Of a DNA stretch of 64,000 nucleotides, positions 1 to 64,000 are shown in pieces. The notes beneath the pieces are model-generated. The model made no database searches, was not told where the DNA came from, and saw only the letters and a list, made by a program, of their open reading frames with translations. Source of the stretch: Petroclostridium sp. X23 (GTDB lineage: Bacteria; Bacillota; Clostridia; SK-Y3); NCBI RefSeq assembly GCF_030013905.1, contig NZ_CP124862.1, positions 2,049,051-2,113,050 on the forward strand, given 5' to 3'. The translations under genes and the position numbers were made by a program. The first letter of the stretch is position 1, and every line of letters starts with the position of its first letter.

Positions 1-1939
1 TTTTATTAAATTTATGCATTAAAGCAATGAGCAATATATAATTAATATAGTTTTGACGAAAATCCTCATTGAACGAAAGTTTTTTATCTTCTGATAATAA
101 AGAAATAATCTTTTGTGGAACATCGTAAAGGAATTTATAAATTGGTATAGCTTTATCTTCAACCACATTTATGAAAATATCATCTGGTAATGCCGCTATT
201 GAGTATATAATCCAGCGAGACCAATAGTAAAAAGCTTTATCTACACCCCAAGCATTATCGTTCCCTAAATAGACATTAAACAATCCAACTTTAAAAGCCA
301 GTGGTATGTTTTTACCACGTATAGCTTTACTCTGTAGATATGGAATGAGCATTTTTTCAAACAAATCGTAGTTAATAATAATATTGTTTTGGCGGAGATA
401 ACTCAAGTCTTCCTGTATTTTATTTTCGAGACATAACAGTGTAAAATATTCCGCAAACCGTCTATGTCTGTATGAAAAAGTTTGTGTATTTTCTGTTATA
501 ACAGTATCAAAAAAATTATCCGCCATATATGAAACAATTTGATTTGTTGAAGTGTAATCACATTTAGAATAAACACTATTTATTATTTTCTGCAATTCCT
601 TTTGAGTGAAGCAAAACTTTTCATTTTCAAATAAATAAAAAGCCAGTTTTTTATTTATTTCAATAATAGCTTTCTCTTTGGGATTTGGTATGTTTAGTTC
701 TTCTAAATATTTCCTATGGTGTATATCATTTAAAATTGTTGACACGCTAACTTCCATTAAATCTGCAAAATAATTATTAGCTTTAATGTTATAAATATGT
801 TTCCATAAAAGTGCAAGCGTTAATATATCTGTAACACCTTCGTAAAATTGAGTGTTCTTTTCACTCAACTCAATAAGCCTAGTTTTTCTATCATCATCAT
901 CTTTGTCGTCAAAATATTTTTGTATTTGTTCTTTATTCAAATTTTCAATTGTGTGTTCTGATATATCAGGAAATGTAGCTTTTAAAATTAATTTATTATA
1001 GCTGGATAATCTGGACGATATTATTATTTTTTTAGTTGTTTCTTTTTCTAATAGACTCTCAATAAACAGTAAAGTTGAAGTTATAGCTTTGTTCGAAATT
1101 TCATCAAGACCATCAAGCAAGAATATGAAATTATTATTATTCAAATCCGCAACAATATTTCGTTCTACTAAATCTAGCGGCGTATTATTTAAATTAATAA
1201 ATATGCATAATGCCCCTACATTATCTATCACTTCAAGCTGTTCCTCTGTTGATTCTTTATCATATCCTCCATAAATATTAAATAATTTTCGCATACATAC
1301 ACTTTTGCCAGAACCAGCAGCGCCAGTAAAGAGATGCAATTTATCTTTAGACTTTAATAGTGCCTCACTGTATTCCCTAACTGTTAACACAGTATCGTTA
1401 TCTAATAAATTTAGCTCGACATACTCTTTTGACTGTATTAGGGTGTTCATTCGGACACTTTTGCTATCAGATAGCTTTTTTAAGATATCTGTTTTCCCAA
1501 AATAAAATTCCGCCAAATCTATATTGTTTGGTTGATTTAAACTGATTACAAAATTGTTAGGTAAAAACCATTCTACAGTTATACCTTTCTTTTTGCATTT
1601 ATCCTCTATGTTTTTAGCGCTTTTGCAAGAAGTTTGTGCCTGTTGATTAATGTATATAATGATATGGTTCAGTTTATCATAATTTGCTAATGCTTTATCA
1701 ATAGACTCACTAATATTTGCATAATTGATGTTTTTATCGAAAAACTTAGCTTGAAATCCACAATACTTATCATCAGAATTCTTAATAGGCTCTGTTTCCA
1801 GACCTACTTGATTAAAGTCGGTGCGAGCCCCTTCTGCAAGATTGTATTTACGGCAAAATAAAAAATAGCATAACATTTCAAATGCTTCTGTTACTTTTGA
1901 ATGCTTTAATTCAAAAGCTTTCCAATTTATATCTACCAT
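1..1939 (-). CDS. Nuclease-like/NACHT STAND ATPase, likely anti-phage sensor (3' end cut by window edge)
   Basis: About 646 residues are visible and the reading frame is still open at position 1. Residues about 40-70 carry a PD-(D/E)xK-like pattern, GLETEP at 46-51 followed by GFQAKFF with QAK at 63-65, as in Mrr-like nuclease domains. A P-loop GAAGSGKS ends near residue 213. The NACHT-type Walker B FIFLLDGLDEIS follows with D276, D279 and E280. The C-terminal half is helical, with no repeat domain recognised before the edge. The start has AAGGAG eight bases upstream. Nuclease-NACHT fusions are known bacterial NLR-like defence proteins; activity here is inferred. It lies on the same strand as the SIR2-HerA operon, separated by the group II intron. 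The missing C-terminus would hold the sensor region. Confidence 0.8.
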   Translation of the reverse strand, partial: MVDINWKAFELKHSKVTEAFEMLCYFLFCRKYNLAEGARTDFNQVGLETEPIKNSDDKYCGFQAKFFDKNINYANISESIDKALANYDKLNHIIIYINQQAQTSCKSAKNIEDKCKKKGITVEWFLPNNFVISLNQPNNIDLAEFYFGKTDILKKLSDSKSVRMNTLIQSKEYVELNLLDNDTVLTVREYSEALLKSKDKLHLFTGAAGSGKSVCMRKLFNIYGGYDKESTEEQLEVIDNVGALCIFINLNNTPLDLVERNIVADLNNNNFIFLLDGLDEISNKAITSTLLFIESLLEKETTKKIIISSRLSSYNKLILKATFPDISEHTIENLNKEQIQKYFDDKDDDDRKTRLIELSEKNTQFYEGVTDILTLALLWKHIYNIKANNYFADLMEVSVSTILNDIHHRKYLEELNIPNPKEKAIIEINKKLAFYLFENEKFCFTQKELQKIINSVYSKCDYTSTNQIVSYMADNFFDTVITENTQTFSYRHRRFAEYFTLLCLENKIQEDLSYLRQNNIIINYDLFEKMLIPYLQSKAIRGKNIPLAFKVGLFNVYLGNDNAWGVDKAFYYWSRWIIYSIAALPDDIFINVVEDKAIPIYKFLYDVPQKIISLLSEDKKLSFNEDFRQNYINYILLIALMHKFNK

Positions 1940-2005
1940 CAATTATTTCTCCTTATCAGTTGTCATTTATATAGATGAAATTTTCAAACCGAAAAGTACG
2001 TTTTT

Positions 2006-2122
2006 TTATAAATTTAGAGTAACATCTTCAAAATTTCTAAAGTTGTCAATAGATACTTTTTTCAAATTGTCTGGCATTTTCACAGTCAAAGACACAATGC
2101 TTCTCAAACTAAAACTTCCCAT
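2006..2122 (-). other. Possible small ORF or gene remnant between intron and NACHT gene
   Basis: Thirty-eight codons starting MGSFSLRSIVSL and ending in TLNL. The open frame extends back toward the group II intron junction, but meets a TAG in the spliced exon sequence. Only a weak GGTGGTG lies upstream of the ATG. It may be the tail of a disrupted gene or a tiny real gene. No function is recognised. Confidence 0.2.
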
Positions 2123-2192
2123 TATTGCTATAACACCACCATTACTGAACTGTCGGCTAAGTCAGAGGGATTACTCCCTCCTTCTCGCCTAA

Positions 2193-2226
2193 GAACTGTA
2201 CATGTCACTTTCACGACATACAGCTC
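2193..2226 (-). ncRNA. Group II intron domain V
   Basis: The 34-base hairpin begins GAGCTGTATG and ends TACAGTTC, with a GTGAAAGT loop region. It keeps the AGC catalytic triad near its 5' side and the two-base bulge typical of domain V. A longer hairpin with GGAGGG/CCCTC arms follows and fits domain VI. This is the part of the ribozyme that identifies the intron most firmly. Confidence 0.85.
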
Positions 2227-2250
2227 AAGCTCTCATTTATCCATTTGTCT

Positions 2251-4029
2251 TTATGATATTCCTGCAAATCTTAGTTGCCTTATAGTTTTGCAACCTTCCT
2301 GTTTGCGTTGTTTTGTCGGAAGCTTACCTTTTAGCGGAAACATTTTATAATATTGTCTGTTGCAATATCCATGTACCAATTGTAAGTTGTTATATTTCCT
2401 TGTCCCGCCGTGTATCTCTGGTACTTTTTCTTGTACTACCAGTCTTTCACTAAAATCTGTGATACTTATTTTGCATATAAGGCATTTATAATTCTGCATT
2501 TTAGCCATTTTCTGTTTGCTTTTAATACTGTTTCTATTGAATTCCTTTTCATCCCTACGCTCAAAATATTCTTTAAGGCCAACATCATATGGTGTTGCTC
2601 TGAATTTAATAAGAATATGCCTAACTATTGGTATCCATGACATTCTTGTAAGTTGTTTGTGTTCTTTTGGATCAGTCAGTATCCATCGATTTTTGCTTTG
2701 CCCCGTTATATCTGGCTTGTAGTATCTATCTATTATCCAAGTCTTGCTTTTCTTTGGATGTAGATACTTTAAAAATATAAATGTACACCCCCAGATATGG
2801 TGGTCAATATATGAATATGTCTGTTTTGCAACCGATGGCGACCAGTAGTTACCTATACCTCTAATAATGGGATTAAGCTTGTCTATTACTGCACTAACGT
2901 TATTGCCTTTCAGCTTCTGTATTTCCTTTGAAATGGTTTCTTTACTTTTCTTGATAGACTCCTTTGATGGTTTTATCAGCAGTTTTTCACCCTGACATGT
3001 TTGATACAATCTTACATTAAAACCCAGAAAATTAAAGCCTTCGTCTATTGTTACTACTCCTGTTTTTTCTTTTGATAACTCCAGACCTCTTTTTTCTAAA
3101 TATGGTTTTAATAGTCCATAGACATCTTCCGCATCTTTTTTCGTATTACACATTACCACAAAATCATCTGCATAGAACACTAATGTATATTTGGTCACAT
3201 TTGTATAACATGCAATTTCGCCATTGCTTTTCGCAGGCTTATACTTTATTCCAAGTATATCCTCCATACCCATTAATGCAATATTCGCAAGTAGCGGTGA
3301 TACAATATTGCCTTGTCCAGAACCAAATTCGGTTTCATTGAATACACCATCGTCAACATATCCTGCTTTTAGCCATTTGCCTATCAATTTACCATATGGG
3401 AATTCTTTTATCTGTTCCATAATGTAATCATGATTTAAATTATCAAAACAACCTTTAAAATCCCCTTCAAAAATCCATCTTTTATTGCCTCTACAGCAGG
3501 ATAGAAAAATTCTTGCAATAGCGTCATGACACCCTCTTTTAGGTCTAAAACCATATGATATCGGTTCAAACCTTGCCTCCCATTGTGGCTCCAGTGCTCC
3601 TTTAATAATATTTTGATATATTCTGTCTCGCAGTGTAGGTATACTAAGTGGTCTTAATTTTCCGTTTTTCTTTTTGATATAGGTTCTGTGTGACGGTTTT
3701 GGATTGTGTTTTTCTATATCCAATTTTGATAAGTCATAGAACAATTTTAATCTATCTTCGTTGGATAAAGCTATCTCTCCGTCCACACCTGCTGTCTTTT
3801 TGCCCTTGTTAATTTGCGTAACTCTTTTTATAGATACCATTAGCATTGCCTTACTTCTTACTAAGAGTCTTTGCAGATTTCTTACTTTGCGTTTATCACC
3901 AAGACATTCGGCACGGTATATCCGCTGTTGCAATTTCTCTACATACCTGTTAACATGGAACCAGTCAATAAGTTTCCATTTGGTATCGGGAGATAATGTG
4001 GACTTCCTATAATTTGAAGTTTTTCGCAT
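2251..4029 (-). CDS. ltrA: Group II intron reverse transcriptase/maturase
   Basis: The 592-residue protein has the reverse transcriptase order of such enzymes: first catalytic Asp in GDFKGCFD (D190), a block GSGQGNIVSPLLANI (about 236-250), and the YADD box at 286-289. Maturase domain X follows. The C-terminus has a CLIC pair and an HNH-like segment ending NNLQLVHGYCNRQYY. The first His of the HNH core appears replaced (VVQEKVPE where DHxxP is usual), so DNA endonuclease activity is doubtful. The RT block reads GQGN where PQGG is common. GAGG lies six bases upstream of the ATG. It should promote splicing and retrohoming of the surrounding intron. Confidence 0.95.
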   Translation of the reverse strand: MRKTSNYRKSTLSPDTKWKLIDWFHVNRYVEKLQQRIYRAECLGDKRKVRNLQRLLVRSKAMLMVSIKRVTQINKGKKTAGVDGEIALSNEDRLKLFYDLSKLDIEKHNPKPSHRTYIKKKNGKLRPLSIPTLRDRIYQNIIKGALEPQWEARFEPISYGFRPKRGCHDAIARIFLSCCRGNKRWIFEGDFKGCFDNLNHDYIMEQIKEFPYGKLIGKWLKAGYVDDGVFNETEFGSGQGNIVSPLLANIALMGMEDILGIKYKPAKSNGEIACYTNVTKYTLVFYADDFVVMCNTKKDAEDVYGLLKPYLEKRGLELSKEKTGVVTIDEGFNFLGFNVRLYQTCQGEKLLIKPSKESIKKSKETISKEIQKLKGNNVSAVIDKLNPIIRGIGNYWSPSVAKQTYSYIDHHIWGCTFIFLKYLHPKKSKTWIIDRYYKPDITGQSKNRWILTDPKEHKQLTRMSWIPIVRHILIKFRATPYDVGLKEYFERRDEKEFNRNSIKSKQKMAKMQNYKCLICKISITDFSERLVVQEKVPEIHGGTRKYNNLQLVHGYCNRQYYKMFPLKGKLPTKQRKQEGCKTIRQLRFAGIS

Positions 4030-4595
4030 CTGTTACCTCACTTTTGAAATCTTGCTTTTCGTTTTATTCCGTGTTGATTACCAATTGGAAGTCAGCACCC
4101 TTTCAGGTATGTAATTTAACATTATTCGCCCAGTTATTTCTTATTCCTGTTGGTTTGCACCCTGGCGACCTTTGCTTTTTCCAACGCTCCGTTATCCTCT
4201 GAAGATTGTATCTTCCTTACGGTTGACCTACCATTAATGGACTCCATAGGACTTACCAAGTTCAGCTTCTATTAGATACGGTTGGGTTAGGCTTATTCAA
4301 TACACCGGCAGATATGTAGGTAGTAACATACGTACATGCGAAGTTACGTTTTCTAATCTACAATACAATGGCTAACATATCCCAACCATTGCTGCTAATG
4401 ACGATGCTTAATCGTAAACCATACCAACCTTTCCCATGATTGCCATGGATACTAGGCAATCAGTTAGGCGTTTCCTCATGCAACCCACCTCAGGGTTACT
4501 CCTGACGCAGTTTCAGATGGGAATATCCCTACTACTAGGACATCAGACACCAGTCTGTACTAATTTTTCAAGAAGAAGCCGCTTCTTGTCGCACA

Positions 4596-4615
4596 CCAAT
4601 TATTAGCCTAATTGG
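4596..4615. repeat. Inverted repeat at the intron insertion point
   Basis: Arms CCAATTA and TAATTGG are separated by six bases, ending one base from the intron 5' end and 24 bases after the KTSC stop codon. No T-run follows, so it is a weak terminator at best. Group IIC introns are known to enter next to such hairpins; whether this hairpin was the target is inference. Confidence 0.5.
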
Positions 4616-4638
4616 TAGTTGATAATGGTAACCTTGAA

Positions 4639-4854
4639 TTAACCAACTCTATTTTCAGTATATCTACCTCTAATATTTGCATGGAAATACTTCCCGATCG
4701 AAAGTGCACTCTCAAATTCGTACCAGATATATTCTGGTACATCAAAGTACTGCCAAAGCTGTCTGTTAGATTTAAATTCAATTTCTAGAATTGCTTGTGA
4801 AAAATCATATCCAATACTTGTTATCATTGTTGATTCTATATAAGTTCTTTCCAT
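4639..4854 (-). CDS. KTSC-domain protein, third gene of SIR2-HerA operon
   Basis: The 71-residue protein covers essentially one KTSC domain: SIGYDFSQAILEIEF, then a YFDVPEYIWYEFESA segment and a final GKYFHANIRGRY. GAGGGG lies eight bases before the ATG. It follows herA by 15 bases on the same strand and so is probably co-transcribed with SIR2 and HerA. The biochemical role of KTSC domains is not well defined. A regulatory or nucleic-acid-binding partner of the SIR2-HerA complex is possible but unproven. The intron sits just downstream. Confidence 0.75.
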   Translation of the reverse strand: MERTYIESTMITSIGYDFSQAILEIEFKSNRQLWQYFDVPEYIWYEFESALSIGKYFHANIRGRYTENRVG

Positions 4855-4869
4855 TTCATTAACCCCTCT

Positions 4870-6651
4870 TTATAATCTTTGTTCCCTAATCTTTGTTACA
4901 ACAGCCTTATAACAATCAAGTTCACATGCAAATTCCTCCTTCCAGCATTTAGCCAATTTAGGATCGGCACTATCAGGTCTAGGATTTTGCAATGGCAGCT
5001 TTACTCTTGAAGGAATCTTTATTGCTTCTCCAACAATAATGGCTTCCCCAATGCGTAATGATGGTAATAAATCAATTAAACTATTCATATTATCCGGCGC
5101 GAGTGATTTTACAATAGATTGATCTGAAGAATTCGTTAATCTCAAAGCAATAAATGTTCCTACTTGAGCTAAGATTGTTTCCGAAATTTCCGATGGCCGC
5201 TGAGAGATAACTAATGCTCCAACGCCAAATTTACGGCCTTCTTTAAAAATTCGTTCCGCTGCAACTTTCGAATAACTTGTACTATCATCATTACCAAGAT
5301 ATGAGTGAGCTTCATCATAAGCTAATAACAAAGGCCTACTTCTACCAGTTTTCTTTTCGTTTCTCCCCCAAAACATACTGTCGTATATAAATCTTGTTAT
5401 TAAACCAACCGTAATATCTAATACTTCAAACGGTATATTACTTAAATCAAGAATTGTAAGACGTTCTTCATTTCCTATCCATTCATTAAGTAAATCATGC
5501 AAATCTTTAGGTGAGTTTTCATCTTTATAATCACCAGGATGAAAAAGGAAATTATACCTACTATCTCTTAATCTATTTAATAATCTTTTTTCATATGAGT
5601 AGTACTCATTATGTTGGCTTTTATACGGCGGAGCATTATTTGCAGTATCTAGATGCGACTTAAACTTAGCACCCTTTAACTCTTCGAAATTGCCAGTATC
5701 TCCATCTACGATATATTTCATTGAGTCTTCTTTCGTCTGCTCATCTTTCTTGGTAGATGAAAAGCTTGCGTTTAACCACCAATTCATTTCATGCCAAACT
5801 TTTCTAGAGCTAAATGGAATTGGTGAATCTGCAGTAATAAAATTCTGATTTACATTCCCTGCCTTTAAACTCCAATGTTCACGCTTATACTGTGTTATTA
5901 ATTCTCTGAACATTCTATACTCTGGCCTTTGATCATCAGTAGGTTTGGCCCCAACAAGGAAATAAGCTAATTCATCAAAATTCATAAGCCAAAACGGAAT
6001 GTATAGAGGATTTCTTTCATCATTTATTTTGAATACTTTTGCCTCTGGAAATGCCGATTCATATTCGCCATGTGGGTCAATTAACACGATTCTAGCATTA
6101 TTAAAATCTTTAATTATCTGTTTAAGGACAGTAACAGTTGTATTAGATTTTCCACTTCCAGTAGACCCTAAAATTGCTGCATGTCTTAACACAAGTTTAT
6201 GAATATCTACGTAAACCTCTAAATTATCACATGATGAATGTTTTCCAATTGTTATCGCGCCATCGTCCCTTTTACCATAAATCTCTTCTAAATCAGTATC
6301 AGTAACAATATGTACCTCATCATTAATGGTTGGATAAAGTCCTATTCCTTTCTCAAACAAGCCGTTTCCAACTTTCTCACCTATTAAGTTTACAGTTAAG
6401 AACCTTGAACCCACTTTTTGTTTAATATCACTATCATTTACTTTACTTGGTGTATTACTCACACTAGCTACAATTCCATATGAGTTTATATTACCAACAG
6501 GTATTTTTACAAAAGTGCCAATCTGTCCTATTTTATAAACTTTTCCCCTAATAATAGGACTTGACGATGGAATTTGGTCACTTACTTCTACTTCAACAAT
6601 ACTTGAATCTACTCTAATGATTTTTCCAAGGAAGGTAATTTCACTTTCCAT
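4870..6651 (-). CDS. herA: HerA-like ATPase/translocase of SIR2-HerA defence system
   Basis: Residues 1-100 form a HAS-barrel-like beta region. The P-loop GSTGSGKS lies at about 162-169, followed by VLIDPHGEY. Walker B is LLLAYDEAHSYLG, and the HerA hallmark GRKFGVGALVISQRP and an arginine-rich region follow. Length, about 593 residues, is normal for the family. The start at 6651 is chosen because GGGGAGG lies six bases upstream; a start 15 bases earlier has no site. It overlaps the SIR2 stop codon by 11 bases, implying translational coupling. HerA hexamers pair with SIR2 NADases or nucleases in known anti-phage systems, and this pairing is the expected role here. Confidence 0.93.
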   Translation of the reverse strand: MESEITFLGKIIRVDSSIVEVEVSDQIPSSSPIIRGKVYKIGQIGTFVKIPVGNINSYGIVASVSNTPSKVNDSDIKQKVGSRFLTVNLIGEKVGNGLFEKGIGLYPTINDEVHIVTDTDLEEIYGKRDDGAITIGKHSSCDNLEVYVDIHKLVLRHAAILGSTGSGKSNTTVTVLKQIIKDFNNARIVLIDPHGEYESAFPEAKVFKINDERNPLYIPFWLMNFDELAYFLVGAKPTDDQRPEYRMFRELITQYKREHWSLKAGNVNQNFITADSPIPFSSRKVWHEMNWWLNASFSSTKKDEQTKEDSMKYIVDGDTGNFEELKGAKFKSHLDTANNAPPYKSQHNEYYSYEKRLLNRLRDSRYNFLFHPGDYKDENSPKDLHDLLNEWIGNEERLTILDLSNIPFEVLDITVGLITRFIYDSMFWGRNEKKTGRSRPLLLAYDEAHSYLGNDDSTSYSKVAAERIFKEGRKFGVGALVISQRPSEISETILAQVGTFIALRLTNSSDQSIVKSLAPDNMNSLIDLLPSLRIGEAIIVGEAIKIPSRVKLPLQNPRPDSADPKLAKCWKEEFACELDCYKAVVTKIREQRL

Positions 6652-7828
6652 TGATAACCTCCCCAATCCTATTAATTCTTCCAGAGCTTATCAATAAAAA
6701 ATTGACTAGCTTTTTGAAGTCTCCAAGAATAAGTTTTTCTGAAGACTTGTCCCAATATGTATCGCTTTGATCAGTATTACCAACGCTTTCATCATACTTC
6801 CATTCGTGGACTTTACCATTTAATATTATAAGCTTAGGACTCATTACACATAAATTTAAATATGATGTGCAATATTCTTTCATTGCTTCAATTTGATCAT
6901 CAGAAAAGCAGAAAACTATTGAATATAATCTTGGATTTTGCCGTAGACCATTAAAAATAATTTCGTTTATATGCTGGTCAGAAAACGAATATCCAGAAAA
7001 TATAAATAATAATTCCCCTTGAAGTAGATAGTTTTTCAACCGATCAAAATAAGCAATAAAGGGTTGTTTGCGTGACAAATTATATTTCTCTTTAGATGGA
7101 TAAATAACTAACTCATTTTCCGGCGAACCTATTTTCCCAATTCTTATAATTTTCGAACTCTTTGTTGATGAATCTTTTCTAAACTCCCAATTTAACGAGC
7201 CATGGAGTTTCCATACTCTTACCCAGTTATAAGTCAAGTCGCTATGTCCTACAAATGCTTCAATACTCTCAGGCCAAAAGAACGGTTCGTAGGCTCCTAC
7301 AAATCCATCAAAATATGGAACATTATTTTTCTCCATTGCCCTTTCTATTAACATATCATAGTTAGTTGTAAAGATTTCTTTTACATAGTTTCTATTCCAT
7401 AAATCTAGCCATGCTATAAATTTTCTTAATTCAGATATATCTGCTTTTTCCTCTTTCTTCTTAATAATTTCAAAGATGTTCTTGCAAATTGCTTCATCTA
7501 ATTTTCGGGCATTTCCTCCATTTATACCATCATATTCACGATCTTTAAGTTCTCCAGTAATATCCCTGATTTGACGAATATAGTTAAGTATTTCTTCCAC
7601 ACTAATGTTTTTTCTGCCATGAAGCCCTTCTAAGCTAATTTTGAGTTTCTGAAAATATGCCTTCATCTCACTTTCAAGCATAGCTTCAACTTCATTAGTA
7701 AGTGAAATAACATTAGGTAACCCAAAAGCACATGAAGTTCCAGCCCCAAAGAAGAATCCAATATTTTTTGAGTAAGATAATAGCTTTTTAAACTCCTCTA
7801 TTTCTTGTATAATGTTTATGGCTTCCAT
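6641..7828 (-). CDS. SIR2-family NAD-hydrolase-type defence protein
   Basis: The Rossmann-like SIR2 core shows FFFGAGTSCAFGLPN (GAGTS near residues 28-32), EIFTTNYDMLIERA and VWKLHGSLNW. A late SGYSFSDQHI follows, as in the SIR2_2 group of defence proteins. No zinc ribbon of a classic sirtuin deacetylase is present, which favours NAD+ depletion over deacetylation. The chosen ATG has GGGGG six bases upstream; an ATG two codons earlier directly abuts that run. It is the first gene of a three-gene operon with herA and KTSC. SIR2-HerA pairs are known to abort phage infection; action in this host is inferred. Confidence 0.9.
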   Translation of the reverse strand: MEAINIIQEIEEFKKLLSYSKNIGFFFGAGTSCAFGLPNVISLTNEVEAMLESEMKAYFQKLKISLEGLHGRKNISVEEILNYIRQIRDITGELKDREYDGINGGNARKLDEAICKNIFEIIKKKEEKADISELRKFIAWLDLWNRNYVKEIFTTNYDMLIERAMEKNNVPYFDGFVGAYEPFFWPESIEAFVGHSDLTYNWVRVWKLHGSLNWEFRKDSSTKSSKIIRIGKIGSPENELVIYPSKEKYNLSRKQPFIAYFDRLKNYLLQGELLFIFSGYSFSDQHINEIIFNGLRQNPRLYSIVFCFSDDQIEAMKEYCTSYLNLCVMSPKLIILNGKVHEWKYDESVGNTDQSDTYWDKSSEKLILGDFKKLVNFLLISSGRINRIGEVINGK

Positions 7829-8301
7829 TTTCATCCCCCACTCATAATCATCTTACAATTTTATAAGTTTATAGGCACATGTTCATGAATACGCTGTATC
7901 TTTATGCGATAATTTTTTACCAATACAACTAATCATCAACTTCACCTAATAGGCATAATTACACCGTACTCATATCCTCGTAACAGTCATGCTAAGAGTC
8001 TTCTTTATTCTAATTAAGCATTCCTTCTATTTTTTGCCACAACAAATTATTATTCTACAAAACTATTGCTATTCCCTGCCACTTAAGTTAACTTTTCATC
8101 GCAAATTTCGACAATATTTTTATATAAGATTTTACTCCACTCTCAAAGTAACCCGTTTAAAAGTCTAAAATCAATCATTAAATATATTACATTTTAAAAA
8201 ACTCTTTCAAATGGAAAATATTTGATTAACTCTTATAAATACTGTAAATAATATCAAAATAAAATCAGTTCTCATGAGACTTTGATGCAAGGAGAATATT
8301 T
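7829..8301. other. AT-rich intergenic region without recognised gene
   Basis: About 470 bases between the divergent SIR2 gene and the 133-residue ORF. It must hold both promoters. Candidate AT-rich boxes are present but none is clear enough to call. No TnsB-type repeat, RNA gene or coding frame was seen. Confidence 0.5.
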
Positions 8302-8703
8302 ATGTATTTTTCAAAAGAATTAATTGATAATATATCTCAGGCTTATAATCAAATAATTGAACACTTTGATGTTCTAAAAGAAGAATTGCGCTGTTCCGAC
8401 TTGTTAATTCAAGACCTTTTGCACGCAATTGAAAACGATACCTTCAACGTTGTAAAAGGCTATCACTATGCTAAAAAGATCCAGAAAATCCAACAGGCTC
8501 GAAGATTGATTAAAAATGAATATGAAATTTTTCAATCAATCTATCCAATTATCGCAAAAAATCAAAAAGATCTTAAAAAAATAACAGAAAAGATTGAAAA
8601 AAGAATCGAAGATCAAAAAAATAGAACATATACTCCTAGAATTACCGACTTCAAGACAGATACAAATATTAAGCCATTAATGGTCAATGGAAAAATATCA
8701 TAA
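8302..8703 (+). CDS. Uncharacterised helical protein in transposon
   Basis: The 133-residue protein starts MYFSKELIDNIS and has an AAGGAG site seven bases upstream, so it is probably a real gene. It is predicted to be almost wholly helical, with a charged coiled-coil stretch near residues 85-112 (KKITEKIEKRIEDQK), and ends in a short non-helical tail. No family was recognised. It lies between the defence cargo and tnsD and converges on tnsD. It could be cargo or an accessory of the transposon. The sequence gives no sign of a DNA-binding HTH. Confidence 0.6.
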   Translation: MYFSKELIDNISQAYNQIIEHFDVLKEELRCSDLLIQDLLHAIENDTFNVVKGYHYAKKIQKIQQARRLIKNEYEIFQSIYPIIAKNQKDLKKITEKIEKRIEDQKNRTYTPRITDFKTDTNIKPLMVNGKIS

Positions 8704-8804
8704 CACATTGGTAATGTTATAAAATCTTGAATCTATAAAAAGGTTTATTGTAATCCACTAGGGAATAATTTTATCCTTTATCTATCATTACTTGTATTAA
8801 ATCT

Positions 8805-10700
8805 TTATTCATTTACGGTTATATTATTAATGGTACTTTCGACCTCTACCGGCAGGGGTCCTGATAATCCTGCTACTTGTTTCACCTTCCAAGGTTTAAG
8901 AGTTTGATTATCATCTTTAACTTTCCCAGCGGCCCATTGAACTTTTCTTATTTGATAATCTATTCGGCTTTCACATACTGCATCCAGCAATTCTTTAGCA
9001 TTTGGCAATTTATCTAAGTGATTTCTTAACAGATATAACATACCTAATGCTTTACCAACGGTATCCTTATTAATTCTTTTTGGTTTGTCCTGGGATAACA
9101 ACATATCACTAACAAGATCAGAAATCTTTTCTGCTATATAAATATCCCTTTTCCGCCAGTCTACGTTGGATACTATATTTATACTTTTTTGTACAGAAGG
9201 GGAATGATCGTCAAGCCATTGCCTATCATGGTAATGAAGCCAATTATATGTATGTGAATCAATAGTCTTTAGTTTAGATTTTGACATATCTTGATTATCT
9301 TTTATTAAATCAGTCCATCTCTTTCTATAATCTTCACGAAGTTTTCCATTTCTTTGCGTAAATTTCTCTGTCTTCTGCTGAGGCATTATCAATTTTTCTT
9401 TTGTTGTTTGATTCATTCTATCTGTCTTCAGACCTAACCTGCATACATATTTTCTTACCGTTTGCAAATCAACATCTAATCGCCTAGAAACTTCCCTTAA
9501 TGATAGCTGTTGCTCAATGAGCTCCTTTAGCTTATTTTCCCATAATTGTCCATATTCTTTGATCGTTGTATACCGATATTGATCTGACTCACATTGATCC
9601 GGCCCCTTCCGATAATAACTAAACCCACATGAACATCGAAATGTCGCTGTAGGTTTTCTATCTCTACTCCAAGCATATGTTACATCAGTAATTATACGCT
9701 GCTTAAAATGACTTGCAGCTGCGTTCAAACATGGATAAGGGCCCGTTCCAAAATACTGATATCCATGTCTATTATTAAAAAATTTCTCTACTGATCCGTA
9801 AAGAAACCTGATGAATAAAAGATGTTTTATCGGATGAGCGTTATCTCCCTTTTCTCTCGCCATCATTGCCACCCAGTTATGGTTATTTTGAGCATTTGGC
9901 ATCAAACCTATCTCTTGGAGAAAAGCCGAAGAGTAAAATTCCATAAATTCCGCTAATAATCTCTTTTGATCTATCTGACCTTTAGGGGTAACAAGCCCTC
10001 TATCCATTAGGGTTTCTCTATAACAAGAACGAATCCAATCTGGCCCTCTATTAACTGTACTATTATTTAATATCCATTCAATATCTATAGCCAGCAAATA
10101 TAGCTTCCGTTCAATTTCACATGAAAACTTTAGTTTCTCGTTAATCGGTATACAATTCTTTTTATGTGCAGCGTGATAATAATTAGGATTCATATCGTAA
10201 ACCGGCACTGTACTATCATAAGTCAGAATACCATGTTTGGGACATATATAAACTCCGGGTATCTGATGAACACGATGCCAATAGTGTTCTCCATAATTTT
10301 CCAAATCTTCTTCAATACATTTAGGACAAAAGCGTAACTTCTTAAATAATTTCATTGCACTTGAATTAACACCTGCTTTAAGATGAGCCATTTGACTGCA
10401 ATCACTCTTCATAATCTTTTTAATAGATTGAGCTCTATCAGCAACCCAAAATGCTGCATAAAATGGATATAGTGTATGATTTCGGATAAAATCTTCAAGA
10501 CAACAATCCCATGCGAGTGATATATTGTTGCATAATGCATCCAAATGACATGGGAAATCGACAATAGCAGTAACTTTTGAAGAATTAAAAAGATCTCGTA
10601 TTGTAGCTGTGATACTTAGATTTCCTGACATAACGTGATACCGTGCTATAACACTATATAGAAGTTCATCTTTATAGGGTGTTGGGAAAGTACCGATCAA
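8805..10700 (-). CDS. tnsD: TnsD-type target-site selector (long TniQ family)
   Basis: The 631-residue protein opens MIGTFPTPYKDELLYSVIARYH, the TniQ N-terminal signature. A zinc site follows (CPKC at 125-128, H145, CPKH at 153-156). A second cysteine group, CSCG, lies near residue 370, and an HTH-like segment LREVSRRLDVDLQTVRKYV follows. The long C-terminus is expected to bind the chromosomal attachment site, as TnsD does at glmS in Tn7. Here the element sits behind nrdJ, so the nrdJ 3' end is the likely target. It is transcribed divergently from tnsA across a 400-base region. A separate short TniQ is present for Cascade. Confidence 0.92.
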   Translation of the reverse strand: MIGTFPTPYKDELLYSVIARYHVMSGNLSITATIRDLFNSSKVTAIVDFPCHLDALCNNISLAWDCCLEDFIRNHTLYPFYAAFWVADRAQSIKKIMKSDCSQMAHLKAGVNSSAMKLFKKLRFCPKCIEEDLENYGEHYWHRVHQIPGVYICPKHGILTYDSTVPVYDMNPNYYHAAHKKNCIPINEKLKFSCEIERKLYLLAIDIEWILNNSTVNRGPDWIRSCYRETLMDRGLVTPKGQIDQKRLLAEFMEFYSSAFLQEIGLMPNAQNNHNWVAMMAREKGDNAHPIKHLLFIRFLYGSVEKFFNNRHGYQYFGTGPYPCLNAAASHFKQRIITDVTYAWSRDRKPTATFRCSCGFSYYRKGPDQCESDQYRYTTIKEYGQLWENKLKELIEQQLSLREVSRRLDVDLQTVRKYVCRLGLKTDRMNQTTKEKLIMPQQKTEKFTQRNGKLREDYRKRWTDLIKDNQDMSKSKLKTIDSHTYNWLHYHDRQWLDDHSPSVQKSINIVSNVDWRKRDIYIAEKISDLVSDMLLSQDKPKRINKDTVGKALGMLYLLRNHLDKLPNAKELLDAVCESRIDYQIRKVQWAAGKVKDDNQTLKPWKVKQVAGLSGPLPVEVESTINNITVNE

Positions 10701-11100
10701 TTTTATTCCTCCATTATATATTTATTCATATGGGATTTTTACCCATATCAATGTATTACATACCTGACAAAACATCCAGCTTAAAAATTTTAGTTACTAT
10801 GTATCATTCCTTGTAGTATTTTATCAGCATAGATACTTCTTATGTTTCCTTCTTTTCTGGACTAACTTTATGAATCCTATGAAAATACATTCAATAAAGT
10901 GATTGGATTGGATATGAAATGAAAAAATTATGTATAGGTATAAGAATGCAATACATGTATTGTGTAATTCTTTATAAATGATGTATAAGATAAAAAAATT
11001 TAGGATATACTTATTAATTTGCTTATTTTTTGAATAATTGATTAAGATAAAGGAAATGATTAACATCAAAATATAAGATTAGATTGATGAGGTGTTCTAT
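10701..11100. promoter_or_regulatory. Divergent tnsD/tnsA promoter region with palindrome at 10728-10748
   Basis: The 400-base AT-rich region separates two divergent transposition genes. A perfect inverted repeat, ATATGGG-N7-CCCATAT, lies 28 bases upstream of the tnsD start and is a plausible operator for transposase control. TnsA has GAGGTG six bases before its ATG at 11101. An 81-codon frame on the minus strand here is AT-rich low-complexity sequence and is not called as a gene. Confidence 0.5.
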
Positions 11101-11943
11101 ATGGCTAGATATCGACATATCACAAGTACTGAATCCATTCAAAAAAGAATTAAAGAAGGACGCTGCCTCAAAGATGGCAAGGAGTATATTCCATGGATCA
11201 AGGTGCCGGAAATTCCTTCAAGAGGAACTTCTTTGCGCACTTATAATATTCAAACACAAAGACAACATCACATGCTTTCAAGACTGGAGTCTTTTTACTA
11301 TATGACTTTAGAATGGTACGAAGATGTTATAAAGGATATCAAGGAACAATATGCAATTTTAAATATGGATGAAACTATTCAAATTGCTCATGAAATTGGT
11401 GTTAAACATCCAGCGGCTCCAAAAACAAAAGTTATCGTACCTATTACCACCGATTTTTTGATTGAAATTCAGGTAGATGATAAAACCAAAACTATCGCAA
11501 GAACAGTAAAATATGAGAAAGATTTACTTAAGAAAAGAACCCGTGAAAAACTTGAAATAGAACGTATTTATTATGAAAGGCATGGAATAGATTGGGGGAT
11601 CATCACCGAAAAAAATATTGATAAGGTATTTATAGGGAATATTATTTGGGTTCGCAAAGCAAAAAGTTTAGATGGTGTCCCTGAATTAGATATTGATAAG
11701 ATAATCCACATCGAAGAATCTATGCGACGAGCAATACTTCAGAACAACAAAGAGATTGCTAAAATTGCCTCAACAATTAGCGATGAATACGGTATGTCTT
11801 CCGGCACCGGTATGTTTATTGTTAGATTTCTTATTGCAAATAAAATATGGCAAGTAGATATGCATCAACCTATCACTCCTATAACTCAATTAAACTTACT
11901 AAAGCTAGACATTAACAAGCTCTATAAAATGAAAACGAGGTGA
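11101..11943 (+). CDS. tnsA: TnsA endonuclease of Tn7-like transposase
   Basis: TnsA cuts the non-transferred strands at the transposon ends, so that with TnsB the element moves by cut-and-paste. The 280-residue protein has the type II restriction-like catalytic set: E63 in RLESFYY, D118 in ITTDFLIEI and K137 in RTVKYEKDL, with spacing close to E. coli TnsA (E63, D114, K132). A C-terminal winged-helix part covers about 170-280. The start at 11101 is preferred over a GTG nine bases earlier because GAGGTG sits six bases before the ATG. It is encoded separately from TnsB rather than fused. tnsB starts seven bases downstream. Confidence 0.93.
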   Translation: MARYRHITSTESIQKRIKEGRCLKDGKEYIPWIKVPEIPSRGTSLRTYNIQTQRQHHMLSRLESFYYMTLEWYEDVIKDIKEQYAILNMDETIQIAHEIGVKHPAAPKTKVIVPITTDFLIEIQVDDKTKTIARTVKYEKDLLKKRTREKLEIERIYYERHGIDWGIITEKNIDKVFIGNIIWVRKAKSLDGVPELDIDKIIHIEESMRRAILQNNKEIAKIASTISDEYGMSSGTGMFIVRFLIANKIWQVDMHQPITPITQLNLLKLDINKLYKMKTR

Positions 11944-11949
11944 TTATTC

Positions 11950-14100
11950 ATGCAAGACATATTAGCAATAAATAGCGTTATCCAATGGGACCCTATTGAT
12001 GGAAATACCGATATGAAATTAGAACGAGTTCTATGGGTTAATCCTGTAGACAAACTTGTGATCGTTATTGAAATTAATAATCCAAAGGCTTTACCAAAAG
12101 AACGTAGCTTTGTGGAGATTGAAACACTGGTACAAGAATGTACCATAAGAATAATTAATTTTCACTATAAAGATAAACTTATCACGAATGACGATTTACT
12201 ACCGGAAAAATACAAACAAATACGGGATAAAAACTGGAAAATTATCAAAGATTGTGTAATACGTGTGCCTGACATCTATTATGAAAAAACAAGAGGAAAA
12301 CTTATAAAACAGGCTTTTGAAAAATATCAAACATCAAAAAAATATATTTATCTATATTTAAGAAAGTATTGGCAAGGTGGCTTATCAAAAAATTGCTTAT
12401 TGCCTGACTATGAACATTGCGGCAATAAAGGAAAGGAAAAACCAACTGAAGGAACGAAAAGAGGACGCGAAAGAAAAAGGGATGATAATAAGAAAACGGG
12501 AATCAATATAACATTAAAGGATAGAATGGAATTTAAAAAAGCAATAGAAAATTTCTATAAATCTACAGAGAAACGGCCTTTACTACATGTCTATGAAAAA
12601 ATGATATTTAGTCAATATATACTTGGCTACAAGCTTTGCGACGGAGTTGAGGTACCAATATTAAAACCCTTTGATAGTTTACCTACTTTTGAACAATTTG
12701 TGTACTGGGTAAAAAAGGATACCGATATTCAAGCAATAATTGCTGCTCGTGAAGGAGAAAAAGGTTATGCTCTCCGCCATCGTGAGGTCCTCGGCGACTC
12801 GACAGTGCAAGCGTTTGGACCCGGCAGCCGATTTCAAATCGACTCTACAATCGCATCAGTATATATGGTTAATAGTCTGGATCGGACAAAAGTTATAAAA
12901 AGAGCAGTTATATATGTCCTTATTGATGTTTTTAGTAGACTAATAGCAGGCTTATACATAGGCTTAGAAGGTCCTAGCTGGGTAGGAGCCATGATGGCAT
13001 TGGAGAATGCCGCACGGAACAAAGTTGAATATTGTAAAGAATATGGAATCAATATTCAACAAAAAGATTGGCCGTGCGAGTATTTGCCGGAGCTAATTAC
13101 AGCGGATAGATTTGAGTTTCTAAGTGATAACGCAAATAATCTAATTGATACACTTGGCGTCGATGTTGAAATATTACCACCCTATAGAGCAGACTGGAAA
13201 GGAATTGTTGAATGTGTTTTCAGAAGGCTTGATCTTGGAGTTCTTCTATGGTTACCCGGTGCAGTAAAAAAGAAATATAGAGAACGTGGCGAGAAAGATT
13301 ATCGTCTAGGTGCTGCACTAACACTAAAGGAATTAACTACTGTTGTTATACGATGTGTTTTATTCTACAACAACGTACATCGCATGAAATGGTATAAGAA
13401 GAATGAGTTCCTAATTTCAGACCGCATAAAACCGATTCCATTAGAGTTATGGAACTGGGGAATGAAAAATCGGACAGGAAAATTGAAGAAATACCATGAA
13501 GATATTATAAAGCTTAATCTCTTACCAAGTAATTCTGCAACTGTTACCTTTAGGGGAATCAAGCTTGGAAAATATTTTTATACTTGTGAAACAGCAAAAA
13601 GAGACCACTGGTTTCAAAAAGCTAGATCTAATAACTCTTGGAAAATTCCTATATCATATGACCCTAGAAATATGAAATATGCATACATTAGACTTGATAA
13701 TGGAAGGGACTACGAAAAATGTTATCTTCTTGAATCATCTTATATGTATAAAAATGCTTATCTGGAAGAAGTAGATGAGTACGTTAATAATGAAAAGAAA
13801 AATGCATACTTTGATGAATATACAGAACTTCAAAAAAAGGCAGAACTTGATGCATTAAATACCGATACTATCAATACCGGTATATCTAACACCGAAGCAG
13901 CAAAGCAAGAAAAAAGCATTTCTGGTAGAAAGACAATAAAAGGTATCAGAGAAGCAACAGCTGATGAGAGGCAAAGACTTGCAAAAGAAGAAGCTTTTGA
14001 GCTTCCTGATACTAGTAATATCTTATCTGACGATTTGGAGAATGAAGATGACTATCTTGCTCCAAAAAGCTATATTCGCTACGAGGAGGAAAACCCATGA
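11950..14100 (+). CDS. tnsB: TnsB DDE transposase
   Basis: TnsB binds the repeated sites at both ends and joins 3' ends to target DNA. The 716-residue protein has an rve-type core with D298 (FQIDST), D393 (LSDNANN) and E421 (GIVECVFR); the 28-residue D-E gap is normal for the family. N-terminal helical DNA-binding regions precede it, and a charged C-terminal tail likely contacts TnsC. The last four bases overlap the tnsC start (ATGA), so translation is coupled. Its likely binding sites are the AGTTTCCAACT repeats at 24485-24555. Confidence 0.95.
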   Translation: MQDILAINSVIQWDPIDGNTDMKLERVLWVNPVDKLVIVIEINNPKALPKERSFVEIETLVQECTIRIINFHYKDKLITNDDLLPEKYKQIRDKNWKIIKDCVIRVPDIYYEKTRGKLIKQAFEKYQTSKKYIYLYLRKYWQGGLSKNCLLPDYEHCGNKGKEKPTEGTKRGRERKRDDNKKTGINITLKDRMEFKKAIENFYKSTEKRPLLHVYEKMIFSQYILGYKLCDGVEVPILKPFDSLPTFEQFVYWVKKDTDIQAIIAAREGEKGYALRHREVLGDSTVQAFGPGSRFQIDSTIASVYMVNSLDRTKVIKRAVIYVLIDVFSRLIAGLYIGLEGPSWVGAMMALENAARNKVEYCKEYGINIQQKDWPCEYLPELITADRFEFLSDNANNLIDTLGVDVEILPPYRADWKGIVECVFRRLDLGVLLWLPGAVKKKYRERGEKDYRLGAALTLKELTTVVIRCVLFYNNVHRMKWYKKNEFLISDRIKPIPLELWNWGMKNRTGKLKKYHEDIIKLNLLPSNSATVTFRGIKLGKYFYTCETAKRDHWFQKARSNNSWKIPISYDPRNMKYAYIRLDNGRDYEKCYLLESSYMYKNAYLEEVDEYVNNEKKNAYFDEYTELQKKAELDALNTDTINTGISNTEAAKQEKSISGRKTIKGIREATADERQRLAKEEAFELPDTSNILSDDLENEDDYLAPKSYIRYEEENP

Positions 14101-15809
14101 GAGCACATGATGAAAATACCAGCTTTAATAATACTCTTATTGGCGACACTGTTGATGCTGAATATAAAAAACAACTTTTGATACACTATTCAAACAATCC
14201 CATGATAGAGGCTCTACCTCCAATATTATCTCCTGAAGAAGCTATATCTAAAATAAGATATCAACCTTTCTTTGATGTTAAGGAAAAAGAGCTTCCATCC
14301 TATCTCCGACTACACTGTGTAGAACGTATTAGGGATTTTGTTGAGCCACTCAATAAACATATTGAAATTGAACAAGCAATTTCTAGAATTATACGTCATG
14401 GCTATATAGCAAAGCACCGAAATCCGTTAACAAAAGAATATACTAAGTTATTAAATATTAGTTCAGAGGCTGTCAGAAGAAAAGATATAAATTATGTCTT
14501 AGACCTCTGCCCAAATAGATCTACCTCTACAGGGTTCACCTTAATTGGTCTAAGCGGAATGGGAAAAACAACAGCAATAGAAAAAGTACTTCTTCAATAC
14601 CCTCAAATTATCACGCATTCCAATTATAAAGATCGACAGTTATTCAAAAAGCAAATTGTATGGATCAAGCTCGATTGTCCTCATGATGGAAGCACAAAGG
14701 GCTTATGTTTAGATTTTTTCCAAACGGTAGATTCCTTAATTCAAACTGATTACTGTCGTAAGTATGGGTCAGGTAGAGCAGCTAATGCAATGCTTCCTGC
14801 AATGAGTCATGTTTCTATTCTTCATTCAATGGGTATTCTTGTAATAGATGAAATTCAAAATCTAAGCTTACTAAGAACTGGTGGAGCAAACGAACTACTA
14901 AACTTCTTTGTCAATCTAGTAAACAAGATTGGAATGCCGGTTGTGTTGATAGGGACTCCGGAAGCAACTGGTACAATTAGTGAAGTTTTTAAGAACGGTC
15001 GCAGAGGAACAGGCGAAATCATACCGATATGGGCACGAATGGAAAAAGATAATGAATGGGATACATTTGTTAGAGAACTTTGGAGATATCAGTGGAATAG
15101 GATTGAAACCTCTCTCACTCCAGAATTTAGTGATATTTTATATGAAGAAAGTCAAGGAATACCGGATGTTGCTGTTAAACTATTCATTTTAGCGCAATGG
15201 CGTGTTATTACGACCGGAGAAGAAAAAATGAGCCGTAAGGCAATAACTTCAGTTGCCAGAGACAGTTTGACATTAATTAGTCCTGCACTAAATTTACTTC
15301 GTTCCGGTAATAATAAATTATCTAAGTATCCCGATTTATATATTCCCGACATCTACCTAGAAAGCTACAAAAACAAATGTATAAAGAGAAGTTCAAACTC
15401 ACTAAACGATAGCAAAGAATCCAAAAAAGATGAAAAAGTAGATACGAAAGAAAAAAAAGTTTCTTCTATCGTTGCTCAAATTTCTTTATGGCTCGTTCAA
15501 TCCGGAACAGAACGAAAAAAAAGCGAGAAAGTTGCAAAGAACGTTGTTGAGAAACTAGGATGTGATACAAATATCAGTATTTTATTACGAGAAGCTTTTA
15601 CATTAGCAGGTTCAGAAACGCAAACTATTCCATCAGACAATAGCAAAAATACTCCAAAAGCTATTGAAACTACTGAAAAACAGAATTATTCCGAGGGATT
15701 AGTTGGTATTCCTATCGATGTCACCGAATCTCCTCAAGAAATCGGAAAGTATTTAGAAGATAAAGATATTATTAAAAATCCTTTAGAATTTGATAAGCTA
15801 AGTATATAA
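14097..15809 (+). CDS. tnsC: TnsC AAA+ ATPase regulator
   Basis: TnsC links the target selectors (TnsD or TniQ-Cascade) to the TnsA-TnsB transposase. The P-loop GLSGMGKT lies at residues 151-158 and Walker B ILVIDEIQNLS has D251 and E252. A sensor-like VVLIGTPEA follows and fits the AAA+ fold. The N-terminal 150 residues and the charged, lysine-rich tail after about residue 430 flank the ATPase. Length, 570 residues, resembles Tn7 TnsC rather than the short TnsC of type V-K elements. The GAGGAG site lies within the tnsB 3' end. Confidence 0.94.
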   Translation: MRAHDENTSFNNTLIGDTVDAEYKKQLLIHYSNNPMIEALPPILSPEEAISKIRYQPFFDVKEKELPSYLRLHCVERIRDFVEPLNKHIEIEQAISRIIRHGYIAKHRNPLTKEYTKLLNISSEAVRRKDINYVLDLCPNRSTSTGFTLIGLSGMGKTTAIEKVLLQYPQIITHSNYKDRQLFKKQIVWIKLDCPHDGSTKGLCLDFFQTVDSLIQTDYCRKYGSGRAANAMLPAMSHVSILHSMGILVIDEIQNLSLLRTGGANELLNFFVNLVNKIGMPVVLIGTPEATGTISEVFKNGRRGTGEIIPIWARMEKDNEWDTFVRELWRYQWNRIETSLTPEFSDILYEESQGIPDVAVKLFILAQWRVITTGEEKMSRKAITSVARDSLTLISPALNLLRSGNNKLSKYPDLYIPDIYLESYKNKCIKRSSNSLNDSKESKKDEKVDTKEKKVSSIVAQISLWLVQSGTERKKSEKVAKNVVEKLGCDTNISILLREAFTLAGSETQTIPSDNSKNTPKAIETTEKQNYSEGLVGIPIDVTESPQEIGKYLEDKDIIKNPLEFDKLSI

Positions 15810-15830
15810 TGATTAACAAGTAACTCTATA

Positions 15831-15879
15831 ATGCGGTTGATGTTAAAGCCAATAATACCCTTTACAAACTCAACCGCAT
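15831..15879. terminator. Hairpin between convergent tnsC and tniQ
   Basis: Arms ATGCGGTTGA and TCAACCGCAT form a perfect 10-base-pair stem with a loop of about 29 bases. The hairpin sits in the 86-base gap between the two convergent genes and is a likely shared terminator, although the T-runs are short. Confidence 0.5.
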
Positions 15880-15895
15880 AAACTGAGCTATGATT

Positions 15896-16828
15896 TTATA
15901 GACTGAGATCTTCAAAAAATGCTTTTGCACTTCCAAATAGCAGTCTAATAAACAGTAAGTGTCTAATGGGACTTGATTGTTTTTTTATAAATGGAATATC
16001 TTGGACCCATGAGTTGTAGTCTTTGTCACTATCATAGAAACCTATGTCATTCAAAAATTCTTTAGAAAAGAAATTTATGTACACATCATATAATCGCTTA
16101 TAATCCATAAACTCAAATATCTTATAAAATCCTAATTCTGCCAAGCGCTCTATATATCTTTTTCGTATTATTTCAATACTCTCATCTCTTAATTTATTAG
16201 TCATAATGTATTCAATATCGACGGAAAAATTTCTCTTTTCTTCCTGTAATGATTTACTAACTTTCTCAGGAACATGTGAATCACAATCAATATTCAGTAT
16301 ATTAATTATTTTACCGCTTTTATTGCTTTTCTCATATCTACTTAAAACATTATTGTGTATTAAACAGAAATCGTTTCCCGGCACCTGATGTAATCTGTTT
16401 AGATACCCTTCTTCCCTTTCTTTCAAAAATTTTTTCATACATTTATTACAAAACTTTATGACTCCTTTATCATTTTCTGGTATAGCAAGTAAATCTGCAA
16501 TTCCGCAAATTTTAGGTATACCTGACAGTAGACTGGACATCAATCTAATTTTTTGCTGTTTAGAAATGAAGGGTTTAATCAGAGGAAAAATTGTATTATT
16601 ATTGATAATATCAATTGCGTTCATACAGTTCTTCCCCATGCTTTGATTCATTACATCTGTAAATACACTGATATTACTTGGGAAAAATAGTCCTCTACCA
16701 CTATGCTTTTTATCAAACAGTTCCTTAGCTGTCCCTTGATAATTTTTTTGACCGGTTAAGTTATGATATCTTACACAAATACTATAAAAAATCTCATTAG
16801 GATATATTTCTAAAAAATGGCCTAGCAT
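15896..16828 (-). CDS. tniQ: Short TniQ, probable Cascade-transposition adaptor
   Basis: The 310-residue protein opens with the TniQ signature PNEIFYSICVRYHNLTG. Its zinc site is FCNKC at 126-130, H147 and CLIH at 155-158. It ends SSPIRHLLFIRLLFGSAKAFF, matching the segment AHPIKHLLFIRFLYGSVEKFF in the middle of the neighbouring TnsD, and then stops. It therefore lacks the DNA-binding C-terminal half of TnsD. In known type I CASTs such a short TniQ docks on Cascade, which supplies DNA recognition by crRNA. It lies on the minus strand downstream of the CRISPR array and may have been transcribed with it before IS66 inserted. Confidence 0.88.
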   Translation of the reverse strand: MLGHFLEIYPNEIFYSICVRYHNLTGQKNYQGTAKELFDKKHSGRGLFFPSNISVFTDVMNQSMGKNCMNAIDIINNNTIFPLIKPFISKQQKIRLMSSLLSGIPKICGIADLLAIPENDKGVIKFCNKCMKKFLKEREEGYLNRLHQVPGNDFCLIHNNVLSRYEKSNKSGKIINILNIDCDSHVPEKVSKSLQEEKRNFSVDIEYIMTNKLRDESIEIIRKRYIERLAELGFYKIFEFMDYKRLYDVYINFFSKEFLNDIGFYDSDKDYNSWVQDIPFIKKQSSPIRHLLFIRLLFGSAKAFFEDLSL

Positions 16829-16856
16829 TGTTTCTCCTTCTCGAGTACCATGTAGA

Positions 16857-16883
16857 ATTAAATACAGTATGTCCTGGTTAAAC
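16857..16883 (-). repeat. Degenerate terminal CRISPR repeat, cut off by IS66
   Basis: The 27-base sequence ends GTCCTGGTTAAAC on the plus strand, identical to the end of the array repeats at 19752-19846. Its other half differs by two missing bases and substitutions. Its last eight bases, GGTTAAAC, are also found at the far end of the IS66 copy (19709-19716) as the target duplication. With transcription on the minus strand the degenerate half is the 3' end, as in trailer-end repeats. It lies 28 bases upstream of tniQ. Confidence 0.8.
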
Positions 16884-16944
16884 GTAAACGCTCCATTCTC
16901 GGTACCTTGACAAATGTTAGACCATTATTCATAGCCATTTGATT

Positions 16945-18576
16945 TTATTGTTCTGACTTTTTGATGTTTTTCGGAAGCTTATCTGACCATGGAAGCAGAT
17001 CATTCAAAAATGATTTATCTGTATCTTCCATATGTTTTGGAATCTCTGTTAACAGATATTCAAAATATTCATAAGGCTTTAAGTTATTCGCCTTTGCAGT
17101 TTCAGCAATACTATAGATGATAGCAGAACTGGTTGCTCCTCTTATCGTATCGATAACTTGCCAATTCTTTTTTCCTATACAGAAGCCACGAATGGCTCGT
17201 TCACTTGCATTGTTATCCATTGGAACATCACCATCAGTTAAAAATACTTTAAGATAGCGTTCCTGATTTATTAAGTAATTGAATCCTTCGCGAAGTTTTC
17301 CTTTTCCCGGGACTTCACATTCATGCTGTTTGATGTACACAAATAGAGCATCCACCATGGGCTTAATTATAACCTGGCGTTGCTTAAGTCGTTCCTCAGA
17401 AGTAAGGTCCTTTAACTTGCCTTCTTCACGATATATGGCCTGGATCTGTTTCATGAGCAGATATGCCATGGATTCTTTCCTTGCAGGCTCCGAAATCACT
17501 TTCTGTGCTTCATCAAGACGCCGTCTTGCGTGAACCCAGCACCCAGCAATCGTCAGATCCTCAAGTTGTTTTTCTACAGTGTGGTAGACCTGATATCCAT
17601 CTGTTACGCAGATACCAGAATAATCCTTTAGGAATGTCCTTGGATGTGATGCATTCCTCGTTTTCTGGTATTCATACAACACGATCTGCCTGGCTCTATA
17701 CATGAAACCTGAACGGTATACCCACATGTAGCTCTTACTTCCTGCCGGTCGACCGTCACGATTAACGAGAACCGGAGTTTCATCTGCCTGGATGACATGA
17801 TAATCATAGAGTAGCTTGTGAAGATGATCATACATGATTCCAAGGTATTCTTCTCCAAGACGGATCATCCAGTTCGCCATATTCTGACGGGTAATTGCCA
17901 GTCCATAACGTTCAAACTCTTTTTCCAAACGATAAAGAGGAACTGCATTCACATACTTGCCATTCATGATAGCTGCCCCAAGTGAAGGAGATACCGGACT
18001 ACCATGAAGCAGTCCCTTCGGATACGCTGCTTTTACCATATGCTCATCTGATTTGCTTGCATAGACTCCAATATGGTGCTCATCGACTTCTACCTTTGCA
18101 GGGACAAACTTATACCGTTTGGTAATCACATCCGGAAGCTGTTTCCAGCCTTTTTCACCGAATTCAGCAGTCAATTCTTCCTCTGTCATGTAATGATTGA
18201 TTCTGTTCGTTGGAAGACCTGCTAAATCTTTTTCTTTCTTTCCGGACTGCTTTGTCTTCTTTGAGGGGCTTTGTTCTAGCTCCTCAGGTTCCGGCACATC
18301 CAGATCACAGACTGCCTCTGCTTCGTTAAAGAATACGATGGTCCCATCGACTTCCATAAAGCGGATCTGAGCAACATCCTCCATCTTCTCGGTGGATCTG
18401 CCAAAACGATGGTTGGTAGCAAGAACTAGCTGTTCCATCATGAGCTGCATCTTCTCATTAAGAGCGTGCGTCTCCTGAGTAAGCGCATCCATTTGTTCTT
18501 GCAGACCAAGAAACATCGAGACAAGGAGCGACTTGTCCATTGTATTCAATTGTTCTTCTGTATATTTAAATGCCAT
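16945..18576 (-). CDS. tnpC: IS66 transposase TnpC
   Basis: The DDE transposase of IS66 elements catalyses strand transfer. The protein has an N-terminal coiled coil (about 5-50), a linker, a zinc-finger-like region and the catalytic core. Motifs visible are IQADETPVLV, CVTDGYQVY and a final VPMDNNASERAIRGF, where the last acidic residue lies. About 543 residues is a normal length. The start at 18576 has AAGGAG nine bases upstream. It is separated from tnpB by 273 noncoding bases of the element. Confidence 0.95.
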   Translation of the reverse strand: MAFKYTEEQLNTMDKSLLVSMFLGLQEQMDALTQETHALNEKMQLMMEQLVLATNHRFGRSTEKMEDVAQIRFMEVDGTIVFFNEAEAVCDLDVPEPEELEQSPSKKTKQSGKKEKDLAGLPTNRINHYMTEEELTAEFGEKGWKQLPDVITKRYKFVPAKVEVDEHHIGVYASKSDEHMVKAAYPKGLLHGSPVSPSLGAAIMNGKYVNAVPLYRLEKEFERYGLAITRQNMANWMIRLGEEYLGIMYDHLHKLLYDYHVIQADETPVLVNRDGRPAGSKSYMWVYRSGFMYRARQIVLYEYQKTRNASHPRTFLKDYSGICVTDGYQVYHTVEKQLEDLTIAGCWVHARRRLDEAQKVISEPARKESMAYLLMKQIQAIYREEGKLKDLTSEERLKQRQVIIKPMVDALFVYIKQHECEVPGKGKLREGFNYLINQERYLKVFLTDGDVPMDNNASERAIRGFCIGKKNWQVIDTIRGATSSAIIYSIAETAKANNLKPYEYFEYLLTEIPKHMEDTDKSFLNDLLPWSDKLPKNIKKSEQ

Positions 18577-18849
18577 AATCAAGAACTCCTTTTATTGGAC
18601 TTAATTATAGCAGATACAGCGTAATTACGCTAATCTGTGTTCGTTAGCCTTCCGTCATTTTGACGGTGGATAACCTTTCTAAAAGGTCAAAAATCTTTGA
18701 CATCTTAGAATGGTTATCCACACAAACCGATAATTCTTATATAATTGGCCTTAACAATTCACGGTCAGAATTGCAGTGTGTGGATAATAGAAAAGTATTT
18801 TCAGATTTCAGCTTTTCAAGAATTTTAAATTCTACGAAATGCACAAAAA

Positions 18850-19212
18850 CTACATAGCCTTTGGTGGATCCTTTAATTCTGTAATCGGACGTTTTGCAAC
18901 AATCTCTAGCCCTTGCATTAACATTCGGTACTGTTCCTCTGATATTTCAATCGCCTCATCTGCAGATCTTGGCCAACTAAAGGCACCTGTATTAAGTCTC
19001 TTATACAGCAGCAAAAAGCCATCACCTTCCCATAAGACCGCTTTGATACGGTCACACCGTCTTCCACAGAATAAGAATAACGTGTTTGTGTCATAAGGAT
19101 CGAGATGAAATTGAAAGCGAATGATGGCGGCTAATCCCTCAATACCCCTGCGGAGATCGGTATACCCTGTTGCCAGATAAATTTTCTTGAATCCGTTTCC
19201 ATCATTTAACAT
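18850..19212 (-). CDS. tnpB: IS66 accessory protein TnpB (Orf2)
   Basis: The 120-residue protein shows the IS66 Orf2 signature: KKIYLATGYTDLRRGIEGL, LFLFCGRRCDRIKAVLWE and GFLLLYKRL. The start at 19212 overlaps the tnpA stop codon by 11 bases, which suits coupled translation. A longer frame that starts upstream runs over tnpA and is not the gene. TnpB is required for transposition of IS66-type elements; its exact job is unsettled. Confidence 0.93.
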   Translation of the reverse strand: MLNDGNGFKKIYLATGYTDLRRGIEGLAAIIRFQFHLDPYDTNTLFLFCGRRCDRIKAVLWEGDGFLLLYKRLNTGAFSWPRSADEAIEISEEQYRMLMQGLEIVAKRPITELKDPPKAM

Positions 19213-19588
19213 GAGCGATAGCTCCGATAAGAGTACTAATAAACTCAGTTGATGCAGTAGAAAGTAATTCAATCGATATATCATTTGTTCCATGTAGTAT
19301 TGCAACAGTGTCAGATGCCAGCGTTTTTTCGCTTGGGCATGAATGTACAGGTTTTGAGTTTGTTGGTACAGGCAATTCCACAAAGTGCGACTCATTATTC
19401 TGAGCATGGGCTAAACACGCCTCGCGCACACGTCGTAGCCTAAAATAGTATGCTGCTTTTGTTATACCATTCTGTTCGCACCAGGTATCAACTTTCATTC
19501 CAGCCGGTCGAGCCTGACAATCTTTAATTTGCTCCGACCATTTTTGTATACGAATCTGCTCTGCCACTAAACTTGTTTGAGTCTTCAT
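19202..19588 (-). CDS. tnpA: IS66 accessory protein TnpA (Orf1)
   Basis: The 128-residue protein has an HTH-like N-terminal part containing IKDCQARPAGMKVDTWCEQN and NGITKAAYYFRLRRVR, as in IS66 Orf1 proteins. It is the first gene of the element, about 120 bases inside the terminal repeat. The fold suggests binding to transposon DNA. Confidence 0.9.
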   Translation of the reverse strand: MKTQTSLVAEQIRIQKWSEQIKDCQARPAGMKVDTWCEQNGITKAAYYFRLRRVREACLAHAQNNESHFVELPVPTNSKPVHSCPSEKTLASDTVAILHGTNDISIELLSTASTEFISTLIGAIAHVK

Positions 19589-19708
19589 ATGTTCTCCTTC
19601 CCTAGAGTCAAAAAAGTTTAGTACTAAACTTTTTTGACTGAATAGTTCATGAGAGCATTATCTCAAATATAATACTTAAAGAAAAGGTACTTACTATGAA
19701 GCGTTTAC

Positions 19709-19846
19709 GGTTAAACAATTAGGGAGCAGGTTAGCTTTGTTTATTGCCCTAATTTAAATACATTATATGTCCTGGTTAAACAGGTAATGATACCAATGCT
19801 ACACCTGCCACTACTCATTTAAATACATTATATGTCCTGGTTAAAC
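19709..19846 (-). CRISPR. Minimal type I-B CRISPR array, three repeats and two spacers before IS66 insertion
   Basis: Two identical 30-base repeats lie at 19752-19781 and 19817-19846, beginning ATTTAAATACATTATATGTC on the plus strand. Spacer 2 is 19782-19816 and spacer 1 is 19717-19751, both 35 bases. The third, degenerate repeat now lies partly at 19709-19716 and partly beyond IS66 at 16857-16883. Read on the minus strand the repeat starts GTTTAACC and ends ATTTAAAT, like clostridial type I-B repeats that end in GTAAAT. That matches the strand of the cas genes and tniQ. The leader would then lie on the cas5 side. A tiny array without cas1 or cas2 is typical of CASTs. Confidence 0.93.
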
Positions 19847-20049
19847 TAAGAGAGTTAGCAATACTCTTTACTTAGTCCTATAGAGAAATAGTGTAACCCT
19901 ATATTTGTGAAACTTTTTTCCAACCAAAGTGCTCTAAGTCCAAGTATTTATTGCATAGCTTTACACCATGGTATTTTCAAGTATCCACCTTCTTCTATTT
20001 GATAGCAAGCTGGAAAAACTGATTAATAATATTCTATTTGGCAAAATAT
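19847..20049 (-). promoter_or_regulatory. Probable CRISPR leader between cas5 and array
   Basis: About 200 bases without a coding frame lie between the cas5 stop codon and the first perfect repeat. Position and strand make it the candidate leader, but no clear promoter boxes could be fixed by eye. The array may also be read through from the cas operon. Confidence 0.4.
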
Positions 20050-20814
20050 TTAATAAAAAGCTATTGAACAATTCTTATAAGTATATACACTGTATAATTT
20101 TTGAAGATAGCAGACTTCTACGTTTGTATATATAAATTCCTGATATTCATAAGCATTATCCTCTTTTCTCAACCGTAATGGCAAATATTCTCGAAACACA
20201 TATGGTATACCTCCGTCATGCGTTTTCCCATCTTGATGTTTTATGTCATAATTAAATCTTGGAAACATTGAATAAATAAATTTTGCATCATGTACTTCGT
20301 CGAGCTCGACAATACTGCATTCTTTTATTATTGCTAAATGATTCTTTTTCCCAAGATAAGGAATATACTTACATTGCATGCACATGATATTTTTTACTAA
20401 TATATCAAAAACGATTCTATCTATTGATCCATCATCTAAAATAAATATTTTCCACGCAGGCTTTTCAAGCCATTGCTCTCGTATAACTAAAGTCCCTCCG
20501 TTCTCTTTACTTGCAAACCCTGTAGTATTACAAAAAACATGATTACTTTTTTGAAATACTCCATTGGTACATAAAGGAATTATCGAAACTTTTAAATCCT
20601 TGAGCTGCTGGTAGAATTCCGGATAGACATCATTTCTATTGCCCATTCTATACTTATACTGCTTATTATAACCTCCTAGCCCTATAATCGTCCCTAACAA
20701 TCCGAGCAATGCAATTTTGTGAATATGGTTATATGTAAAATTTATATATGAATTAACATCCGGTTTCCTAAAAAAAGCAGTTCTCCCGCTCAATTCAAAC
20801 ATAAGTGCTTTCAC
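20050..20814 (-). CDS. cas5: Cas5b subunit of type I-B Cascade
   Basis: Cas5 holds the 5' handle of the crRNA at the foot of Cascade. The 254-residue protein has the Cas5 N-terminus: MFELSGRTAFFRKPDVNSYINFTYNHIHKIALLGLLG pattern, with FELSG, AFFR and the later GLLGTIIG loop. The start is a GTG with AAGGAAG six bases upstream, and it overlaps the cas7 end by 20 bases. It is the last cas gene before the CRISPR array; no cas3, cas4, cas1 or cas2 follows. Confidence 0.88.
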   Translation of the reverse strand: MKALMFELSGRTAFFRKPDVNSYINFTYNHIHKIALLGLLGTIIGLGGYNKQYKYRMGNRNDVYPEFYQQLKDLKVSIIPLCTNGVFQKSNHVFCNTTGFASKENGGTLVIREQWLEKPAWKIFILDDGSIDRIVFDILVKNIMCMQCKYIPYLGKKNHLAIIKECSIVELDEVHDAKFIYSMFPRFNYDIKHQDGKTHDGGIPYVFREYLPLRLRKEDNAYEYQEFIYTNVEVCYLQKLYSVYTYKNCSIAFY

Positions 20815-21760
20815 GATATTCTTCCTTTGTAAATATGTTATATTTTTTTGCTTGAATAGATTCTTTAATCTCTGTTGTATAAGGATTATAGTAAATTTCT
20901 ACTTGCTCTATAGCACTTCTTATTTTATTTTGGTTTAAAAACGAAAGATTTGTTATATCAATACAGCACTTTTCTTCTCCTTTACTAAAAAGCACGAATT
21001 GCGCTAACTCAGGTAAGTAAGCATCTTCTCCGCATTTACATTCCACAAACAACGCAAATTCGTTTTCGCATCCTACCTTACTAACTGAATTATATACGGT
21101 AGCCGATATGCGTGATGCAGTCTTGAATTTTTCATATGCGTCCGTTGTATATCCTTCAAAACCTTCAATTAATCCTATATAATCTTCGTAATTTCCAGGG
21201 TTAACTACAAATGAATAGAAGTAATGCGCTTCATCCGTTAAAACTGTTGTTCCAAGTGTAGTAGCCTCCGCTTCATCAGACTTAGAATTTCTAAAAGGAC
21301 ACATAATATCTCCCACAATTATTTGACTATTTTTATATTTATTGATTCCTTGCATTATTTGTACTGACCCTGTTATAGAAATGTTCTGACCGGCCTCAGC
21401 GAAAGTCACTCCAAAATTCATTATATCAACTGTAGAAAATAAGTTTTTCAACACTGTTGTTGTTGACTGCCTCCGAGCATCCTCATTGAATAGCTCTGTA
21501 TACCTTTCAGAAAGACTCTTAGGGTGCAGTTTCTTTATTGAATTATTATCTTTCTCTTCAGTTTGTTTAAATGTCCTAATGGAAAAAACTTTATCTCCTT
21601 GATTTCTCCATAACTGTCTCATTGGGTATTTCACTGCTTTATCGCTTCCATATATTTCTCCATTTCCAAGTGTCTTCGGTCGGCCAGTAAAATCTGCATT
21701 CCAATTGGACATACTACTCTTTATGCCAATGATACCATATACTCTATTCCGCATCTTCAT
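20795..21760 (-). CDS. cas7: Cas7b backbone subunit of type I-B Cascade
   Basis: Cas7 copies coat the spacer part of the crRNA. The 321-residue protein resembles the DevR/Csh2 group: it starts RNRVYGIIGIKSSMSNWNAD, has a DIMNFGVTFAEAGQNISITG segment, and a late HYFYSFVVNP with a helical C-terminus. Size is normal for Cas7b. It overlaps cas8b by 17 and cas5 by 20 bases, so the genes are tightly coupled. The ribosome binding site is weak, consistent with coupling. Confidence 0.88.
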   Translation of the reverse strand: MKMRNRVYGIIGIKSSMSNWNADFTGRPKTLGNGEIYGSDKAVKYPMRQLWRNQGDKVFSIRTFKQTEEKDNNSIKKLHPKSLSERYTELFNEDARRQSTTTVLKNLFSTVDIMNFGVTFAEAGQNISITGSVQIMQGINKYKNSQIIVGDIMCPFRNSKSDEAEATTLGTTVLTDEAHYFYSFVVNPGNYEDYIGLIEGFEGYTTDAYEKFKTASRISATVYNSVSKVGCENEFALFVECKCGEDAYLPELAQFVLFSKGEEKCCIDITNLSFLNQNKIRSAIEQVEIYYNPYTTEIKESIQAKKYNIFTKEEYRESTYV

Positions 21761-22160
21761 ATACTATCGCTTCTTTCATCTTGTAATCTTTATATATTAA
21801 GTTTTTTGATAAAAAGCCGGCTAAGAATATATCTTCCATATGACTCAACTCTTCAGAAGCACTATATCCCATAATCATACTAAATGCCTGCTTAAATCTT
21901 TTATCTTTACTTGATATTGCATATTTATAACGATTTAAAATAGATACTAGTTCTCTATTAAGATTATTAATATTTTTTAAATTCATAAACTGCTCCAGCA
22001 TACGGTAGTCACTTTTGTCCGATTTGCTTTTAGATGAAATAAAGTAGAGGAGCTGACCGCATAAAAAAAAGTATTCTTCATCCGAGCTGCATTTTGCAAA
22101 GTCTTTAGTACTAATTTTATCACTTATGCTGTTATACAATTTTTCTATATTATCACCCAT
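21744..22160 (-). CDS. Possible Cas11b small subunit from internal start in cas8b
   Basis: An in-frame ATG at 22160 has AGGAG 11 bases upstream (22172-22176). Translation from it would give 138 residues starting MGDNIEKLYNSISDKIS and covering the helical C-terminal domain of Cas8b. Internal translation of Cas11 from cas8b is established for type I-B systems. The site here fits in place and size, but the spacing is slightly long, so this is inference. Confidence 0.5.
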   Translation of the reverse strand: MGDNIEKLYNSISDKISTKDFAKCSSDEEYFFLCGQLLYFISSKSKSDKSDYRMLEQFMNLKNINNLNRELVSILNRYKYAISSKDKRFKQAFSMIMGYSASEELSHMEDIFLAGFLSKNLIYKDYKMKEAIVYEDAE

Positions 22161-23492
22161 TGAATCTCTATCTCCTAAGCCAATGTATTGACTAATCGTT
22201 ATCATAAGATTATAAATCTGTTTTGCAGCAAACCGGTCATAGTCCAATATTTTTTGCTTTATAATCTCTTTACTAATAAATTTAAAAATAGATTGTATTA
22301 GATAGGGATTATTTTTTCTAAAAAAGCTATAAAAGGCATCCTTTGATAGTAGCAACAGTTCAAGTACTTTTTTGTTAATATTCCCCGTTTTAATATCGGA
22401 AAAATACGCCTTTCTCAGATTACCTTCAAAATATTCATTATCAATTTCTTTTTCTAAATCTTTTAAGGTATTAAGGTTGTATGTCACCGTTTGGTTATCA
22501 TCTTGTATAATATTTAAATAATCTTTTACTTTCAAATTAATAGTTTGCTTAAAATTTGGAAAATACTCATAATCGGTAATAATAACTTCATCATTCTTAA
22601 CCATTGTATTCAAATAATAATAGCTGCCGTTACTTATATCAGCAAATTTTAAGAGTGGCATACTAAAATCAAAATCCATTGGGATATATCCCACTCTATT
22701 TTTCTGAAATTTCAGCCAATCGAAAAATTTCTTATGGATTATTGCGTCATCAAACCGGATTTTATAAGGTGCTTTACATTTCATTGTTTTTAATTCAAGG
22801 TACGGCTTTTTAGAATTCATTGATATATTGTTATTAGAAACACCATAAATATCACCATCAATTTTTATATTATATTTGTTAGTATTGAATACTCTTGGAA
22901 TAAGATAACGATTATACTCCTGCTTGTATTTTTCCATATCTACATAAAAAAACAATTTAATATAACCTTCAAAGCTCTTCTCTATTGATTGAAGATCATT
23001 TATAATATTATCGAGATTTTTTAGTAGATATTCTCTAAATCTATTTAAGATGATAGTATCAACATCAACCGGTATTTGACTTAATAGCTCATCTACTAAT
23101 TTCCCTTTAACACCCTGCTTATTACTTTCTAAGATATTAAAGTAGTTATCGACGATCTCTTTAATTTCTAGTCGTGTTAATGCCTTTTTCTTAACTGTCC
23201 CGAAAACTGTATCTTTCTTAATAAATAGCGAAAAATAATTATTACTATGAATCTTTTTATTTTTGTCTACAGCTTTCTGCGTACTTATTAAACTACTATA
23301 ATAGTCGGCCCGCTTAAACCAATCCAATAATTCCGAGGGTTCTGCCATTGAATCAATGATTAATCGTTCCTGAGAATAATCTTGATTAATTCTAATGTAT
23401 ATACCTCTTTTAAATCTGTATACATTTAGAATAATACTATCCCCATGGTTTTTATAGGCGTTTTCAAAAATGCAAATAAGATCATATAGCAA
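21744..23492 (-). CDS. cas8b: Cas8b large subunit of type I-B Cascade
   Basis: Cas8b reads the PAM and completes Cascade. The 582-residue protein is of the Csh1/TM1802 type. The clearest segment is C-terminal: CSSDEEYFFLCGQLLYFI, then SKSDKSDYRMLEQFMN, LNRYKYAI and SMIMGYSASEELSHMEDIFLAGFL. The start is a TTG with GGAGAGG nine bases upstream, because a TGA codon lies just before it in frame. It sits 21 bases after cas6. An internal start at 22160 may give a separate Cas11 subunit. The usual Csh1 zinc cysteines were not obvious. CAST Cas8 proteins need not recruit Cas3, which is absent here. Confidence 0.85.
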   Translation of the reverse strand: MLYDLICIFENAYKNHGDSIILNVYRFKRGIYIRINQDYSQERLIIDSMAEPSELLDWFKRADYYSSLISTQKAVDKNKKIHSNNYFSLFIKKDTVFGTVKKKALTRLEIKEIVDNYFNILESNKQGVKGKLVDELLSQIPVDVDTIILNRFREYLLKNLDNIINDLQSIEKSFEGYIKLFFYVDMEKYKQEYNRYLIPRVFNTNKYNIKIDGDIYGVSNNNISMNSKKPYLELKTMKCKAPYKIRFDDAIIHKKFFDWLKFQKNRVGYIPMDFDFSMPLLKFADISNGSYYYLNTMVKNDEVIITDYEYFPNFKQTINLKVKDYLNIIQDDNQTVTYNLNTLKDLEKEIDNEYFEGNLRKAYFSDIKTGNINKKVLELLLLSKDAFYSFFRKNNPYLIQSIFKFISKEIIKQKILDYDRFAAKQIYNLMITISQYIGLGDRDSMGDNIEKLYNSISDKISTKDFAKCSSDEEYFFLCGQLLYFISSKSKSDKSDYRMLEQFMNLKNINNLNRELVSILNRYKYAISSKDKRFKQAFSMIMGYSASEELSHMEDIFLAGFLSKNLIYKDYKMKEAIVYEDAE

Positions 23493-23513
23493 AAATCATA
23501 ACCCCTCTCCGAT

Positions 23514-24209
23514 TTATGCGTATATTGGAAGGCAAAAGCCCATCCCATTACTCGAGTTTTTTTCCAGGATTCCTGCTGCTAGCGCAATAAAAGCTAATTT
23601 TTGAGATACCGCATCGTTATTAATAATTAAGTGAAATTTATTTCCTATCAGGGTCATATCCTTATACTTTAAAGCTATAGGCGTATGATTATCAAATTCT
23701 ATATACTTAATGAAATTATTATTTATAATGAGATCTTCTCCATAATAGCTTTTATATTTCTTTAAAAGATTCAATTGTATTTGCTCAATCAATTTTAATA
23801 CATCATGTCGTTGTCTCCAATAGTTTCCATCTATCGTTGCTATGGCCGGCGTTATTGTACGTAGACCAATAATGTGTCGTTGGTGAATATCTCTTTGCTG
23901 AACCGAAAGGATCTTTATGCAATCATCAGTAACCACTGGAAGTATCTTCTCAATCTTAGCAAGAAATTCTTTACTTAAACTTCGTATCCTAAAAACATAT
24001 GTTTTACCAGCTTTATATATTTTTCCTGATTCAATCGGATATAAAGAATTATAGACATAGAATTTATAACAATTTACTTTATGCCAGTCTTTTAAATCCT
24101 CATCATATAGCAATGCCTTATTTATAAATTGCCCAATCTTTCTGTTTGTCTCATCATATGGTAAATCTTTTACTAAATATACTGTATTAATTAATTCATA
24201 ATATTTCAT
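23514..24209 (-). CDS. cas6: Cas6 pre-crRNA endonuclease
   Basis: Cas6 cuts the CRISPR transcript within each repeat. The 231-residue protein has paired ferredoxin-like halves and ends with the glycine-rich loop AAGILEKNSSNGMGFCLPI, the family hallmark. His residues near DIHQRHIIGLR could be catalytic, but this cannot be settled by eye. The start at 24209 is chosen over a GTG 12 bases earlier because GGGTGA lies eight bases upstream. It leads the cas operon, about 360 bases inside the transposon's right end. Confidence 0.87.
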   Translation of the reverse strand: MKYYELINTVYLVKDLPYDETNRKIGQFINKALLYDEDLKDWHKVNCYKFYVYNSLYPIESGKIYKAGKTYVFRIRSLSKEFLAKIEKILPVVTDDCIKILSVQQRDIHQRHIIGLRTITPAIATIDGNYWRQRHDVLKLIEQIQLNLLKKYKSYYGEDLIINNNFIKYIEFDNHTPIALKYKDMTLIGNKFHLIINNDAVSQKLAFIALAAGILEKNSSNGMGFCLPIYA

Positions 24210-24221
24210 ACTACATCTCAC

Positions 24222-24480
24222 CCTTCTTCCTTCTCTTTATATACAACTAATTTAGTATAATTATCAATTAAATTTAAATTTTTCTAATTTTTTTACTTAT
24301 TATGATTGAGTAAAATACTTTTTATTCATGGAAATATTACCCAAACAAAAAGCAAAAAATAAAGGCTCTGAAGGATAAACTCATTCAAAGCCTAAATTTA
24401 ATATTCTGAGATTATATAATCATTAACACACAAAGATTTTTGTGATGAATATATTTTATAAACATAAAACTACATATGTT
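24222..24480. other. Region between cas6 and the right-end repeats
   Basis: AT-rich noncoding sequence that must hold the cas operon promoter. A weak imperfect hairpin (GGCT...AGCC) lies at 24364-24394. No gene is supported; the plus-strand frames that start here run into nrdJ as shadows. Confidence 0.4.
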
Positions 24481-24484
24481 AATC

Positions 24485-24570
24485 AGTTTCCAACTCTATT
24501 TTTTATTTTGTCTCTTTTAGTTTCCAACTTTATTCTTGAGTTTCCAACTCTATTCTTTGAATCCAACACA
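24485..24570. repeat. Transposon right end with three TnsB-type binding sites
   Basis: The motif AGTTTCCAACT(C/T)TATT occurs at 24485-24500, 24519-24534 and 24539-24554, all in one orientation. Read inward from nrdJ, the end begins TGTGTTGGATTC and then reaches the first site. Tn7-like ends start TGT and carry several such sites. The exact last base is either 24570 or 24568. The neighbouring five bases, ATATG or CAATA, would be the target duplication; the partner copy is outside the window. Confidence 0.85.
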
Positions 24571-24583
24571 ATATGTTCAGTTC

Positions 24584-26893
24584 TTACCCACATTTGGAAT
24601 ATCCGCAATTCCTGCAAATCACGCATCCGCCCTCATGCTCCACTATCTTTCCACAGTCAGGACAATATTTACCAACGGCAACGGACTGATGTTCAGGGTT
24701 ACTGCAGGAATCACTCACAGTGCATACCGCATCGCCGGACACACTGCCTGTCTTTTTCTTTTCTTCTGTGGTCAGTTGTACTTCCTTATTGGCATTGCCG
24801 TTTTGCAGCTTGACGACTTTTTCGATCACCCTTGCGATCGCATCGGGGCATGATGTTACTTTCAATTCACGCTGTCTAATGGTAGACGGGCATCGTATCC
24901 CTTTTAACTGTTCTACGATCGCTTTGACTTCCATCCCCGACCTTAGCGCTATGGATACCAATCTACTGGTTGCTTCGGACTGCGACGGACATCCTCCCGC
25001 TCTGCCGGTATTGGTAAACACTTCGCAAATCCCTTGCTGGTCATAGTTTACTGTGATATATAGGTTACCGCATCCGATTCCTACCTTTTCAGTAAAGCCG
25101 GTAGTAATCTCCGGTCTAGGTCTAGGCATGATATGATATTCACCATCCTGCTTTTCTTCCTGCTCATTGTCCTCTTTCCCTTTTACCTTACCGATATTAA
25201 GCACCTGAAGGTCACGGCTCCCGTCACGATAGATGGTAACCCCTTTACATCCAGTCTTATATGCCAGTTCGAATACTTGCGCCACTTCTTCCCGGGTCGC
25301 CTCATTTTTAAAATTAACCGTTTTTGATACGGCATTATCGGTATATTTCTGGAATGCTGCCTGCATCTTAATATGCCATTCCGGGGAGATCTCGTGAGCA
25401 GTAACAAATACTTCCTTTACCCGCTGGGGAATTTGGATAAATCCCTCAATATGCCCCGCTTGGGCAATCTCTTTCATAAGCTCTTCCGAGTAGAAACCTT
25501 CATCAACAGCTACTTGATTAAAGATGGGGTTTACCTCTACCAATTCATCGTTATCCATTACGTTTCTGATATATGATAATGCAAATACAGGCTCAACACC
25601 ACTGGATACCCCCGCGATAATGCTAAGTGTTCCGGTTGGCGCAATGGTAGTCACCGTCGCATTTCTTACCTTAACCCCTAAAGCCTTATAAATACTTTTT
25701 TCAAATAGTGGGAATGTTCCTCTCTGTTCTGCTAGATGCATACTTGCAGTTCTACCTTCTTCACTGATAAAATGCATGATTTTTTCCGCAAGCTGTACAC
25801 CGCTAGAAGAATTATACGGTATACCCAGCTTGAACAGTAAATCAGCAAATCCCATAACCCCTAGTCCGATTTTTCTTGTGGACTTGGTTACCTCATCAAT
25901 CTTTTGTAGAGGGTATTGATTTACATTTATCACATTATCAAGAAAATGGACTGCCTTTTGAACCGTACCCGCTAATTTTTCATAATCTATCTCTACTTTA
26001 CCTTCATTCATTTTTACCATCAATGCAAGATTGATTGATCCTAGATTGCAGGATTCATAAGGCAGCAGCGGCTGTTCCCCACAGGGATTAGTACTTTCAA
26101 TCTCGCCTACTTCAGGCACCACATTATCCTTATTTAGGCGGTCTAAGAAAATAATACCCGGTTCACCGTTCTGCCATGCGGAGTCTACTATTTTCTTAAA
26201 CACTTCCCGCGCATTCAGCTTACCTGCCGGTTTTTTTGAATGTGGATCAATTAGATCATAAGCGCTGTCACTTTCTACAGCCTGCATGAATTTTTCTGTT
26301 ATCCCAACACTTATATTAAAATTATTGATTTCCGTATTTTCCTGCTTACAGGTGATAAATTCTATAATATCCGGATGGTCTACTCTTAGAATGCCCATAT
26401 TGGCTCCTCTGCGGGTGCCTCCTTGCTTAACCGCTTCGGTTGCCGCATTGAACACCTTCATAAAGCTTATAGGACCACTGGCTACACCACCTGTAGAGTT
26501 AACCGTAGAACCCTTAGGCCTTAAACGGGAAAAACTGAACCCCGTGCCACCACCGCTCTTATGTATCATTGCAGCCTGCTTAATGGCTTCAAATATTCCT
26601 TCCATACTGTCCTCTATAGGAAGCACAAAACATGCGCTAAGCTGCCCCAATGGCCTTCCGGCATTCATCAACGTAGGGGAGTTCGGAAGAAATTCCAGAT
26701 TAGACATCATCTCATAAAACTCTTGCTCAGTTTTTTTCACATCGGCGTTCTCATCATAAAATTTATCTGCCTGCGCTATAGCGCTCGCTACTCTTCTAAA
26801 CATTTTATCCGGTGTCTCTAATAACTTGCCATTCTCATCCTTAGCTAAATACCTTTTCTCCAATACCTTGACAGCATTTTCAGTTAGACCCAC
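24584..26893 (-). CDS. nrdJ: Vitamin B12-dependent ribonucleotide reductase (class II)
   Basis: NrdJ makes deoxyribonucleotides with adenosylcobalamin. Motifs include the finger-loop region [39 protein letters not shown] (catalytic N-C-E), and [25 protein letters not shown]-type domain follows ([16 protein letters not shown]), and a C-terminal zinc ribbon CPDCG...[10 protein letters not shown] closes the protein. About 769 residues is normal for the family. GTG at 26893 has AGGAG eight bases upstream; an ATG at 26962 lacks a site. No cobalamin riboswitch was seen upstream. The Tn7-like element ends 13-15 bp after its stop codon, so the 3' end of this gene is the probable TnsD target. Confidence 0.93.
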
Positions 26894-27022
26894 TTCCATC
26901 ACTCCTGTTGCTATATTTTGTATGTGTTTTAATTCAGTTACGCTATATATTGTATCACACATGAAATAACTGTCAATATAATTAGAAATATTTTCTATAG
27001 GTATTTGGGCCTAGATGAGTTT

Positions 27023-27397
27023 CGGTTCACAGTTCACAGTTCACGGTTCACAGAAACCTTTATTGAAAAATGATTCTTTTCATCCATGTATAAATCTGTT
27101 ATACTACATATAAACTTTATAAATCTATACGAATAACATAAGTTCTTATACTAGAGCAAAATATATAGATAACGAACTTTAGGCTTGTAATTTACCAAAT
27201 TGTATATCACGCTAATAGTTAAGATTCTGTACAGGTGGACAGGATCGTCCACTCCTACGATAATACGACAGATATACTGAAACAAGAATTAATATATTGG
27301 TTAATAATAACTTTAAAGTTTTTTATCTATATTTGCAGATACCGCTTCTATATCTGTGAACTGTGAACTGTAAACTATTAAACCGTGACCTGTGAAC
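27023..27397. repeat. GTTCACAG repeat clusters facing each other
   Basis: 27023-27053 holds CGGTTCACAG-type units repeated about four times, and 27354-27397 holds the inverted form (CTGTGAACTGTGAACTG and variants). The roughly 300 bases between them show no gene. The same unit recurs at 55371-55417, so it is a dispersed family in this genome. Confidence 0.7.
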
Positions 27398-27419
27398 TAA
27401 TTTACTAAAGGATGATAAG

Positions 27420-27707
27420 ATGTTTAGATTATGGGGAAAGATTATTAAAAACAACAGGATGACCAATCAATATATTGCACAATATGCAAAAAATGATATC
27501 TCTCAAAGTGAAATGTTGGAGGTATGCTTGGAAGAAATATGCCGCGAATTTGATATTCAAAAGCCTCTGTGGTTCCATGTGCATACAAAAGACTTTGCTA
27601 TTTATGGCAGAGCCTCCTTTAATCAAGACGCATTTATTGAAGAAATAGATTTTGACACCTTTGAAATTGAATTAGTAAGAGAAGAAAAGAAGAAGAAACA
27701 GCGATGA
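27420..27707 (+). CDS. Conserved-looking hypothetical protein
   Basis: The 95-residue protein starts MFRLWGKIIKNNRM and ends in a lysine-rich tail. It has alternating hydrophobic patterns (PLWFHVHTKDFAIYGRASFNQDAFIEEIDFDTFEIELV) that look like a compact alpha/beta fold. AAAGGATG lies just upstream of the ATG. A terminator hairpin overlaps its stop codon. No function is recognised, and it stands alone between nrdJ and an ATP-grasp remnant. Confidence 0.6.
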   Translation: MFRLWGKIIKNNRMTNQYIAQYAKNDISQSEMLEVCLEEICREFDIQKPLWFHVHTKDFAIYGRASFNQDAFIEEIDFDTFEIELVREEKKKKQR

Positions 27708-27729
27708 TCTTTTTGCCGCTGTTTCTTTT
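27694..27729 (+). terminator. Rho-independent terminator
   Basis: Stem AGAAACAGCG/CGCTGTTTCT is followed by TTTT. It overlaps the stop codon of the 95-residue gene. Confidence 0.75.
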
Positions 27730-27733
27730 GATA

Positions 27734-28070
27734 TTAACCGACTCTTTTTCCCGGGAAATGAAAAAACGGTTTTTCCGGATCATCCTGCCTCAATAAGTAT
27801 TGGTAGATTTTATTATCCAAATCAATATTCATTTCATTAATTCCCTGCAAGCCAAACATAATATTAAATTCAAAGATGTAGCAGTAATCGTCCATCATCG
27901 CAATATCAAACCCTGCATGATTAATGCCGAGCTCGGTGGCTATCTGAAACACCAAGTCCATGGCTTTTCAGGTTTTACATATACGGTATTAGGAATACTC
28001 TTTCCCCGAAAGGGATTAATGCAAACGTTTTGCATCCCTTGGCCTCAGCCCCCAAAATCTTCTTCTATTT
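27734..28070 (-). pseudogene. Remnant of an ATP-grasp (RimK-like) gene
   Basis: The minus strand encodes MDLVFQIATELGINHAGFDIAMMDDYCYIFEFNIMFGLQGIN, matching the end of ATP-grasp enzymes (the DI...EFN metal and ATP site), and then continues to residue 75. Upstream, fragments such as AKGCKTFALIPFGERV appear in another frame, so a frameshift and loss of the main part are evident. No ribosome binding site serves the short frame. It is best read as a decaying gene. Confidence 0.55.
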
Positions 28071-28178
28071 AATGTTTATACATGCAGAATTAGAATAAAC
28101 GAATTTATCACATCCGTCAATAGGATTATACCAGAAAAGCACGATAAAACCACGAACCTATTTATTTCCAATATCCTT

Positions 28179-29222
28179 TCACAAGGGAAAGCTGGATCTT
28201 TTTTTATAAAGGAGGAAAAAGAAAAATGGTGCTCCTAAAGTAGCAGTAATAATTCCAACCGGTATTTCCATAGGTTGAAAAAGCGTTCGGGCCAAAGTAT
28301 CACTTAAAACAAGCAGAAGCCCTCCTGTAACAGCCGACATTAAAGTAAGATAGCGATAATCATTGCCTACCAACATTCTAGCAATATGGGGAGATACGAT
28401 GCCTATAAACCCGATTGTTCCTGCCACACTCACCGCACTGCCTGCCAATACGGAGGCAGTTATAATAATCAACAGTCTGTAAATCTCAATAGATAGTCCT
28501 AAATTCTTTCCTACTTCTTCTCCAAGAAGAAAAAGATTAATCTTGGGACTCATATAAACAGCAAACAAAATCCCTGCCAAGCTGTAAGGCCAGATTAAAT
28601 GAAAATATGGCCAGCCGCGGCCGATTAAACTTCCGGCCATCCAGGTATAAGTAATTCCAAGTTCATCGGTATGCAGGATCATAATTGCAGAAGTAAAAGC
28701 TGATAACAGTGCTCCCAACGCTACTCCAGCTAAGATAATCGTTACACTGCTGCTACTCCCATCCCGCCTGGACAATCCATAAATAATAAGTCCTGCTAGT
28801 AAAGCTCCGAAAAAAGCAGACGGTGGAAGAAGCTTGATATTTCCCGGCAACAGGCACATCACTGTTACAGCAGCCAAACCTGCGCCGGAATTTGACCCTA
28901 TGATATTCGGCGAAGCTAAAGGATTACGCAGCAGCCCCTGGAGTAAAGCACCGGAAATTGCCATATTTACTCCCACCAATAGACCTGTCATTGTTCGCGG
29001 AAATCTGACGTTCCAGATAATATTCCGAGTCAGTTGATCTTCGCATTTTCCTGAAAAAACTTCCATAACATCCCACAAAGAAAACTGTAAAGTCCCACTA
29101 AAGATACTCATCAAAACTGCCAAGAATAACATAGAAACGAAGAGCGAAACCCAAAACCAGCGTTTTTTTTGCCTGTACCGATGGTGTAATAATTTCGGCA
29201 ATACAACATTTTTTGTTAACAT
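28179..29222 (-). CDS. FecCD-family ABC permease (metal chelate or cobamide uptake)
   Basis: The 347-residue protein has about nine membrane segments and FecCD/BtuC motifs: RFPRTMTGLLVGVNMAISGALLQGLLRNPLASPNIIGSNSGAG and GTIGFIGIVSPHIARMLVGNDYR patterns, of which GALLQGLLRNPLA is the most telling. Such permeases import ferric siderophores, haem or cobalamin. It is the last gene of a seven-gene minus-strand operon, 14 bases after the binding protein. The substrate cannot be read from the sequence. Confidence 0.9.
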   Translation of the reverse strand: MLTKNVVLPKLLHHRYRQKKRWFWVSLFVSMLFLAVLMSIFSGTLQFSLWDVMEVFSGKCEDQLTRNIIWNVRFPRTMTGLLVGVNMAISGALLQGLLRNPLASPNIIGSNSGAGLAAVTVMCLLPGNIKLLPPSAFFGALLAGLIIYGLSRRDGSSSSVTIILAGVALGALLSAFTSAIMILHTDELGITYTWMAGSLIGRGWPYFHLIWPYSLAGILFAVYMSPKINLFLLGEEVGKNLGLSIEIYRLLIIITASVLAGSAVSVAGTIGFIGIVSPHIARMLVGNDYRYLTLMSAVTGGLLLVLSDTLARTLFQPMEIPVGIITATLGAPFFFFLLYKKRSSFPL

Positions 29223-29236
29223 ATTATCCTTCCTGC

Positions 29237-30271
29237 CTATTTGTTCTCAGGAACAATCAGTTTTGCCACAACATCCAAAGCATCTAAAACATTAATTTTA
29301 CCTGGCGACACCTTAATCGGAACAATATAAATTTGATCGTTTTTTACGGCAGATAATCCTTTCCACATCGGATCATCTTTATACATTGCAAGTAATTTTT
29401 CGGCACTCATATTGCCTGCACTCTGTTGATTCCCTTTATTTTCCTGACCGTTACCTTTCCCGCTGCCTTGACCGGTTGTGCTGCGAAAGCCGGGCTGCAA
29501 GATCAGAATAGCATCAGGATCCTTTTGTATAATTGTTTCCATATCAAAAATCACAAATCCGGCTTTAGAAGTTTTAGCCACTTCTTCCGGTACAATATTT
29601 TCAATACCCAGACAAGTCATCAATCTTCCCCAGAAACAAAATGTTTGGGCAGCCATGATGTTTTGGCTTCCTCCTTGAATGAATAAAGCTGTTTTAATCG
29701 GTGAATCAGCTATCTTCGTCCGGAGCTGCTCAGCTTTTTCTTCAACTTTTTGCATATAAGCGGCCGCTTCAGATTGGCATTCCAAAACTTCGGCAATCAA
29801 GTCTATCCTTCCCAACAACTGATCTTCGGCTTTACTGGAATCTATGTAAACAACAGCCGCTCCGGTCCCTTCGAGATTATCAAGAATTTGAGCATGATTG
29901 CGGGCATGCGCTATAATCAAATCAGGAGCCAGCTTGGTGATCATCTCAATATTCGGCGAATTTTCATTAGAAATACTCGGTAAATCCTGCGCTTCTGGCC
30001 GCGGAATCTCATATTCAATGACTTTTCCTACGGGCACTACGCCCAAATCAAAAAGCGTCTCCATCATACTTGAATTTAAGGCTAATACCCTCTTGGGATG
30101 AGCAGGAACCTGTACTTTCCTATTAAGATCATCCGTAATTGCTCTCACCTGTGTTTGAGTACTCTCTTCTCCATTGCTTGCAGTTGAGCTTTGACTGTTG
30201 CCGCAACCTGCCTGCAAAACAATCAAGTATACTGCCAATAATACAGCTAACAATCCTCGTGTTTTCTTCAT
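29237..30271 (-). CDS. Metal-chelate-binding lipoprotein of ABC transporter
   Basis: The 344-residue protein starts with a lipoprotein signal and lipobox LQAGC near residue 23. The Fep/BtuF-type two-lobe fold shows PKRVLALNSSMMETLFDLGV, LIIAHARNHAQILDNLE, and a late ILILQPGF. A Gly/Asn/Gln-rich insert near residues 265-285 (GQGSGKGNGQENKGNQQ) is unusual. AGGAAGGAG precedes the ATG. It feeds the FecCD permease next to it. Confidence 0.88.
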   Translation of the reverse strand: MKKTRGLLAVLLAVYLIVLQAGCGNSQSSTASNGEESTQTQVRAITDDLNRKVQVPAHPKRVLALNSSMMETLFDLGVVPVGKVIEYEIPRPEAQDLPSISNENSPNIEMITKLAPDLIIAHARNHAQILDNLEGTGAAVVYIDSSKAEDQLLGRIDLIAEVLECQSEAAAYMQKVEEKAEQLRTKIADSPIKTALFIQGGSQNIMAAQTFCFWGRLMTCLGIENIVPEEVAKTSKAGFVIFDMETIIQKDPDAILILQPGFRSTTGQGSGKGNGQENKGNQQSAGNMSAEKLLAMYKDDPMWKGLSAVKNDQIYIVPIKVSPGKINVLDALDVVAKLIVPENK

Positions 30272-30276
30272 ATATC

Positions 30277-30873
30277 TTACTCCTTCCTAATTTCAATCCA
30301 ATGGCAAGGTTCGCCTTCGACGTCGGAAATAAGAAAATAACTTTTAATCCCTGTCTTAAACAATAGCTCTTCTAGTTTTTTACCCCTTAAAAAACCTTTT
30401 TCACCTTTTGCCTCCAGCCTTTGGCGGCCTTCTCCCTGAAGACGCCGACGCATTGTCGGCGGGGTATATCGGCCTAAACCACCACCTACAAAAGCAGCAC
30501 CTCCTGCCTTGAGAACTCTGTATATTTCCTGCAGCCCCTTGACCTGATCATGCCAAAACCAAAGCGACCCCCTGCTGATTACCAGCTCGGCGAAATTATC
30601 TTCAAACGGTAATGCTGTAACATCGGCACCAACAAAATGGACTTCATTATTCAATTCATACTCCAGCACGTTATTTTTAGCCTTATTTAATGCCTCAGGA
30701 TCAATATCTATAAAATACATTTCCAACTCTGTAATCTTTGCCAGCTCGATACCCAAAAATCCATGACCGGTTCCGATATCGAGGCATTTTCCGCTGGAAA
30801 TTTGATAATCATCTAGAATTTGCTGGGCAATCAAAGGATAAATAGGCATCAAGTGCCCAAATGGATTTGCCAT
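30277..30873 (-). CDS. SAM-dependent methyltransferase (class I)
   Basis: The 198-residue Rossmann methyltransferase has motif I CLDIGTGHGFLGIELA, an acidic end of strand 2 (MYFIDIDPEAL), and motif post I VGADVTALPFEDN. The segment RVLKAGGAAFVGGGLGRY follows. It lies inside the metal-chelate uptake operon, between the ATPase and the binding protein. This suggests action on the imported ligand or a metal cofactor; that is inference. GGGAGG lies upstream of the ATG. Confidence 0.85.
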   Translation of the reverse strand: MANPFGHLMPIYPLIAQQILDDYQISSGKCLDIGTGHGFLGIELAKITELEMYFIDIDPEALNKAKNNVLEYELNNEVHFVGADVTALPFEDNFAELVISRGSLWFWHDQVKGLQEIYRVLKAGGAAFVGGGLGRYTPPTMRRRLQGEGRQRLEAKGEKGFLRGKKLEELLFKTGIKSYFLISDVEGEPCHWIEIRKE

Positions 30874-30890
30874 TCATTACTTCCTCCCTT

Positions 30891-31667
30891 TCAAGAAATT
30901 TTGGCAGGCAAGACAACGGAACATTCATCTTTGCCAATACTGCAGACAGTTGCGGCAACATCGTAGACATCATGTAAAAGATGGGAGGTAATAATATCCC
31001 GCGGTTTACCATAAGCCCGCACATTCCCCTCTTTCAAAACAACAAAATTGTCGGCAACCGTCATTGCTTGGTTAATATCATGCAAAACCAGAATAAAAGT
31101 CTTCTGATACTGCCTACGGACTTGCTTAATAATATCCAGTAAAAGCCATTGATATTTTAAATCCAAAAAAGTGATTGGCTCGTCTAGCAATACAATCTCA
31201 GTATTTTGGGCAAGAATCATTGCAATCCAGGCTCTTTGCCGTTCCCCACCGGAAATTTTACTTAACGGCCGATCCCTGATTGCCTGCAAATTCATATATT
31301 CAATCACTTCTTCTACTATTTTTTTATCTTCTTCCCCCAAAAACCACCCAAACTTAAGATAAGGGCTTCTCCCCATAGCAACCAAGTCGTATATAGTGGT
31401 ATGTTGAATAGTCTCCAAATTTTGCGGCAATAGAGCAATATGACAGGAAATCCACTTCCGGGTTTTTAATCTAATATCTTCTCCCTTAAATAAAACCTGA
31501 CCGTTATTTGGTTGCAAAAAACCGTTCAAGCAACGCAACAGCGTTGACTTTCCCGATCCATTAGGGCCAATGAGTGCTATGATTTCTCCTTGTTGGACTA
31601 ACATATTTACATTTTTTAAAATACTTTGATTTTTATAAGAAAAATTCAAGTTTTTAATTTGCAGCAT
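30891..31667 (-). CDS. FepC/BtuD-type ABC ATPase
   Basis: Walker A GPNGSGKST, Q-loop LLPQNL, signature ISGGERQRAWIAM, Walker B IVLLDEPITFLDL and the H-loop VLHDINQAM are all present in about 258 residues. The start at 31667 has AGGAG eight bases upstream; a GTG three codons earlier overlaps that site. It energises the FecCD permease encoded two genes downstream. Confidence 0.9.
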   Translation of the reverse strand: MLQIKNLNFSYKNQSILKNVNMLVQQGEIIALIGPNGSGKSTLLRCLNGFLQPNNGQVLFKGEDIRLKTRKWISCHIALLPQNLETIQHTTIYDLVAMGRSPYLKFGWFLGEEDKKIVEEVIEYMNLQAIRDRPLSKISGGERQRAWIAMILAQNTEIVLLDEPITFLDLKYQWLLLDIIKQVRRQYQKTFILVLHDINQAMTVADNFVVLKEGNVRAYGKPRDIITSHLLHDVYDVAATVCSIGKDECSVVLPAKIS

Positions 31668-31689
31668 TTCAATCACTCCTGCCGGCCAG

Positions 31690-32583
31690 CTACTCCCCGG
31701 CTCCTTTTATTACACTCAGGTAATGCTCCCAGCTTTCCCAACGCAAATGAAGGTGGTGTTCAGCCAGAATTTTGGGAATAGCAACTTCAGGTGAAGCAGG
31801 AACAAAAGTTTGCAGTGCCAGATATTCCTGTACCTGTTTAGATAGCAAAAAATCACCGATTTCCAGCAAACGGTCATCGGCTTTCTTGCTCCAAACCATC
31901 ACCTGTGGCATACAGAAAATCCCATCTCGTGGCCAAATTAATCGAGTATTTTTATTACGGGAAATGCGTGCAAATGCAATATTAGTAATCCCTAACGGAT
32001 AGCGGCCTTCATCCACCCCATTCACAACATCAATCGGCGCACCCTCATGTATTACATTATTCTGAAAATCAGCAAATCGATCCAGATAATGCGCCTGCAT
32101 AAAGGTTCGGATTATTTTAGAAACCATCCGATACTCATCCGGCATCAAGATCTGTTTTCTCCAACGTGTTTGCAGTAAATCTTCCCATGAATCCGGAATG
32201 TTATTTTCTTCTAACAGATTCGGATTATAAAACATAGCAAAGGGAATTACCACAAAAGGTTGAAAAAATCCTTTAGCATCTGTAAAACCAGCGTCCACTA
32301 GTTCCTTCCGCATAGGAAAACGGTCAGGTAACGATCGGAAGTTTTCTTCTAAAAAACCCGCAGGCAAATCTGCAAAATCATTAACATGACCAATAATCAG
32401 TTCGGGCATCCGGTCATCCTTTAGATACATTTGAAACAAACCTTCTTCGGTCGGACGATGGGGCTGGGTGATCACTTCTATTTCAACCTTATGCTTTTGT
32501 TCCATCTCACGACCAAATTCTTTTAGCATTTCCTCCAGCGATCTGCTGATATTTAACGGACAGTGTACCAATACTCTTACCAT
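31690..32583 (-). CDS. Substrate-binding-protein-like protein without signal peptide
   Basis: The 297-residue protein resembles extracellular binding proteins (type 2 periplasmic-binding fold): MPELIIGHVNDFADLP, VIPFAMFYNPNLLEENNIPDSWEDLL, GITNIAFARISRN and a late AYL-type C-terminus. Its N-terminus, MVRVLVHCPLNISRSLEEML, has no signal sequence or lipobox, so it should stay in the cytosol. GGAGGATTAG lies upstream. Between an ABC ATPase and a metal-uptake operon, it may bind a metal or anion inside the cell. The function is unknown. Confidence 0.7.
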   Translation of the reverse strand: MVRVLVHCPLNISRSLEEMLKEFGREMEQKHKVEIEVITQPHRPTEEGLFQMYLKDDRMPELIIGHVNDFADLPAGFLEENFRSLPDRFPMRKELVDAGFTDAKGFFQPFVVIPFAMFYNPNLLEENNIPDSWEDLLQTRWRKQILMPDEYRMVSKIIRTFMQAHYLDRFADFQNNVIHEGAPIDVVNGVDEGRYPLGITNIAFARISRNKNTRLIWPRDGIFCMPQVMVWSKKADDRLLEIGDFLLSKQVQEYLALQTFVPASPEVAIPKILAEHHLHLRWESWEHYLSVIKGAGE

Positions 32584-32588
32584 AACAA

Positions 32589-33362
32589 CTAATCCTCCTT
32601 CCCTTCTATTCCAATACTATTTCCCTGTCTGAGGTGATCACGCAAAGCACCGATCTTCTTTTCAAAGCCTGTCAGCCTTTCAAGAATTTTTTTCTCATAA
32701 GGCGTTGTTACGCAAATTTTTTCCATCCCGCCATTTTTCATCACCACTCTTTGATCCGTCATCAACATCAAAGTTGGATCATGCGAAACAACCAGCACAA
32801 TTTTCCCTTGACCGGTCAAAATTTTCAGCGCCTGTAATCGGTCAATGCCTGCATTTTCAATTTCATCAATCAGCACCACCGGAGCATTGCTGATTAAGGC
32901 CACATCTGCCACCATTAAGGCCCTGGACTGTCCACCACTCAATTGTGTGAGATTTGTTGCAAAAGATACCGGTTCACCGGATAGCTGGTTGGTTATATTC
33001 AACACTTCCTTAATGGTTTTATTGGGATCAGCAATGCCACGAACCCGAGCATGCATTAGCAGAAATTCTTCAATCGATATATCAATTACAAAGTTCATAT
33101 TTTGAGATACTTGCGCTACCAAATAACGGATTAACTTTCTATCTTTGTTTTTGTCAACAGGTAAACCATTAATTAAAACACTTCTTCCTGTCAGTGTTTC
33201 TTCTTCGGCATATTGCTCAATATCGGCAATTAATTGGGTTTTTCCTGAACCGGTAGGACCTATGACTGCCAGTACATCACCCGCCTGAATTTCCAACTGT
33301 TTGATTTTCTCCGGAGAGCCGTCTTTATCCCTCCCGCCCAAGATTGTTATTGTTTTAATCAT
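32589..33362 (-). CDS. Atypical soluble ABC-type ATPase
   Basis: The ATPase has Walker A GPTGSGKTQ, signature LSGGQSRALMVAD and Walker B VVLIDEIENAG, where the usual DEP is DEIEN. The N-terminus TILGGRDKDGSPEKIKQLEI differs from importer ATPases, and the C-terminal 40 residues are helical and charged. The start at 33362 is chosen for GGGAG seven bases upstream. It overlaps the GTPase gene by eight bases. No membrane partner of its own lies nearby, so it may act with the cytosolic binding-like protein rather than in transport. The specific role is unknown. Confidence 0.75.
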   Translation of the reverse strand: MIKTITILGGRDKDGSPEKIKQLEIQAGDVLAVIGPTGSGKTQLIADIEQYAEEETLTGRSVLINGLPVDKNKDRKLIRYLVAQVSQNMNFVIDISIEEFLLMHARVRGIADPNKTIKEVLNITNQLSGEPVSFATNLTQLSGGQSRALMVADVALISNAPVVLIDEIENAGIDRLQALKILTGQGKIVLVVSHDPTLMLMTDQRVVMKNGGMEKICVTTPYEKKILERLTGFEKKIGALRDHLRQGNSIGIEGKED

Positions 33363-34056
33363 TTTTTTCTCTCCCAAAATCTACTTTTTTGACATTTCCC
33401 ATCTGATAGGTTTTGCCTACAATAGTCTCCCCGGCACAATAAGAACAGATGGCAGCCGGCATAGGATAGCGCAACTCTTTCCCGGTAATTCCCGTTAAAG
33501 ATTTAAAACTCAAAATATTATTTTTCAATGTCAATGAACCTTGTCCCGTAAGGCCGTTAACATCAAGAATCTGCGCCTGCGGATTTTCCATTTCGACTTT
33601 ATAACGAAATACCTCTCTTTCCGCCTGAGATACAATATCTCCTTTTGTAATTACAACAATATCTGCCGTACTTAACATCGGGCCTACCTTTTTCGGAGTA
33701 TCAATACCAATTAAATTGTCTATTACGCATACCGACAAACAATCAAACACTGCCGGAGCACAGCGATGACACAATCCAGCCGTTTCCAAAACAACCACCT
33801 CCGCTTTCTGCTCCCGAGCCCACTGCTCTACTTCTTCAAGGTTGGCCACATAAAAATGATCAGGACAGATATACTCACTTAAGCCTACAGCTACCGGTAT
33901 CCCCAAACCACGGTACCGCTCATCATCGGATGTTTGCAAACAATCGATTTTGCAGCCCGCCACTGAATATCCATCCTTCAGCAAATGACGAATTGTATGA
34001 AGCATTACTGAAGTTTTTCCCGCCGACGGCGTCCCTGCTACAATAACAAAACGCAC
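33355..34056 (-). CDS. HypB/CobW-like P-loop GTPase with cysteine pairs
   Basis: The 233-residue protein has Walker A GTPSAGKTS at about 8-16, then ETAGLCHRCAP containing a CxxC pair, DIVVITKGD with a TKGD base-recognition motif, and a second pair CSYC near the C-terminus. HypB-type GTPases load nickel, and related ones handle cobalt or zinc. The two cysteine pairs suggest metal binding. The start is a GTG with AAGGTG six bases upstream. It is the first gene of the operon that ends with the FecCD transporter. Confidence 0.75.
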   Translation of the reverse strand: MRFVIVAGTPSAGKTSVMLHTIRHLLKDGYSVAGCKIDCLQTSDDERYRGLGIPVAVGLSEYICPDHFYVANLEEVEQWAREQKAEVVVLETAGLCHRCAPAVFDCLSVCVIDNLIGIDTPKKVGPMLSTADIVVITKGDIVSQAEREVFRYKVEMENPQAQILDVNGLTGQGSLTLKNNILSFKSLTGITGKELRYPMPAAICSYCAGETIVGKTYQMGNVKKVDFGREKND

Positions 34057-34609
34057 CTTAACACCTTCCTCTCATAATTGCTAAAATCATCCCATAAAGT
34101 AATATTTTCTATGCATAGGATTATTTACGAAACATAGGGAAATCTATGTTTCCAAACTTATGGTAGATATATCAATATTTTACCAACACTCATTATGTTG
34201 ATAGGATGATGCATCTATCATCCACAACATTTGATGTTGAATGTAAAATTTAAAGTATAAATGGTAATTATTTTCCGACTTTCAATAATAAACATTATAT
34301 TAGATGAATAAACACAACATAATATAGCCATTATATATCAAGCAATATTACCTGTCAATAATAATCATTACTCAATATAACATAACATAAAGTAATATAA
34401 TCTAATTTCAAATAATTATAATAAAAGACTTACCCCAACATAAAAACTAGGTTAATCATTTGTAGAATGCAGGAATACCAAACGCTTCAGCATTCTGCAA
34501 ATGACTAAGAGGATTTTGCAAAAGGGGTAAAAATACACTGGGGGGATAGAAAGTACACACTACGAAAGGATATTGTACAGAAATGGTTTCATGATTTTAC
34601 CGTGACTAG
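34057..34609. promoter_or_regulatory. Leader region of metal-uptake operon with palindromes
   Basis: About 550 AT-rich bases without a gene. Palindromes are GAAACATAG-N6-CTATGTTTC at 34129-34152 and GGATGAT-N6-ATCATCC at 34204-34223, both within 170 bases of the GTPase start and plausible metal-regulator operators. A long-stem hairpin with 15-base arms (TCATTTGTAGAATGC and its complement) spans 34456-34504. No known riboswitch was recognised. Confidence 0.5.
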
Positions 34610-34641
34610 AAAAGCGATAAGGAAAATTCCTTATCGCTTTT
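34610..34641 (-). terminator. Terminator after nfnB
   Basis: Perfect hairpin AAAAGCGATAAGGAA/TTCCTTATCGCTTTT with T-rich ends on both strands. It lies 40 bases past the nfnB stop codon and could stop transcripts from either side. Confidence 0.75.
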
Positions 34642-34680
34642 AGTAACTTTTTATAGTAATAATATAATCGCAAACCTTTA

Positions 34681-36072
34681 TTATTTACTCATTAATTTTT
34701 CATGAATAGCCTGAGCGGCAGTCTTACCTGCTCCCATGGCCAATATTACCGTTGCAGCGCCTGTTACCGCGTCTCCCCCGGCATATACGCCTTCTTTGCT
34801 GGTCGCTCCTGTTTCTTCTTCTACGATGATGCCGCCCCATTTTTGGGTCTGAAGTCCTTCTGTGGTGGACTTGATGAGCGGGTTAGGAGATTGTCCTATC
34901 GCAATAACGACAGTTTCTACTTCCACTTCATGTTCCGAACCTTTTTTCGCAACTGGTCTTCTTCTTCCGGAAGCGTCCGGCTCACCCAGTTCCATTTCAA
35001 TACATTCTATGGCTTTTACCCAACCGTCTTCTGTGCCGAGGATTTGTGTCGGATTGGTAAGCAGCTTAAATTTGATTCCTTCTTCTTTTGCATGGTGTAC
35101 TTCTTCCAGTCTTGCCGGCATTTCTTCTTCCGAACGGCGGTAAATGATATATACTTCTTCCGCCCCAAGTCTTTTGGCGCTTCTGGCAGCATCCATCGCT
35201 ACGTTTCCGCCTCCCACGACCGCAACTTTTTTGCCTACTCTTACCGGGGTATCACAGTCGGGGAATTGGTAGGCCTTCATCAAATTGATTCTAGTTAAAA
35301 ACTCATTGGCTGAGTAAACACCGTTTAAGTTTTCTCCCGAGATCTTCATAAAGCTTGGAAGTCCTGCGCCTGAACCGATAAATACCGCTTCAAATCCTTC
35401 TTCCATCAGTTCATCTATGGAGTGTACCTTGCCTATGACCATGTTGGTCTTTATCTTTACGCCCATTTCTTTTAGCGCATCTATTTCCTTTTGCACGATG
35501 GCTTTTGGCAGTCTGAATTCTGGGATCCCATACATCAATACACCACCGGGGGTATGGAAAGCTTCAAAGATGGTGACGTCATAACCCTGTTTGGCTAGAT
35601 CTCCCGCACAGGTAAGTCCTGCCGGCCCTGCGCCTATGACCGCTGCCTTTTTGCCGTTAGGTTTTATTTCAACTTTCTCATCTTTACCGTGCTCCATATG
35701 CCAGTCGGCTACAAATCTTTCAAGTCTTCCTATCCCTACCGATTCGCCTTTTTTAGCCCTTACGCACAACTGCTCGCATTGTGATTCCTGCGGACATACT
35801 CTGCCGCATACCGCCGGCAGTGCATTGGTTTCTTTTACCTTGTTGTATGCTCCTTCAAAGTCCCCTTGGGCTACCAGATTAATAAATTCCGGAATCTTTA
35901 CATTGACCGGACATCCCTGTACACAGGGTTTATGTTTGCACTGCAAACATCTTTGGGCTTCTTCTTTTGCCATGTCTTCGGTGTATCCCAATGCTACTTC
36001 CAGGAAGTTTTTATTTCTTACATTAGGATCTTGCTCGGGAATGGCTACTTTCTTTAATGACATATTAGCCAT
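34681..36072 (-). CDS. nfnB: NfnB, large subunit of ferredoxin:NADP+ oxidoreductase (GltD-like)
   Basis: With NfnA it forms an electron-bifurcating transhydrogenase linking NADH, ferredoxin and NADPH. The protein (463 residues) starts MANMSLKKVAIPEQDPNVR. Cysteine motifs for 4Fe-4S clusters are RCLQCKHKPCVQGCPV and CGRVCPQESQCEQLC. FAD-binding GAGPAGLTCAGDLA and NADP-binding VVGGGNVAMDAAR follow, and GVYAGGDAVTGAATVILAMGAG ends it. The start at 36072 has GGGAGGTG six bases upstream; the longer frame lacks a site. It overlaps nfnA by eight bases. Sequence alone cannot exclude a lone glutamate synthase small subunit, but pairing with nfnA settles it. Confidence 0.9.
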   Translation of the reverse strand: MANMSLKKVAIPEQDPNVRNKNFLEVALGYTEDMAKEEAQRCLQCKHKPCVQGCPVNVKIPEFINLVAQGDFEGAYNKVKETNALPAVCGRVCPQESQCEQLCVRAKKGESVGIGRLERFVADWHMEHGKDEKVEIKPNGKKAAVIGAGPAGLTCAGDLAKQGYDVTIFEAFHTPGGVLMYGIPEFRLPKAIVQKEIDALKEMGVKIKTNMVIGKVHSIDELMEEGFEAVFIGSGAGLPSFMKISGENLNGVYSANEFLTRINLMKAYQFPDCDTPVRVGKKVAVVGGGNVAMDAARSAKRLGAEEVYIIYRRSEEEMPARLEEVHHAKEEGIKFKLLTNPTQILGTEDGWVKAIECIEMELGEPDASGRRRPVAKKGSEHEVEVETVVIAIGQSPNPLIKSTTEGLQTQKWGGIIVEEETGATSKEGVYAGGDAVTGAATVILAMGAGKTAAQAIHEKLMSK

Positions 36073-36910
36073 TGAGAGCACCTCCCATCCTGCATTCATG
36101 TTTTTCTTCCGAGAGTTTCTCATGTTCCTTGTACATGCGCTGTCTTCTCATTGCTTCGTCAAAATCTATTAAATGTCCGTCAAAATCCGGACCATCCACA
36201 CACGCAAACTTTGTCTCTCCGCCTACCGTTACGCGGCATCCTCCGCACATGCCTGTACCGTCTATCATGACAGGGTTCATGCTGACGATGGTTTTAATAC
36301 CGTATTTCTTTGTCAAGTCACATACCACTTTCATCATGATCAATGGGCCTATGGCAATGACCAGATCATATTGATTGCCTTCTTCGATCAGGTTCTTAAG
36401 CACATCGGTTACAAAACCTTTATTGCCGTTGGAACCGTCATCGGTGGTAACAAATACTTTATCACTTACTGCCGCTACTTCTTTTTCAAGGATAATCAGG
36501 TCTTTGTTTCTAAATCCTATAATGGAATGTACTTCCGCACCAAGGTTGTGCAGCTCCTTTGCCTGTGGAAATGCGATCGCTGTTCCCAAGCCTCCGCCGA
36601 TGACCGCTACCTTTTTCAATCCATCCAAGTGGGATGCTACACCTAATGGCCCCACAAAGTCCAAAATACTGTCGCCTTCATTGAGCGTACCCAGTAGTTT
36701 GGTAGTTTTCCCGACTTCCTGGTATATGATAGTTACCGTACCTTTTTCTCTATCATAGTCTGCTATCGTAAGCGGGATTCTCTCTCCTCCGTCATACACT
36801 CTCAGGATAATGAACTGACCGGGCTGTGCTTTCTTAGCGATAGCCGGTGCATAGATGTCCATTAGCTTCACCTGGGAGTTTAGTACCTCTTTTCTAACGA
36901 TTTTATACAT
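36065..36910 (-). CDS. nfnA: NfnA, small subunit of ferredoxin:NADP+ oxidoreductase
   Basis: The 281-residue protein is a ferredoxin-NADP reductase-like FAD/NAD protein. FAD site RIPLTIADYD, nucleotide site VIGGGLGTAIAFPQA, and a 2Fe-2S cluster motif near DGTGMCGGCRVTVGG...FACVDGPDFDGH are visible. It corresponds to SudB/NfnA and is found next to NfnB in many clostridia. GAGGG precedes the ATG. It leads the two-gene operon. Confidence 0.9.
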   Translation of the reverse strand: MYKIVRKEVLNSQVKLMDIYAPAIAKKAQPGQFIILRVYDGGERIPLTIADYDREKGTVTIIYQEVGKTTKLLGTLNEGDSILDFVGPLGVASHLDGLKKVAVIGGGLGTAIAFPQAKELHNLGAEVHSIIGFRNKDLIILEKEVAAVSDKVFVTTDDGSNGNKGFVTDVLKNLIEEGNQYDLVIAIGPLIMMKVVCDLTKKYGIKTIVSMNPVMIDGTGMCGGCRVTVGGETKFACVDGPDFDGHLIDFDEAMRRQRMYKEHEKLSEEKHECRMGGALNG

Positions 36911-37541
36911 TTTGACCCTCCCTCAACTGCAAGTATTTCAGTAATTCTGAAAACTTCTGCAAAAGCTTATAATTATTTTATATACCTGCGTACATAAAAA
37001 TCCTATAATAATAGCCTATTATCTTGCGTTCATTGGCTATATATAATATAGCGCATATTCATTACTTTTTCAAGCACCCTTGTTAAATGATTAACATTGT
37101 TTCGATATATTTAATCGATTAATTCAGATATGGTTTTTAATATTCCCGAATAAACCGATCGAATATTGGGATATACGAAAAGAATTTTTGTCAAATTACC
37201 AAATTGTTATAATACGCTATTATATTAAAAAGAATCAATCGTGATAATGTGAATATTTCGTTTATATCTGTACCTTAAATATCGTTAATATATTTTCAAA
37301 TACCAATGAGTTACTCTGCATACATAAGGCCAATATACCTCATTAATCGTCACAGCCCGTGAGTATCCGATGCATTCTAAACTGAATATATTTCTATATT
37401 ATGAAACATTATTTAGTCAATGTTTATTTTTAGACAAAAATATATTATAACAAATCTCACTACATGTCTATATTTTTTTGCATTGTTATCAGCGTAGTAT
37501 GATATTCCCTTTTTTTGATCTCAATCGCTTTCGTCTTATTA
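36911..37541. other. Intergenic region upstream of nfnA
   Basis: About 630 AT-rich bases with no coding frame of note. It must hold the nfnAB promoter, but no element could be fixed with confidence. Confidence 0.4.
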
Positions 37542-37698
37542 AGGCATCATCAAGAAAATACCAAGCCAATTGTAACGGCTAATTTTCCGTTCTGCTGCGT
37601 TGTCGTCAATCACAATACATGAGTATTACTCAATCCTCCGCCTTGTATAACGAAAATTATCTCGCTACAATTGACCAGTTTTTTTCTTGATGATGCCT
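37542..37698. repeat. MITE-like element with perfect terminal inverted repeats
   Basis: AGGCATCATCAAGAAAA at 37542-37558 is repeated in inverted form at 37682-37698. Inner arms around CAATTGTA and TACAATTG also pair, so the 157-base unit can fold into a long hairpin. It ends on the stop codon of the HD-GYP gene, whose TAG is formed at the junction. No coding capacity is present. Confidence 0.75.
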
Positions 37699-38842
37699 AA
37701 TCTTTCTTTAAATAATGCGGCACGGATAAATTAGGTGCTTCATACTGTATTCCTTCTATTACTATATTCTTTTCTGTCAGTAAATCAATGTTTTGAATTT
37801 CGATATTGACTGCATTCTGCTTAATGATTTTTACCTTTGGCCTTAAAGGATAGTTAGGATTGATCTCTTCAACTACACCAAACTCACCATTGCTTAACCT
37901 TACCAAAGTCCCAACAGGATAAGGGCTAACTTTTCTTACAAATGCCTGCACCATTTGAAAGTCAAAATGTCTGCCGGCACTTCCCATAAGAAGTTCTAAA
38001 ACTTCATTGGGCGGAACCGCTTTCCTATACGGACGGTCTGATGTTAATGCATCATACATATCTGTAATCGCTACGATTTTTGCTGAACTATGAATCTCAA
38101 GGCCTTCAATAGCCTTAGGATACCCGCTCTTATCCACTCTTTCATGGTGTTGAAGTATGATTACCTTCGCTGCTGCCGGCAATTCTCTGCTTTCCTTTAC
38201 ATATTCATAGCCTCTGGTTGGATGAGACTTGATAATATCATACTCAGCATCCGTCAATTTACCGGATTTATTTAATATTTCTTTTGGGATAAATGCATTA
38301 CCAATATCATGAAGCAGCGCGCCAATACATAACTCATTCAGTTGTTTATAATTAAGCCCAAGTTCTGCACCTAATATGAGTGATAACGTAGCAACACTCA
38401 CGCAATGTTCATAGGTATAGCTATCCATACATTTAATATCTACAAGACTTATCAAGGTACTTTTATTGCCTAAAACTTCTTCCACGATGCTTTTTGATAC
38501 ATCGCTTACTGCACTGGCGACCATATTTCTGGCTTCAATCACCTGTTTCTTGCCATTCCCCGCCATACTGGAATTAGTAGAAATCTTTCTGCAGCTTTCA
38601 AATGTATCTTTTATAGTTTTTACCGCTTTACGCTTGATTTCCGGTTTAATAATATCTTCTATCTCATTGTCGCTGTACTCATCATTTATATAAATAGTAT
38701 TTATCCCACTATCAGCAATTCTTTTTAACAACCCGTTATTAAGCGCAGTCCCCTGCTTTAAAAGCACATTTCCCTCACCATTATAAAGGGTCTTACCCAA
38801 AGTACAATTTTCTCTCACACAATTCACCGGCACTATACGCAT
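37697..38842 (-). CDS. HD-GYP domain c-di-GMP phosphodiesterase
   Basis: HD-GYP proteins hydrolyse cyclic di-GMP. The protein (381 residues) has an N-terminal linker domain and then the HD-GYP core: CIGALLHDIGNAFIPKEIL (HD), IKSHPTRGYEYV, QHHERVDKSGYPKAI (HHExxDGxGYP type, here DKSGYP), and ITDMYDALTSDRPYR. The usual GYP is kept. No membrane segment is seen. The start at 38842 has GAAGGTGG eight bases upstream. A c-di-GMP-I riboswitch with terminator precedes it, so its own substrate controls its expression. Confidence 0.92.
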   Translation of the reverse strand: MRIVPVNCVRENCTLGKTLYNGEGNVLLKQGTALNNGLLKRIADSGINTIYINDEYSDNEIEDIIKPEIKRKAVKTIKDTFESCRKISTNSSMAGNGKKQVIEARNMVASAVSDVSKSIVEEVLGNKSTLISLVDIKCMDSYTYEHCVSVATLSLILGAELGLNYKQLNELCIGALLHDIGNAFIPKEILNKSGKLTDAEYDIIKSHPTRGYEYVKESRELPAAAKVIILQHHERVDKSGYPKAIEGLEIHSSAKIVAITDMYDALTSDRPYRKAVPPNEVLELLMGSAGRHFDFQMVQAFVRKVSPYPVGTLVRLSNGEFGVVEEINPNYPLRPKVKIIKQNAVNIEIQNIDLLTEKNIVIEGIQYEAPNLSVPHYLKKD

Positions 38843-38885
38843 ATTCAATACCACCTTCATTTCAAAAACATTTTTTATATTTATA

Positions 38886-38924
38886 AATAAAAACAGCCGC
38901 AGAATTTTACTTAACTACGGCTGT
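38886..38924 (-). terminator. Riboswitch expression-platform terminator
   Basis: Hairpin ACAGCCGTAG/CTGCGGCTGT followed by TTTTTATTT on the minus strand, between the c-di-GMP aptamer and the HD-GYP start. Ligand binding probably shifts this hairpin. Confidence 0.8.
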
Positions 38925-38952
38925 CAACGCTGTTATGAATAATAAAATATAT

Positions 38953-39049
38953 TCACTCTTGCAACCCGACTATCCTAGTACTTTTTATCAGCACCTTAGA
39001 CTCGCAGCTTTGCGTCCTTATTTTTCAATAAGTTTGCCTATTTATATAA
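38953..39049 (-). promoter_or_regulatory. c-di-GMP-I (GEMM) riboswitch aptamer
   Basis: The minus strand shows the conserved GEMM blocks in order: AGGCAAAC, a small hairpin, GGACGCAAAGCTGCG, TCTAAGG, an arm loop, AGGATAGTCGGGTTGC. The GACGCAAAG core and the closing GGGTTGC are strongly diagnostic. It lies about 110 bases upstream of the HD-GYP gene and in front of an intrinsic terminator. Confidence 0.92.
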
Positions 39050-39107
39050 TATTAAAATCTAACTTCTCATTTAAACATAGGGCTCCAGAACTACAAACCC
39101 TTGCATT

Positions 39108-39136
39108 ATTATAGTACTTTTGACTTACATCGTCAA
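39108..39136 (-). promoter_or_regulatory. Sigma-A-type promoter of riboswitch-HD-GYP transcript
   Basis: TTGACG (39131-39136) and TATAAT (39108-39113) on the minus strand are separated by exactly 17 bases, near-consensus. Transcription would start near 39101, about 50 bases before the aptamer. Confidence 0.8.
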
Positions 39137-39375
39137 TAATTTCAGGAAATTAATCAAAGAGTTATGTTATATTTAGTTGAATAGTATAGAAATAATATCT
39201 AATCAAACGCCTAACCTTCTCTATTATATCACATAATTATATATTATGAATACTACTTTATTCCTATACTAAATTGTGATTTCTTTTTTCTCTTCTTTTT
39301 TATATCTTATTATAGTATAATGATTATATCATCTATAAAGAATAAAAGTGATAGTGATTGATCAGGGGGGAAGAT

Positions 39376-39888
39376 ATGGAATTATTTACAGACTTGGCGA
39401 ATCTTGTTACAAGTATCGGATGGGTACCTTTTTTATGTTTTGCACTAGGTTTGGTTTTGGTGATGATTGAGATCTTCGCACCGGGCTTTGGCTTTCCGGG
39501 AATTAGCGGTACCATTCTGCTTCTTATCGGAGTAGTTTTGACTGCCAAAACACTGCTTCAAGCTTTTGTAATGGTTATCATTATTCTTATCATACTGGGT
39601 ATCGCCCTAGCGGCTGTATTTCGTTCCGCTGCTAAAGGCCGTTTATCCAGAACACTTATCCTATCCGATTCAATGAAGAAAGAGTCGGGATATATCAGCA
39701 CTACCGACTTGGAATCTTTTATGAATAAAGAAGGATACACCATTACCAATCTTCGTCCTGCAGGGGCAGCGGATTTCGATGGTATAAAGTTGGATGTTGT
39801 ATCCGAATCATCATTCATCGCAAAAGGAACTAAAGTCAAAATCATTATGGTTTCCGGACCACGTATTGTGGTTAGAGAAATAGAATAA
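39376..39888 (+). CDS. NfeD-like membrane protein
   Basis: The 170-residue protein has about three membrane segments (FLCFALGLVLVMIEIFAPGFGFPG and the following ILLLIGVVL) and a C-terminal OB-fold, ending VSGPRIVVREIE. NfeD proteins are usual partners of flotillins, as here with floA 30 bases downstream. The ATG at 39376 has AGGGGGG upstream; the longer TTG frame has none. It is of the long, protease-free type common in Firmicutes operons of this kind. Confidence 0.88.
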   Translation: MELFTDLANLVTSIGWVPFLCFALGLVLVMIEIFAPGFGFPGISGTILLLIGVVLTAKTLLQAFVMVIIILIILGIALAAVFRSAAKGRLSRTLILSDSMKKESGYISTTDLESFMNKEGYTITNLRPAGAADFDGIKLDVVSESSFIAKGTKVKIIMVSGPRIVVREIE

Positions 39889-39918
39889 GATTAAACACAT
39901 CATGGAAGGAGTTTTTTT

Positions 39919-40908
39919 ATGGAATTTATTCTCATTCTCGTAGTATTAGGGATTGCTATCTTTGTTCTTGCTCTGTTCTTTAGTTTTATTCCTATTGGGC
40001 TGTGGATCTCGGCATTGGCTGCTAATGTAAATGTGGGTATCTTTACCTTAATAGGTATGCGCCTTAGAAGAGTTGTGCCTGCAAGAATCGTAAATCCTAT
40101 GATTAAAGCGCTTAAAGCCGGCTTGCAAGTCTCTACCAACAAGCTGGAAGCACATTATCTGGCAGGTGGTAACGTAGATAGAGTCGTAAACGCGCTTATC
40201 GCTGCACAAAGAGCAAATATCCCTCTTGAGTTTGAAAGAGCTGCCGCCATCGATCTGGCAGGCCGTGATGTTCTTCAGGCTGTGCAGATGAGCGTTAATC
40301 CTAAAGTAATAGAAACCCCTGTTGTAGCAGCTATTGCAAAAGATGGTATTGAGCTGCGCGCAAAAGCCCGGGTAACTGTTCGCGCCAATATCGACCGTCT
40401 GGTGGGCGGCGCCGGTGAAGAAACCATTATTGCCCGTGTTGGAGAAGGTATCGTCACAACGGTAGGTAGTGCGGAAACTCATAAAGAAGTACTTGAAAAT
40501 CCTGATTTAATCTCAAGAACGGTATTAAATAAAGGCCTTGATGCAGGTACTGCCTTTGAAATTCTTTCTATTGATATTGCCGATATAGATGTAGGAAGAA
40601 ACATAGGTGCCCAACTGCAAACAGACCAAGCTGAAGCGGACAAGCGTATTGCACAGGCTAAAGCTGAGGAAAGAAGAGCAATGGCTGTTGCGAAAGAACA
40701 AGAAATGAAAGCAGCCGTTCAGGAAATGAGAGCCAAAGTTGTAGAAGCGGAAGCGGACGTACCCAAAGCGATGGCAGCCGCGTTACGCGAAGGCAAAATG
40801 GGTGTCATGGATTATTATAATATGCAAAACGTCATTGCAGATACCCAGATGAGGGACTCTATTTCTAAGATAGGAAAGAATGATGTCCCCGGTGGAGAAA
40901 AAAAATAG
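39919..40908 (+). CDS. floA: FloA flotillin-like scaffold protein
   Basis: The 329-residue protein has one N-terminal hairpin membrane anchor ([30 protein letters not shown]) and a flotillin/SPFH-like core rich in alanine and valine. A coiled region [25 protein letters not shown] precedes the C-terminus. Sequence and length match FloA of Bacillus, which organises membrane microdomains. It is co-transcribed with nfeD and ends before a strong terminator. Confidence 0.95.
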
Positions 40909-40914
40909 CAAGTA

Positions 40915-40940
40915 TAAGGGCGACCAATTGGTCGCCCTTA
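40915..40940 (+). terminator. Terminator after floA
   Basis: Perfect palindrome TAAGGGCGACC/GGTCGCCCTTA with AATT at the centre, followed by TTTATTTA, seven bases past the floA stop codon. Confidence 0.85.
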
Positions 40941-41081
40941 TTTATTTAAATAGTTAAGTTCAAGAATTAAATCATTTTTATATTATGTTTATTTAGGATT
41001 TCTAAGTAAAATATACCATTCTACCTGTACCATTCATTGAATAAAATAGATTAACAAGTTCTATTATTGGGGGAATGGGTT

Positions 41082-42656
41082 TTGAAGATCAATACAAAAT
41101 CGTTATTATACGGTACTTTTATTCTCACCGCAGCAAACTTTTTTGTTCGGATTCTTGGCTTTATATACCGTGTATTTTTAAGCAGATATATCGGTGCTGA
41201 AGGTATGGGACTGGTGCAGTTGATATTCCCTCTCTATATGGTGAGCATCACTTTGACATCATCCGGTATTCCGGTAGCGGTCTCCCGATTAGTATCGCAG
41301 CAAAAGGCTGTAAACAACGAATGCGCGGCAAAGAAAACCATTAGGGTTTCTTTAATTCTCGTTTCATTGATATCCGTATGTATATCACTTCTTCTATTTA
41401 TGAACATGCATAGTATTGCAGCCAATATCCTTAAAGATATTAGAACGCTTCCTTCGTTGTTTATATTTTCTCCTTGTATCATCATGATCGCGCTTGGCGC
41501 GGTATTGAAAGGATATTTTTATGGTCTGAAAGATATACATCCTTCTGCTCTCGCTGAAATCATTGAACAAATTGTTAGAATGATATTGGTTTTTTTGCTG
41601 TTACGATGCCTGCCTCCTCTAAGCATTGAAATATCTGCAGCAGTGGTAGTTTTAGGGATGGTCATCGGAGAATTAGCCAGCTTGCTTTACTTGCATTATC
41701 GCTATCATCATTCAGCCAAACTCAATCATAATAATAGAGCTACCTTATCGACATCATTCCTACTGAAGAATATTATTGCTATTGCCGCTCCGGTTACTTT
41801 TACCCGATTGGTCTCATCGGTGATGATGGCGGCGAACTCTATCCTCATCCCGCAGAGATTGATTGTAAGCGGTATGTCCTCCAACGAAGCCATAGCAACA
41901 TTCGGTATCGTTTCCGGAATGGTAATGCCGCTGCTTTTTTTCCCTTTTACCCTAACCAGCGCACTATCGGTAGTCATTATCCCAAATCTCTCAGAGAATG
42001 TGGCATTAAAGAATTGGAGTAATATACGTGATAAGACGGCAAAAAGCCTCCTTATCACGTGTCTATCTGCTTTTCCGTCCATGGCTATTCTTATTCCCTT
42101 GGGACAACCGTTGGGTCTTGCGATATACAATCATGCCGACGTTGGAAAATACCTTGTCCCTCTGGCTTTTACTACTATTTTCTTTTGTCTTCAGCACAGT
42201 ATGGGAAGTGTGTTAAACGGTTTGGGAAAACAGAACCGTTCCGCCGTCCATTTTCTGATAGGCGGCGCGATACAAATATTGTGCACATATTATTTAATTG
42301 CACAACCTGACATTGGTATCAACGGGTTTATTATTGGATTCTTCTTAAACACAGTCACCGTATCCTTTCTTAACTTCATTACTGCCATTCAGGTTACTAA
42401 GCTAAGAATAGAATGGATGGAATGGTTTATTAAGCCGGGATTAGCTGCACTTTTGATGGGTCTGATAGTTAGACTTTCATACCTCATACTAATAGATTTT
42501 GAAGTCTCTTACGTTATATCATTTATGTCCTCCATAACGGTTGGTCTTTTGATATTTATTACAGTATTGTTCTTGCTTGGCATCCTTCCATATTCAATAA
42601 TAAAAATGGTAAAAAATAAGCTGAGGAAAATGATGTCTGAAAGAAAGGCTCTGTAG
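41082..42656 (+). CDS. SpoVB-like lipid-linked oligosaccharide flippase (MOP superfamily)
   Basis: The protein (524 residues) has about 14 membrane segments. It opens KINTKSLLYGTFILTAANFFVRILGFIYRVFLSRYIGAEGMGLVQL, the signature of SpoVB/MurJ-like polysaccharide exporters. In spore formers SpoVB is needed for cortex peptidoglycan. The start is probably the TTG at 41082, with GGGGGAATGGG upstream. Several paralogues usually exist in clostridia, so the spore role is not certain. Confidence 0.85.
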   Translation: MKINTKSLLYGTFILTAANFFVRILGFIYRVFLSRYIGAEGMGLVQLIFPLYMVSITLTSSGIPVAVSRLVSQQKAVNNECAAKKTIRVSLILVSLISVCISLLLFMNMHSIAANILKDIRTLPSLFIFSPCIIMIALGAVLKGYFYGLKDIHPSALAEIIEQIVRMILVFLLLRCLPPLSIEISAAVVVLGMVIGELASLLYLHYRYHHSAKLNHNNRATLSTSFLLKNIIAIAAPVTFTRLVSSVMMAANSILIPQRLIVSGMSSNEAIATFGIVSGMVMPLLFFPFTLTSALSVVIIPNLSENVALKNWSNIRDKTAKSLLITCLSAFPSMAILIPLGQPLGLAIYNHADVGKYLVPLAFTTIFFCLQHSMGSVLNGLGKQNRSAVHFLIGGAIQILCTYYLIAQPDIGINGFIIGFFLNTVTVSFLNFITAIQVTKLRIEWMEWFIKPGLAALLMGLIVRLSYLILIDFEVSYVISFMSSITVGLLIFITVLFLLGILPYSIIKMVKNKLRKMMSERKAL

Positions 42657-42661
42657 GAGGG

Positions 42662-42904
42662 TGTGAAAAAGTGCTTAATCGGTCAGTCGCAAAGCACGGG
42701 GACGGAGCTTCAGCTTCACCAAAACCAGGTGCAGCAGTAGCTCCGTCCCCGTGCTTCACTCCTTCTGCGTTCTAAACCGTATATCCAATTCAGCACATAG
42801 AGAAAATCGGACATGGGGACTGGTCTGCTGTCAGGCCTGGTTTTTGGCCGGACTGCGGCCCTGTCCCCGTGTCAGATTTCCGAACGATTAAGCACTTTAT
42901 CACA
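42662..42904. repeat. MITE-like element, copy 1
   Basis: Terminal inverted repeats TGTGAAAAAGTGCTTAATCG (42662-42681) and CGATTAAGCACTTTATCACA (42885-42904) bound a 243-base unit. An inner palindrome with arms AAGCACGGGGACGGAGCT spans 42692-42756. The block GGGGACTGGTCTGCTGTCAG onwards (42814-42863) recurs at 59454-59503. No protein is encoded. Confidence 0.75.
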
Positions 42905-42926
42905 TCCACCTATAGCGGTACCGTAA

Positions 42927-42964
42927 AAGAGAAGGTGCTTTTTATCTAAAGACACCTTCTCTTA
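42927..42964 (-). terminator. Terminator after iolG
   Basis: Arms AAGAGAAGGTG and CACCTTCTCTT flank a 15-base loop, followed by TTTT on the minus strand. It lies at the end of the six-gene inositol operon. Confidence 0.8.
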
Positions 42965-42968
42965 TTAT

Positions 42969-43979
42969 TTACTCTTCAATCTTAACAGGTCTTCCTTCTT
43001 CCAGAGACTTTTTAGCTGCCAGACCTATTAGTACCGGTTTTAATCCGTCTATTCCCGTTACAGGCGTTTCCTTGCCGTTCACAATTGCATCAAAGAACTC
43101 TTTCATTTCCTGTGCAAAAGAATCCATATATCTCTCAAGGAAGAAATACTTCGGTTTTTCGCCGATAACACCTTCGGCAGTGCTTAATACTGCAGAGGAG
43201 GGCGTATCATTGGATACATTTATACAACCGGCTGAGCCGAAAACTTCCACTCTCTGGTCATATCCATAAACAGCCTGTCTGCTGTTATCGATTACTCCGA
43301 TAGCTCCATTCTTAAATTTCAAAGTGATTACTGCCGTATCTATATCTCCGGCTTCTCCTATCGCCGGATCAACCAACACTGCTCCTTGGGCATATACTTC
43401 TTCCACTTCACTTCCGGATAAATAACGCACCATATCAAAATCGTGGATTGTCATATCCAGGAACATTCCGCCTGACACTTTCACATATTCAACCGGCGGC
43501 GGGGCAGGATCCCTGGAAGTAATCTTGATAATATGCGGCACACCTACTTTCCCCGCTTTAATCAAATCATGAACCTGCTTAAAATTATGATCAAATCTTC
43601 TATTGAATCCAACTTGGAATTTCACTCCGGCTTCTTTTACTGCCGCCAATGCAGCATGAATACGGTCTAGATCGAAATCAATAGGCTTTTCACAGAAGAT
43701 ATGCTTGCCAGCTTGCGCTGCTTCAATGGTAATCCTGGAATGGGTATCTGTAGAAGAACAGATTAATACCGCATCTATTTCCGGATCATTAAGAATATCA
43801 TGATAGTCATTGGTAGTATTCTGAATGCCCATGCTATTGGCCCAATCCTTGGCATTATCGATATAAACGTCTGCAATGGTCTTTATTTCTGCTTCAGGAA
43901 TATGATAGGTTATGCTTTGTGTATGAACTTTGCCAATCCGTCCGGCGCCAATCACACCCACTTTTAATTTCTTGCTCAT
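42969..43979 (-). CDS. iolG: Inositol 2-dehydrogenase
   Basis: IolG oxidises myo-inositol to scyllo-inosose with NAD+. The protein (336 residues) opens KLKVGVIGAGRIGKVHTQSI (Rossmann). It has the catalytic Gfo/Idh/MocA signature EKPIDFDLD and the substrate motif GGMFLDMTIHDFDMVRYLSG with D and H. The start at 43979 has AAAGGAGG seven bases upstream. It is the last gene of the operon aldehyde dehydrogenase-iolB-iolD-transaldolase-iolE-iolG. A second paralogue lies at 51795-52811. Confidence 0.93.
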   Translation of the reverse strand: MSKKLKVGVIGAGRIGKVHTQSITYHIPEAEIKTIADVYIDNAKDWANSMGIQNTTNDYHDILNDPEIDAVLICSSTDTHSRITIEAAQAGKHIFCEKPIDFDLDRIHAALAAVKEAGVKFQVGFNRRFDHNFKQVHDLIKAGKVGVPHIIKITSRDPAPPPVEYVKVSGGMFLDMTIHDFDMVRYLSGSEVEEVYAQGAVLVDPAIGEAGDIDTAVITLKFKNGAIGVIDNSRQAVYGYDQRVEVFGSAGCINVSNDTPSSAVLSTAEGVIGEKPKYFFLERYMDSFAQEMKEFFDAIVNGKETPVTGIDGLKPVLIGLAAKKSLEEGRPVKIEE

Positions 43980-44023
43980 TTCCATGCCTCCTTTGTCACA
44001 GTTCAACTCTTATCTTCTTTGTA

Positions 44024-44923
44024 TTAGAGTCCTGTTTTTTCTTTAATATATCTTCTTGCTTTTATGGCATATTCCAATGGGTTGGCTTTTGCCGGATCTT
44101 GTTCCGCTTCAACAACAAACCAGCCTTCATATCCGCTTTCAGCCAGTATCTTAAATAATGGAGCAAAATCAATCATCCCGTCTCCGGGTACTGTGAATGC
44201 GCCTTCCTTCACTGCCTGCAGAAAACTCATTTTTTCCGATTTTACTTTTGCAAGCACATCTTTTCTTACATCCTTCAAGTGTACATGCTTCACACGGTTT
44301 ACATATTTTCTTAGCACTGCTTCCGGATCCTCTCCTGAAAACGTGAGATGACCACTGTCAAACAAAAGATGTACCAAAGCCGGGTCAGTCATGTCCATCA
44401 ACCGATCAATTTCCTGTGTTGTTTGTACACCTGTTCCCATATGATGATGATAGGACACAAGCATGCCTTTTTCTGCAGCGAGGTCACCTAGCTTCTCGAG
44501 GCCTTCCGCAAGTTTTTGCCATTCTTCATCTGTAAAAATCGGCTTTTTATCGAATACAGGAACATCCATCATTCCTTGTATGCTGTGACCTTGTTCAGCT
44601 ACCCCTATCATTTTTGCGCCTAATGCATGCAAAAAATCTCTATGCTCGATAAATGCTTTTATTGTTTCTTCTATAGGCTTCGTAGTTAGAAATGCGCTGA
44701 ACCACGCGTTGCAAATCTGTATGCCTCTCAAACCCAATGCTTTTTGTAGAACAGTAAGGTCTCTTGGATATTTGTTACCGATTTCCGAACCGTTAAACCC
44801 GGCTAATGCCATTTCACTCACACACTGTTCGAAAGTATTTTCTCTTCCCAATTCCGGCATATCATCGTTGGTCCACGCGATTGGTGCTATTCCTAATTTT
44901 ACTTTCTGCGCATCAAACATCAT
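44024..44923 (-). CDS. iolE: Myo-inosose-2 dehydratase
   Basis: IolE dehydrates scyllo-inosose to the 1,2-dione used by IolD. The protein (299 residues) is a TIM barrel of the AP-endonuclease-2 family. It starts [18 protein letters not shown] and has [14 protein letters not shown], a metal-site cluster [25 protein letters not shown] and [12 protein letters not shown]. The start at 44923 has GGAGG five bases upstream. It is the fifth gene of the inositol operon. Confidence 0.94.
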
Positions 44924-44942
44924 CTTTTCCTCCTGCAAACGG

Positions 44943-46019
44943 TTATTTTACCGTAATCATAATATCCCGGATCATTCCGATTAAATCATCATATCCTTTA
45001 AGGAACTGTAAAAGTGTCCTTGTTACCGCACCATAAGTATCAAATTGTTCAACTGTCATTCCGTTAGGCTCATAGGCTTTAATAAAGTCCGGAAAATGCT
45101 TTGTTAGCTGTTCAATGATTTTAGGGTCAACGGGTTTATCAATACGCTTTTCAGCAGTCACATCGGACGCATTGAATCTCTTGATCCATTTATGAGGAAT
45201 GGTCATCGCCATGTCGGCACCTATAAATTCCGACCATTGATGATGATTCCGGTATGCGGCGGCCAATAGTTGGGTTCTGTACCCTTTTTCTTTATAAATC
45301 TTATACGCATTTTTCATCACCGCAACACCGGCCCATTCCAAGCAAACCGGGTCGACAATGATTCCGTCTCTTTCAGCAATTACCTTTAACCAGTCATCCA
45401 CTCTGCCCACCATGATAGTGCAAACGGGATGCATGGTAGACGTATCCTTCCCTTCCTGTTCTCTTCTTTCTAGCCCTCTTTCAACCGCTTCTGCTACCGC
45501 AAGGGCTTGAGGTACGGTAAAACTAACCGTTGCATTGATGCTTACTCCCTGATAGGTAGCTTCTTCAAACGCCCAAATCCCTGCTTTAGTAGTAGGCATT
45601 TTCACTTGAATATTGGGAGCCAGCGTACCGAAATATACCGCCTGTTCCAGCAACAAATCAGGGTTTTGATAGTACTTGGTATTTGTTTGAATAGATATTC
45701 TTCCATTTTGCCCGTTGGTTTTTTCAAAGATCGGATATAACAGCTTCGCACCCGCCACGGCCATTTCCTCATTTAACTTCCATGCGATATCATCTTCGGT
45801 TCCTGTTTTCATTTCACTGCATAGTTCCTTGATTCTGTCTTTGTACAAAGGCATTTCCTTTTTTAAAACATCTCCTACGATGACCGGATTGGTAGTCGCG
45901 CCTACCGCACCGTATTCCAACGCATACTGCAATTCGGATATGGAACAAGAATCGTTCCAAAAATCGGTTGGGGTGGTTGATGCCATTTCATGTAATGGAC
46001 TTTTGTATGATGTGCTCAT
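44943..46019 (-). CDS. Transaldolase-family protein in inositol operon
   Basis: The 358-residue protein has a transaldolase core. [30 protein letters not shown] carries the N-terminal TNP motif, and [12 protein letters not shown] carries the probable Schiff-base lysine. [25 protein letters not shown] follows. It is longer than housekeeping TalB-type enzymes by about 40 residues. It lies between iolD and iolE, where iolC (kinase) and iolJ (aldolase) would be expected but are missing. It could take the dihydroxyacetone unit from 2-deoxy-5-keto-gluconate and release malonate semialdehyde; this is inference. A general pentose role is the alternative. Confidence 0.85.
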
Positions 46020-46139
46020 GCTTATTCCTCCTTAGATTTTTATTTATAGATAAAAAACTTTAACTTACAGGATATATAACTTGGTAATTTTAAAATCCTG
46101 ATTTGGTTATCTATATACTCATTTTCTAATAAAATCCAA

Positions 46140-48074
46140 TTAATATTTCCTTGCTTTCTCCAGCTCTCTCTTCAACTCTTCGGTAGCTTTTACGACACTC
46201 TCTTTCTCTGCTACTTCAGCGTTACCAACTCTCCACCACGATTCATAACCATGGGTCATAGTCTTTGGCAGCACTTTAATATCAATTAAGGTTGATACCT
46301 TCTGCTTCTTGGCATCCAACACGGCTGCTTTCAACTCTTCTTCGGTTCTGACGGTATAAGTCTTACATCCATAAGCCTCAGCGTTTTTTGCGAAATCGAT
46401 AGCTACCAATCCGCCATCCAATTTTCCTGTCTCAGCATTTCTATACCTGAATTCCGTTCCAAAACTCCCCATACCGTTCCCCATTTGAAGGTTATTGATA
46501 CATCCGAAAGCCATATTATCAAATAACAGTACATTAATCTTCTTTCTCTCCTGGATAGACGTTGGTAATTCCGAATGAAGCATCATATACGAGCCGTCGC
46601 CTACCATTGCATAGACTTCTTGCTGTGGACAAGCGATCTTAACACCCAATGCAGCCGTAACTTCATATCCCATACATGAATATCCGTATTCCATATGGTA
46701 AGTATCCGGTTTCTTTGCTCTCCAAACCCTCTGCATATCGCCCGGAAGACTGCCCGAAGAACCTACAACCACCGCATCTTGATCCAAAAGCTCATCCAAA
46801 ATCCCCAAAACCCTTGTCTGTGTTAAGCAAGAGCCGGTTTGTTCTTTAAATTCAGCCAGTACATGATCAATATGTCCTGCCACTTCAGGCTCAAACGCTT
46901 CTCCGGTATAATTTATATGAAACAGTCGATTTAACTCATCAAACCAATTCTCTTTTGCTTCTTTGATTTCATTTGTATACGCCGATGCATACCCTTCTTT
47001 CTCCAACGTTTCTGTTAGCATCTCCAAAGCTGCCTTGCCATCTGCCACGACTTTGGTACCATCTAATTTGAAGGCATCAAATGCAGCGATATTGATATTC
47101 AGGAAGTCTACATCAGGATTTTGAAACAGCCATTTTGAAGCTGTGGTAAAATCAGTGTATCTTGTTCCTACACCGATCACCAAATCCGCTTCTTTTGCAA
47201 TAACATTGGCTGCCGACTCTCCGGTTGTTCCCATTCCACCCAGATTCAACGGATGATTCCATGTAATGGCACTCTTCCCCGCCTGTGTCTCACCAAATGG
47301 AATATTGAATTTCTCAGCAAATATTCTAAACGTTTCTGCCGCTTCCGAGTACCTTACTCCGCCGCCGCAAACCAACATAGGCTTTCTCTTGGATTTAATT
47401 AACTCAACGGCATCTTTAATCATTTCCTTGCTAGGCGGTCTTCTTTCGATTCTATGCACCCTTTTCATAAAGAAGTGCGATGGATAATCATAAGCTTCTC
47501 CTTGAACATCCTGCGGAAGTGCAATGGTCACCGCACCGGTATCCGCTGGGTCCGTTAGTACTCTCATTGCGTTGATCATCGCCGTCATCAATTGTTCCGG
47601 TCTGTTAATCCTATCCCAATATTTACTTACTGCTTTAAACGCGTCATTTGTTGTAAGGGTCAAGTCATGATAATGCTCCACTTGTTGAAGTACCGGGTCC
47701 GGCTGCCGAGTGGCATAGGTATCTCCCGGAAGGAATAAAACCGGAATCCTATTAGCGGTTGCTGTGGCTGCTGCTGTAACCATATTTGCCGCTCCCGGAC
47801 CTATGGATGAAGTACATGCGTAAATCTGTTTTCTGAGTTTTTGCTTCGCAAACCCCATGGCCGCATGTGCCATTCCCTGTTCATTTCTTCCCTGATGAAC
47901 TGTAAGCTCCCCGTTATCCTGCTCCAATGCCTGACCTATTCCTAGAACATTTCCATGTCCGAAAATAGTGAATATCCCTTTTACAAACTTTTGTTGTTTA
48001 CCGTCAAATTCGACATATTGATTATCCAAAAATCTTACCAAAGCCTGCGCCGTTGTTAAACGTATGGTTTCCAT
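46140..48074 (-). CDS. iolD: 3D-(3,5/4)-trihydroxycyclohexane-1,2-dione hydrolase
   Basis: IolD opens the inositol ring with thiamine diphosphate to give 5-deoxy-glucuronate. The protein (644 residues) starts [22 protein letters not shown]. It shows the N-terminal Glu region, [16 protein letters not shown], and the cofactor motif [18 protein letters not shown] ending in N-type residues near [10 protein letters not shown]. Length is normal for IolD. The start at 48074 follows a purine-rich AGGGAG region. Confidence 0.94.
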
Positions 48075-48135
48075 CTTCTTCTCATCTCCCTTCTGATCTA
48101 ACACTCACTAAAAATACTATACTTTCTGTAATGCT

Positions 48136-48927
48136 TTATTTGTCCGGCCATATTTTTGCCTCTTTATCCATCACCCATGTATGCTCCTCGACAAAAGTAG
48201 GCGTGATATACGGATTGCTATCCAAATGTCTGATCACCCAAAGATAGTACATCGCATATCCGGGAGCTGTAGCTTGAGGGTGTGTAAGACCTTCAGCAAT
48301 TGTAACGGTATCATTGTTTCGTACTTTAACAACATCTTCACCTAATTCCGCATATCCGAATCCGTTTTCCGGATAGAACTTATAGAAATAAATCTCCGGC
48401 TGCGGATGATGGTGCGGCGGGTAGCTTGACCATTTTCCCGGATGGTCAATCACTTCTCCTAAAACCAGATTGGCATGTTCCGTATTAGATTTGTCAAAAA
48501 TCGTTCTAACCGTTCTTGTCGAGGTTTCCTTCATGGTCCCTTGGCCGCGCTGTTCACTCATACATTCTTCAGGAGTATACAGTTTAGCAGGGAATGATTT
48601 TTCATTGTTTGTCGCTTGTACTGCAATCTCTGAGTCTTCTGAAACCGAAGTAATAGTGACTCTTTCATTTTGGGGTACATGCAGGCACCATGGATTTTCA
48701 TCGAAACAGGAAACCCTTTTTGCGGTGACTTTATGCTCATCCCATTCAAATATTACCTCGCCTTTTATGAGTAGATACGCTCTTTCCTTGTCATCTACAC
48801 TGATCATCTTTTGTTCCTGATCCAGCTTAAGAATACCGAAATCCATCAGCATATCGCTGTGCTTCCCATTCATTTGGGTTATTGCATTGTACCCATTGTT
48901 AAAAGAACCTTGCTGACGTATTCTCAT
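48136..48927 (-). CDS. iolB: 5-deoxy-glucuronate isomerase
   Basis: IolB converts 5-deoxy-glucuronate to 2-deoxy-5-keto-gluconate. The 263-residue bicupin shows the metal-binding SSYPPHHHPQPEIYFYKF and the closing AEGLTHPQATAPGYAMYYLWVIRH. The remaining sequence matches the usual length for the family. It lies second in the operon, 12 bases after the aldehyde dehydrogenase gene. Confidence 0.94.
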   Translation of the reverse strand: MRIRQQGSFNNGYNAITQMNGKHSDMLMDFGILKLDQEQKMISVDDKERAYLLIKGEVIFEWDEHKVTAKRVSCFDENPWCLHVPQNERVTITSVSEDSEIAVQATNNEKSFPAKLYTPEECMSEQRGQGTMKETSTRTVRTIFDKSNTEHANLVLGEVIDHPGKWSSYPPHHHPQPEIYFYKFYPENGFGYAELGEDVVKVRNNDTVTIAEGLTHPQATAPGYAMYYLWVIRHLDSNPYITPTFVEEHTWVMDKEAKIWPDK

Positions 48928-48939
48928 GTGATCACTCCT

Positions 48940-50331
48940 TTAGTTTTTCATTATATCTCCAAACAGTTCTTCATCACTTGGAATGACCGCTTGGATTGGG
49001 CATGCTATCCAAGTTATATTGATAAAATGCTTCCATCCGATATTTTCAGTTGTAATATTGCCGCCCCAAGTACCGCATCCTAAAGTCATGGTAAACGGCA
49101 TGCCATTGACCCAATCCCCTGTGTTTCCGTAACATTGAGGCTGTCTAACCATGATCCTGCTTACCTTGGTCTTAGACCCCAGCTCTATCATACGGTCATC
49201 ATTTGTGGTATGGATTCCGCACGAATGACCTTTGCCCTGATAGTCGGTAATGGCGTTTACTTTATCAATTGCTTCTTCAAAAGTTCTGTACTTATACAAA
49301 GCGACTACTACCGACAACTTTTCTCCTGAGAACGGATAGTCTTTTCCTATTCCTTGCTCTTCCACCATGATAAATTTTCTATCTTCACTCAGTTCTATTC
49401 CGGCTGCTTGCGCAATAGTTTGTGCCGGTTGCGCGATAATTTTCGGATTCAAATGCCCATCAACCCAAAGTGCATTTTGGAGCTTTTCTTTTTCCTGAGC
49501 ACTTACCAGATACCCGCCTTCTTCTTTTAAAGCTTGAATCATTTCTTCATATATACTCTCATGAATAATTAATGAATTTTCTGCAGAACAGCTTGTTGCA
49601 TAATCAAAAGTTTTGCTCAACATGATTTTATGCGCCGCATCTTTAATATCCGCGGTTTCATCCACGATAATTACAGCATTTCCGGTTCCTACGCCATAAG
49701 CCGGTGTACCCGAGCTATAAGCAGCTCTTACCATTGGGCTTCCACCCGTTGCTACAATTAAATCGCATTGTTTCATCACTTCATTGCTGATTTCCAAAGT
49801 GGGGTCTTCCACCGTTACAATCAAGTCTTCCGGAGCACCGTATTTCTTTAATGTTTCACGCATCATGTCTACGATTCTCTTATTGGTCTTTTTTGTACGC
49901 GGATGCGGTGAAAACACAATCGCGTTTCTTCCTTTTACAGCACACATGGCCTTGGCAAAAGGTGTTGCTTCCGGATTGGTACATGGGACCAGCGCTCCGA
50001 TCACGCCAACCGGCTTCGCAATTTTTATCAGTCCCTTTTTCTCATCTCTTTCGATAACACCTACGGATTTTTCATCTTTAATATCTCTTAGCAGACCTCT
50101 TATCTTCTTTTGCAACTTAGTATATTTTCCCTGATAATTTCCCAATCTTGATTCTTCAACAGCCATTTTTGAGATTTCTTGCGCGTTACCTTCCTGTACC
50201 GCTGTCCATGCAAGCGCTTTTACCAGTTTATCTACCTTCTCCTGTGTATAGGATTCAGCGATTTCCTGCGCCTTTCTAGCTCTTTGCATCAACCCCGCTA
50301 CATATTCCTGAGCATTCATTTCACTATTCAT
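48940..50331 (-). CDS. CoA-acylating aldehyde dehydrogenase, first gene of inositol operon
   Basis: The 463-residue protein belongs to the acylating aldehyde dehydrogenase group (AdhE N-terminal half or sulfoacetaldehyde dehydrogenase SauS type). It has PVGVIGALVPCTNPEATPFAKAMCAVKGRN, VATGGSPMVRAAYSSGTPAYGVGTGNA, and the catalytic cysteine segment DYATSCSAENSLI. It does not look like IolA/MmsA, which is longer and has different N-terminal motifs. In this operon it could oxidise malonate semialdehyde or a product of it to a CoA thioester; this is inference. A LacI-type operator lies about 185 bases upstream of its start. Confidence 0.85.
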   Translation of the reverse strand: MNSEMNAQEYVAGLMQRARKAQEIAESYTQEKVDKLVKALAWTAVQEGNAQEISKMAVEESRLGNYQGKYTKLQKKIRGLLRDIKDEKSVGVIERDEKKGLIKIAKPVGVIGALVPCTNPEATPFAKAMCAVKGRNAIVFSPHPRTKKTNKRIVDMMRETLKKYGAPEDLIVTVEDPTLEISNEVMKQCDLIVATGGSPMVRAAYSSGTPAYGVGTGNAVIIVDETADIKDAAHKIMLSKTFDYATSCSAENSLIIHESIYEEMIQALKEEGGYLVSAQEKEKLQNALWVDGHLNPKIIAQPAQTIAQAAGIELSEDRKFIMVEEQGIGKDYPFSGEKLSVVVALYKYRTFEEAIDKVNAITDYQGKGHSCGIHTTNDDRMIELGSKTKVSRIMVRQPQCYGNTGDWVNGMPFTMTLGCGTWGGNITTENIGWKHFINITWIACPIQAVIPSDEELFGDIMKN

Positions 50332-50513
50332 TATGCATTCCTCCTTTTATTAGTTTGAGAGTAATACCTATTTCACCATCATTGTTAAAATAAATTTGTC
50401 CAAATATCATAGGCTTTTTTCTATATATTTCCCTCCCTCATTGACGATTATTGGTCTTAAAAACTATTCCATTCGCTACGAATATACAGCTTCTATACGG
50501 TTTCGACTTTTTT

Positions 50514-50528
50514 CGCAAACGTTTACGG
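50514..50528. promoter_or_regulatory. LacI-type operator before the inositol operon
   Basis: CGCAAACGTTTACGG is a near-perfect palindrome centred on AACGTT. A second copy, CCGTAAACGTTTAAT, precedes the lacI gene at 51562-51576. This pairing identifies the likely binding site of the adjacent LacI regulator. Confidence 0.7.
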
Positions 50529-50542
50529 ACTAAAATAAAAAA

Positions 50543-51544
50543 TTATACACCTTTACAGGTTTTTCTGATCATTAATTGTGGCTCAACAATTCTTTGTATA
50601 GGGTCACTTTTAATATCTTGAAGTTGATCAAGTATAATTTCTACACATAACTCACCAATTTTATATTTAGGTTGATGAATGGTAGTCAGCTGAATCTTGT
50701 CTAATGAAGCAAAAGAGATATCATCAAATCCGACGACCGAAATATCACTTGGAACATGAAGTCCGAATTCCTCTACCGCTTGTATAACTCCCAAAGCAAT
50801 AATATCGTTACCGGCCAGAATGGCTGTGGGAACGTCATTTTTAATTAATAAGTCTTTGGTAAGTGTATAACCGCTTTGCTGTTTGAACTGTCCATAACGT
50901 ACATAGTACGGCAATATAGGTATCCCATATTTCTCCAATGTATCATGATATCCCTTTAGCCGATCCTGGTTTGTTGTATTGTCTTCTTGTCCACCTATAA
51001 ACGCAATTTTTTTATGCCCTAATTTTATAACATACTCTGTAGCAATTACAGCACTTTTATAATCATCGGTTACTACAAAGCTACACCCTTCGCACAAAGG
51101 CTTATACGCTGCAAACACAATCGGTACATACCCATTTCTTTCATTTATAAGATAAGAAACCTCATTGGATACAGGACCAATGACAATCCCATCTACTCTT
51201 TTTCCATATAAGGCTTTTAGATACTCTTTTTCTTTATTCAAATTCCAGTTTGAATTACACAAAAAAACTTGGTAGCCATTACGATTAGCGCAGTCCTCAA
51301 TTCCTTGAGCAACTTCAGTAAAAAAAGGATTTGTGATATCGGGAATAATAAGACCGAGCGTATGGGTGTTTTTTGTAACCAAACCTTTTGCAAGTGCGTT
51401 TGGGGTATACCCCATATCCTTTGCCAGCTGCTTTATCTTCGTTTTGGTTTTTCCACTTACCTCCGGATGGTCCGAAAGCGCCCTGGAAACGGTTGCATAT
51501 GATACATTGGCAGCTTTAGCAATATCTTTAATGGTTACACTCAT
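50543..51544 (-). CDS. LacI-family transcriptional regulator of inositol genes
   Basis: The 333-residue protein has the LacI HTH at residues 4-50 (TIKDIAKAANVSYATVSRAL and the hinge NALAKGLV) and a periplasmic-binding-like ligand domain with FGLHVPSDISVVGFDDISFASLD. It lies just upstream of the aldehyde dehydrogenase-iolG operon on the same strand. Two matching operators flank it, so it probably represses both itself and the operon until an inositol-pathway ligand binds. Regulators of iol genes in bacilli (IolR) are of a different family. Confidence 0.9.
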   Translation of the reverse strand: MSVTIKDIAKAANVSYATVSRALSDHPEVSGKTKTKIKQLAKDMGYTPNALAKGLVTKNTHTLGLIIPDITNPFFTEVAQGIEDCANRNGYQVFLCNSNWNLNKEKEYLKALYGKRVDGIVIGPVSNEVSYLINERNGYVPIVFAAYKPLCEGCSFVVTDDYKSAVIATEYVIKLGHKKIAFIGGQEDNTTNQDRLKGYHDTLEKYGIPILPYYVRYGQFKQQSGYTLTKDLLIKNDVPTAILAGNDIIALGVIQAVEEFGLHVPSDISVVGFDDISFASLDKIQLTTIHQPKYKIGELCVEIILDQLQDIKSDPIQRIVEPQLMIRKTCKGV

Positions 51545-51561
51545 GTTAGACCTCTTTCGTT

Positions 51562-51576
51562 CCGTAAACGTTTAAT
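51562..51576. promoter_or_regulatory. LacI-type operator before lacI
   Basis: CCGTAAACGTTTAAT lies 17 bases upstream of the lacI start and shares the core GTAAACGTTT with the site at 50514-50528. It suggests autoregulation. Confidence 0.65.
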
Positions 51577-51794
51577 ATTTATGTTTTTATTATATCACCA
51601 GTAGTTATCGATGTCAACTTTGAAATAGTTAAACCTAAATTAAAACTGATTCAGTGGTTTTAATTGATGTACATTCATAATTCCACATCAAATATTTTTT
51701 ACAATTACGATATCTATGCATATGCATAAAGGAAAGGACGCAGTTATTTTTGTTCATGTGCAAACACGATTTCGCCGACGTCCTCTTTCTCTTA

Positions 51795-52811
51795 TTAATC
51801 TAATATAATCAGCCTATTGTTTTCAAATGATTCTTTACATCCATAAGCGATAATTGTTGCATTGGTACCATCATAAACATTTACACCCGGCTTTCTGTTT
51901 TCTATGATACAGTTTATAAATTCCTGCATTTCACTTAGATAAGCCTTTTCAAATCTTTCCAAAAATCCCCCGACACATTCTTTTACAGCACCGGTATCAT
52001 TAAATACCGTAACAAGATTCTTCTCGGGTACCGTGCCTATTCTCAAGCTTCCTTCGGTTCCGACAATTTCAGTTTCTATATGGTATCCGTGCGCACAGGT
52101 TCTTCCGGCATAAAACATGCCTATCGCACCGTTTTTAAATTGTATAAGTGCTGCGCCATTATCAATATCTTGGTACTTTGCAAACTCTTCATATGTGAAA
52201 CAATCTCCAACCGCATAGATGCTTTTAGCTTCCGACCCTAAATACCACCTTGCCAAGTCAATATCATGAATCGCCAAGTCAAGGAATATCCCTCCACTCT
52301 TTTCTGCGAAGGCAATAGCTCCCTTGATAGACTTCACTGGATCCAAACCATAACACCTTATTAAGATAGGTTTGCCAATCGCCCCTTCTGCGATTTTCCT
52401 TTTGGCGTAAGCATAGGAATCGTCATATCTTCTCATAAACCCTAAAAAAAACACTTGATCTACATGCTTTTCTACTGCTTTCTCTGCGCGTCTGCATTCT
52501 GCAATATCGACTCCCAGCGGTTTTTCGCTGAACACATGAAAACCTGCGTCCAATGCTGCAATGATGTGGTTGCAGTGTTCCGTAGAAGAAGATGAAATAG
52601 CGATCGCATCCAAGTCTTTATTTTTAAGCATTTCATTGAAATCCGTATAACCATGAGGGATATTCCAGCTTTTCATCACCTCATCCAATTCTTCTTTAAC
52701 GATGCTGCATACTGCAGCCAGTTCCGCATTTGGAATTCTAAAAGCGATATTTTCGGCATGTTTTCTTCCTAGCCTTCCAAGGCCAACTGCACCGATTTTA
52801 ATTTTTTTCAT
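51795..52811 (-). CDS. Gfo/Idh/MocA oxidoreductase, inositol dehydrogenase-like
   Basis: The protein (338 residues) is a paralogue of the IolG at 42969. It starts KKIKIGAVGLGRLGRKHAENIAFRIPNAELAAV, has FSEKPLGVD and GGIFLDLAIHDIDLARWYLG. It follows the sugar ABC transporter genes as the last gene of that operon, so it probably oxidises another inositol isomer or a related cyclitol brought in by the transporter. The start at 52811 has GGGGAG upstream; the longer frame does not. Confidence 0.88.
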   Translation of the reverse strand: MKKIKIGAVGLGRLGRKHAENIAFRIPNAELAAVCSIVKEELDEVMKSWNIPHGYTDFNEMLKNKDLDAIAISSSSTEHCNHIIAALDAGFHVFSEKPLGVDIAECRRAEKAVEKHVDQVFFLGFMRRYDDSYAYAKRKIAEGAIGKPILIRCYGLDPVKSIKGAIAFAEKSGGIFLDLAIHDIDLARWYLGSEAKSIYAVGDCFTYEEFAKYQDIDNGAALIQFKNGAIGMFYAGRTCAHGYHIETEIVGTEGSLRIGTVPEKNLVTVFNDTGAVKECVGGFLERFEKAYLSEMQEFINCIIENRKPGVNVYDGTNATIIAYGCKESFENNRLIILD

Positions 52812-52887
52812 TACTTGTTCTCCCCTTACCATTGCAAAATTTATAATTAATATTTTCATGGAGAAAATCTATTGTTATAAAGTCTTT

Positions 52888-53838
52888 CTATTTTTGGTAT
52901 TTATCGATTAATACGGCAATAACGATAACTACACCAATAATTACCTGCTGCAAGTAAGAAGATACATTTAAGATATTCAATCCATTTCGAAGTACTCCCA
53001 TGATTAATGCACCTATGAGCGTTCCTGTAATTTTACCCTCTCCTCCTACTGTACTGGTACCACCAATAACCGTTGCAGCAATCGCATCCAACTCATAGTT
53101 CATACCAGCAATTGGCTGTGCAGAATTCAATCTTGCTGTTAGAACGATAGCGCCTACTGCTGACATTAACCCGCTTATTGAATAAATTGCAACTTTATAC
53201 CTATTTACATTGATACCGGATAATCTTGTAGCTTCTTCATTTCCTCCGATGGCATAAGTGTATCTTCCCAATCTTGTATATTTCAAAATATAATATGCCG
53301 CTGCGTATAAAACAATCGTAATAATAATCTGCGATGGAATCCCAAATAAATCTCCCGTTCCGAACCATCTAAATGCTTTATCGAAACCAGATACAGGTCG
53401 TCCATTTGTGTAAACCAACGCAAGGCCTCTTGAAATAGACATCATCCCTAATGTCGCTATAAAAGGCGGCAATTTCCCTTTGGTAATCAAGAATCCGTTA
53501 ATAAATCCGCACAACACCCCGATACTAACGCCAATCAATAGGCTTACAACCAAAGGATGGCCTGCCTGCAGGGAGCTGCCCATTACAACACCAGCAAAAG
53601 CCACGATGGAGCCTACCGATAGATCAATACCTCCGGTAAGAATAACAAAAGTTAAACCTATCGCTATAATCGCATTAATAGATGATTGCATAACAACGTT
53701 AACTAAATTGTTTAGCGAAAGGAAAACCGGTGCAAATATGCTAATTACAATACACATTAGTACGAGTCCTATGAAAGTTGCAAAATCTCTAACGCTGAAT
53801 ATCTGAAGTTTTTCAGCTTTATTCACTCCTGCATTCAT
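52888..53838 (-). CDS. RbsC-type sugar ABC permease
   Basis: The 316-residue protein has about eight to ten membrane segments and the RbsC/AraH signatures LTFVILTGGIDLSVGSIVAFAGVV and IGGTSTVGGEGKITGTLIGALIMGVLRNGLNIL. It overlaps the ATPase gene by four bases. With the ATPase and binding protein it forms a ribose/inositol-type importer. The placement beside two iolG genes favours inositol. Confidence 0.92.
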   Translation of the reverse strand: MNAGVNKAEKLQIFSVRDFATFIGLVLMCIVISIFAPVFLSLNNLVNVVMQSSINAIIAIGLTFVILTGGIDLSVGSIVAFAGVVMGSSLQAGHPLVVSLLIGVSIGVLCGFINGFLITKGKLPPFIATLGMMSISRGLALVYTNGRPVSGFDKAFRWFGTGDLFGIPSQIIITIVLYAAAYYILKYTRLGRYTYAIGGNEEATRLSGINVNRYKVAIYSISGLMSAVGAIVLTARLNSAQPIAGMNYELDAIAATVIGGTSTVGGEGKITGTLIGALIMGVLRNGLNILNVSSYLQQVIIGVVIVIAVLIDKYQK

Positions 53839-55331
53839 TTTTTATTCCCTCCTGTAGCAAAATGTAATACCTTCTCCTGTGTTGCCTCCTGTCTTGTAAG
53901 TTCTCCGGTAATTTTTCCTTCATGCATAATATAGATCCTATCGCTCATTCCAAGCACTTCCGGAAGTTCCGAGGAAACCATGATGACAGTGGCGCCTTGT
54001 TTGGTTAATTCGTTCATCAATTTATAAATTTCCACCTTGGCTCCTACATCAATTCCTCTGGTAGGCTCATCAATGATGAGTATATCCGATTGTGTGGCAA
54101 TCCATTTTGCCAAAACTACTTTTTGTTGATTCCCGCCGCTTAAAAACTTCACTTTTTGATGTAGAGCCGGTGTTTTAATATTTAAATCTTTTACCAATTG
54201 ATCACACAATTCCTTTTCTTCACTAAAACTAATGGCTGTATTCTTTGTGATTTTCTCCAGATTTGAAAGCGTGATATTTTGCTTAACGTCAAGCTTCAAG
54301 ACGAGACCTTGATGTTTTCTATCTTCAGTTAAAAAACCTATTCTGTTCTTTATCGCATCCTTAGGCGATTTAATAGTGACTTTCTCTCCATTTACAAATA
54401 TTTCACCACTATCGACCGGATCTGCTCCAAAGATAGCGCGCATAAGTTCTGTTCTTCCTGCTCCCATCAGGCCTGCAAATCCCACTACTTCTCCTTTGTT
54501 TACATGAAAGGAGACATTTTTTAATCTCTTTCCTTGATTCAAGTTTCGTACTTCCAAAGATTTCGCTCCAACCGGCGCACATTCTTTGGGAAATTTTTCA
54601 TTCAATGTTCTGCCTACCATCATTTGAATCAATCCGTCAATACTGGTTTCCTTTACATTGACTGTTCCCACATACTGCCCATCTCTTAACACGGTTACAC
54701 GGTCACCAATTTCCAAAAGCTCTTCCATTCTATGAGATATATATACAATACATACTCCCTTGTTTTTCAAATCTCTGATAGTTTTGAAAAGTTCCTGAAT
54801 CTCTCTTTCGGTAAGTGATGATGTAGGTTCATCCATAACTATTACATCCGGATTATAGGATAGCGCTTTTGAAATTTCTACCATCTGCTGCTGCGCAATA
54901 GTAAGATTTTTCACTATCGTCTTTCCATTAATCTTCACACCCAGATTATCTAATAATGTTTGCGCATCTCTATTTACTTTCTTCCAATCAATTTGAATAC
55001 CTATTCTCGGTTCACGTCCTAGAAAAATGTTTTCTGCGACGCTCAAAAACGGAACCAGGTTCAATTCCTGAAATATCATGCTGATGCCTTTTTCCTCCGC
55101 ATCCTTAATACTCTTTATTTCATACGGCTGCCCTTTCAGAAAAATCTTTCCGTCCGTCTGTTTATACACACCTGTAAGAATTTTCATCAAGGTGGATTTT
55201 CCTGCACCATTCTCACCCAGCAACACATGCACTTCGCCTTTACGTGTTTCAAAGCTTACATTATCCAATGCCCTAACCCCTGGGAATTCCATTGTTATAT
55301 TATTCATTTGAACTACTATTTCACCTTGCAT
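53835..55331 (-). CDS. RbsA-type sugar ABC ATPase (two domains)
   Basis: Two ATPase domains lie in tandem. The first has GENGAGKST, IAQQQMVEISKAL and MDEPTSSLTERE. The second has the degenerate P-loop GLMGAGRTEL, signature LSGGNQQKVVLAKW and IDEPTRGIDVGAK. This is the usual RbsA layout (498 residues). The ATG at 55331 has GGAGTGGG upstream. An 89-base gap with a hairpin separates it from the binding protein gene. Confidence 0.93.
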   Translation of the reverse strand: MQGEIVVQMNNITMEFPGVRALDNVSFETRKGEVHVLLGENGAGKSTLMKILTGVYKQTDGKIFLKGQPYEIKSIKDAEEKGISMIFQELNLVPFLSVAENIFLGREPRIGIQIDWKKVNRDAQTLLDNLGVKINGKTIVKNLTIAQQQMVEISKALSYNPDVIVMDEPTSSLTEREIQELFKTIRDLKNKGVCIVYISHRMEELLEIGDRVTVLRDGQYVGTVNVKETSIDGLIQMMVGRTLNEKFPKECAPVGAKSLEVRNLNQGKRLKNVSFHVNKGEVVGFAGLMGAGRTELMRAIFGADPVDSGEIFVNGEKVTIKSPKDAIKNRIGFLTEDRKHQGLVLKLDVKQNITLSNLEKITKNTAISFSEEKELCDQLVKDLNIKTPALHQKVKFLSGGNQQKVVLAKWIATQSDILIIDEPTRGIDVGAKVEIYKLMNELTKQGATVIMVSSELPEVLGMSDRIYIMHEGKITGELTRQEATQEKVLHFATGGNKK

Positions 55332-55370
55332 CCAACCCACTCCTTTCCTTGAAAGTAGCTTTATAGCTTA

Positions 55371-55417
55371 CGGTTCACAGCCTATCAAACAAATATTATT
55401 TAATAAACTGTGAACCG
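55371..55417. repeat. GTTCACAG hairpin between binding-protein and ATPase genes
   Basis: CGGTTCACAG and CTGTGAACCG form a 10-base-pair stem with a 27-base loop, inside the transporter operon. The unit belongs to the family seen at 27023-27397. It may stabilise the upstream mRNA for the binding protein; this is inference. Confidence 0.65.
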
Positions 55418-55429
55418 TTAAATTACAAA

Positions 55430-56440
55430 CTATTGAATCTTATCCTTTGTGATCAACTCAACTTTTGTAGGTATATAATTCTCAATACTGCCGCCTTTGA
55501 GCAGCTCCACAGCCTTTTCAACACCAAGTTTACCCATTTCGCTCGCATATTGTGCGATAGAACCGTTCATTGTACCTTCTTTAATCGCTGTTTTCGCATC
55601 ATCACTTGCATCAAATCCTAATACGATAATTTCTCCGGTCTTTCCAGCCTGAGCAATGGCTTCAACAGCACCTAAAGCCATCAGGTCACTTGCCGCGAAT
55701 ACTCCTTGCACATCAGGATTTGCTGTTAAAATATTCTGGAATACATCGTATCCTTTGTCTCTTTCCCATTGTGCAGTCTGAGATGCTACGATCTCAATCT
55801 CAGGAGCGGATTCTTTAATCTTGTCCTTAAAGCCTCCTACTCTGGCATCACTGGTTTCATGTCCTGCGATCCCCTCAATGACGGCGATTTTACCTTTTCC
55901 TTTTAATTGTTCTATCATATATAAAGCAGCAAGCTGTCCACCATTGTAGTTATCGGAACCGATAAAGGTTGCTGTTTTTGCGCCCTCTGCTTTAGCTGCT
56001 GCTTCATCTACCTTCGTATCGACAATCAATACAGGAATACCGGCATCATTGGCTTTTTTAATTGCCGGAACAATCTCTTTAGAACCGGAAGGTGAAATCA
56101 AAATCGCATCTACTTTTTTAGTGATCATGTTTTCCATAATCTGCATCTGTTTTTCAACATCAACTTCTCTATCTGCTGCTTGAACGATTAAATCCACACC
56201 AAACTCATCTGCTGCTTTCTTCGCGCCTTCTTCCATAGATATAAAGAAAGGATTATTTAAAGTTTTAGGGATTAGCGCGATTTGCAATTTCTTGTTTGCA
56301 GCACTGCCAGCAGGTTTATCTGTAGTTTCTTTTGGTGCTTCAGTCTTCGAAGGCTGATTTTGTGTACAACCAAACACCATGGTAGTGAACAATCCAATCA
56401 ATAAGACCAAACATACTAACTTAATACTTTTTTTAAACAT
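55430..56440 (-). CDS. RbsB-type sugar-binding lipoprotein
   Basis: The 336-residue protein has a lipoprotein signal with VFGC lipobox near residue 25, then a Thr/Pro/Lys-rich linker. The type 1 binding fold shows IPKTLNNPFFISMEEGAKKAADEFG, NDAGIPVLIVDTKVD, and AGHETSDARVGGFKDKI. AGGAGG lies upstream of the ATG. It is first in the transporter operon and would be its most abundant product. Ribose or inositol are the likely ligands. Confidence 0.92.
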   Translation of the reverse strand: MFKKSIKLVCLVLLIGLFTTMVFGCTQNQPSKTEAPKETTDKPAGSAANKKLQIALIPKTLNNPFFISMEEGAKKAADEFGVDLIVQAADREVDVEKQMQIMENMITKKVDAILISPSGSKEIVPAIKKANDAGIPVLIVDTKVDEAAAKAEGAKTATFIGSDNYNGGQLAALYMIEQLKGKGKIAVIEGIAGHETSDARVGGFKDKIKESAPEIEIVASQTAQWERDKGYDVFQNILTANPDVQGVFAASDLMALGAVEAIAQAGKTGEIIVLGFDASDDAKTAIKEGTMNGSIAQYASEMGKLGVEKAVELLKGGSIENYIPTKVELITKDKIQ

Positions 56441-56855
56441 CTAAATTCCTCCTCATTTTTAGTTGTTTTGTTAGATAAGGGTTAAAAATACAGCATTTTG
56501 GATACGACTATTTTCAGTGCACCTCCTTAAATGAAAAGATTTAATGATTGATTGAGGCTCATTTAACATGTTGTAAGCACATCCCGCTTACATTTCCAAT
56601 CGTACTACACGAATAACTAAAAAAAAACTATAAAATCCGAAGAAAGCTCTAAAATACCCATAAAAGCCGACTTTGAATTTTAACAATTGCTTTATATTTT
56701 AACAAAATGGTATCATCTATTCGTAATTTTTACAGATTTACAATTTTTCCTATTGATACTTTATATAAGAACTTTTATAATATACATATCTGCATTATAT
56801 AAATGTTATATAATCTCCAAATACAATAATCTTATTTTTAGAAAGAGGAATGTAT
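56441..56855. promoter_or_regulatory. Divergent promoter region of transporter operon and AraC regulator
   Basis: About 415 AT-rich bases separate the binding protein and the AraC-type regulator. No LacI-type operator core like those at 50.5 and 51.6 kb was seen, so the transporter operon is probably controlled by the membrane regulator instead. No gene is supported. Confidence 0.45.
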
Positions 56856-59291
56856 ATGAAAAAAATATTTTCTTCTTTTTTTATACATTTAAATAAAATT
56901 TATACAAAAAATGCCTTACTGAATAAAATTAGAAATAATATAAATTTAAACAGTACCTTTACAAAGCTTATTATTTCATATCTTATTTTCGCAGCAATTA
57001 TCCTCAGCTTGTCCAGCGTATCAATGTATATGGGATATAAGAATAAAGTAATCAATCAGATTAATAACGTCTCGGAAAAGCTGCTTGTACAAACAAACTA
57101 TTTTACCGACTTTCTTGTGACTTGGACAACTACATCGGGTCATTACTTATATAGGGATACTGATATCTTCAATCTTATGTATGGAAAAAACATTAGTCAT
57201 ACCGATGAAGCAGTCGGTAAAAGAAAGTTGACGCAGTCGGTGAATATTATACCGTTGACCCATTCCATTTATGTTTATAACAGTATCTCGAAAAAGTTCT
57301 ATTCTTCACTAAGCGACCCAATATTTCTGCGTGATTTTTATGATCAGGAAACCGTTTTCATATTACAAAATAGAAAGGATTATATAGAAAACACCAGATT
57401 AATTCCAAGAAAAATATTCTTCTCTGTTGATGGACTAAAGGGATCAAGCTATCAGGCTAATTTGCTTACAATCGTGATCTCTGATTACCCGTTGGAAAAT
57501 AGTCTCAAAGACAGTGCGCTAATACTCAACTTAGACGCGAAAGAAGTACAAAATACGTTTAAGAACATTGCACCGAAAGACTCGGATATTTTTATAATTG
57601 ATTCTTCCGGAACCATTGTGTCTCACTCTGATCCTAAAATGTTCATGAAGAACATTTCAGATCAAAAATATATTCAATATGTCCTTGAAAAGAAAAAAGA
57701 CACCGGACACTTTATCGATACCATTGACGGTAAGCAATCTCTAATCACCTATGTTAACTCTGATAAGTTGGGCCTGAAATTTATCAGTATCATACCCTAT
57801 GCCAACTTGTTAAAAGATTTGAACGCTTTAACCCAGCTTACCATCGTCATCGCTGCTATACTATTGCTGCTCGGCATTGTGTTATCATATATTTTTTCAA
57901 AAAAGATTTATGTCCCTATCAATAGGATTGTTAGCAATATCCAGCAGTATTTTTCAAAACAGAAAGACAGCATCAATATGGGAGAAAGCAGCAATGTTAA
58001 TGAGCTGGATTACCTATATAAGGTTTTTGATAAATTGCTCCACAGCCCGCATTCCCTTGAAAACCTGTCTCAAGTTGATATCAATTTTTTAAAGCAGCAG
58101 CTGCTGAAAAGTTTCTTATTGAATGAATCATTCCAATTAAGAGACTTAACTGTAAAATTTGAGGAATTAAATATTAGGATTCGCGCTGAAGATCTGCTTG
58201 TATATACATTGACAATTGATTCATTCAAGGAGTTTAACACAAAGCATTCAAAGGAGAACCAAAGCCTTATACGGTTCGCCATAGGTAATATTGCTTCGGA
58301 AATTACTTCAAAGTATTACAAATGCGATACGGTAGATATGGGCGATGATCATATCGCCGTAATATTAAATATGAATAAAGATACTCATAATTCCTCCCTG
58401 GATATATTGGTGGATGCCATTGATGAAATACAAAAGTCCATATCCCAATATCTGGACATCTCTGTCACTGTCGGAATCGGAAACAGGGTTCATCACATAG
58501 GCGATATCTCACTTTCATATAATACTGCATATGAAAATACTTGCTACCGTTTCAAATATGGTCCGAAGTCTATTCTGTTCCATGAAAAAATCCAGGCAAG
58601 TATAAACGAAGATTATCATTACCCAGAAGATAGCGAGACTGAAATTTTCAATGCACTTAAGTTAGGACATATGACCGATGTAGAACAGGCACTAGATAGG
58701 ATGTTGGATGAAATTTCCCAGTATTCATATAGAGATATGCTGCTGGCAATTACCCAATTGACTGTGAATTCAAAAAAGCTTTTAAAAACGCTTTATGATA
58801 TTAACGATGAGAATCTCTATATGGATATCCGTTATTTCAGAAGGAACCTTGAGAAATTTGAGAATATCTATCAAGTAAAAAATTGGCTGCTTCATCTATA
58901 TATCAACACCATTCAACGGCGTGAAGAAAAGAAATCCGGTAGAAAGAATGAGTTGGTCAATGACACCATCAACTATATACAATATAATTACTCCGATCCG
59001 GCTCTTTCACCCGAATTGATAGCTGATTATGTCAATATATCACCTAATTATCTAAGAACTATTTTTAAAGAAGTGACAACCGGATCTTTATCGGCTTTTA
59101 TTAATGAATTCCGTTTGGAGAAAGCAAGACAGCTTTTGGAAACCACAGCGATGCCCGTAAGTGAAATATCAGATTCCGTAGGCTTCTCCAATAACACTTA
59201 TTTTTACACCGCATTTAAAAAGTTTTACGGATTCACACCTAATCAATACCGTAAGATGATGCTTAAAAACGAACCTGTTAAACCCCTATAA
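56856..59291 (+). CDS. Membrane-bound AraC-family regulator with extracellular sensor
   Basis: The protein (811 residues) has a membrane segment near 35-60 (LIISYLIFAAIILSLSSVSMYM), a large extracellular dCache-like domain, and a second segment near 325-345. A GGDEF-unrelated central region and a C-terminal AraC HTH pair follow, LSPELIADYVNISPNYLRTIFKEVT and PVSEISDSVGFSNNTYFYTAFKKFYGFTPNQYRKM. This is the YesN/YtdP-type layout. The start at 56856 has GAGG seven bases upstream. Placed divergently from the sugar transporter, it likely senses the sugar outside the cell and activates uptake. Confidence 0.9.
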   Translation: MKKIFSSFFIHLNKIYTKNALLNKIRNNINLNSTFTKLIISYLIFAAIILSLSSVSMYMGYKNKVINQINNVSEKLLVQTNYFTDFLVTWTTTSGHYLYRDTDIFNLMYGKNISHTDEAVGKRKLTQSVNIIPLTHSIYVYNSISKKFYSSLSDPIFLRDFYDQETVFILQNRKDYIENTRLIPRKIFFSVDGLKGSSYQANLLTIVISDYPLENSLKDSALILNLDAKEVQNTFKNIAPKDSDIFIIDSSGTIVSHSDPKMFMKNISDQKYIQYVLEKKKDTGHFIDTIDGKQSLITYVNSDKLGLKFISIIPYANLLKDLNALTQLTIVIAAILLLLGIVLSYIFSKKIYVPINRIVSNIQQYFSKQKDSINMGESSNVNELDYLYKVFDKLLHSPHSLENLSQVDINFLKQQLLKSFLLNESFQLRDLTVKFEELNIRIRAEDLLVYTLTIDSFKEFNTKHSKENQSLIRFAIGNIASEITSKYYKCDTVDMGDDHIAVILNMNKDTHNSSLDILVDAIDEIQKSISQYLDISVTVGIGNRVHHIGDISLSYNTAYENTCYRFKYGPKSILFHEKIQASINEDYHYPEDSETEIFNALKLGHMTDVEQALDRMLDEISQYSYRDMLLAITQLTVNSKKLLKTLYDINDENLYMDIRYFRRNLEKFENIYQVKNWLLHLYINTIQRREEKKSGRKNELVNDTINYIQYNYSDPALSPELIADYVNISPNYLRTIFKEVTTGSLSAFINEFRLEKARQLLETTAMPVSEISDSVGFSNNTYFYTAFKKFYGFTPNQYRKMMLKNEPVKPL

Positions 59292-59336
59292 GGTAATAAG
59301 ACCGAGTGTTTTATTGTTCGAAAATCATGTATATAC

Positions 59337-59392
59337 AAAGTCCGAAGTCACTGAAATATGCTTTATTAATCAGTAGCTTCGGACTTTTTGTT
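59337..59392 (+). terminator. Terminator after the AraC regulator
   Basis: Arms AAAGTCCGAAG and CTTCGGACTTT with inner pairing (ACTGA/TCAGT), followed by TTG TTTG. It ends about 100 bases past the stop codon. Confidence 0.75.
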
Positions 59393-59411
59393 TGTTTTCC
59401 AATCTTTAGGA

Positions 59412-59548
59412 TGTTTTGAAAAAGTCTAATTCAGCACACAGAAGAGCAAGACTTGGGGACTGGTCTGCTGTCAGGCCTGGTTTTTGGCCGGACTGCGGCC
59501 CTGGGCCCCGCCCATGTGTTGCGCTGACCGATGAAGCACTTTTTCACA
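59412..59548. repeat. MITE-like element, copy 2
   Basis: It shares the GGGGACTGGTCTGCTGTCAG block (59454-59503) with the element at 42662-42904. It ends GATGAAGCACTTTTTCACA, like that element's terminal repeat. The left terminal repeat is degenerate (TGTTTTGAAAAAGTC). It lies between the terminator and the aldolase gene and encodes nothing. Confidence 0.65.
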
Positions 59549-59589
59549 GCCTCCTTTAGCGCAGAATATAAAACATCCCACTAAAACTT

Positions 59590-60351
59590 CTATCTTAATT
59601 CTGTTAAACCCTCTTGAGCAGCACCTATTAATATATTAATATCGGAAGACCAAAGGTTTAAGGACATTCCTTTGGAAATCCAGGGCTTTAATGCTGCCGG
59701 AGAAGCCAAATGAATACCTGAGAACTTACCTTTTTTGCTCGCAGTCTCTATTACCTTATCTACCGCTTCAATAAAGACCGGACTATTTATCTGCCCCATA
59801 ATACCCATGCTTTGAGAAAGATCATTAGGACCTATGAATGCAGCATCAATTCCTTCAACATCTAGAATACTATCAATATTATTGATTCCTGCAGTTGATT
59901 CGATTTGAACCATCAAAATCGTTTTTTCATTTGCATCCTGCATATACACTGTGACACTCTCAGGTTTCTCAAAACCTGTGTGCTCTCTCATGAGTGCAAC
60001 ACCTCTATTTCCCAAAGGCGCATATTTAGAATACTCTACCAATGCTTTGGCTTGATCTGCCGTTTCAGTATTTGGAAGCAAAAGTCCTTGCGCTCCCATT
60101 TCCATATACTTTAAAACAACTTCTCTTTTCACCTCCGGAATTCTAACCAGTCCAGGAATTCCAGCTTCTCTTGCCATTCCCAAAATACCTGCTACCGTGC
60201 TGTAATCAAAATTACCGTGTTCACAGTCGATAATAAAAAAATCAAATCCACTCACCTTAATAAGTTTGGAAATTTCCGCTTTCTCAAAAAGCGTTACCAT
60301 CGTTCCTATGACTGCTTCGCCGTTTTTTAATCTTTCCTTTAATTTGCTCAT
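59590..60351 (-). CDS. HpcH/HpaI-type aldolase
   Basis: The 253-residue TIM barrel has family motifs: FDFFIIDCEHGNFDYSTV, RIPEVKREVVLKYMEMGAQGLLLPN, LMVQIESTAGINNIDSI and IGPNDLSQSMG, with the metal-binding E and D. Such class II aldolases cleave 2-keto-3-deoxy sugar acids to pyruvate or phosphoglyceraldehyde-type products. In this cluster it probably splits a keto-deoxy acid from an imported sugar acid. AAGGAG lies upstream of the ATG. Confidence 0.88.
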   Translation of the reverse strand: MSKLKERLKNGEAVIGTMVTLFEKAEISKLIKVSGFDFFIIDCEHGNFDYSTVAGILGMAREAGIPGLVRIPEVKREVVLKYMEMGAQGLLLPNTETADQAKALVEYSKYAPLGNRGVALMREHTGFEKPESVTVYMQDANEKTILMVQIESTAGINNIDSILDVEGIDAAFIGPNDLSQSMGIMGQINSPVFIEAVDKVIETASKKGKFSGIHLASPAALKPWISKGMSLNLWSSDINILIGAAQEGLTELR

Positions 60352-60363
60352 CAGTAATTCTCC

Positions 60364-61338
60364 TTATTTTAGATATTGTTGATTTACAATATTTGCGCAA
60401 TGCTTGTTGTTCAAGACAGCTATTGTATTCTCAATTGTCAACTTTGCCATCAGTTCTTCAGCCTGCTGGGTATGCCCTCCCAAATGGGGCAATACTGCTA
60501 CATTGTCTAATTCAAATAATGGACTTTTTGCAAGAGGCTCCTGCTCAAACACATCTAATCCCGCTCCGGCCAGTTTTCCGTTCACTAATGCTTGATATAG
60601 CGCTTGTTCATCGACCAGCTTCCCTCGGGCTGCATTAACTAAAAATGCGTCAGGTTTCATTTTTGCTAAATTCTCTGCATTGATTATTCTTTCAGTGTCT
60701 TTTGTGACAGGCAAATGCAGTGTGATAAAGTCAGATTGTTTAAATATCTCATCCAAAGAACATACTTGAATATTATTTTCAATAGCAAATTTTTTATCAA
60801 TATACGGATCATACGCCAATAAATTCATGGAGAAACCTTTCGCTCTTAGGGCAACTTCTTTGCCTATTGCGCCGAGTCCCAGGATTCCCAAAGTTTTTCC
60901 ACTCAATCCGACTCCAACGTGGCGTTTCCATTCTCCTTCCCGCATTTTTCTATCCATTGCAGGCATTCTTCTTGCGGCCCCTATCATTAAGCCTAATGTC
61001 AGGTCCGCAACAGCCGGTGCATTAACTCCCGGCGTATTTGTTATTAAAATCCCCTGTTCACCTGCTGCCTTAACATCAATTGCTTCATAACCTGTTCCAT
61101 ATCTTGAAATAACCTTCAGGGTTTTAGGTGCTCTAGCCAAAAATTCGGCGTCATATACTTCCACGCCTGCAATAATAGCATCCGCACCCTCCCATATTTC
61201 AGAGACTTCTTCTTTGCTCAGTGTTCTTCCATACGGATTATAGACTACTTCTTCTGCCTCTTTTTCCAAAAGTGCTCTGCATTTGCTCATATTCGCACTC
61301 TGTTGATTAAATGCAGGTGAAGTTACCAGTACTTTCAT
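60364..61338 (-). CDS. D-2-hydroxyacid dehydrogenase
   Basis: The 324-residue protein has the SerA/GyaR-type NAD site LGILGLGAIGKEVALRAKGF, with the catalytic R-E-H set in VNAARGKLVDEQAL, LDVFEQEP and LPHLGGHT. No C-terminal ACT domain is present, so it is unlikely to be the serine biosynthesis enzyme. In this operon it may reduce or oxidise a 2-keto or 2-hydroxy acid such as tartronate or glycerate type compounds. Confidence 0.87.
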   Translation of the reverse strand: MKVLVTSPAFNQQSANMSKCRALLEKEAEEVVYNPYGRTLSKEEVSEIWEGADAIIAGVEVYDAEFLARAPKTLKVISRYGTGYEAIDVKAAGEQGILITNTPGVNAPAVADLTLGLMIGAARRMPAMDRKMREGEWKRHVGVGLSGKTLGILGLGAIGKEVALRAKGFSMNLLAYDPYIDKKFAIENNIQVCSLDEIFKQSDFITLHLPVTKDTERIINAENLAKMKPDAFLVNAARGKLVDEQALYQALVNGKLAGAGLDVFEQEPLAKSPLFELDNVAVLPHLGGHTQQAEELMAKLTIENTIAVLNNKHCANIVNQQYLK

Positions 61339-61399
61339 TAAAATGTTCCCCCTATGCCAATCATTATTATATTATTTTATAGATACACTTTATATGTCG

Positions 61400-62875
61400 T
61401 TATGCAATTCTTTTTGATCTTGTGATACTTGAAAAAATTACCGATAATACTGCTAAAATCAAAAAAATCAAGCTAATCGGTCTTGTAAAAAATATTGCGT
61501 AGCTTCCCTCTGACAGGATCATGGATTGCCGCATGCTGACCTCAGCCATGGGACCTAGAATAATTGCCAACAACATTGGAGTAACCGGAAAATCAAACCG
61601 AGTCATTAAATACCCCAAAGCCCCGAAAATTAAGATCATTTTCACATCAAACAATGTATTATTTGCTGCGTAAGCACCGGTAACACATAAGATAATCAAT
61701 ATCGGAATCAGAAAATTCACCGGTACTTTTGTAATTCTTACGAAGCCTTTAATGAAATAGCTGGCTTGCAAATACATAAATATGTTTACAAATATCAAGC
61801 CTATCATGATGGTATAAACAACAATCCCATGGGTTTTAAACAAATCCGGTCCCGGTGTAAGGCCCTGCATCATCAACGCACCCAGAAGTATGGCTGTAAC
61901 CGTATCTCCCGGCACCCCTAAAGTCAATAGCGGTATCAGTGTCGCTCCCGTCACACCATTGTTTCCTGCTTCTGAAGCAGCAACGCCATCCAAATGTCCT
62001 GTACCGAATTTTTCCGGTGTTTTAGATACTCTTTTTGCCTCATTATAGCTTAAAAAAGATGCAATAGCTGCCCCGGTCCCTGGAATTGCACCTATAAAGG
62101 TTCCGATAGCACTTGATTTTAAAATGGTCTTCAAATGCAAAACAACCTCTTTCAACGATACTTTCTCATGCATAAAATCTTCTGTGTGTTCAACTTTATG
62201 ATCTAATATTCTGACTTTATTCAAAATTTCCGATATGGCAAATAATCCGATCAACGCAGGAATAAGATTAATTCCGGCAGCTAAATAATCATAATCAAAA
62301 GTTAATCGAGGCATCCCTCCTATAGGATCCATTCCAATCATGGATATAAACATCCCCAGAATTCCCATGATAATTCCTTTGAAAACACTGTCACTACAGA
62401 CACTGGATATAATGCTCAGACCAAAAATAGCTAAAGCAAAATATTCCGGCGGACCGAATTTCAATGCCATACTTGCAACTTGCGGTGCAATAAACAGCAA
62501 GATCAATGCACTAAATACTCCGGCAATGGTCGAAGCAATAAGCGCCATTTGCAATGCTTTACCCGCATGGCCATTCTTAGCCATCGTATATCCATCCAAA
62601 ACAGTTGCTGCAGATGCAGGTGTTCCGGGCGTATTAATTAAGATCGCGGTAATAGACCCGCCATAAGTCCCACCACAGTAAATTCCCAAAAGCATCAGTA
62701 TCCCTGTAATCGGGTCCATTCCAAACGTTAACGGCATAAACAGCGCTACTCCCATAGTAGCTGATAAACCCGGAAGAGCACCAAATATAATTCCTACTGC
62801 CAATCCAATATTTATAAACAAAAAGTTATTCCATGCAAACAAATTGATAAACCCTGAAATAATATTTTCCAACAT
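61400..62875 (-). CDS. tctA: TctA-family tripartite transporter permease
   Basis: The protein (about 491 residues) has about ten to twelve membrane segments and the TctA signatures FGALPGLSATMGVALFMPLTFGM, GGTYGGSITAILINTPGTPASAATV and IGAIPGTGAAIASFLSYNEAKR. With TctB and a TctC binding protein it imports carboxylates. TctC was not found in the window and may lie past the right edge. The ATG at 62875 has GGAGGG upstream. Confidence 0.92.
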   Translation of the reverse strand: MLENIISGFINLFAWNNFLFINIGLAVGIIFGALPGLSATMGVALFMPLTFGMDPITGILMLLGIYCGGTYGGSITAILINTPGTPASAATVLDGYTMAKNGHAGKALQMALIASTIAGVFSALILLFIAPQVASMALKFGPPEYFALAIFGLSIISSVCSDSVFKGIIMGILGMFISMIGMDPIGGMPRLTFDYDYLAAGINLIPALIGLFAISEILNKVRILDHKVEHTEDFMHEKVSLKEVVLHLKTILKSSAIGTFIGAIPGTGAAIASFLSYNEAKRVSKTPEKFGTGHLDGVAASEAGNNGVTGATLIPLLTLGVPGDTVTAILLGALMMQGLTPGPDLFKTHGIVVYTIMIGLIFVNIFMYLQASYFIKGFVRITKVPVNFLIPILIILCVTGAYAANNTLFDVKMILIFGALGYLMTRFDFPVTPMLLAIILGPMAEVSMRQSMILSEGSYAIFFTRPISLIFLILAVLSVIFSSITRSKRIA

Positions 62876-62885
62876 ACTTTCCCTC

Positions 62886-63338
62886 CTATGGTAACTGCAC
62901 ATATAGAAGCTCTTGAAATACATAATAAACAAGTAAGACAATCGCAATAAAAATTAAATACATATACCACTTTCTTGTTCCTAGGAAATAAACAACAGCC
63001 CCAATTACCACAATGGTTGAAATGATAAATCCCCATATTGGCATTAAATATACATATGCGATCATTAGAGCAAATAATATAAGTACATTCAATTCTGACT
63101 TAATATCTTTTATCTCACCTTTATCTTCTTTTTCCTTTCCCTGCTTCTTTCCAGCTAAGATGTTTTGAACCAAAAACAATCCACTGACAACAACTAACAT
63201 AATAGAAAGTACCTTCGGAAAAAACCTTGGTCCCATCACAGTAATCCCGGTATCTTCTATTTGATAGGGAATAGCAAACCAAATAAAAAAGCCTATCAAA
63301 AGGAAAAATATGCTTAAAACAGTATCTCTTTTCATCAT
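62886..63338 (-). CDS. tctB: TctB-family tripartite transporter small subunit
   Basis: The protein (about 150 residues) has four membrane segments: FFLLIGFFIWFAI, a second near LSIMLVVVSGLFLV, then a pair around LILFALMIAYVYLMPIWGF and IFIAIVLLVYYVF. This is the TctB layout. It sits 10 bases upstream of tctA. The start at 63338 follows GGAGG. Confidence 0.85.
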   Translation of the reverse strand: MMKRDTVLSIFFLLIGFFIWFAIPYQIEDTGITVMGPRFFPKVLSIMLVVVSGLFLVQNILAGKKQGKEKEDKGEIKDIKSELNVLILFALMIAYVYLMPIWGFIISTIVVIGAVVYFLGTRKWYMYLIFIAIVLLVYYVFQELLYVQLP

Positions 63339-63430
63339 CCCCAATATTCCTCCTTCATTTTTTCACCAAATCATTAAGACAGACAAACAATGATTGCCTT
63401 TTTTATGCATCCAATCATACCGAAGAATAT

Positions 63431-64000
63431 TTATTCAATGATTTCATGGAAAATGGATCCGAATTCCTTTACTTTCTCCTCCGGCAGCACCGGAATAGTC
63501 TCTGCAGTATATTTTTCGCAAATATCTAATGCCGACATCAAACCTTTTAAATTCATGCTAACGGGATTACCGGTATATCCAAACAGCTTTACAATCTCCA
63601 TAACCTTATTTTGGCTTTGCTGCGCGCCGTTCATATCCGCCGCCTTTACCTTGCGATGGATGTCCAGTTCCAATTCGGGTATTACATTCGGAATGGGAGT
63701 CATACTTCCGTCCGCTCCCAGCAACATAGCCGGCAGTATCAATGGTGCTCTGCCCATAAAGACTTTAAACTTATCACTTTGTGCATATTTAATTAACTGC
63801 TGAAAATATATAAAATCTCCGCTGCTATCCTTGATACCTATAATATTCTCCTCTTGACTAAGTCTTCGGATAGTATCGATACTGACATTGTTTTTGGTGA
63901 GCGCAGGAATATTGTATACCATAACCGGCAATTTGCTTTTCTTAGCCAATATCTTAAAAAAGTCTTCAATTGAAGCTTGGGGAAGCGGATAGTAAAATGG
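63431..64000 (-). CDS. DapA/NanA-family lyase, partial (5' end outside window)
   Basis: About 190 residues to the stop codon are visible and the frame is open through position 64000. The Schiff-base lysine sits in ENIIGIKDSSGD, after PVMVYNIPALT. VFMGRAPLILPAMLLGADGSMT and a C-terminal helical bundle follow. The family includes dihydrodipicolinate synthase, N-acetylneuraminate lyase and keto-deoxy sugar-acid dehydratases. Its place before tctB and the aldolase suggests a sugar-acid enzyme rather than lysine biosynthesis. The gap to tctB is about 90 bases. Confidence 0.85.
   Translation of the reverse strand, partial: PFYYPLPQASIEDFFKILAKKSKLPVMVYNIPALTKNNVSIDTIRRLSQEENIIGIKDSSGDFIYFQQLIKYAQSDKFKVFMGRAPLILPAMLLGADGSMTPIPNVIPELELDIHRKVKAADMNGAQQSQNKVMEIVKLFGYTGNPVSMNLKGLMSALDICEKYTAETIPVLPEEKVKEFGSIFHEIIE

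Follow-up and report, generated by a model that had tools for sequence, protein, structure and literature searches.

The window analyzed here, a 64-kb stretch of the Petroclostridium sp. X23 chromosome, takes in part of a complete Tn7-like element of 35,925 bp (genome contig C1, 2037691-2073615). A perfect 27-bp terminal inverted repeat bounds the element at both ends, with the 5-bp target duplication ACACA on each side; the portion inside the window covers 1..24565, and the left end lies 11.4 kb upstream of the window start. The right-end inverted repeat (TGGATTCAAAGAATAGAGTTGGAAACT; 24539..24565, minus strand) is followed by the duplication at 24566..24570. Three putative TnsB-binding sites occupy the right end (24485-24501, 24519-24535, and the terminal inverted repeat itself), and likewise three lie at the left end (genome 2037701-2037840). 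The original prediction placed the whole system inside one Tn7-like element; this much stands, but the element is larger than was supposed, with its left end outside the window and not at 8805.

Within these ends, tnsA (283 aa; 11092..11943), tnsB (716 aa; 11950..14100), and tnsC (570 aa; 14097..15809) run on the plus strand, with tnsA and tnsB as separate open reading frames (ORFs). TnsA matches PF08722 and PF08721, as well as Tn7 TnsA over residues 7-255 (9.4e-37); TnsC matches PF13401, PF05621, and Tn7 TnsC (5.5e-79). TnsB matches Tn7 TnsB (7pik, E 3.5e-94), with which its residues D298, D386, and E421 align, and these three columns are invariant in the TnsB alignment. On the minus strand, a full-length tnsD (631 aa; 8805..10700) matches PF15978 (1.6e-107) and PF06527 (3.1e-27). 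The core ORFs are uninterrupted, and family matches span most of the length of each protein; no TnsE family match was found among the ORFs examined.

A second, shorter member of the TnsD family is encoded by tniQ (310 aa; 15896..16828, minus strand), which lacks the C-terminal half of TnsD. Both its family matches and its predicted fold identify it as a TnsD shortened after about 310 residues: it passes PF15978 (57.5 bits; cutoff, 32.4) and matches the PADLOC model TniQ_IB over residues 5-306 (E 7.9e-14), while its score against Pfam TniQ, 26.6 bits, is narrowly below the 27-bit cutoff. A protein search for further homologues of this TniQ found none. The element also carries defense cargo, namely, a SIR2-HerA pair (4870..7834, minus strand; SIR2, 6641-7834, PADLOC 1.6e-124; HerA, 4870-6666, PADLOC 1.1e-158) and an Avs4-like gene.

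The cas genes, all on the minus strand, are cas6 (23514..24221; PADLOC Cas6b, 8.9e-82), cas8 (Cas8b/Csh1; 21744..23492; PADLOC Cas8b, 1.8e-135), cas7 (Cas7b; 20795..21760; PF05107, 2.7e-27; PADLOC Cas7b, 8.5e-32), and cas5 (Cas5b, Hmari type; 20050..20814; TIGR02592, 1.5e-36). A putative Cas11 of 138 aa would start internally at codon 445 of cas8 (21744..22160, minus strand), where AGGAG precedes the ATG; M445 is invariant in 21 alignment rows and opens a predicted helix. Profile searches of Pfam and NCBIfam gave no match for Cas8, which nonetheless groups with Csh1-type proteins, several of its homologues carrying the name Csh1. All four proteins belong to the Csh1 (Hmari) I-B branch found in Clostridia. 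When the host Cas3, Cas4, Cas1, and Cas2 proteins were compared with the whole element by tblastn, the only match was a 16-residue stretch of Cas1 at a chance level (E 0.42).

Next to these genes lies a CRISPR array of two identical 30-bp repeats and two 35-bp spacers on the minus strand: repeat 1 (GTTTAACCAGGACATATAATGTATTTAAAT; 19817..19846), spacer 1 (19782..19816), repeat 2 (19752..19781), and spacer 2 (19717..19751). The repeat was matched in 0 of 100 shuffles of the window. The distal portion of a degenerate third repeat is found at 16856..16875 (minus strand), separated from the rest by an IS66-family insertion sequence of 2,825 bp (16884..19708, minus strand), recognized by NF033517 (4.5e-100), PF05717, its ends, and its 8-bp duplications (GTTTAACC, at 16876-16883 and 19709-19716). 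Thus IS66 interrupts the third repeat and now sits between the array and tniQ, which otherwise lies, without a DNA-binding extension, near the cas genes. As to the gene content, the original prediction was largely accurate. Every gene that it named is present with the expected family match, its Cas5, Cas7, and Cas8 assignments were borne out by profile models (PADLOC in the case of Cas8), and the whole-element search agrees with its statement that cas3, cas1, cas2, and cas4 are absent; to the two-spacer array that it described, the split third repeat must be added.

The right-end neighbor of the element is a gene for the large chain of ribonucleotide reductase (24584..26962, minus strand; PF02867, 8.7e-142). 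Its stop codon is 13 bp from the duplication, after which the right end of the element follows, and the 3' end of the gene is conserved across seven relatives. A scan of the 64-kb window for tRNA genes found none. Adjoining the left end of the element is another right end in the identical orientation, an arrangement consistent with the repeated use of a single preferred site for insertion. Based on the position of the element and this one tandem end, we infer that the 3' end of the reductase gene is the attachment site to which TnsD directs insertion.

Three features of the CRISPR-associated transposon (CAST) class are found in this element: Tn7-like TnsA, TnsB, and TnsC within defined ends; a type I effector and array from which the nuclease and adaptation genes have been lost; and a TniQ that lacks the extension. 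We therefore posit, with a probability of about 0.8, that this is a Tn7-like transposon that likely inserts via crRNA, Cascade, and TniQ and that would home via TnsD to the 3' end of the ribonucleotide reductase gene. RNA-guided insertion is in this case a function predicted from sequence. In the proposed mechanism, Cas6 would cut the array transcript, and Cas5, Cas7, Cas8, and the internally started Cas11 would bind, along with the crRNA, to a target that probably lies on a plasmid or phage. The TniQ protein matches the part of TnsD that was solved together with TnsC and would bridge Cascade to TnsC, and TnsC would recruit TnsA and TnsB for cut-and-paste transposition. TnsD would serve the other route, homing the element to the reductase gene. 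New spacers would be supplied in trans; the complete I-B system elsewhere on the chromosome is a possible source.

Could the present copy have lost the RNA-guided route? IS66 may impair it, and it is possible, if rather unlikely, that a once-working CRISPR-guided transposon has been crippled by this insertion, such that only TnsD-guided movement is left. The insertion within the third repeat has a clean 8-bp duplication, and because that repeat is broken, a spacer 2 crRNA may be without its normal 3' end. Such a reading would also fit an array of only two spacers, neither of which had a match in a protospacer search of the organism's own genome, plasmids, phages, and viral contigs. The missing protospacers, the broken third repeat, and the separation of tniQ from the array also count against RNA-guided insertion in general, as does the failure to find a second copy of the whole system in the searches made. 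Against it, the core ORFs are open, with family matches over most of their length, and repeat 1, spacer 1, and repeat 2 are intact, so that one crRNA could still be made. In addition, the IS66 genes are codirectional with tniQ and could provide for its transcription.

A further alternative, which we consider improbable, is that the cas genes are passengers, that is, defense cargo that acts by binding-only silencing or by borrowing the host Cas3 and that has no role in the choice of insertion site. The further defense cargo of the element (SIR2-HerA, Avs4-like) lends this some plausibility, as does the presence in the genome of a complete Csh1-type I-B system with Cas3, whose repeat agrees with that of the element at 22 of 30 positions. 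However, it is not apparent what purpose a second, truncated TniQ next to the array and cas genes would serve if these were cargo, and according to a passage in PMC10293859, small TniQs are characteristic of those Tn7-like transposons that have further target selectors.

How, then, does the element relate to the CASTs already described? With type I-B1 (AvCAST/Tn7743) it has in common tnsC, a tnsD plus a short tniQ, cas6-8-7-5, and Tns proteins of the type found in prototypic Tn7. As I-B1 references we used the loci of Nostoc calcicola FACHB-3891 (L098) and cyanobacterium FACHB-63 (L107), both assigned to I-B1 by layout. The element and L098 share 35 to 40% identity across the Tns proteins; the TnsD of the element is 39 to 40% identical to those of L098 and L107, and by identity, the closest row to it in the TniQ-core set is L098 TnsD (44%). 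In the trees, in contrast, TnsB pairs with a homologue from Lutispora (Bacillota) with support of 100, and joining these two to the presumed cyanobacterial I-B1 clade is rejected (AU test, P = 3.8e-6). The TnsD core likewise pairs with Lutispora TnsD (100/99). BLASTP of the element's Cas proteins against the presumed I-B1 Cas proteins showed no similarity (best Cas-to-Cas E, 1.6), the I-B1 Cascade being of the MYXAN/Cst2 branch and that of the element of the Csh1 branch. Gene placement differs as well: tniQ directly follows tnsC in L098 and L107, while in the element it lies behind the array, on the strand opposite to tnsABC. According to the cited part of a review (PMC11406308), I-B1 elements home to glmS; the element, judged by position, would instead home to the ribonucleotide reductase gene beside its right end.

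The refuting conditions set in the original prediction were checked, and the results bear on its separate Firmicutes lineage: cas3 and adaptation genes do not occur in the element, and both the TnsB clade and the Csh1 grouping of Cas8 support such a lineage. TniQ speaks neither way, since it sits on a long branch and a shared origin with the presumed I-B1 TniQs has an AU P value of 0.50. The unfused TnsA and TnsB, which had been put forward as a distinguishing mark, fail as such, because tnsA and tnsB are separate in the cyanobacterial L098 too. Horizontal transfer of a cyanobacterial I-B1 CAST into Clostridia would account for the equal parts list, the unfused tnsA and tnsB, the TnsD identities, and a TniQ origin that may be common, but it is contradicted by the TnsB clade, the TnsD pairing, the Cas branch, and the placement of tniQ, and we regard it as very improbable indeed.

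With prototypic Tn7 the element has TnsA, TnsB, TnsC, and TnsD homologues in common. Tn7 has several TnsB-type sites per end, makes a 5-bp duplication, and inserts immediately downstream of a conserved gene, and the element resembles it in each respect; unlike Tn7, it has an extra TniQ and a Cascade, and the ribonucleotide reductase gene takes the place of glmS. The I-B2 CASTs (PmcCAST/Tn7744) share with it a type I-B Cascade and the combination of TnsD and TniQ. They differ, based on what PMC11406308 states of them, in a fused TnsA-TnsB and in homing to a tRNA gene; the element has unfused proteins and no tRNA gene at its insertion site. A PDB sequence search with Cas8, Cas7, Cas5, and Cas6 returned no Cas chain, although the type I-B CAST entries 8fcj and 8fcu were included, and Foldseek aligned the element Cas8 to 8fcj only at E 2.3.

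The portion of the 2024 review on which we draw counts two type I-B captures and confines I-B1 to cyanobacteria (PMC11406308). Because TnsB falls outside the presumed I-B1 clade and the Cas proteins are of another I-B branch, the element likely represents a third, independent case, after I-B1 and I-B2, in which a Tn7-like element has captured a type I-B Cascade. We think it probable that it represents a new subtype, “I-B3,” in which a Clostridia Tn7-like element has domesticated a Csh1-type Cascade, has derived its own TniQ from a truncated TnsD, and is the first CAST to home to a ribonucleotide reductase gene. Among 80 TnsB loci surveyed for a second copy of the whole system, only 42 of which span at least 21 kb, cas genes of this kind were found in none. 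Homologues include P0003 for Cas8 (48%) and P0123-P0129 for TnsB (52 to 56%). If the proposal is correct, a third such event, in Clostridia and involving a different branch of Cascade, would mean that this step is repeatable; it would also provide a fresh TniQ-Cascade pairing for structural comparison and might serve as a basis for building DNA insertion tools for anaerobic Firmicutes.

How a Cascade passes from immunity to targeting could, moreover, be studied by direct comparison within one chromosome, since the complete Csh1-type I-B system (locus L030) lies ∼1.9 Mb from the element. The two share the gene order cas6-8-7-5 and the PADLOC Cas8b model, with protein identities of 54% for Cas7, 44% for Cas5, 40% for Cas6, and 30% for Cas8. 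Unlike the element, L030 retains cas3-cas4-cas1-cas2 and a long array beside it, and there is no Tns match in the 20 kb of this locus. The same canonical order, cas6-8-7-5-3-4-1-2, is found in relatives at 9 of 10 loci (these 10 being the ones examined of 23 other places), and the tenth ends inside cas3 at the end of its contig.

The window occupies bases 2049051-2113050 within a single 5.51-Mb contig of a host that kinship places in Clostridia, and profile searches bore out every gene named in the original prediction, each being matched to its family. The element carries tnsD on the minus strand, tnsA-tnsB-tnsC on the plus strand, and then tniQ, the array, cas5, cas7, cas8, and cas6, all on the minus strand; that is, the minus strand reads cas6-cas8-cas7-cas5-array-tniQ. 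TnsB, in which no Pfam integrase-core match was found, is similar to Tn7 TnsB from residue 89 to residue 691 (E 3.5e-94). Its D298, D386, and E421, which we take to be the catalytic residues, fall on the D, D, and E of the Tn7 protein, with intervals of 88 and 35 in both, and these columns are invariant across seven aligned TnsBs. TnsA can be aligned to Tn7 TnsA across most of its length (E 9.4e-37). The proposed absence of cas3, cas4, cas1, and cas2 also stands: tblastn of the host's Cas3, Cas4, Cas1, and Cas2 against the whole element finds none of them, the sole match being 16 residues of Cas1 at E 0.42. TniQ resembles a TnsD truncated after roughly 310 residues and is encoded beside the cas genes.

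Based on the parts list, the nuclease loss, and this truncated TnsD beside the cas genes, we favor RNA-guided insertion, with TnsD for homing, as the best explanation of the gene content. In this model, a crRNA-guided complex would select the insertion site, and TnsD would home the element. RNA-guided insertion plus TnsD homing is reported for other I-B CASTs (PMC11406308, PMC11656645), and small TniQs have been described as typifying elements that use additional target selectors (PMC10293859).

The array consists of repeat-spacer-repeat-spacer and 8 bases of a third repeat, followed by a 2,825-bp IS66 element; past IS66, the same 8 bases recur with the remainder of the degenerate third repeat, 27 bp before tniQ. 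The IS66 insertion separates tniQ from the array. Spacer 1 still lies between two whole repeats, and spacer 2 does not. Searches of the host's own genome and of plasmids, phages, and viral contigs gave no target for either spacer. The element repeat agrees with the repeat of the host's own chromosomal I-B system at 22/30 positions and with that of a related genome (G004) at 23/30.

What is the origin of the cas genes? The element's Cas8 is a Cas8b of the Csh1 type (PADLOC E 1.8e-135), and among its homologues that bear a name, several are named Csh1. At a cut-off of E 1e-20, Cas8 matches occur in 22 of 391 genomes of the class, the host's included. Ten of 23 such places were inspected, the element itself not counted, and nine have the order cas6-8-7-5-3-4-1-2; the tenth ends inside cas3 at a contig end. 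Among the nine, L157 has a gap before cas4 and a cas2 that runs off the fetched end, and the host's own copy has an additional ORF between cas4 and cas1. In this own-chromosome copy, family models match Cas3, Cas1 (Hmari type), and Cas2, with Cas4 (E 3.7e-16) below the model cut-off. In a Cas8 tree whose rows are hits to the element's Cas8 only, the element protein joins a metagenomic homologue (P0003, 48% identical) at 100/100; the element's position in the Cas7 tree is weakly supported (92/76). Given the Cas8 type, the relatives' gene order, the repeats, and the Cas8 and Cas7 trees, the element's cas operon resembles that of a clostridial I-B system without cas3-cas4-cas1-cas2. A putative Cas11 may be made from an internal start at cas8 codon 445. 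An AGGAG motif lies upstream of this codon, its residue does not vary among 21 aligned Cas8 proteins, and a helix of the predicted structure begins there. The host's complete Csh1-type I-B system (L030, genome C1 137001-157000) has a long array, of which the fetched stretch shows 20 repeats, and might supply the element with spacers and crRNAs in trans.

How does the element compare with the cyanobacterial I-B CASTs? A pattern scan of one genome per species found 276 TnsB relatives. Among the best 80 of the 276, 42 of which hold 21 kb or more, none carries cas genes like the element's, although genes beyond a contig end would escape this count. Six of these 80 (L082, L095, L098, L107, L110, and L124) do have cas genes of a different kind, and all six are cyanobacterial; one of them, the Nostoc calcicola locus L098, runs tnsA-tnsB-tnsC-tniQ-cas6-cas8-cas7-cas5-tnsD. 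We take the six as I-B1 CASTs, a set defined by description and without AvCAST itself, because they are cyanobacterial and Tn7-like with unfused TnsA and TnsB, TniQ plus TnsD, and an I-B Cascade; the I-B1 description in a review has those same traits (PMC11406308). In L098 and L107, the Cas proteins fit MYXAN and Cst2 models and show no meaningful similarity by BLASTP to those of the element, whereas the L098 TnsA, TnsB, TnsC, and TnsD share 35-40% identity with their counterparts in the element. In a TnsB tree of 45 rows (thinned from 83 at 75% identity), the element and a Lutispora MAG sequence (60% identity) form a group with support 100, apart from the cyanobacterial CAST group. A careful 35-row TnsB tree rejected uniting the element and the Lutispora row with eight cyanobacterial rows in one clade (AU p 3.8e-6, somewhat generous because this grouping was chosen with the first tree already in view); five of the eight carry cas genes in fetched DNA.

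In total, the element probably marks a third occasion on which a type I-B Cascade was captured. A 2024 review recognizes five types of CAST, of which two are I-B, with I-B1 in cyanobacteria only (PMC11406308); the 2025 CRISPR classification adds I-D, I-C, IV-A, Mu-associated I-A, and I-E5; and a 2021 survey of 6,549 elements places minimal I-B in cyanobacteria only (9 cases). The words Firmicutes, Bacillota, and ribonucleotide reductase are absent from the main text of a 2023 target-selector survey. In the literature as partly available to us, no type I-B CAST from Firmicutes or Clostridia was found; an unnamed entry in the tables of the primary I-B papers is possible.

The element runs from 2037691 to 2073615 (window 24565), a length of 35,925 bp, with 27 identical bases in inverted orientation at its termini and ACACA at both outer flanks as a 5-bp duplication. 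Downstream of a ribonucleotide reductase gene, 13 bp and then the 5-bp duplication separate the stop codon from the element's right end, the same layout as Tn7 beside glmS. This resemblance suggests, by analogy, that TnsD may recognize the reductase gene, whose 3' end is kept in seven of the eight other genomes that matched. The 17-bp site from the right end, present here at 17/17, is matched at no better than 12/17 in the 150 bp that follow the reductase stop codons of these relatives. A scan of the host's genome for this site, with the reversed pattern as control, found exact and one-mismatch copies at two places only, 36 kb apart, and a single two-mismatch copy far from both; three-mismatch matches were about as frequent as for the control. 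A second right end, in the same orientation and 89% identical over 253 bp, lies at genome C1 2037448-2037684 (L023:7448-7684) and stops 6 bp before the element's left end. Because no left partner was found for it, we read it as probably left over from an earlier insertion at this site; the 454-aa and 351-aa genes beside it have no Pfam or PADLOC matches. Elsewhere, a 113-bp sequence (genome C1 2002463-2002575), 89% identical to the right-end interior and without TnsB sites, is perhaps a separate small repeat.

Several related loci also bear TniQ-like genes. The Lutispora MAG whose TnsB is nearest to the element's within the species collection (60%) also has the 5.4-kb contig L156, on which TnsD is split by one stop, and a second TniQ-like gene starts head to head with it and runs off the contig; L156 could be a sister element. 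L087 (Herbinix hemicellulosilytica) has TnsD and, 4 kb further, a very divergent 289-aa TniQ-like protein, with two ORFs without assigned identity between them, an arrangement that is possibly another target selector. L120 (Terrihalobacillus insolitus) apparently has two Tn7-like gene sets in tandem, the first ending in a TniQ-like protein of 295 aa.

The cargo includes a SIR2-HerA defense pair (window 4870-7834), an Avs4/NACHT-like gene adjoining a group II intron with a reverse transcriptase gene (window 2-4029; intron RF00029 at 2152-2228), a PDC-M40B-like gene, and a WYL-domain gene. A c-di-GMP-I riboswitch lies at window 38957-39048 (RF01051, 78.9 bits).
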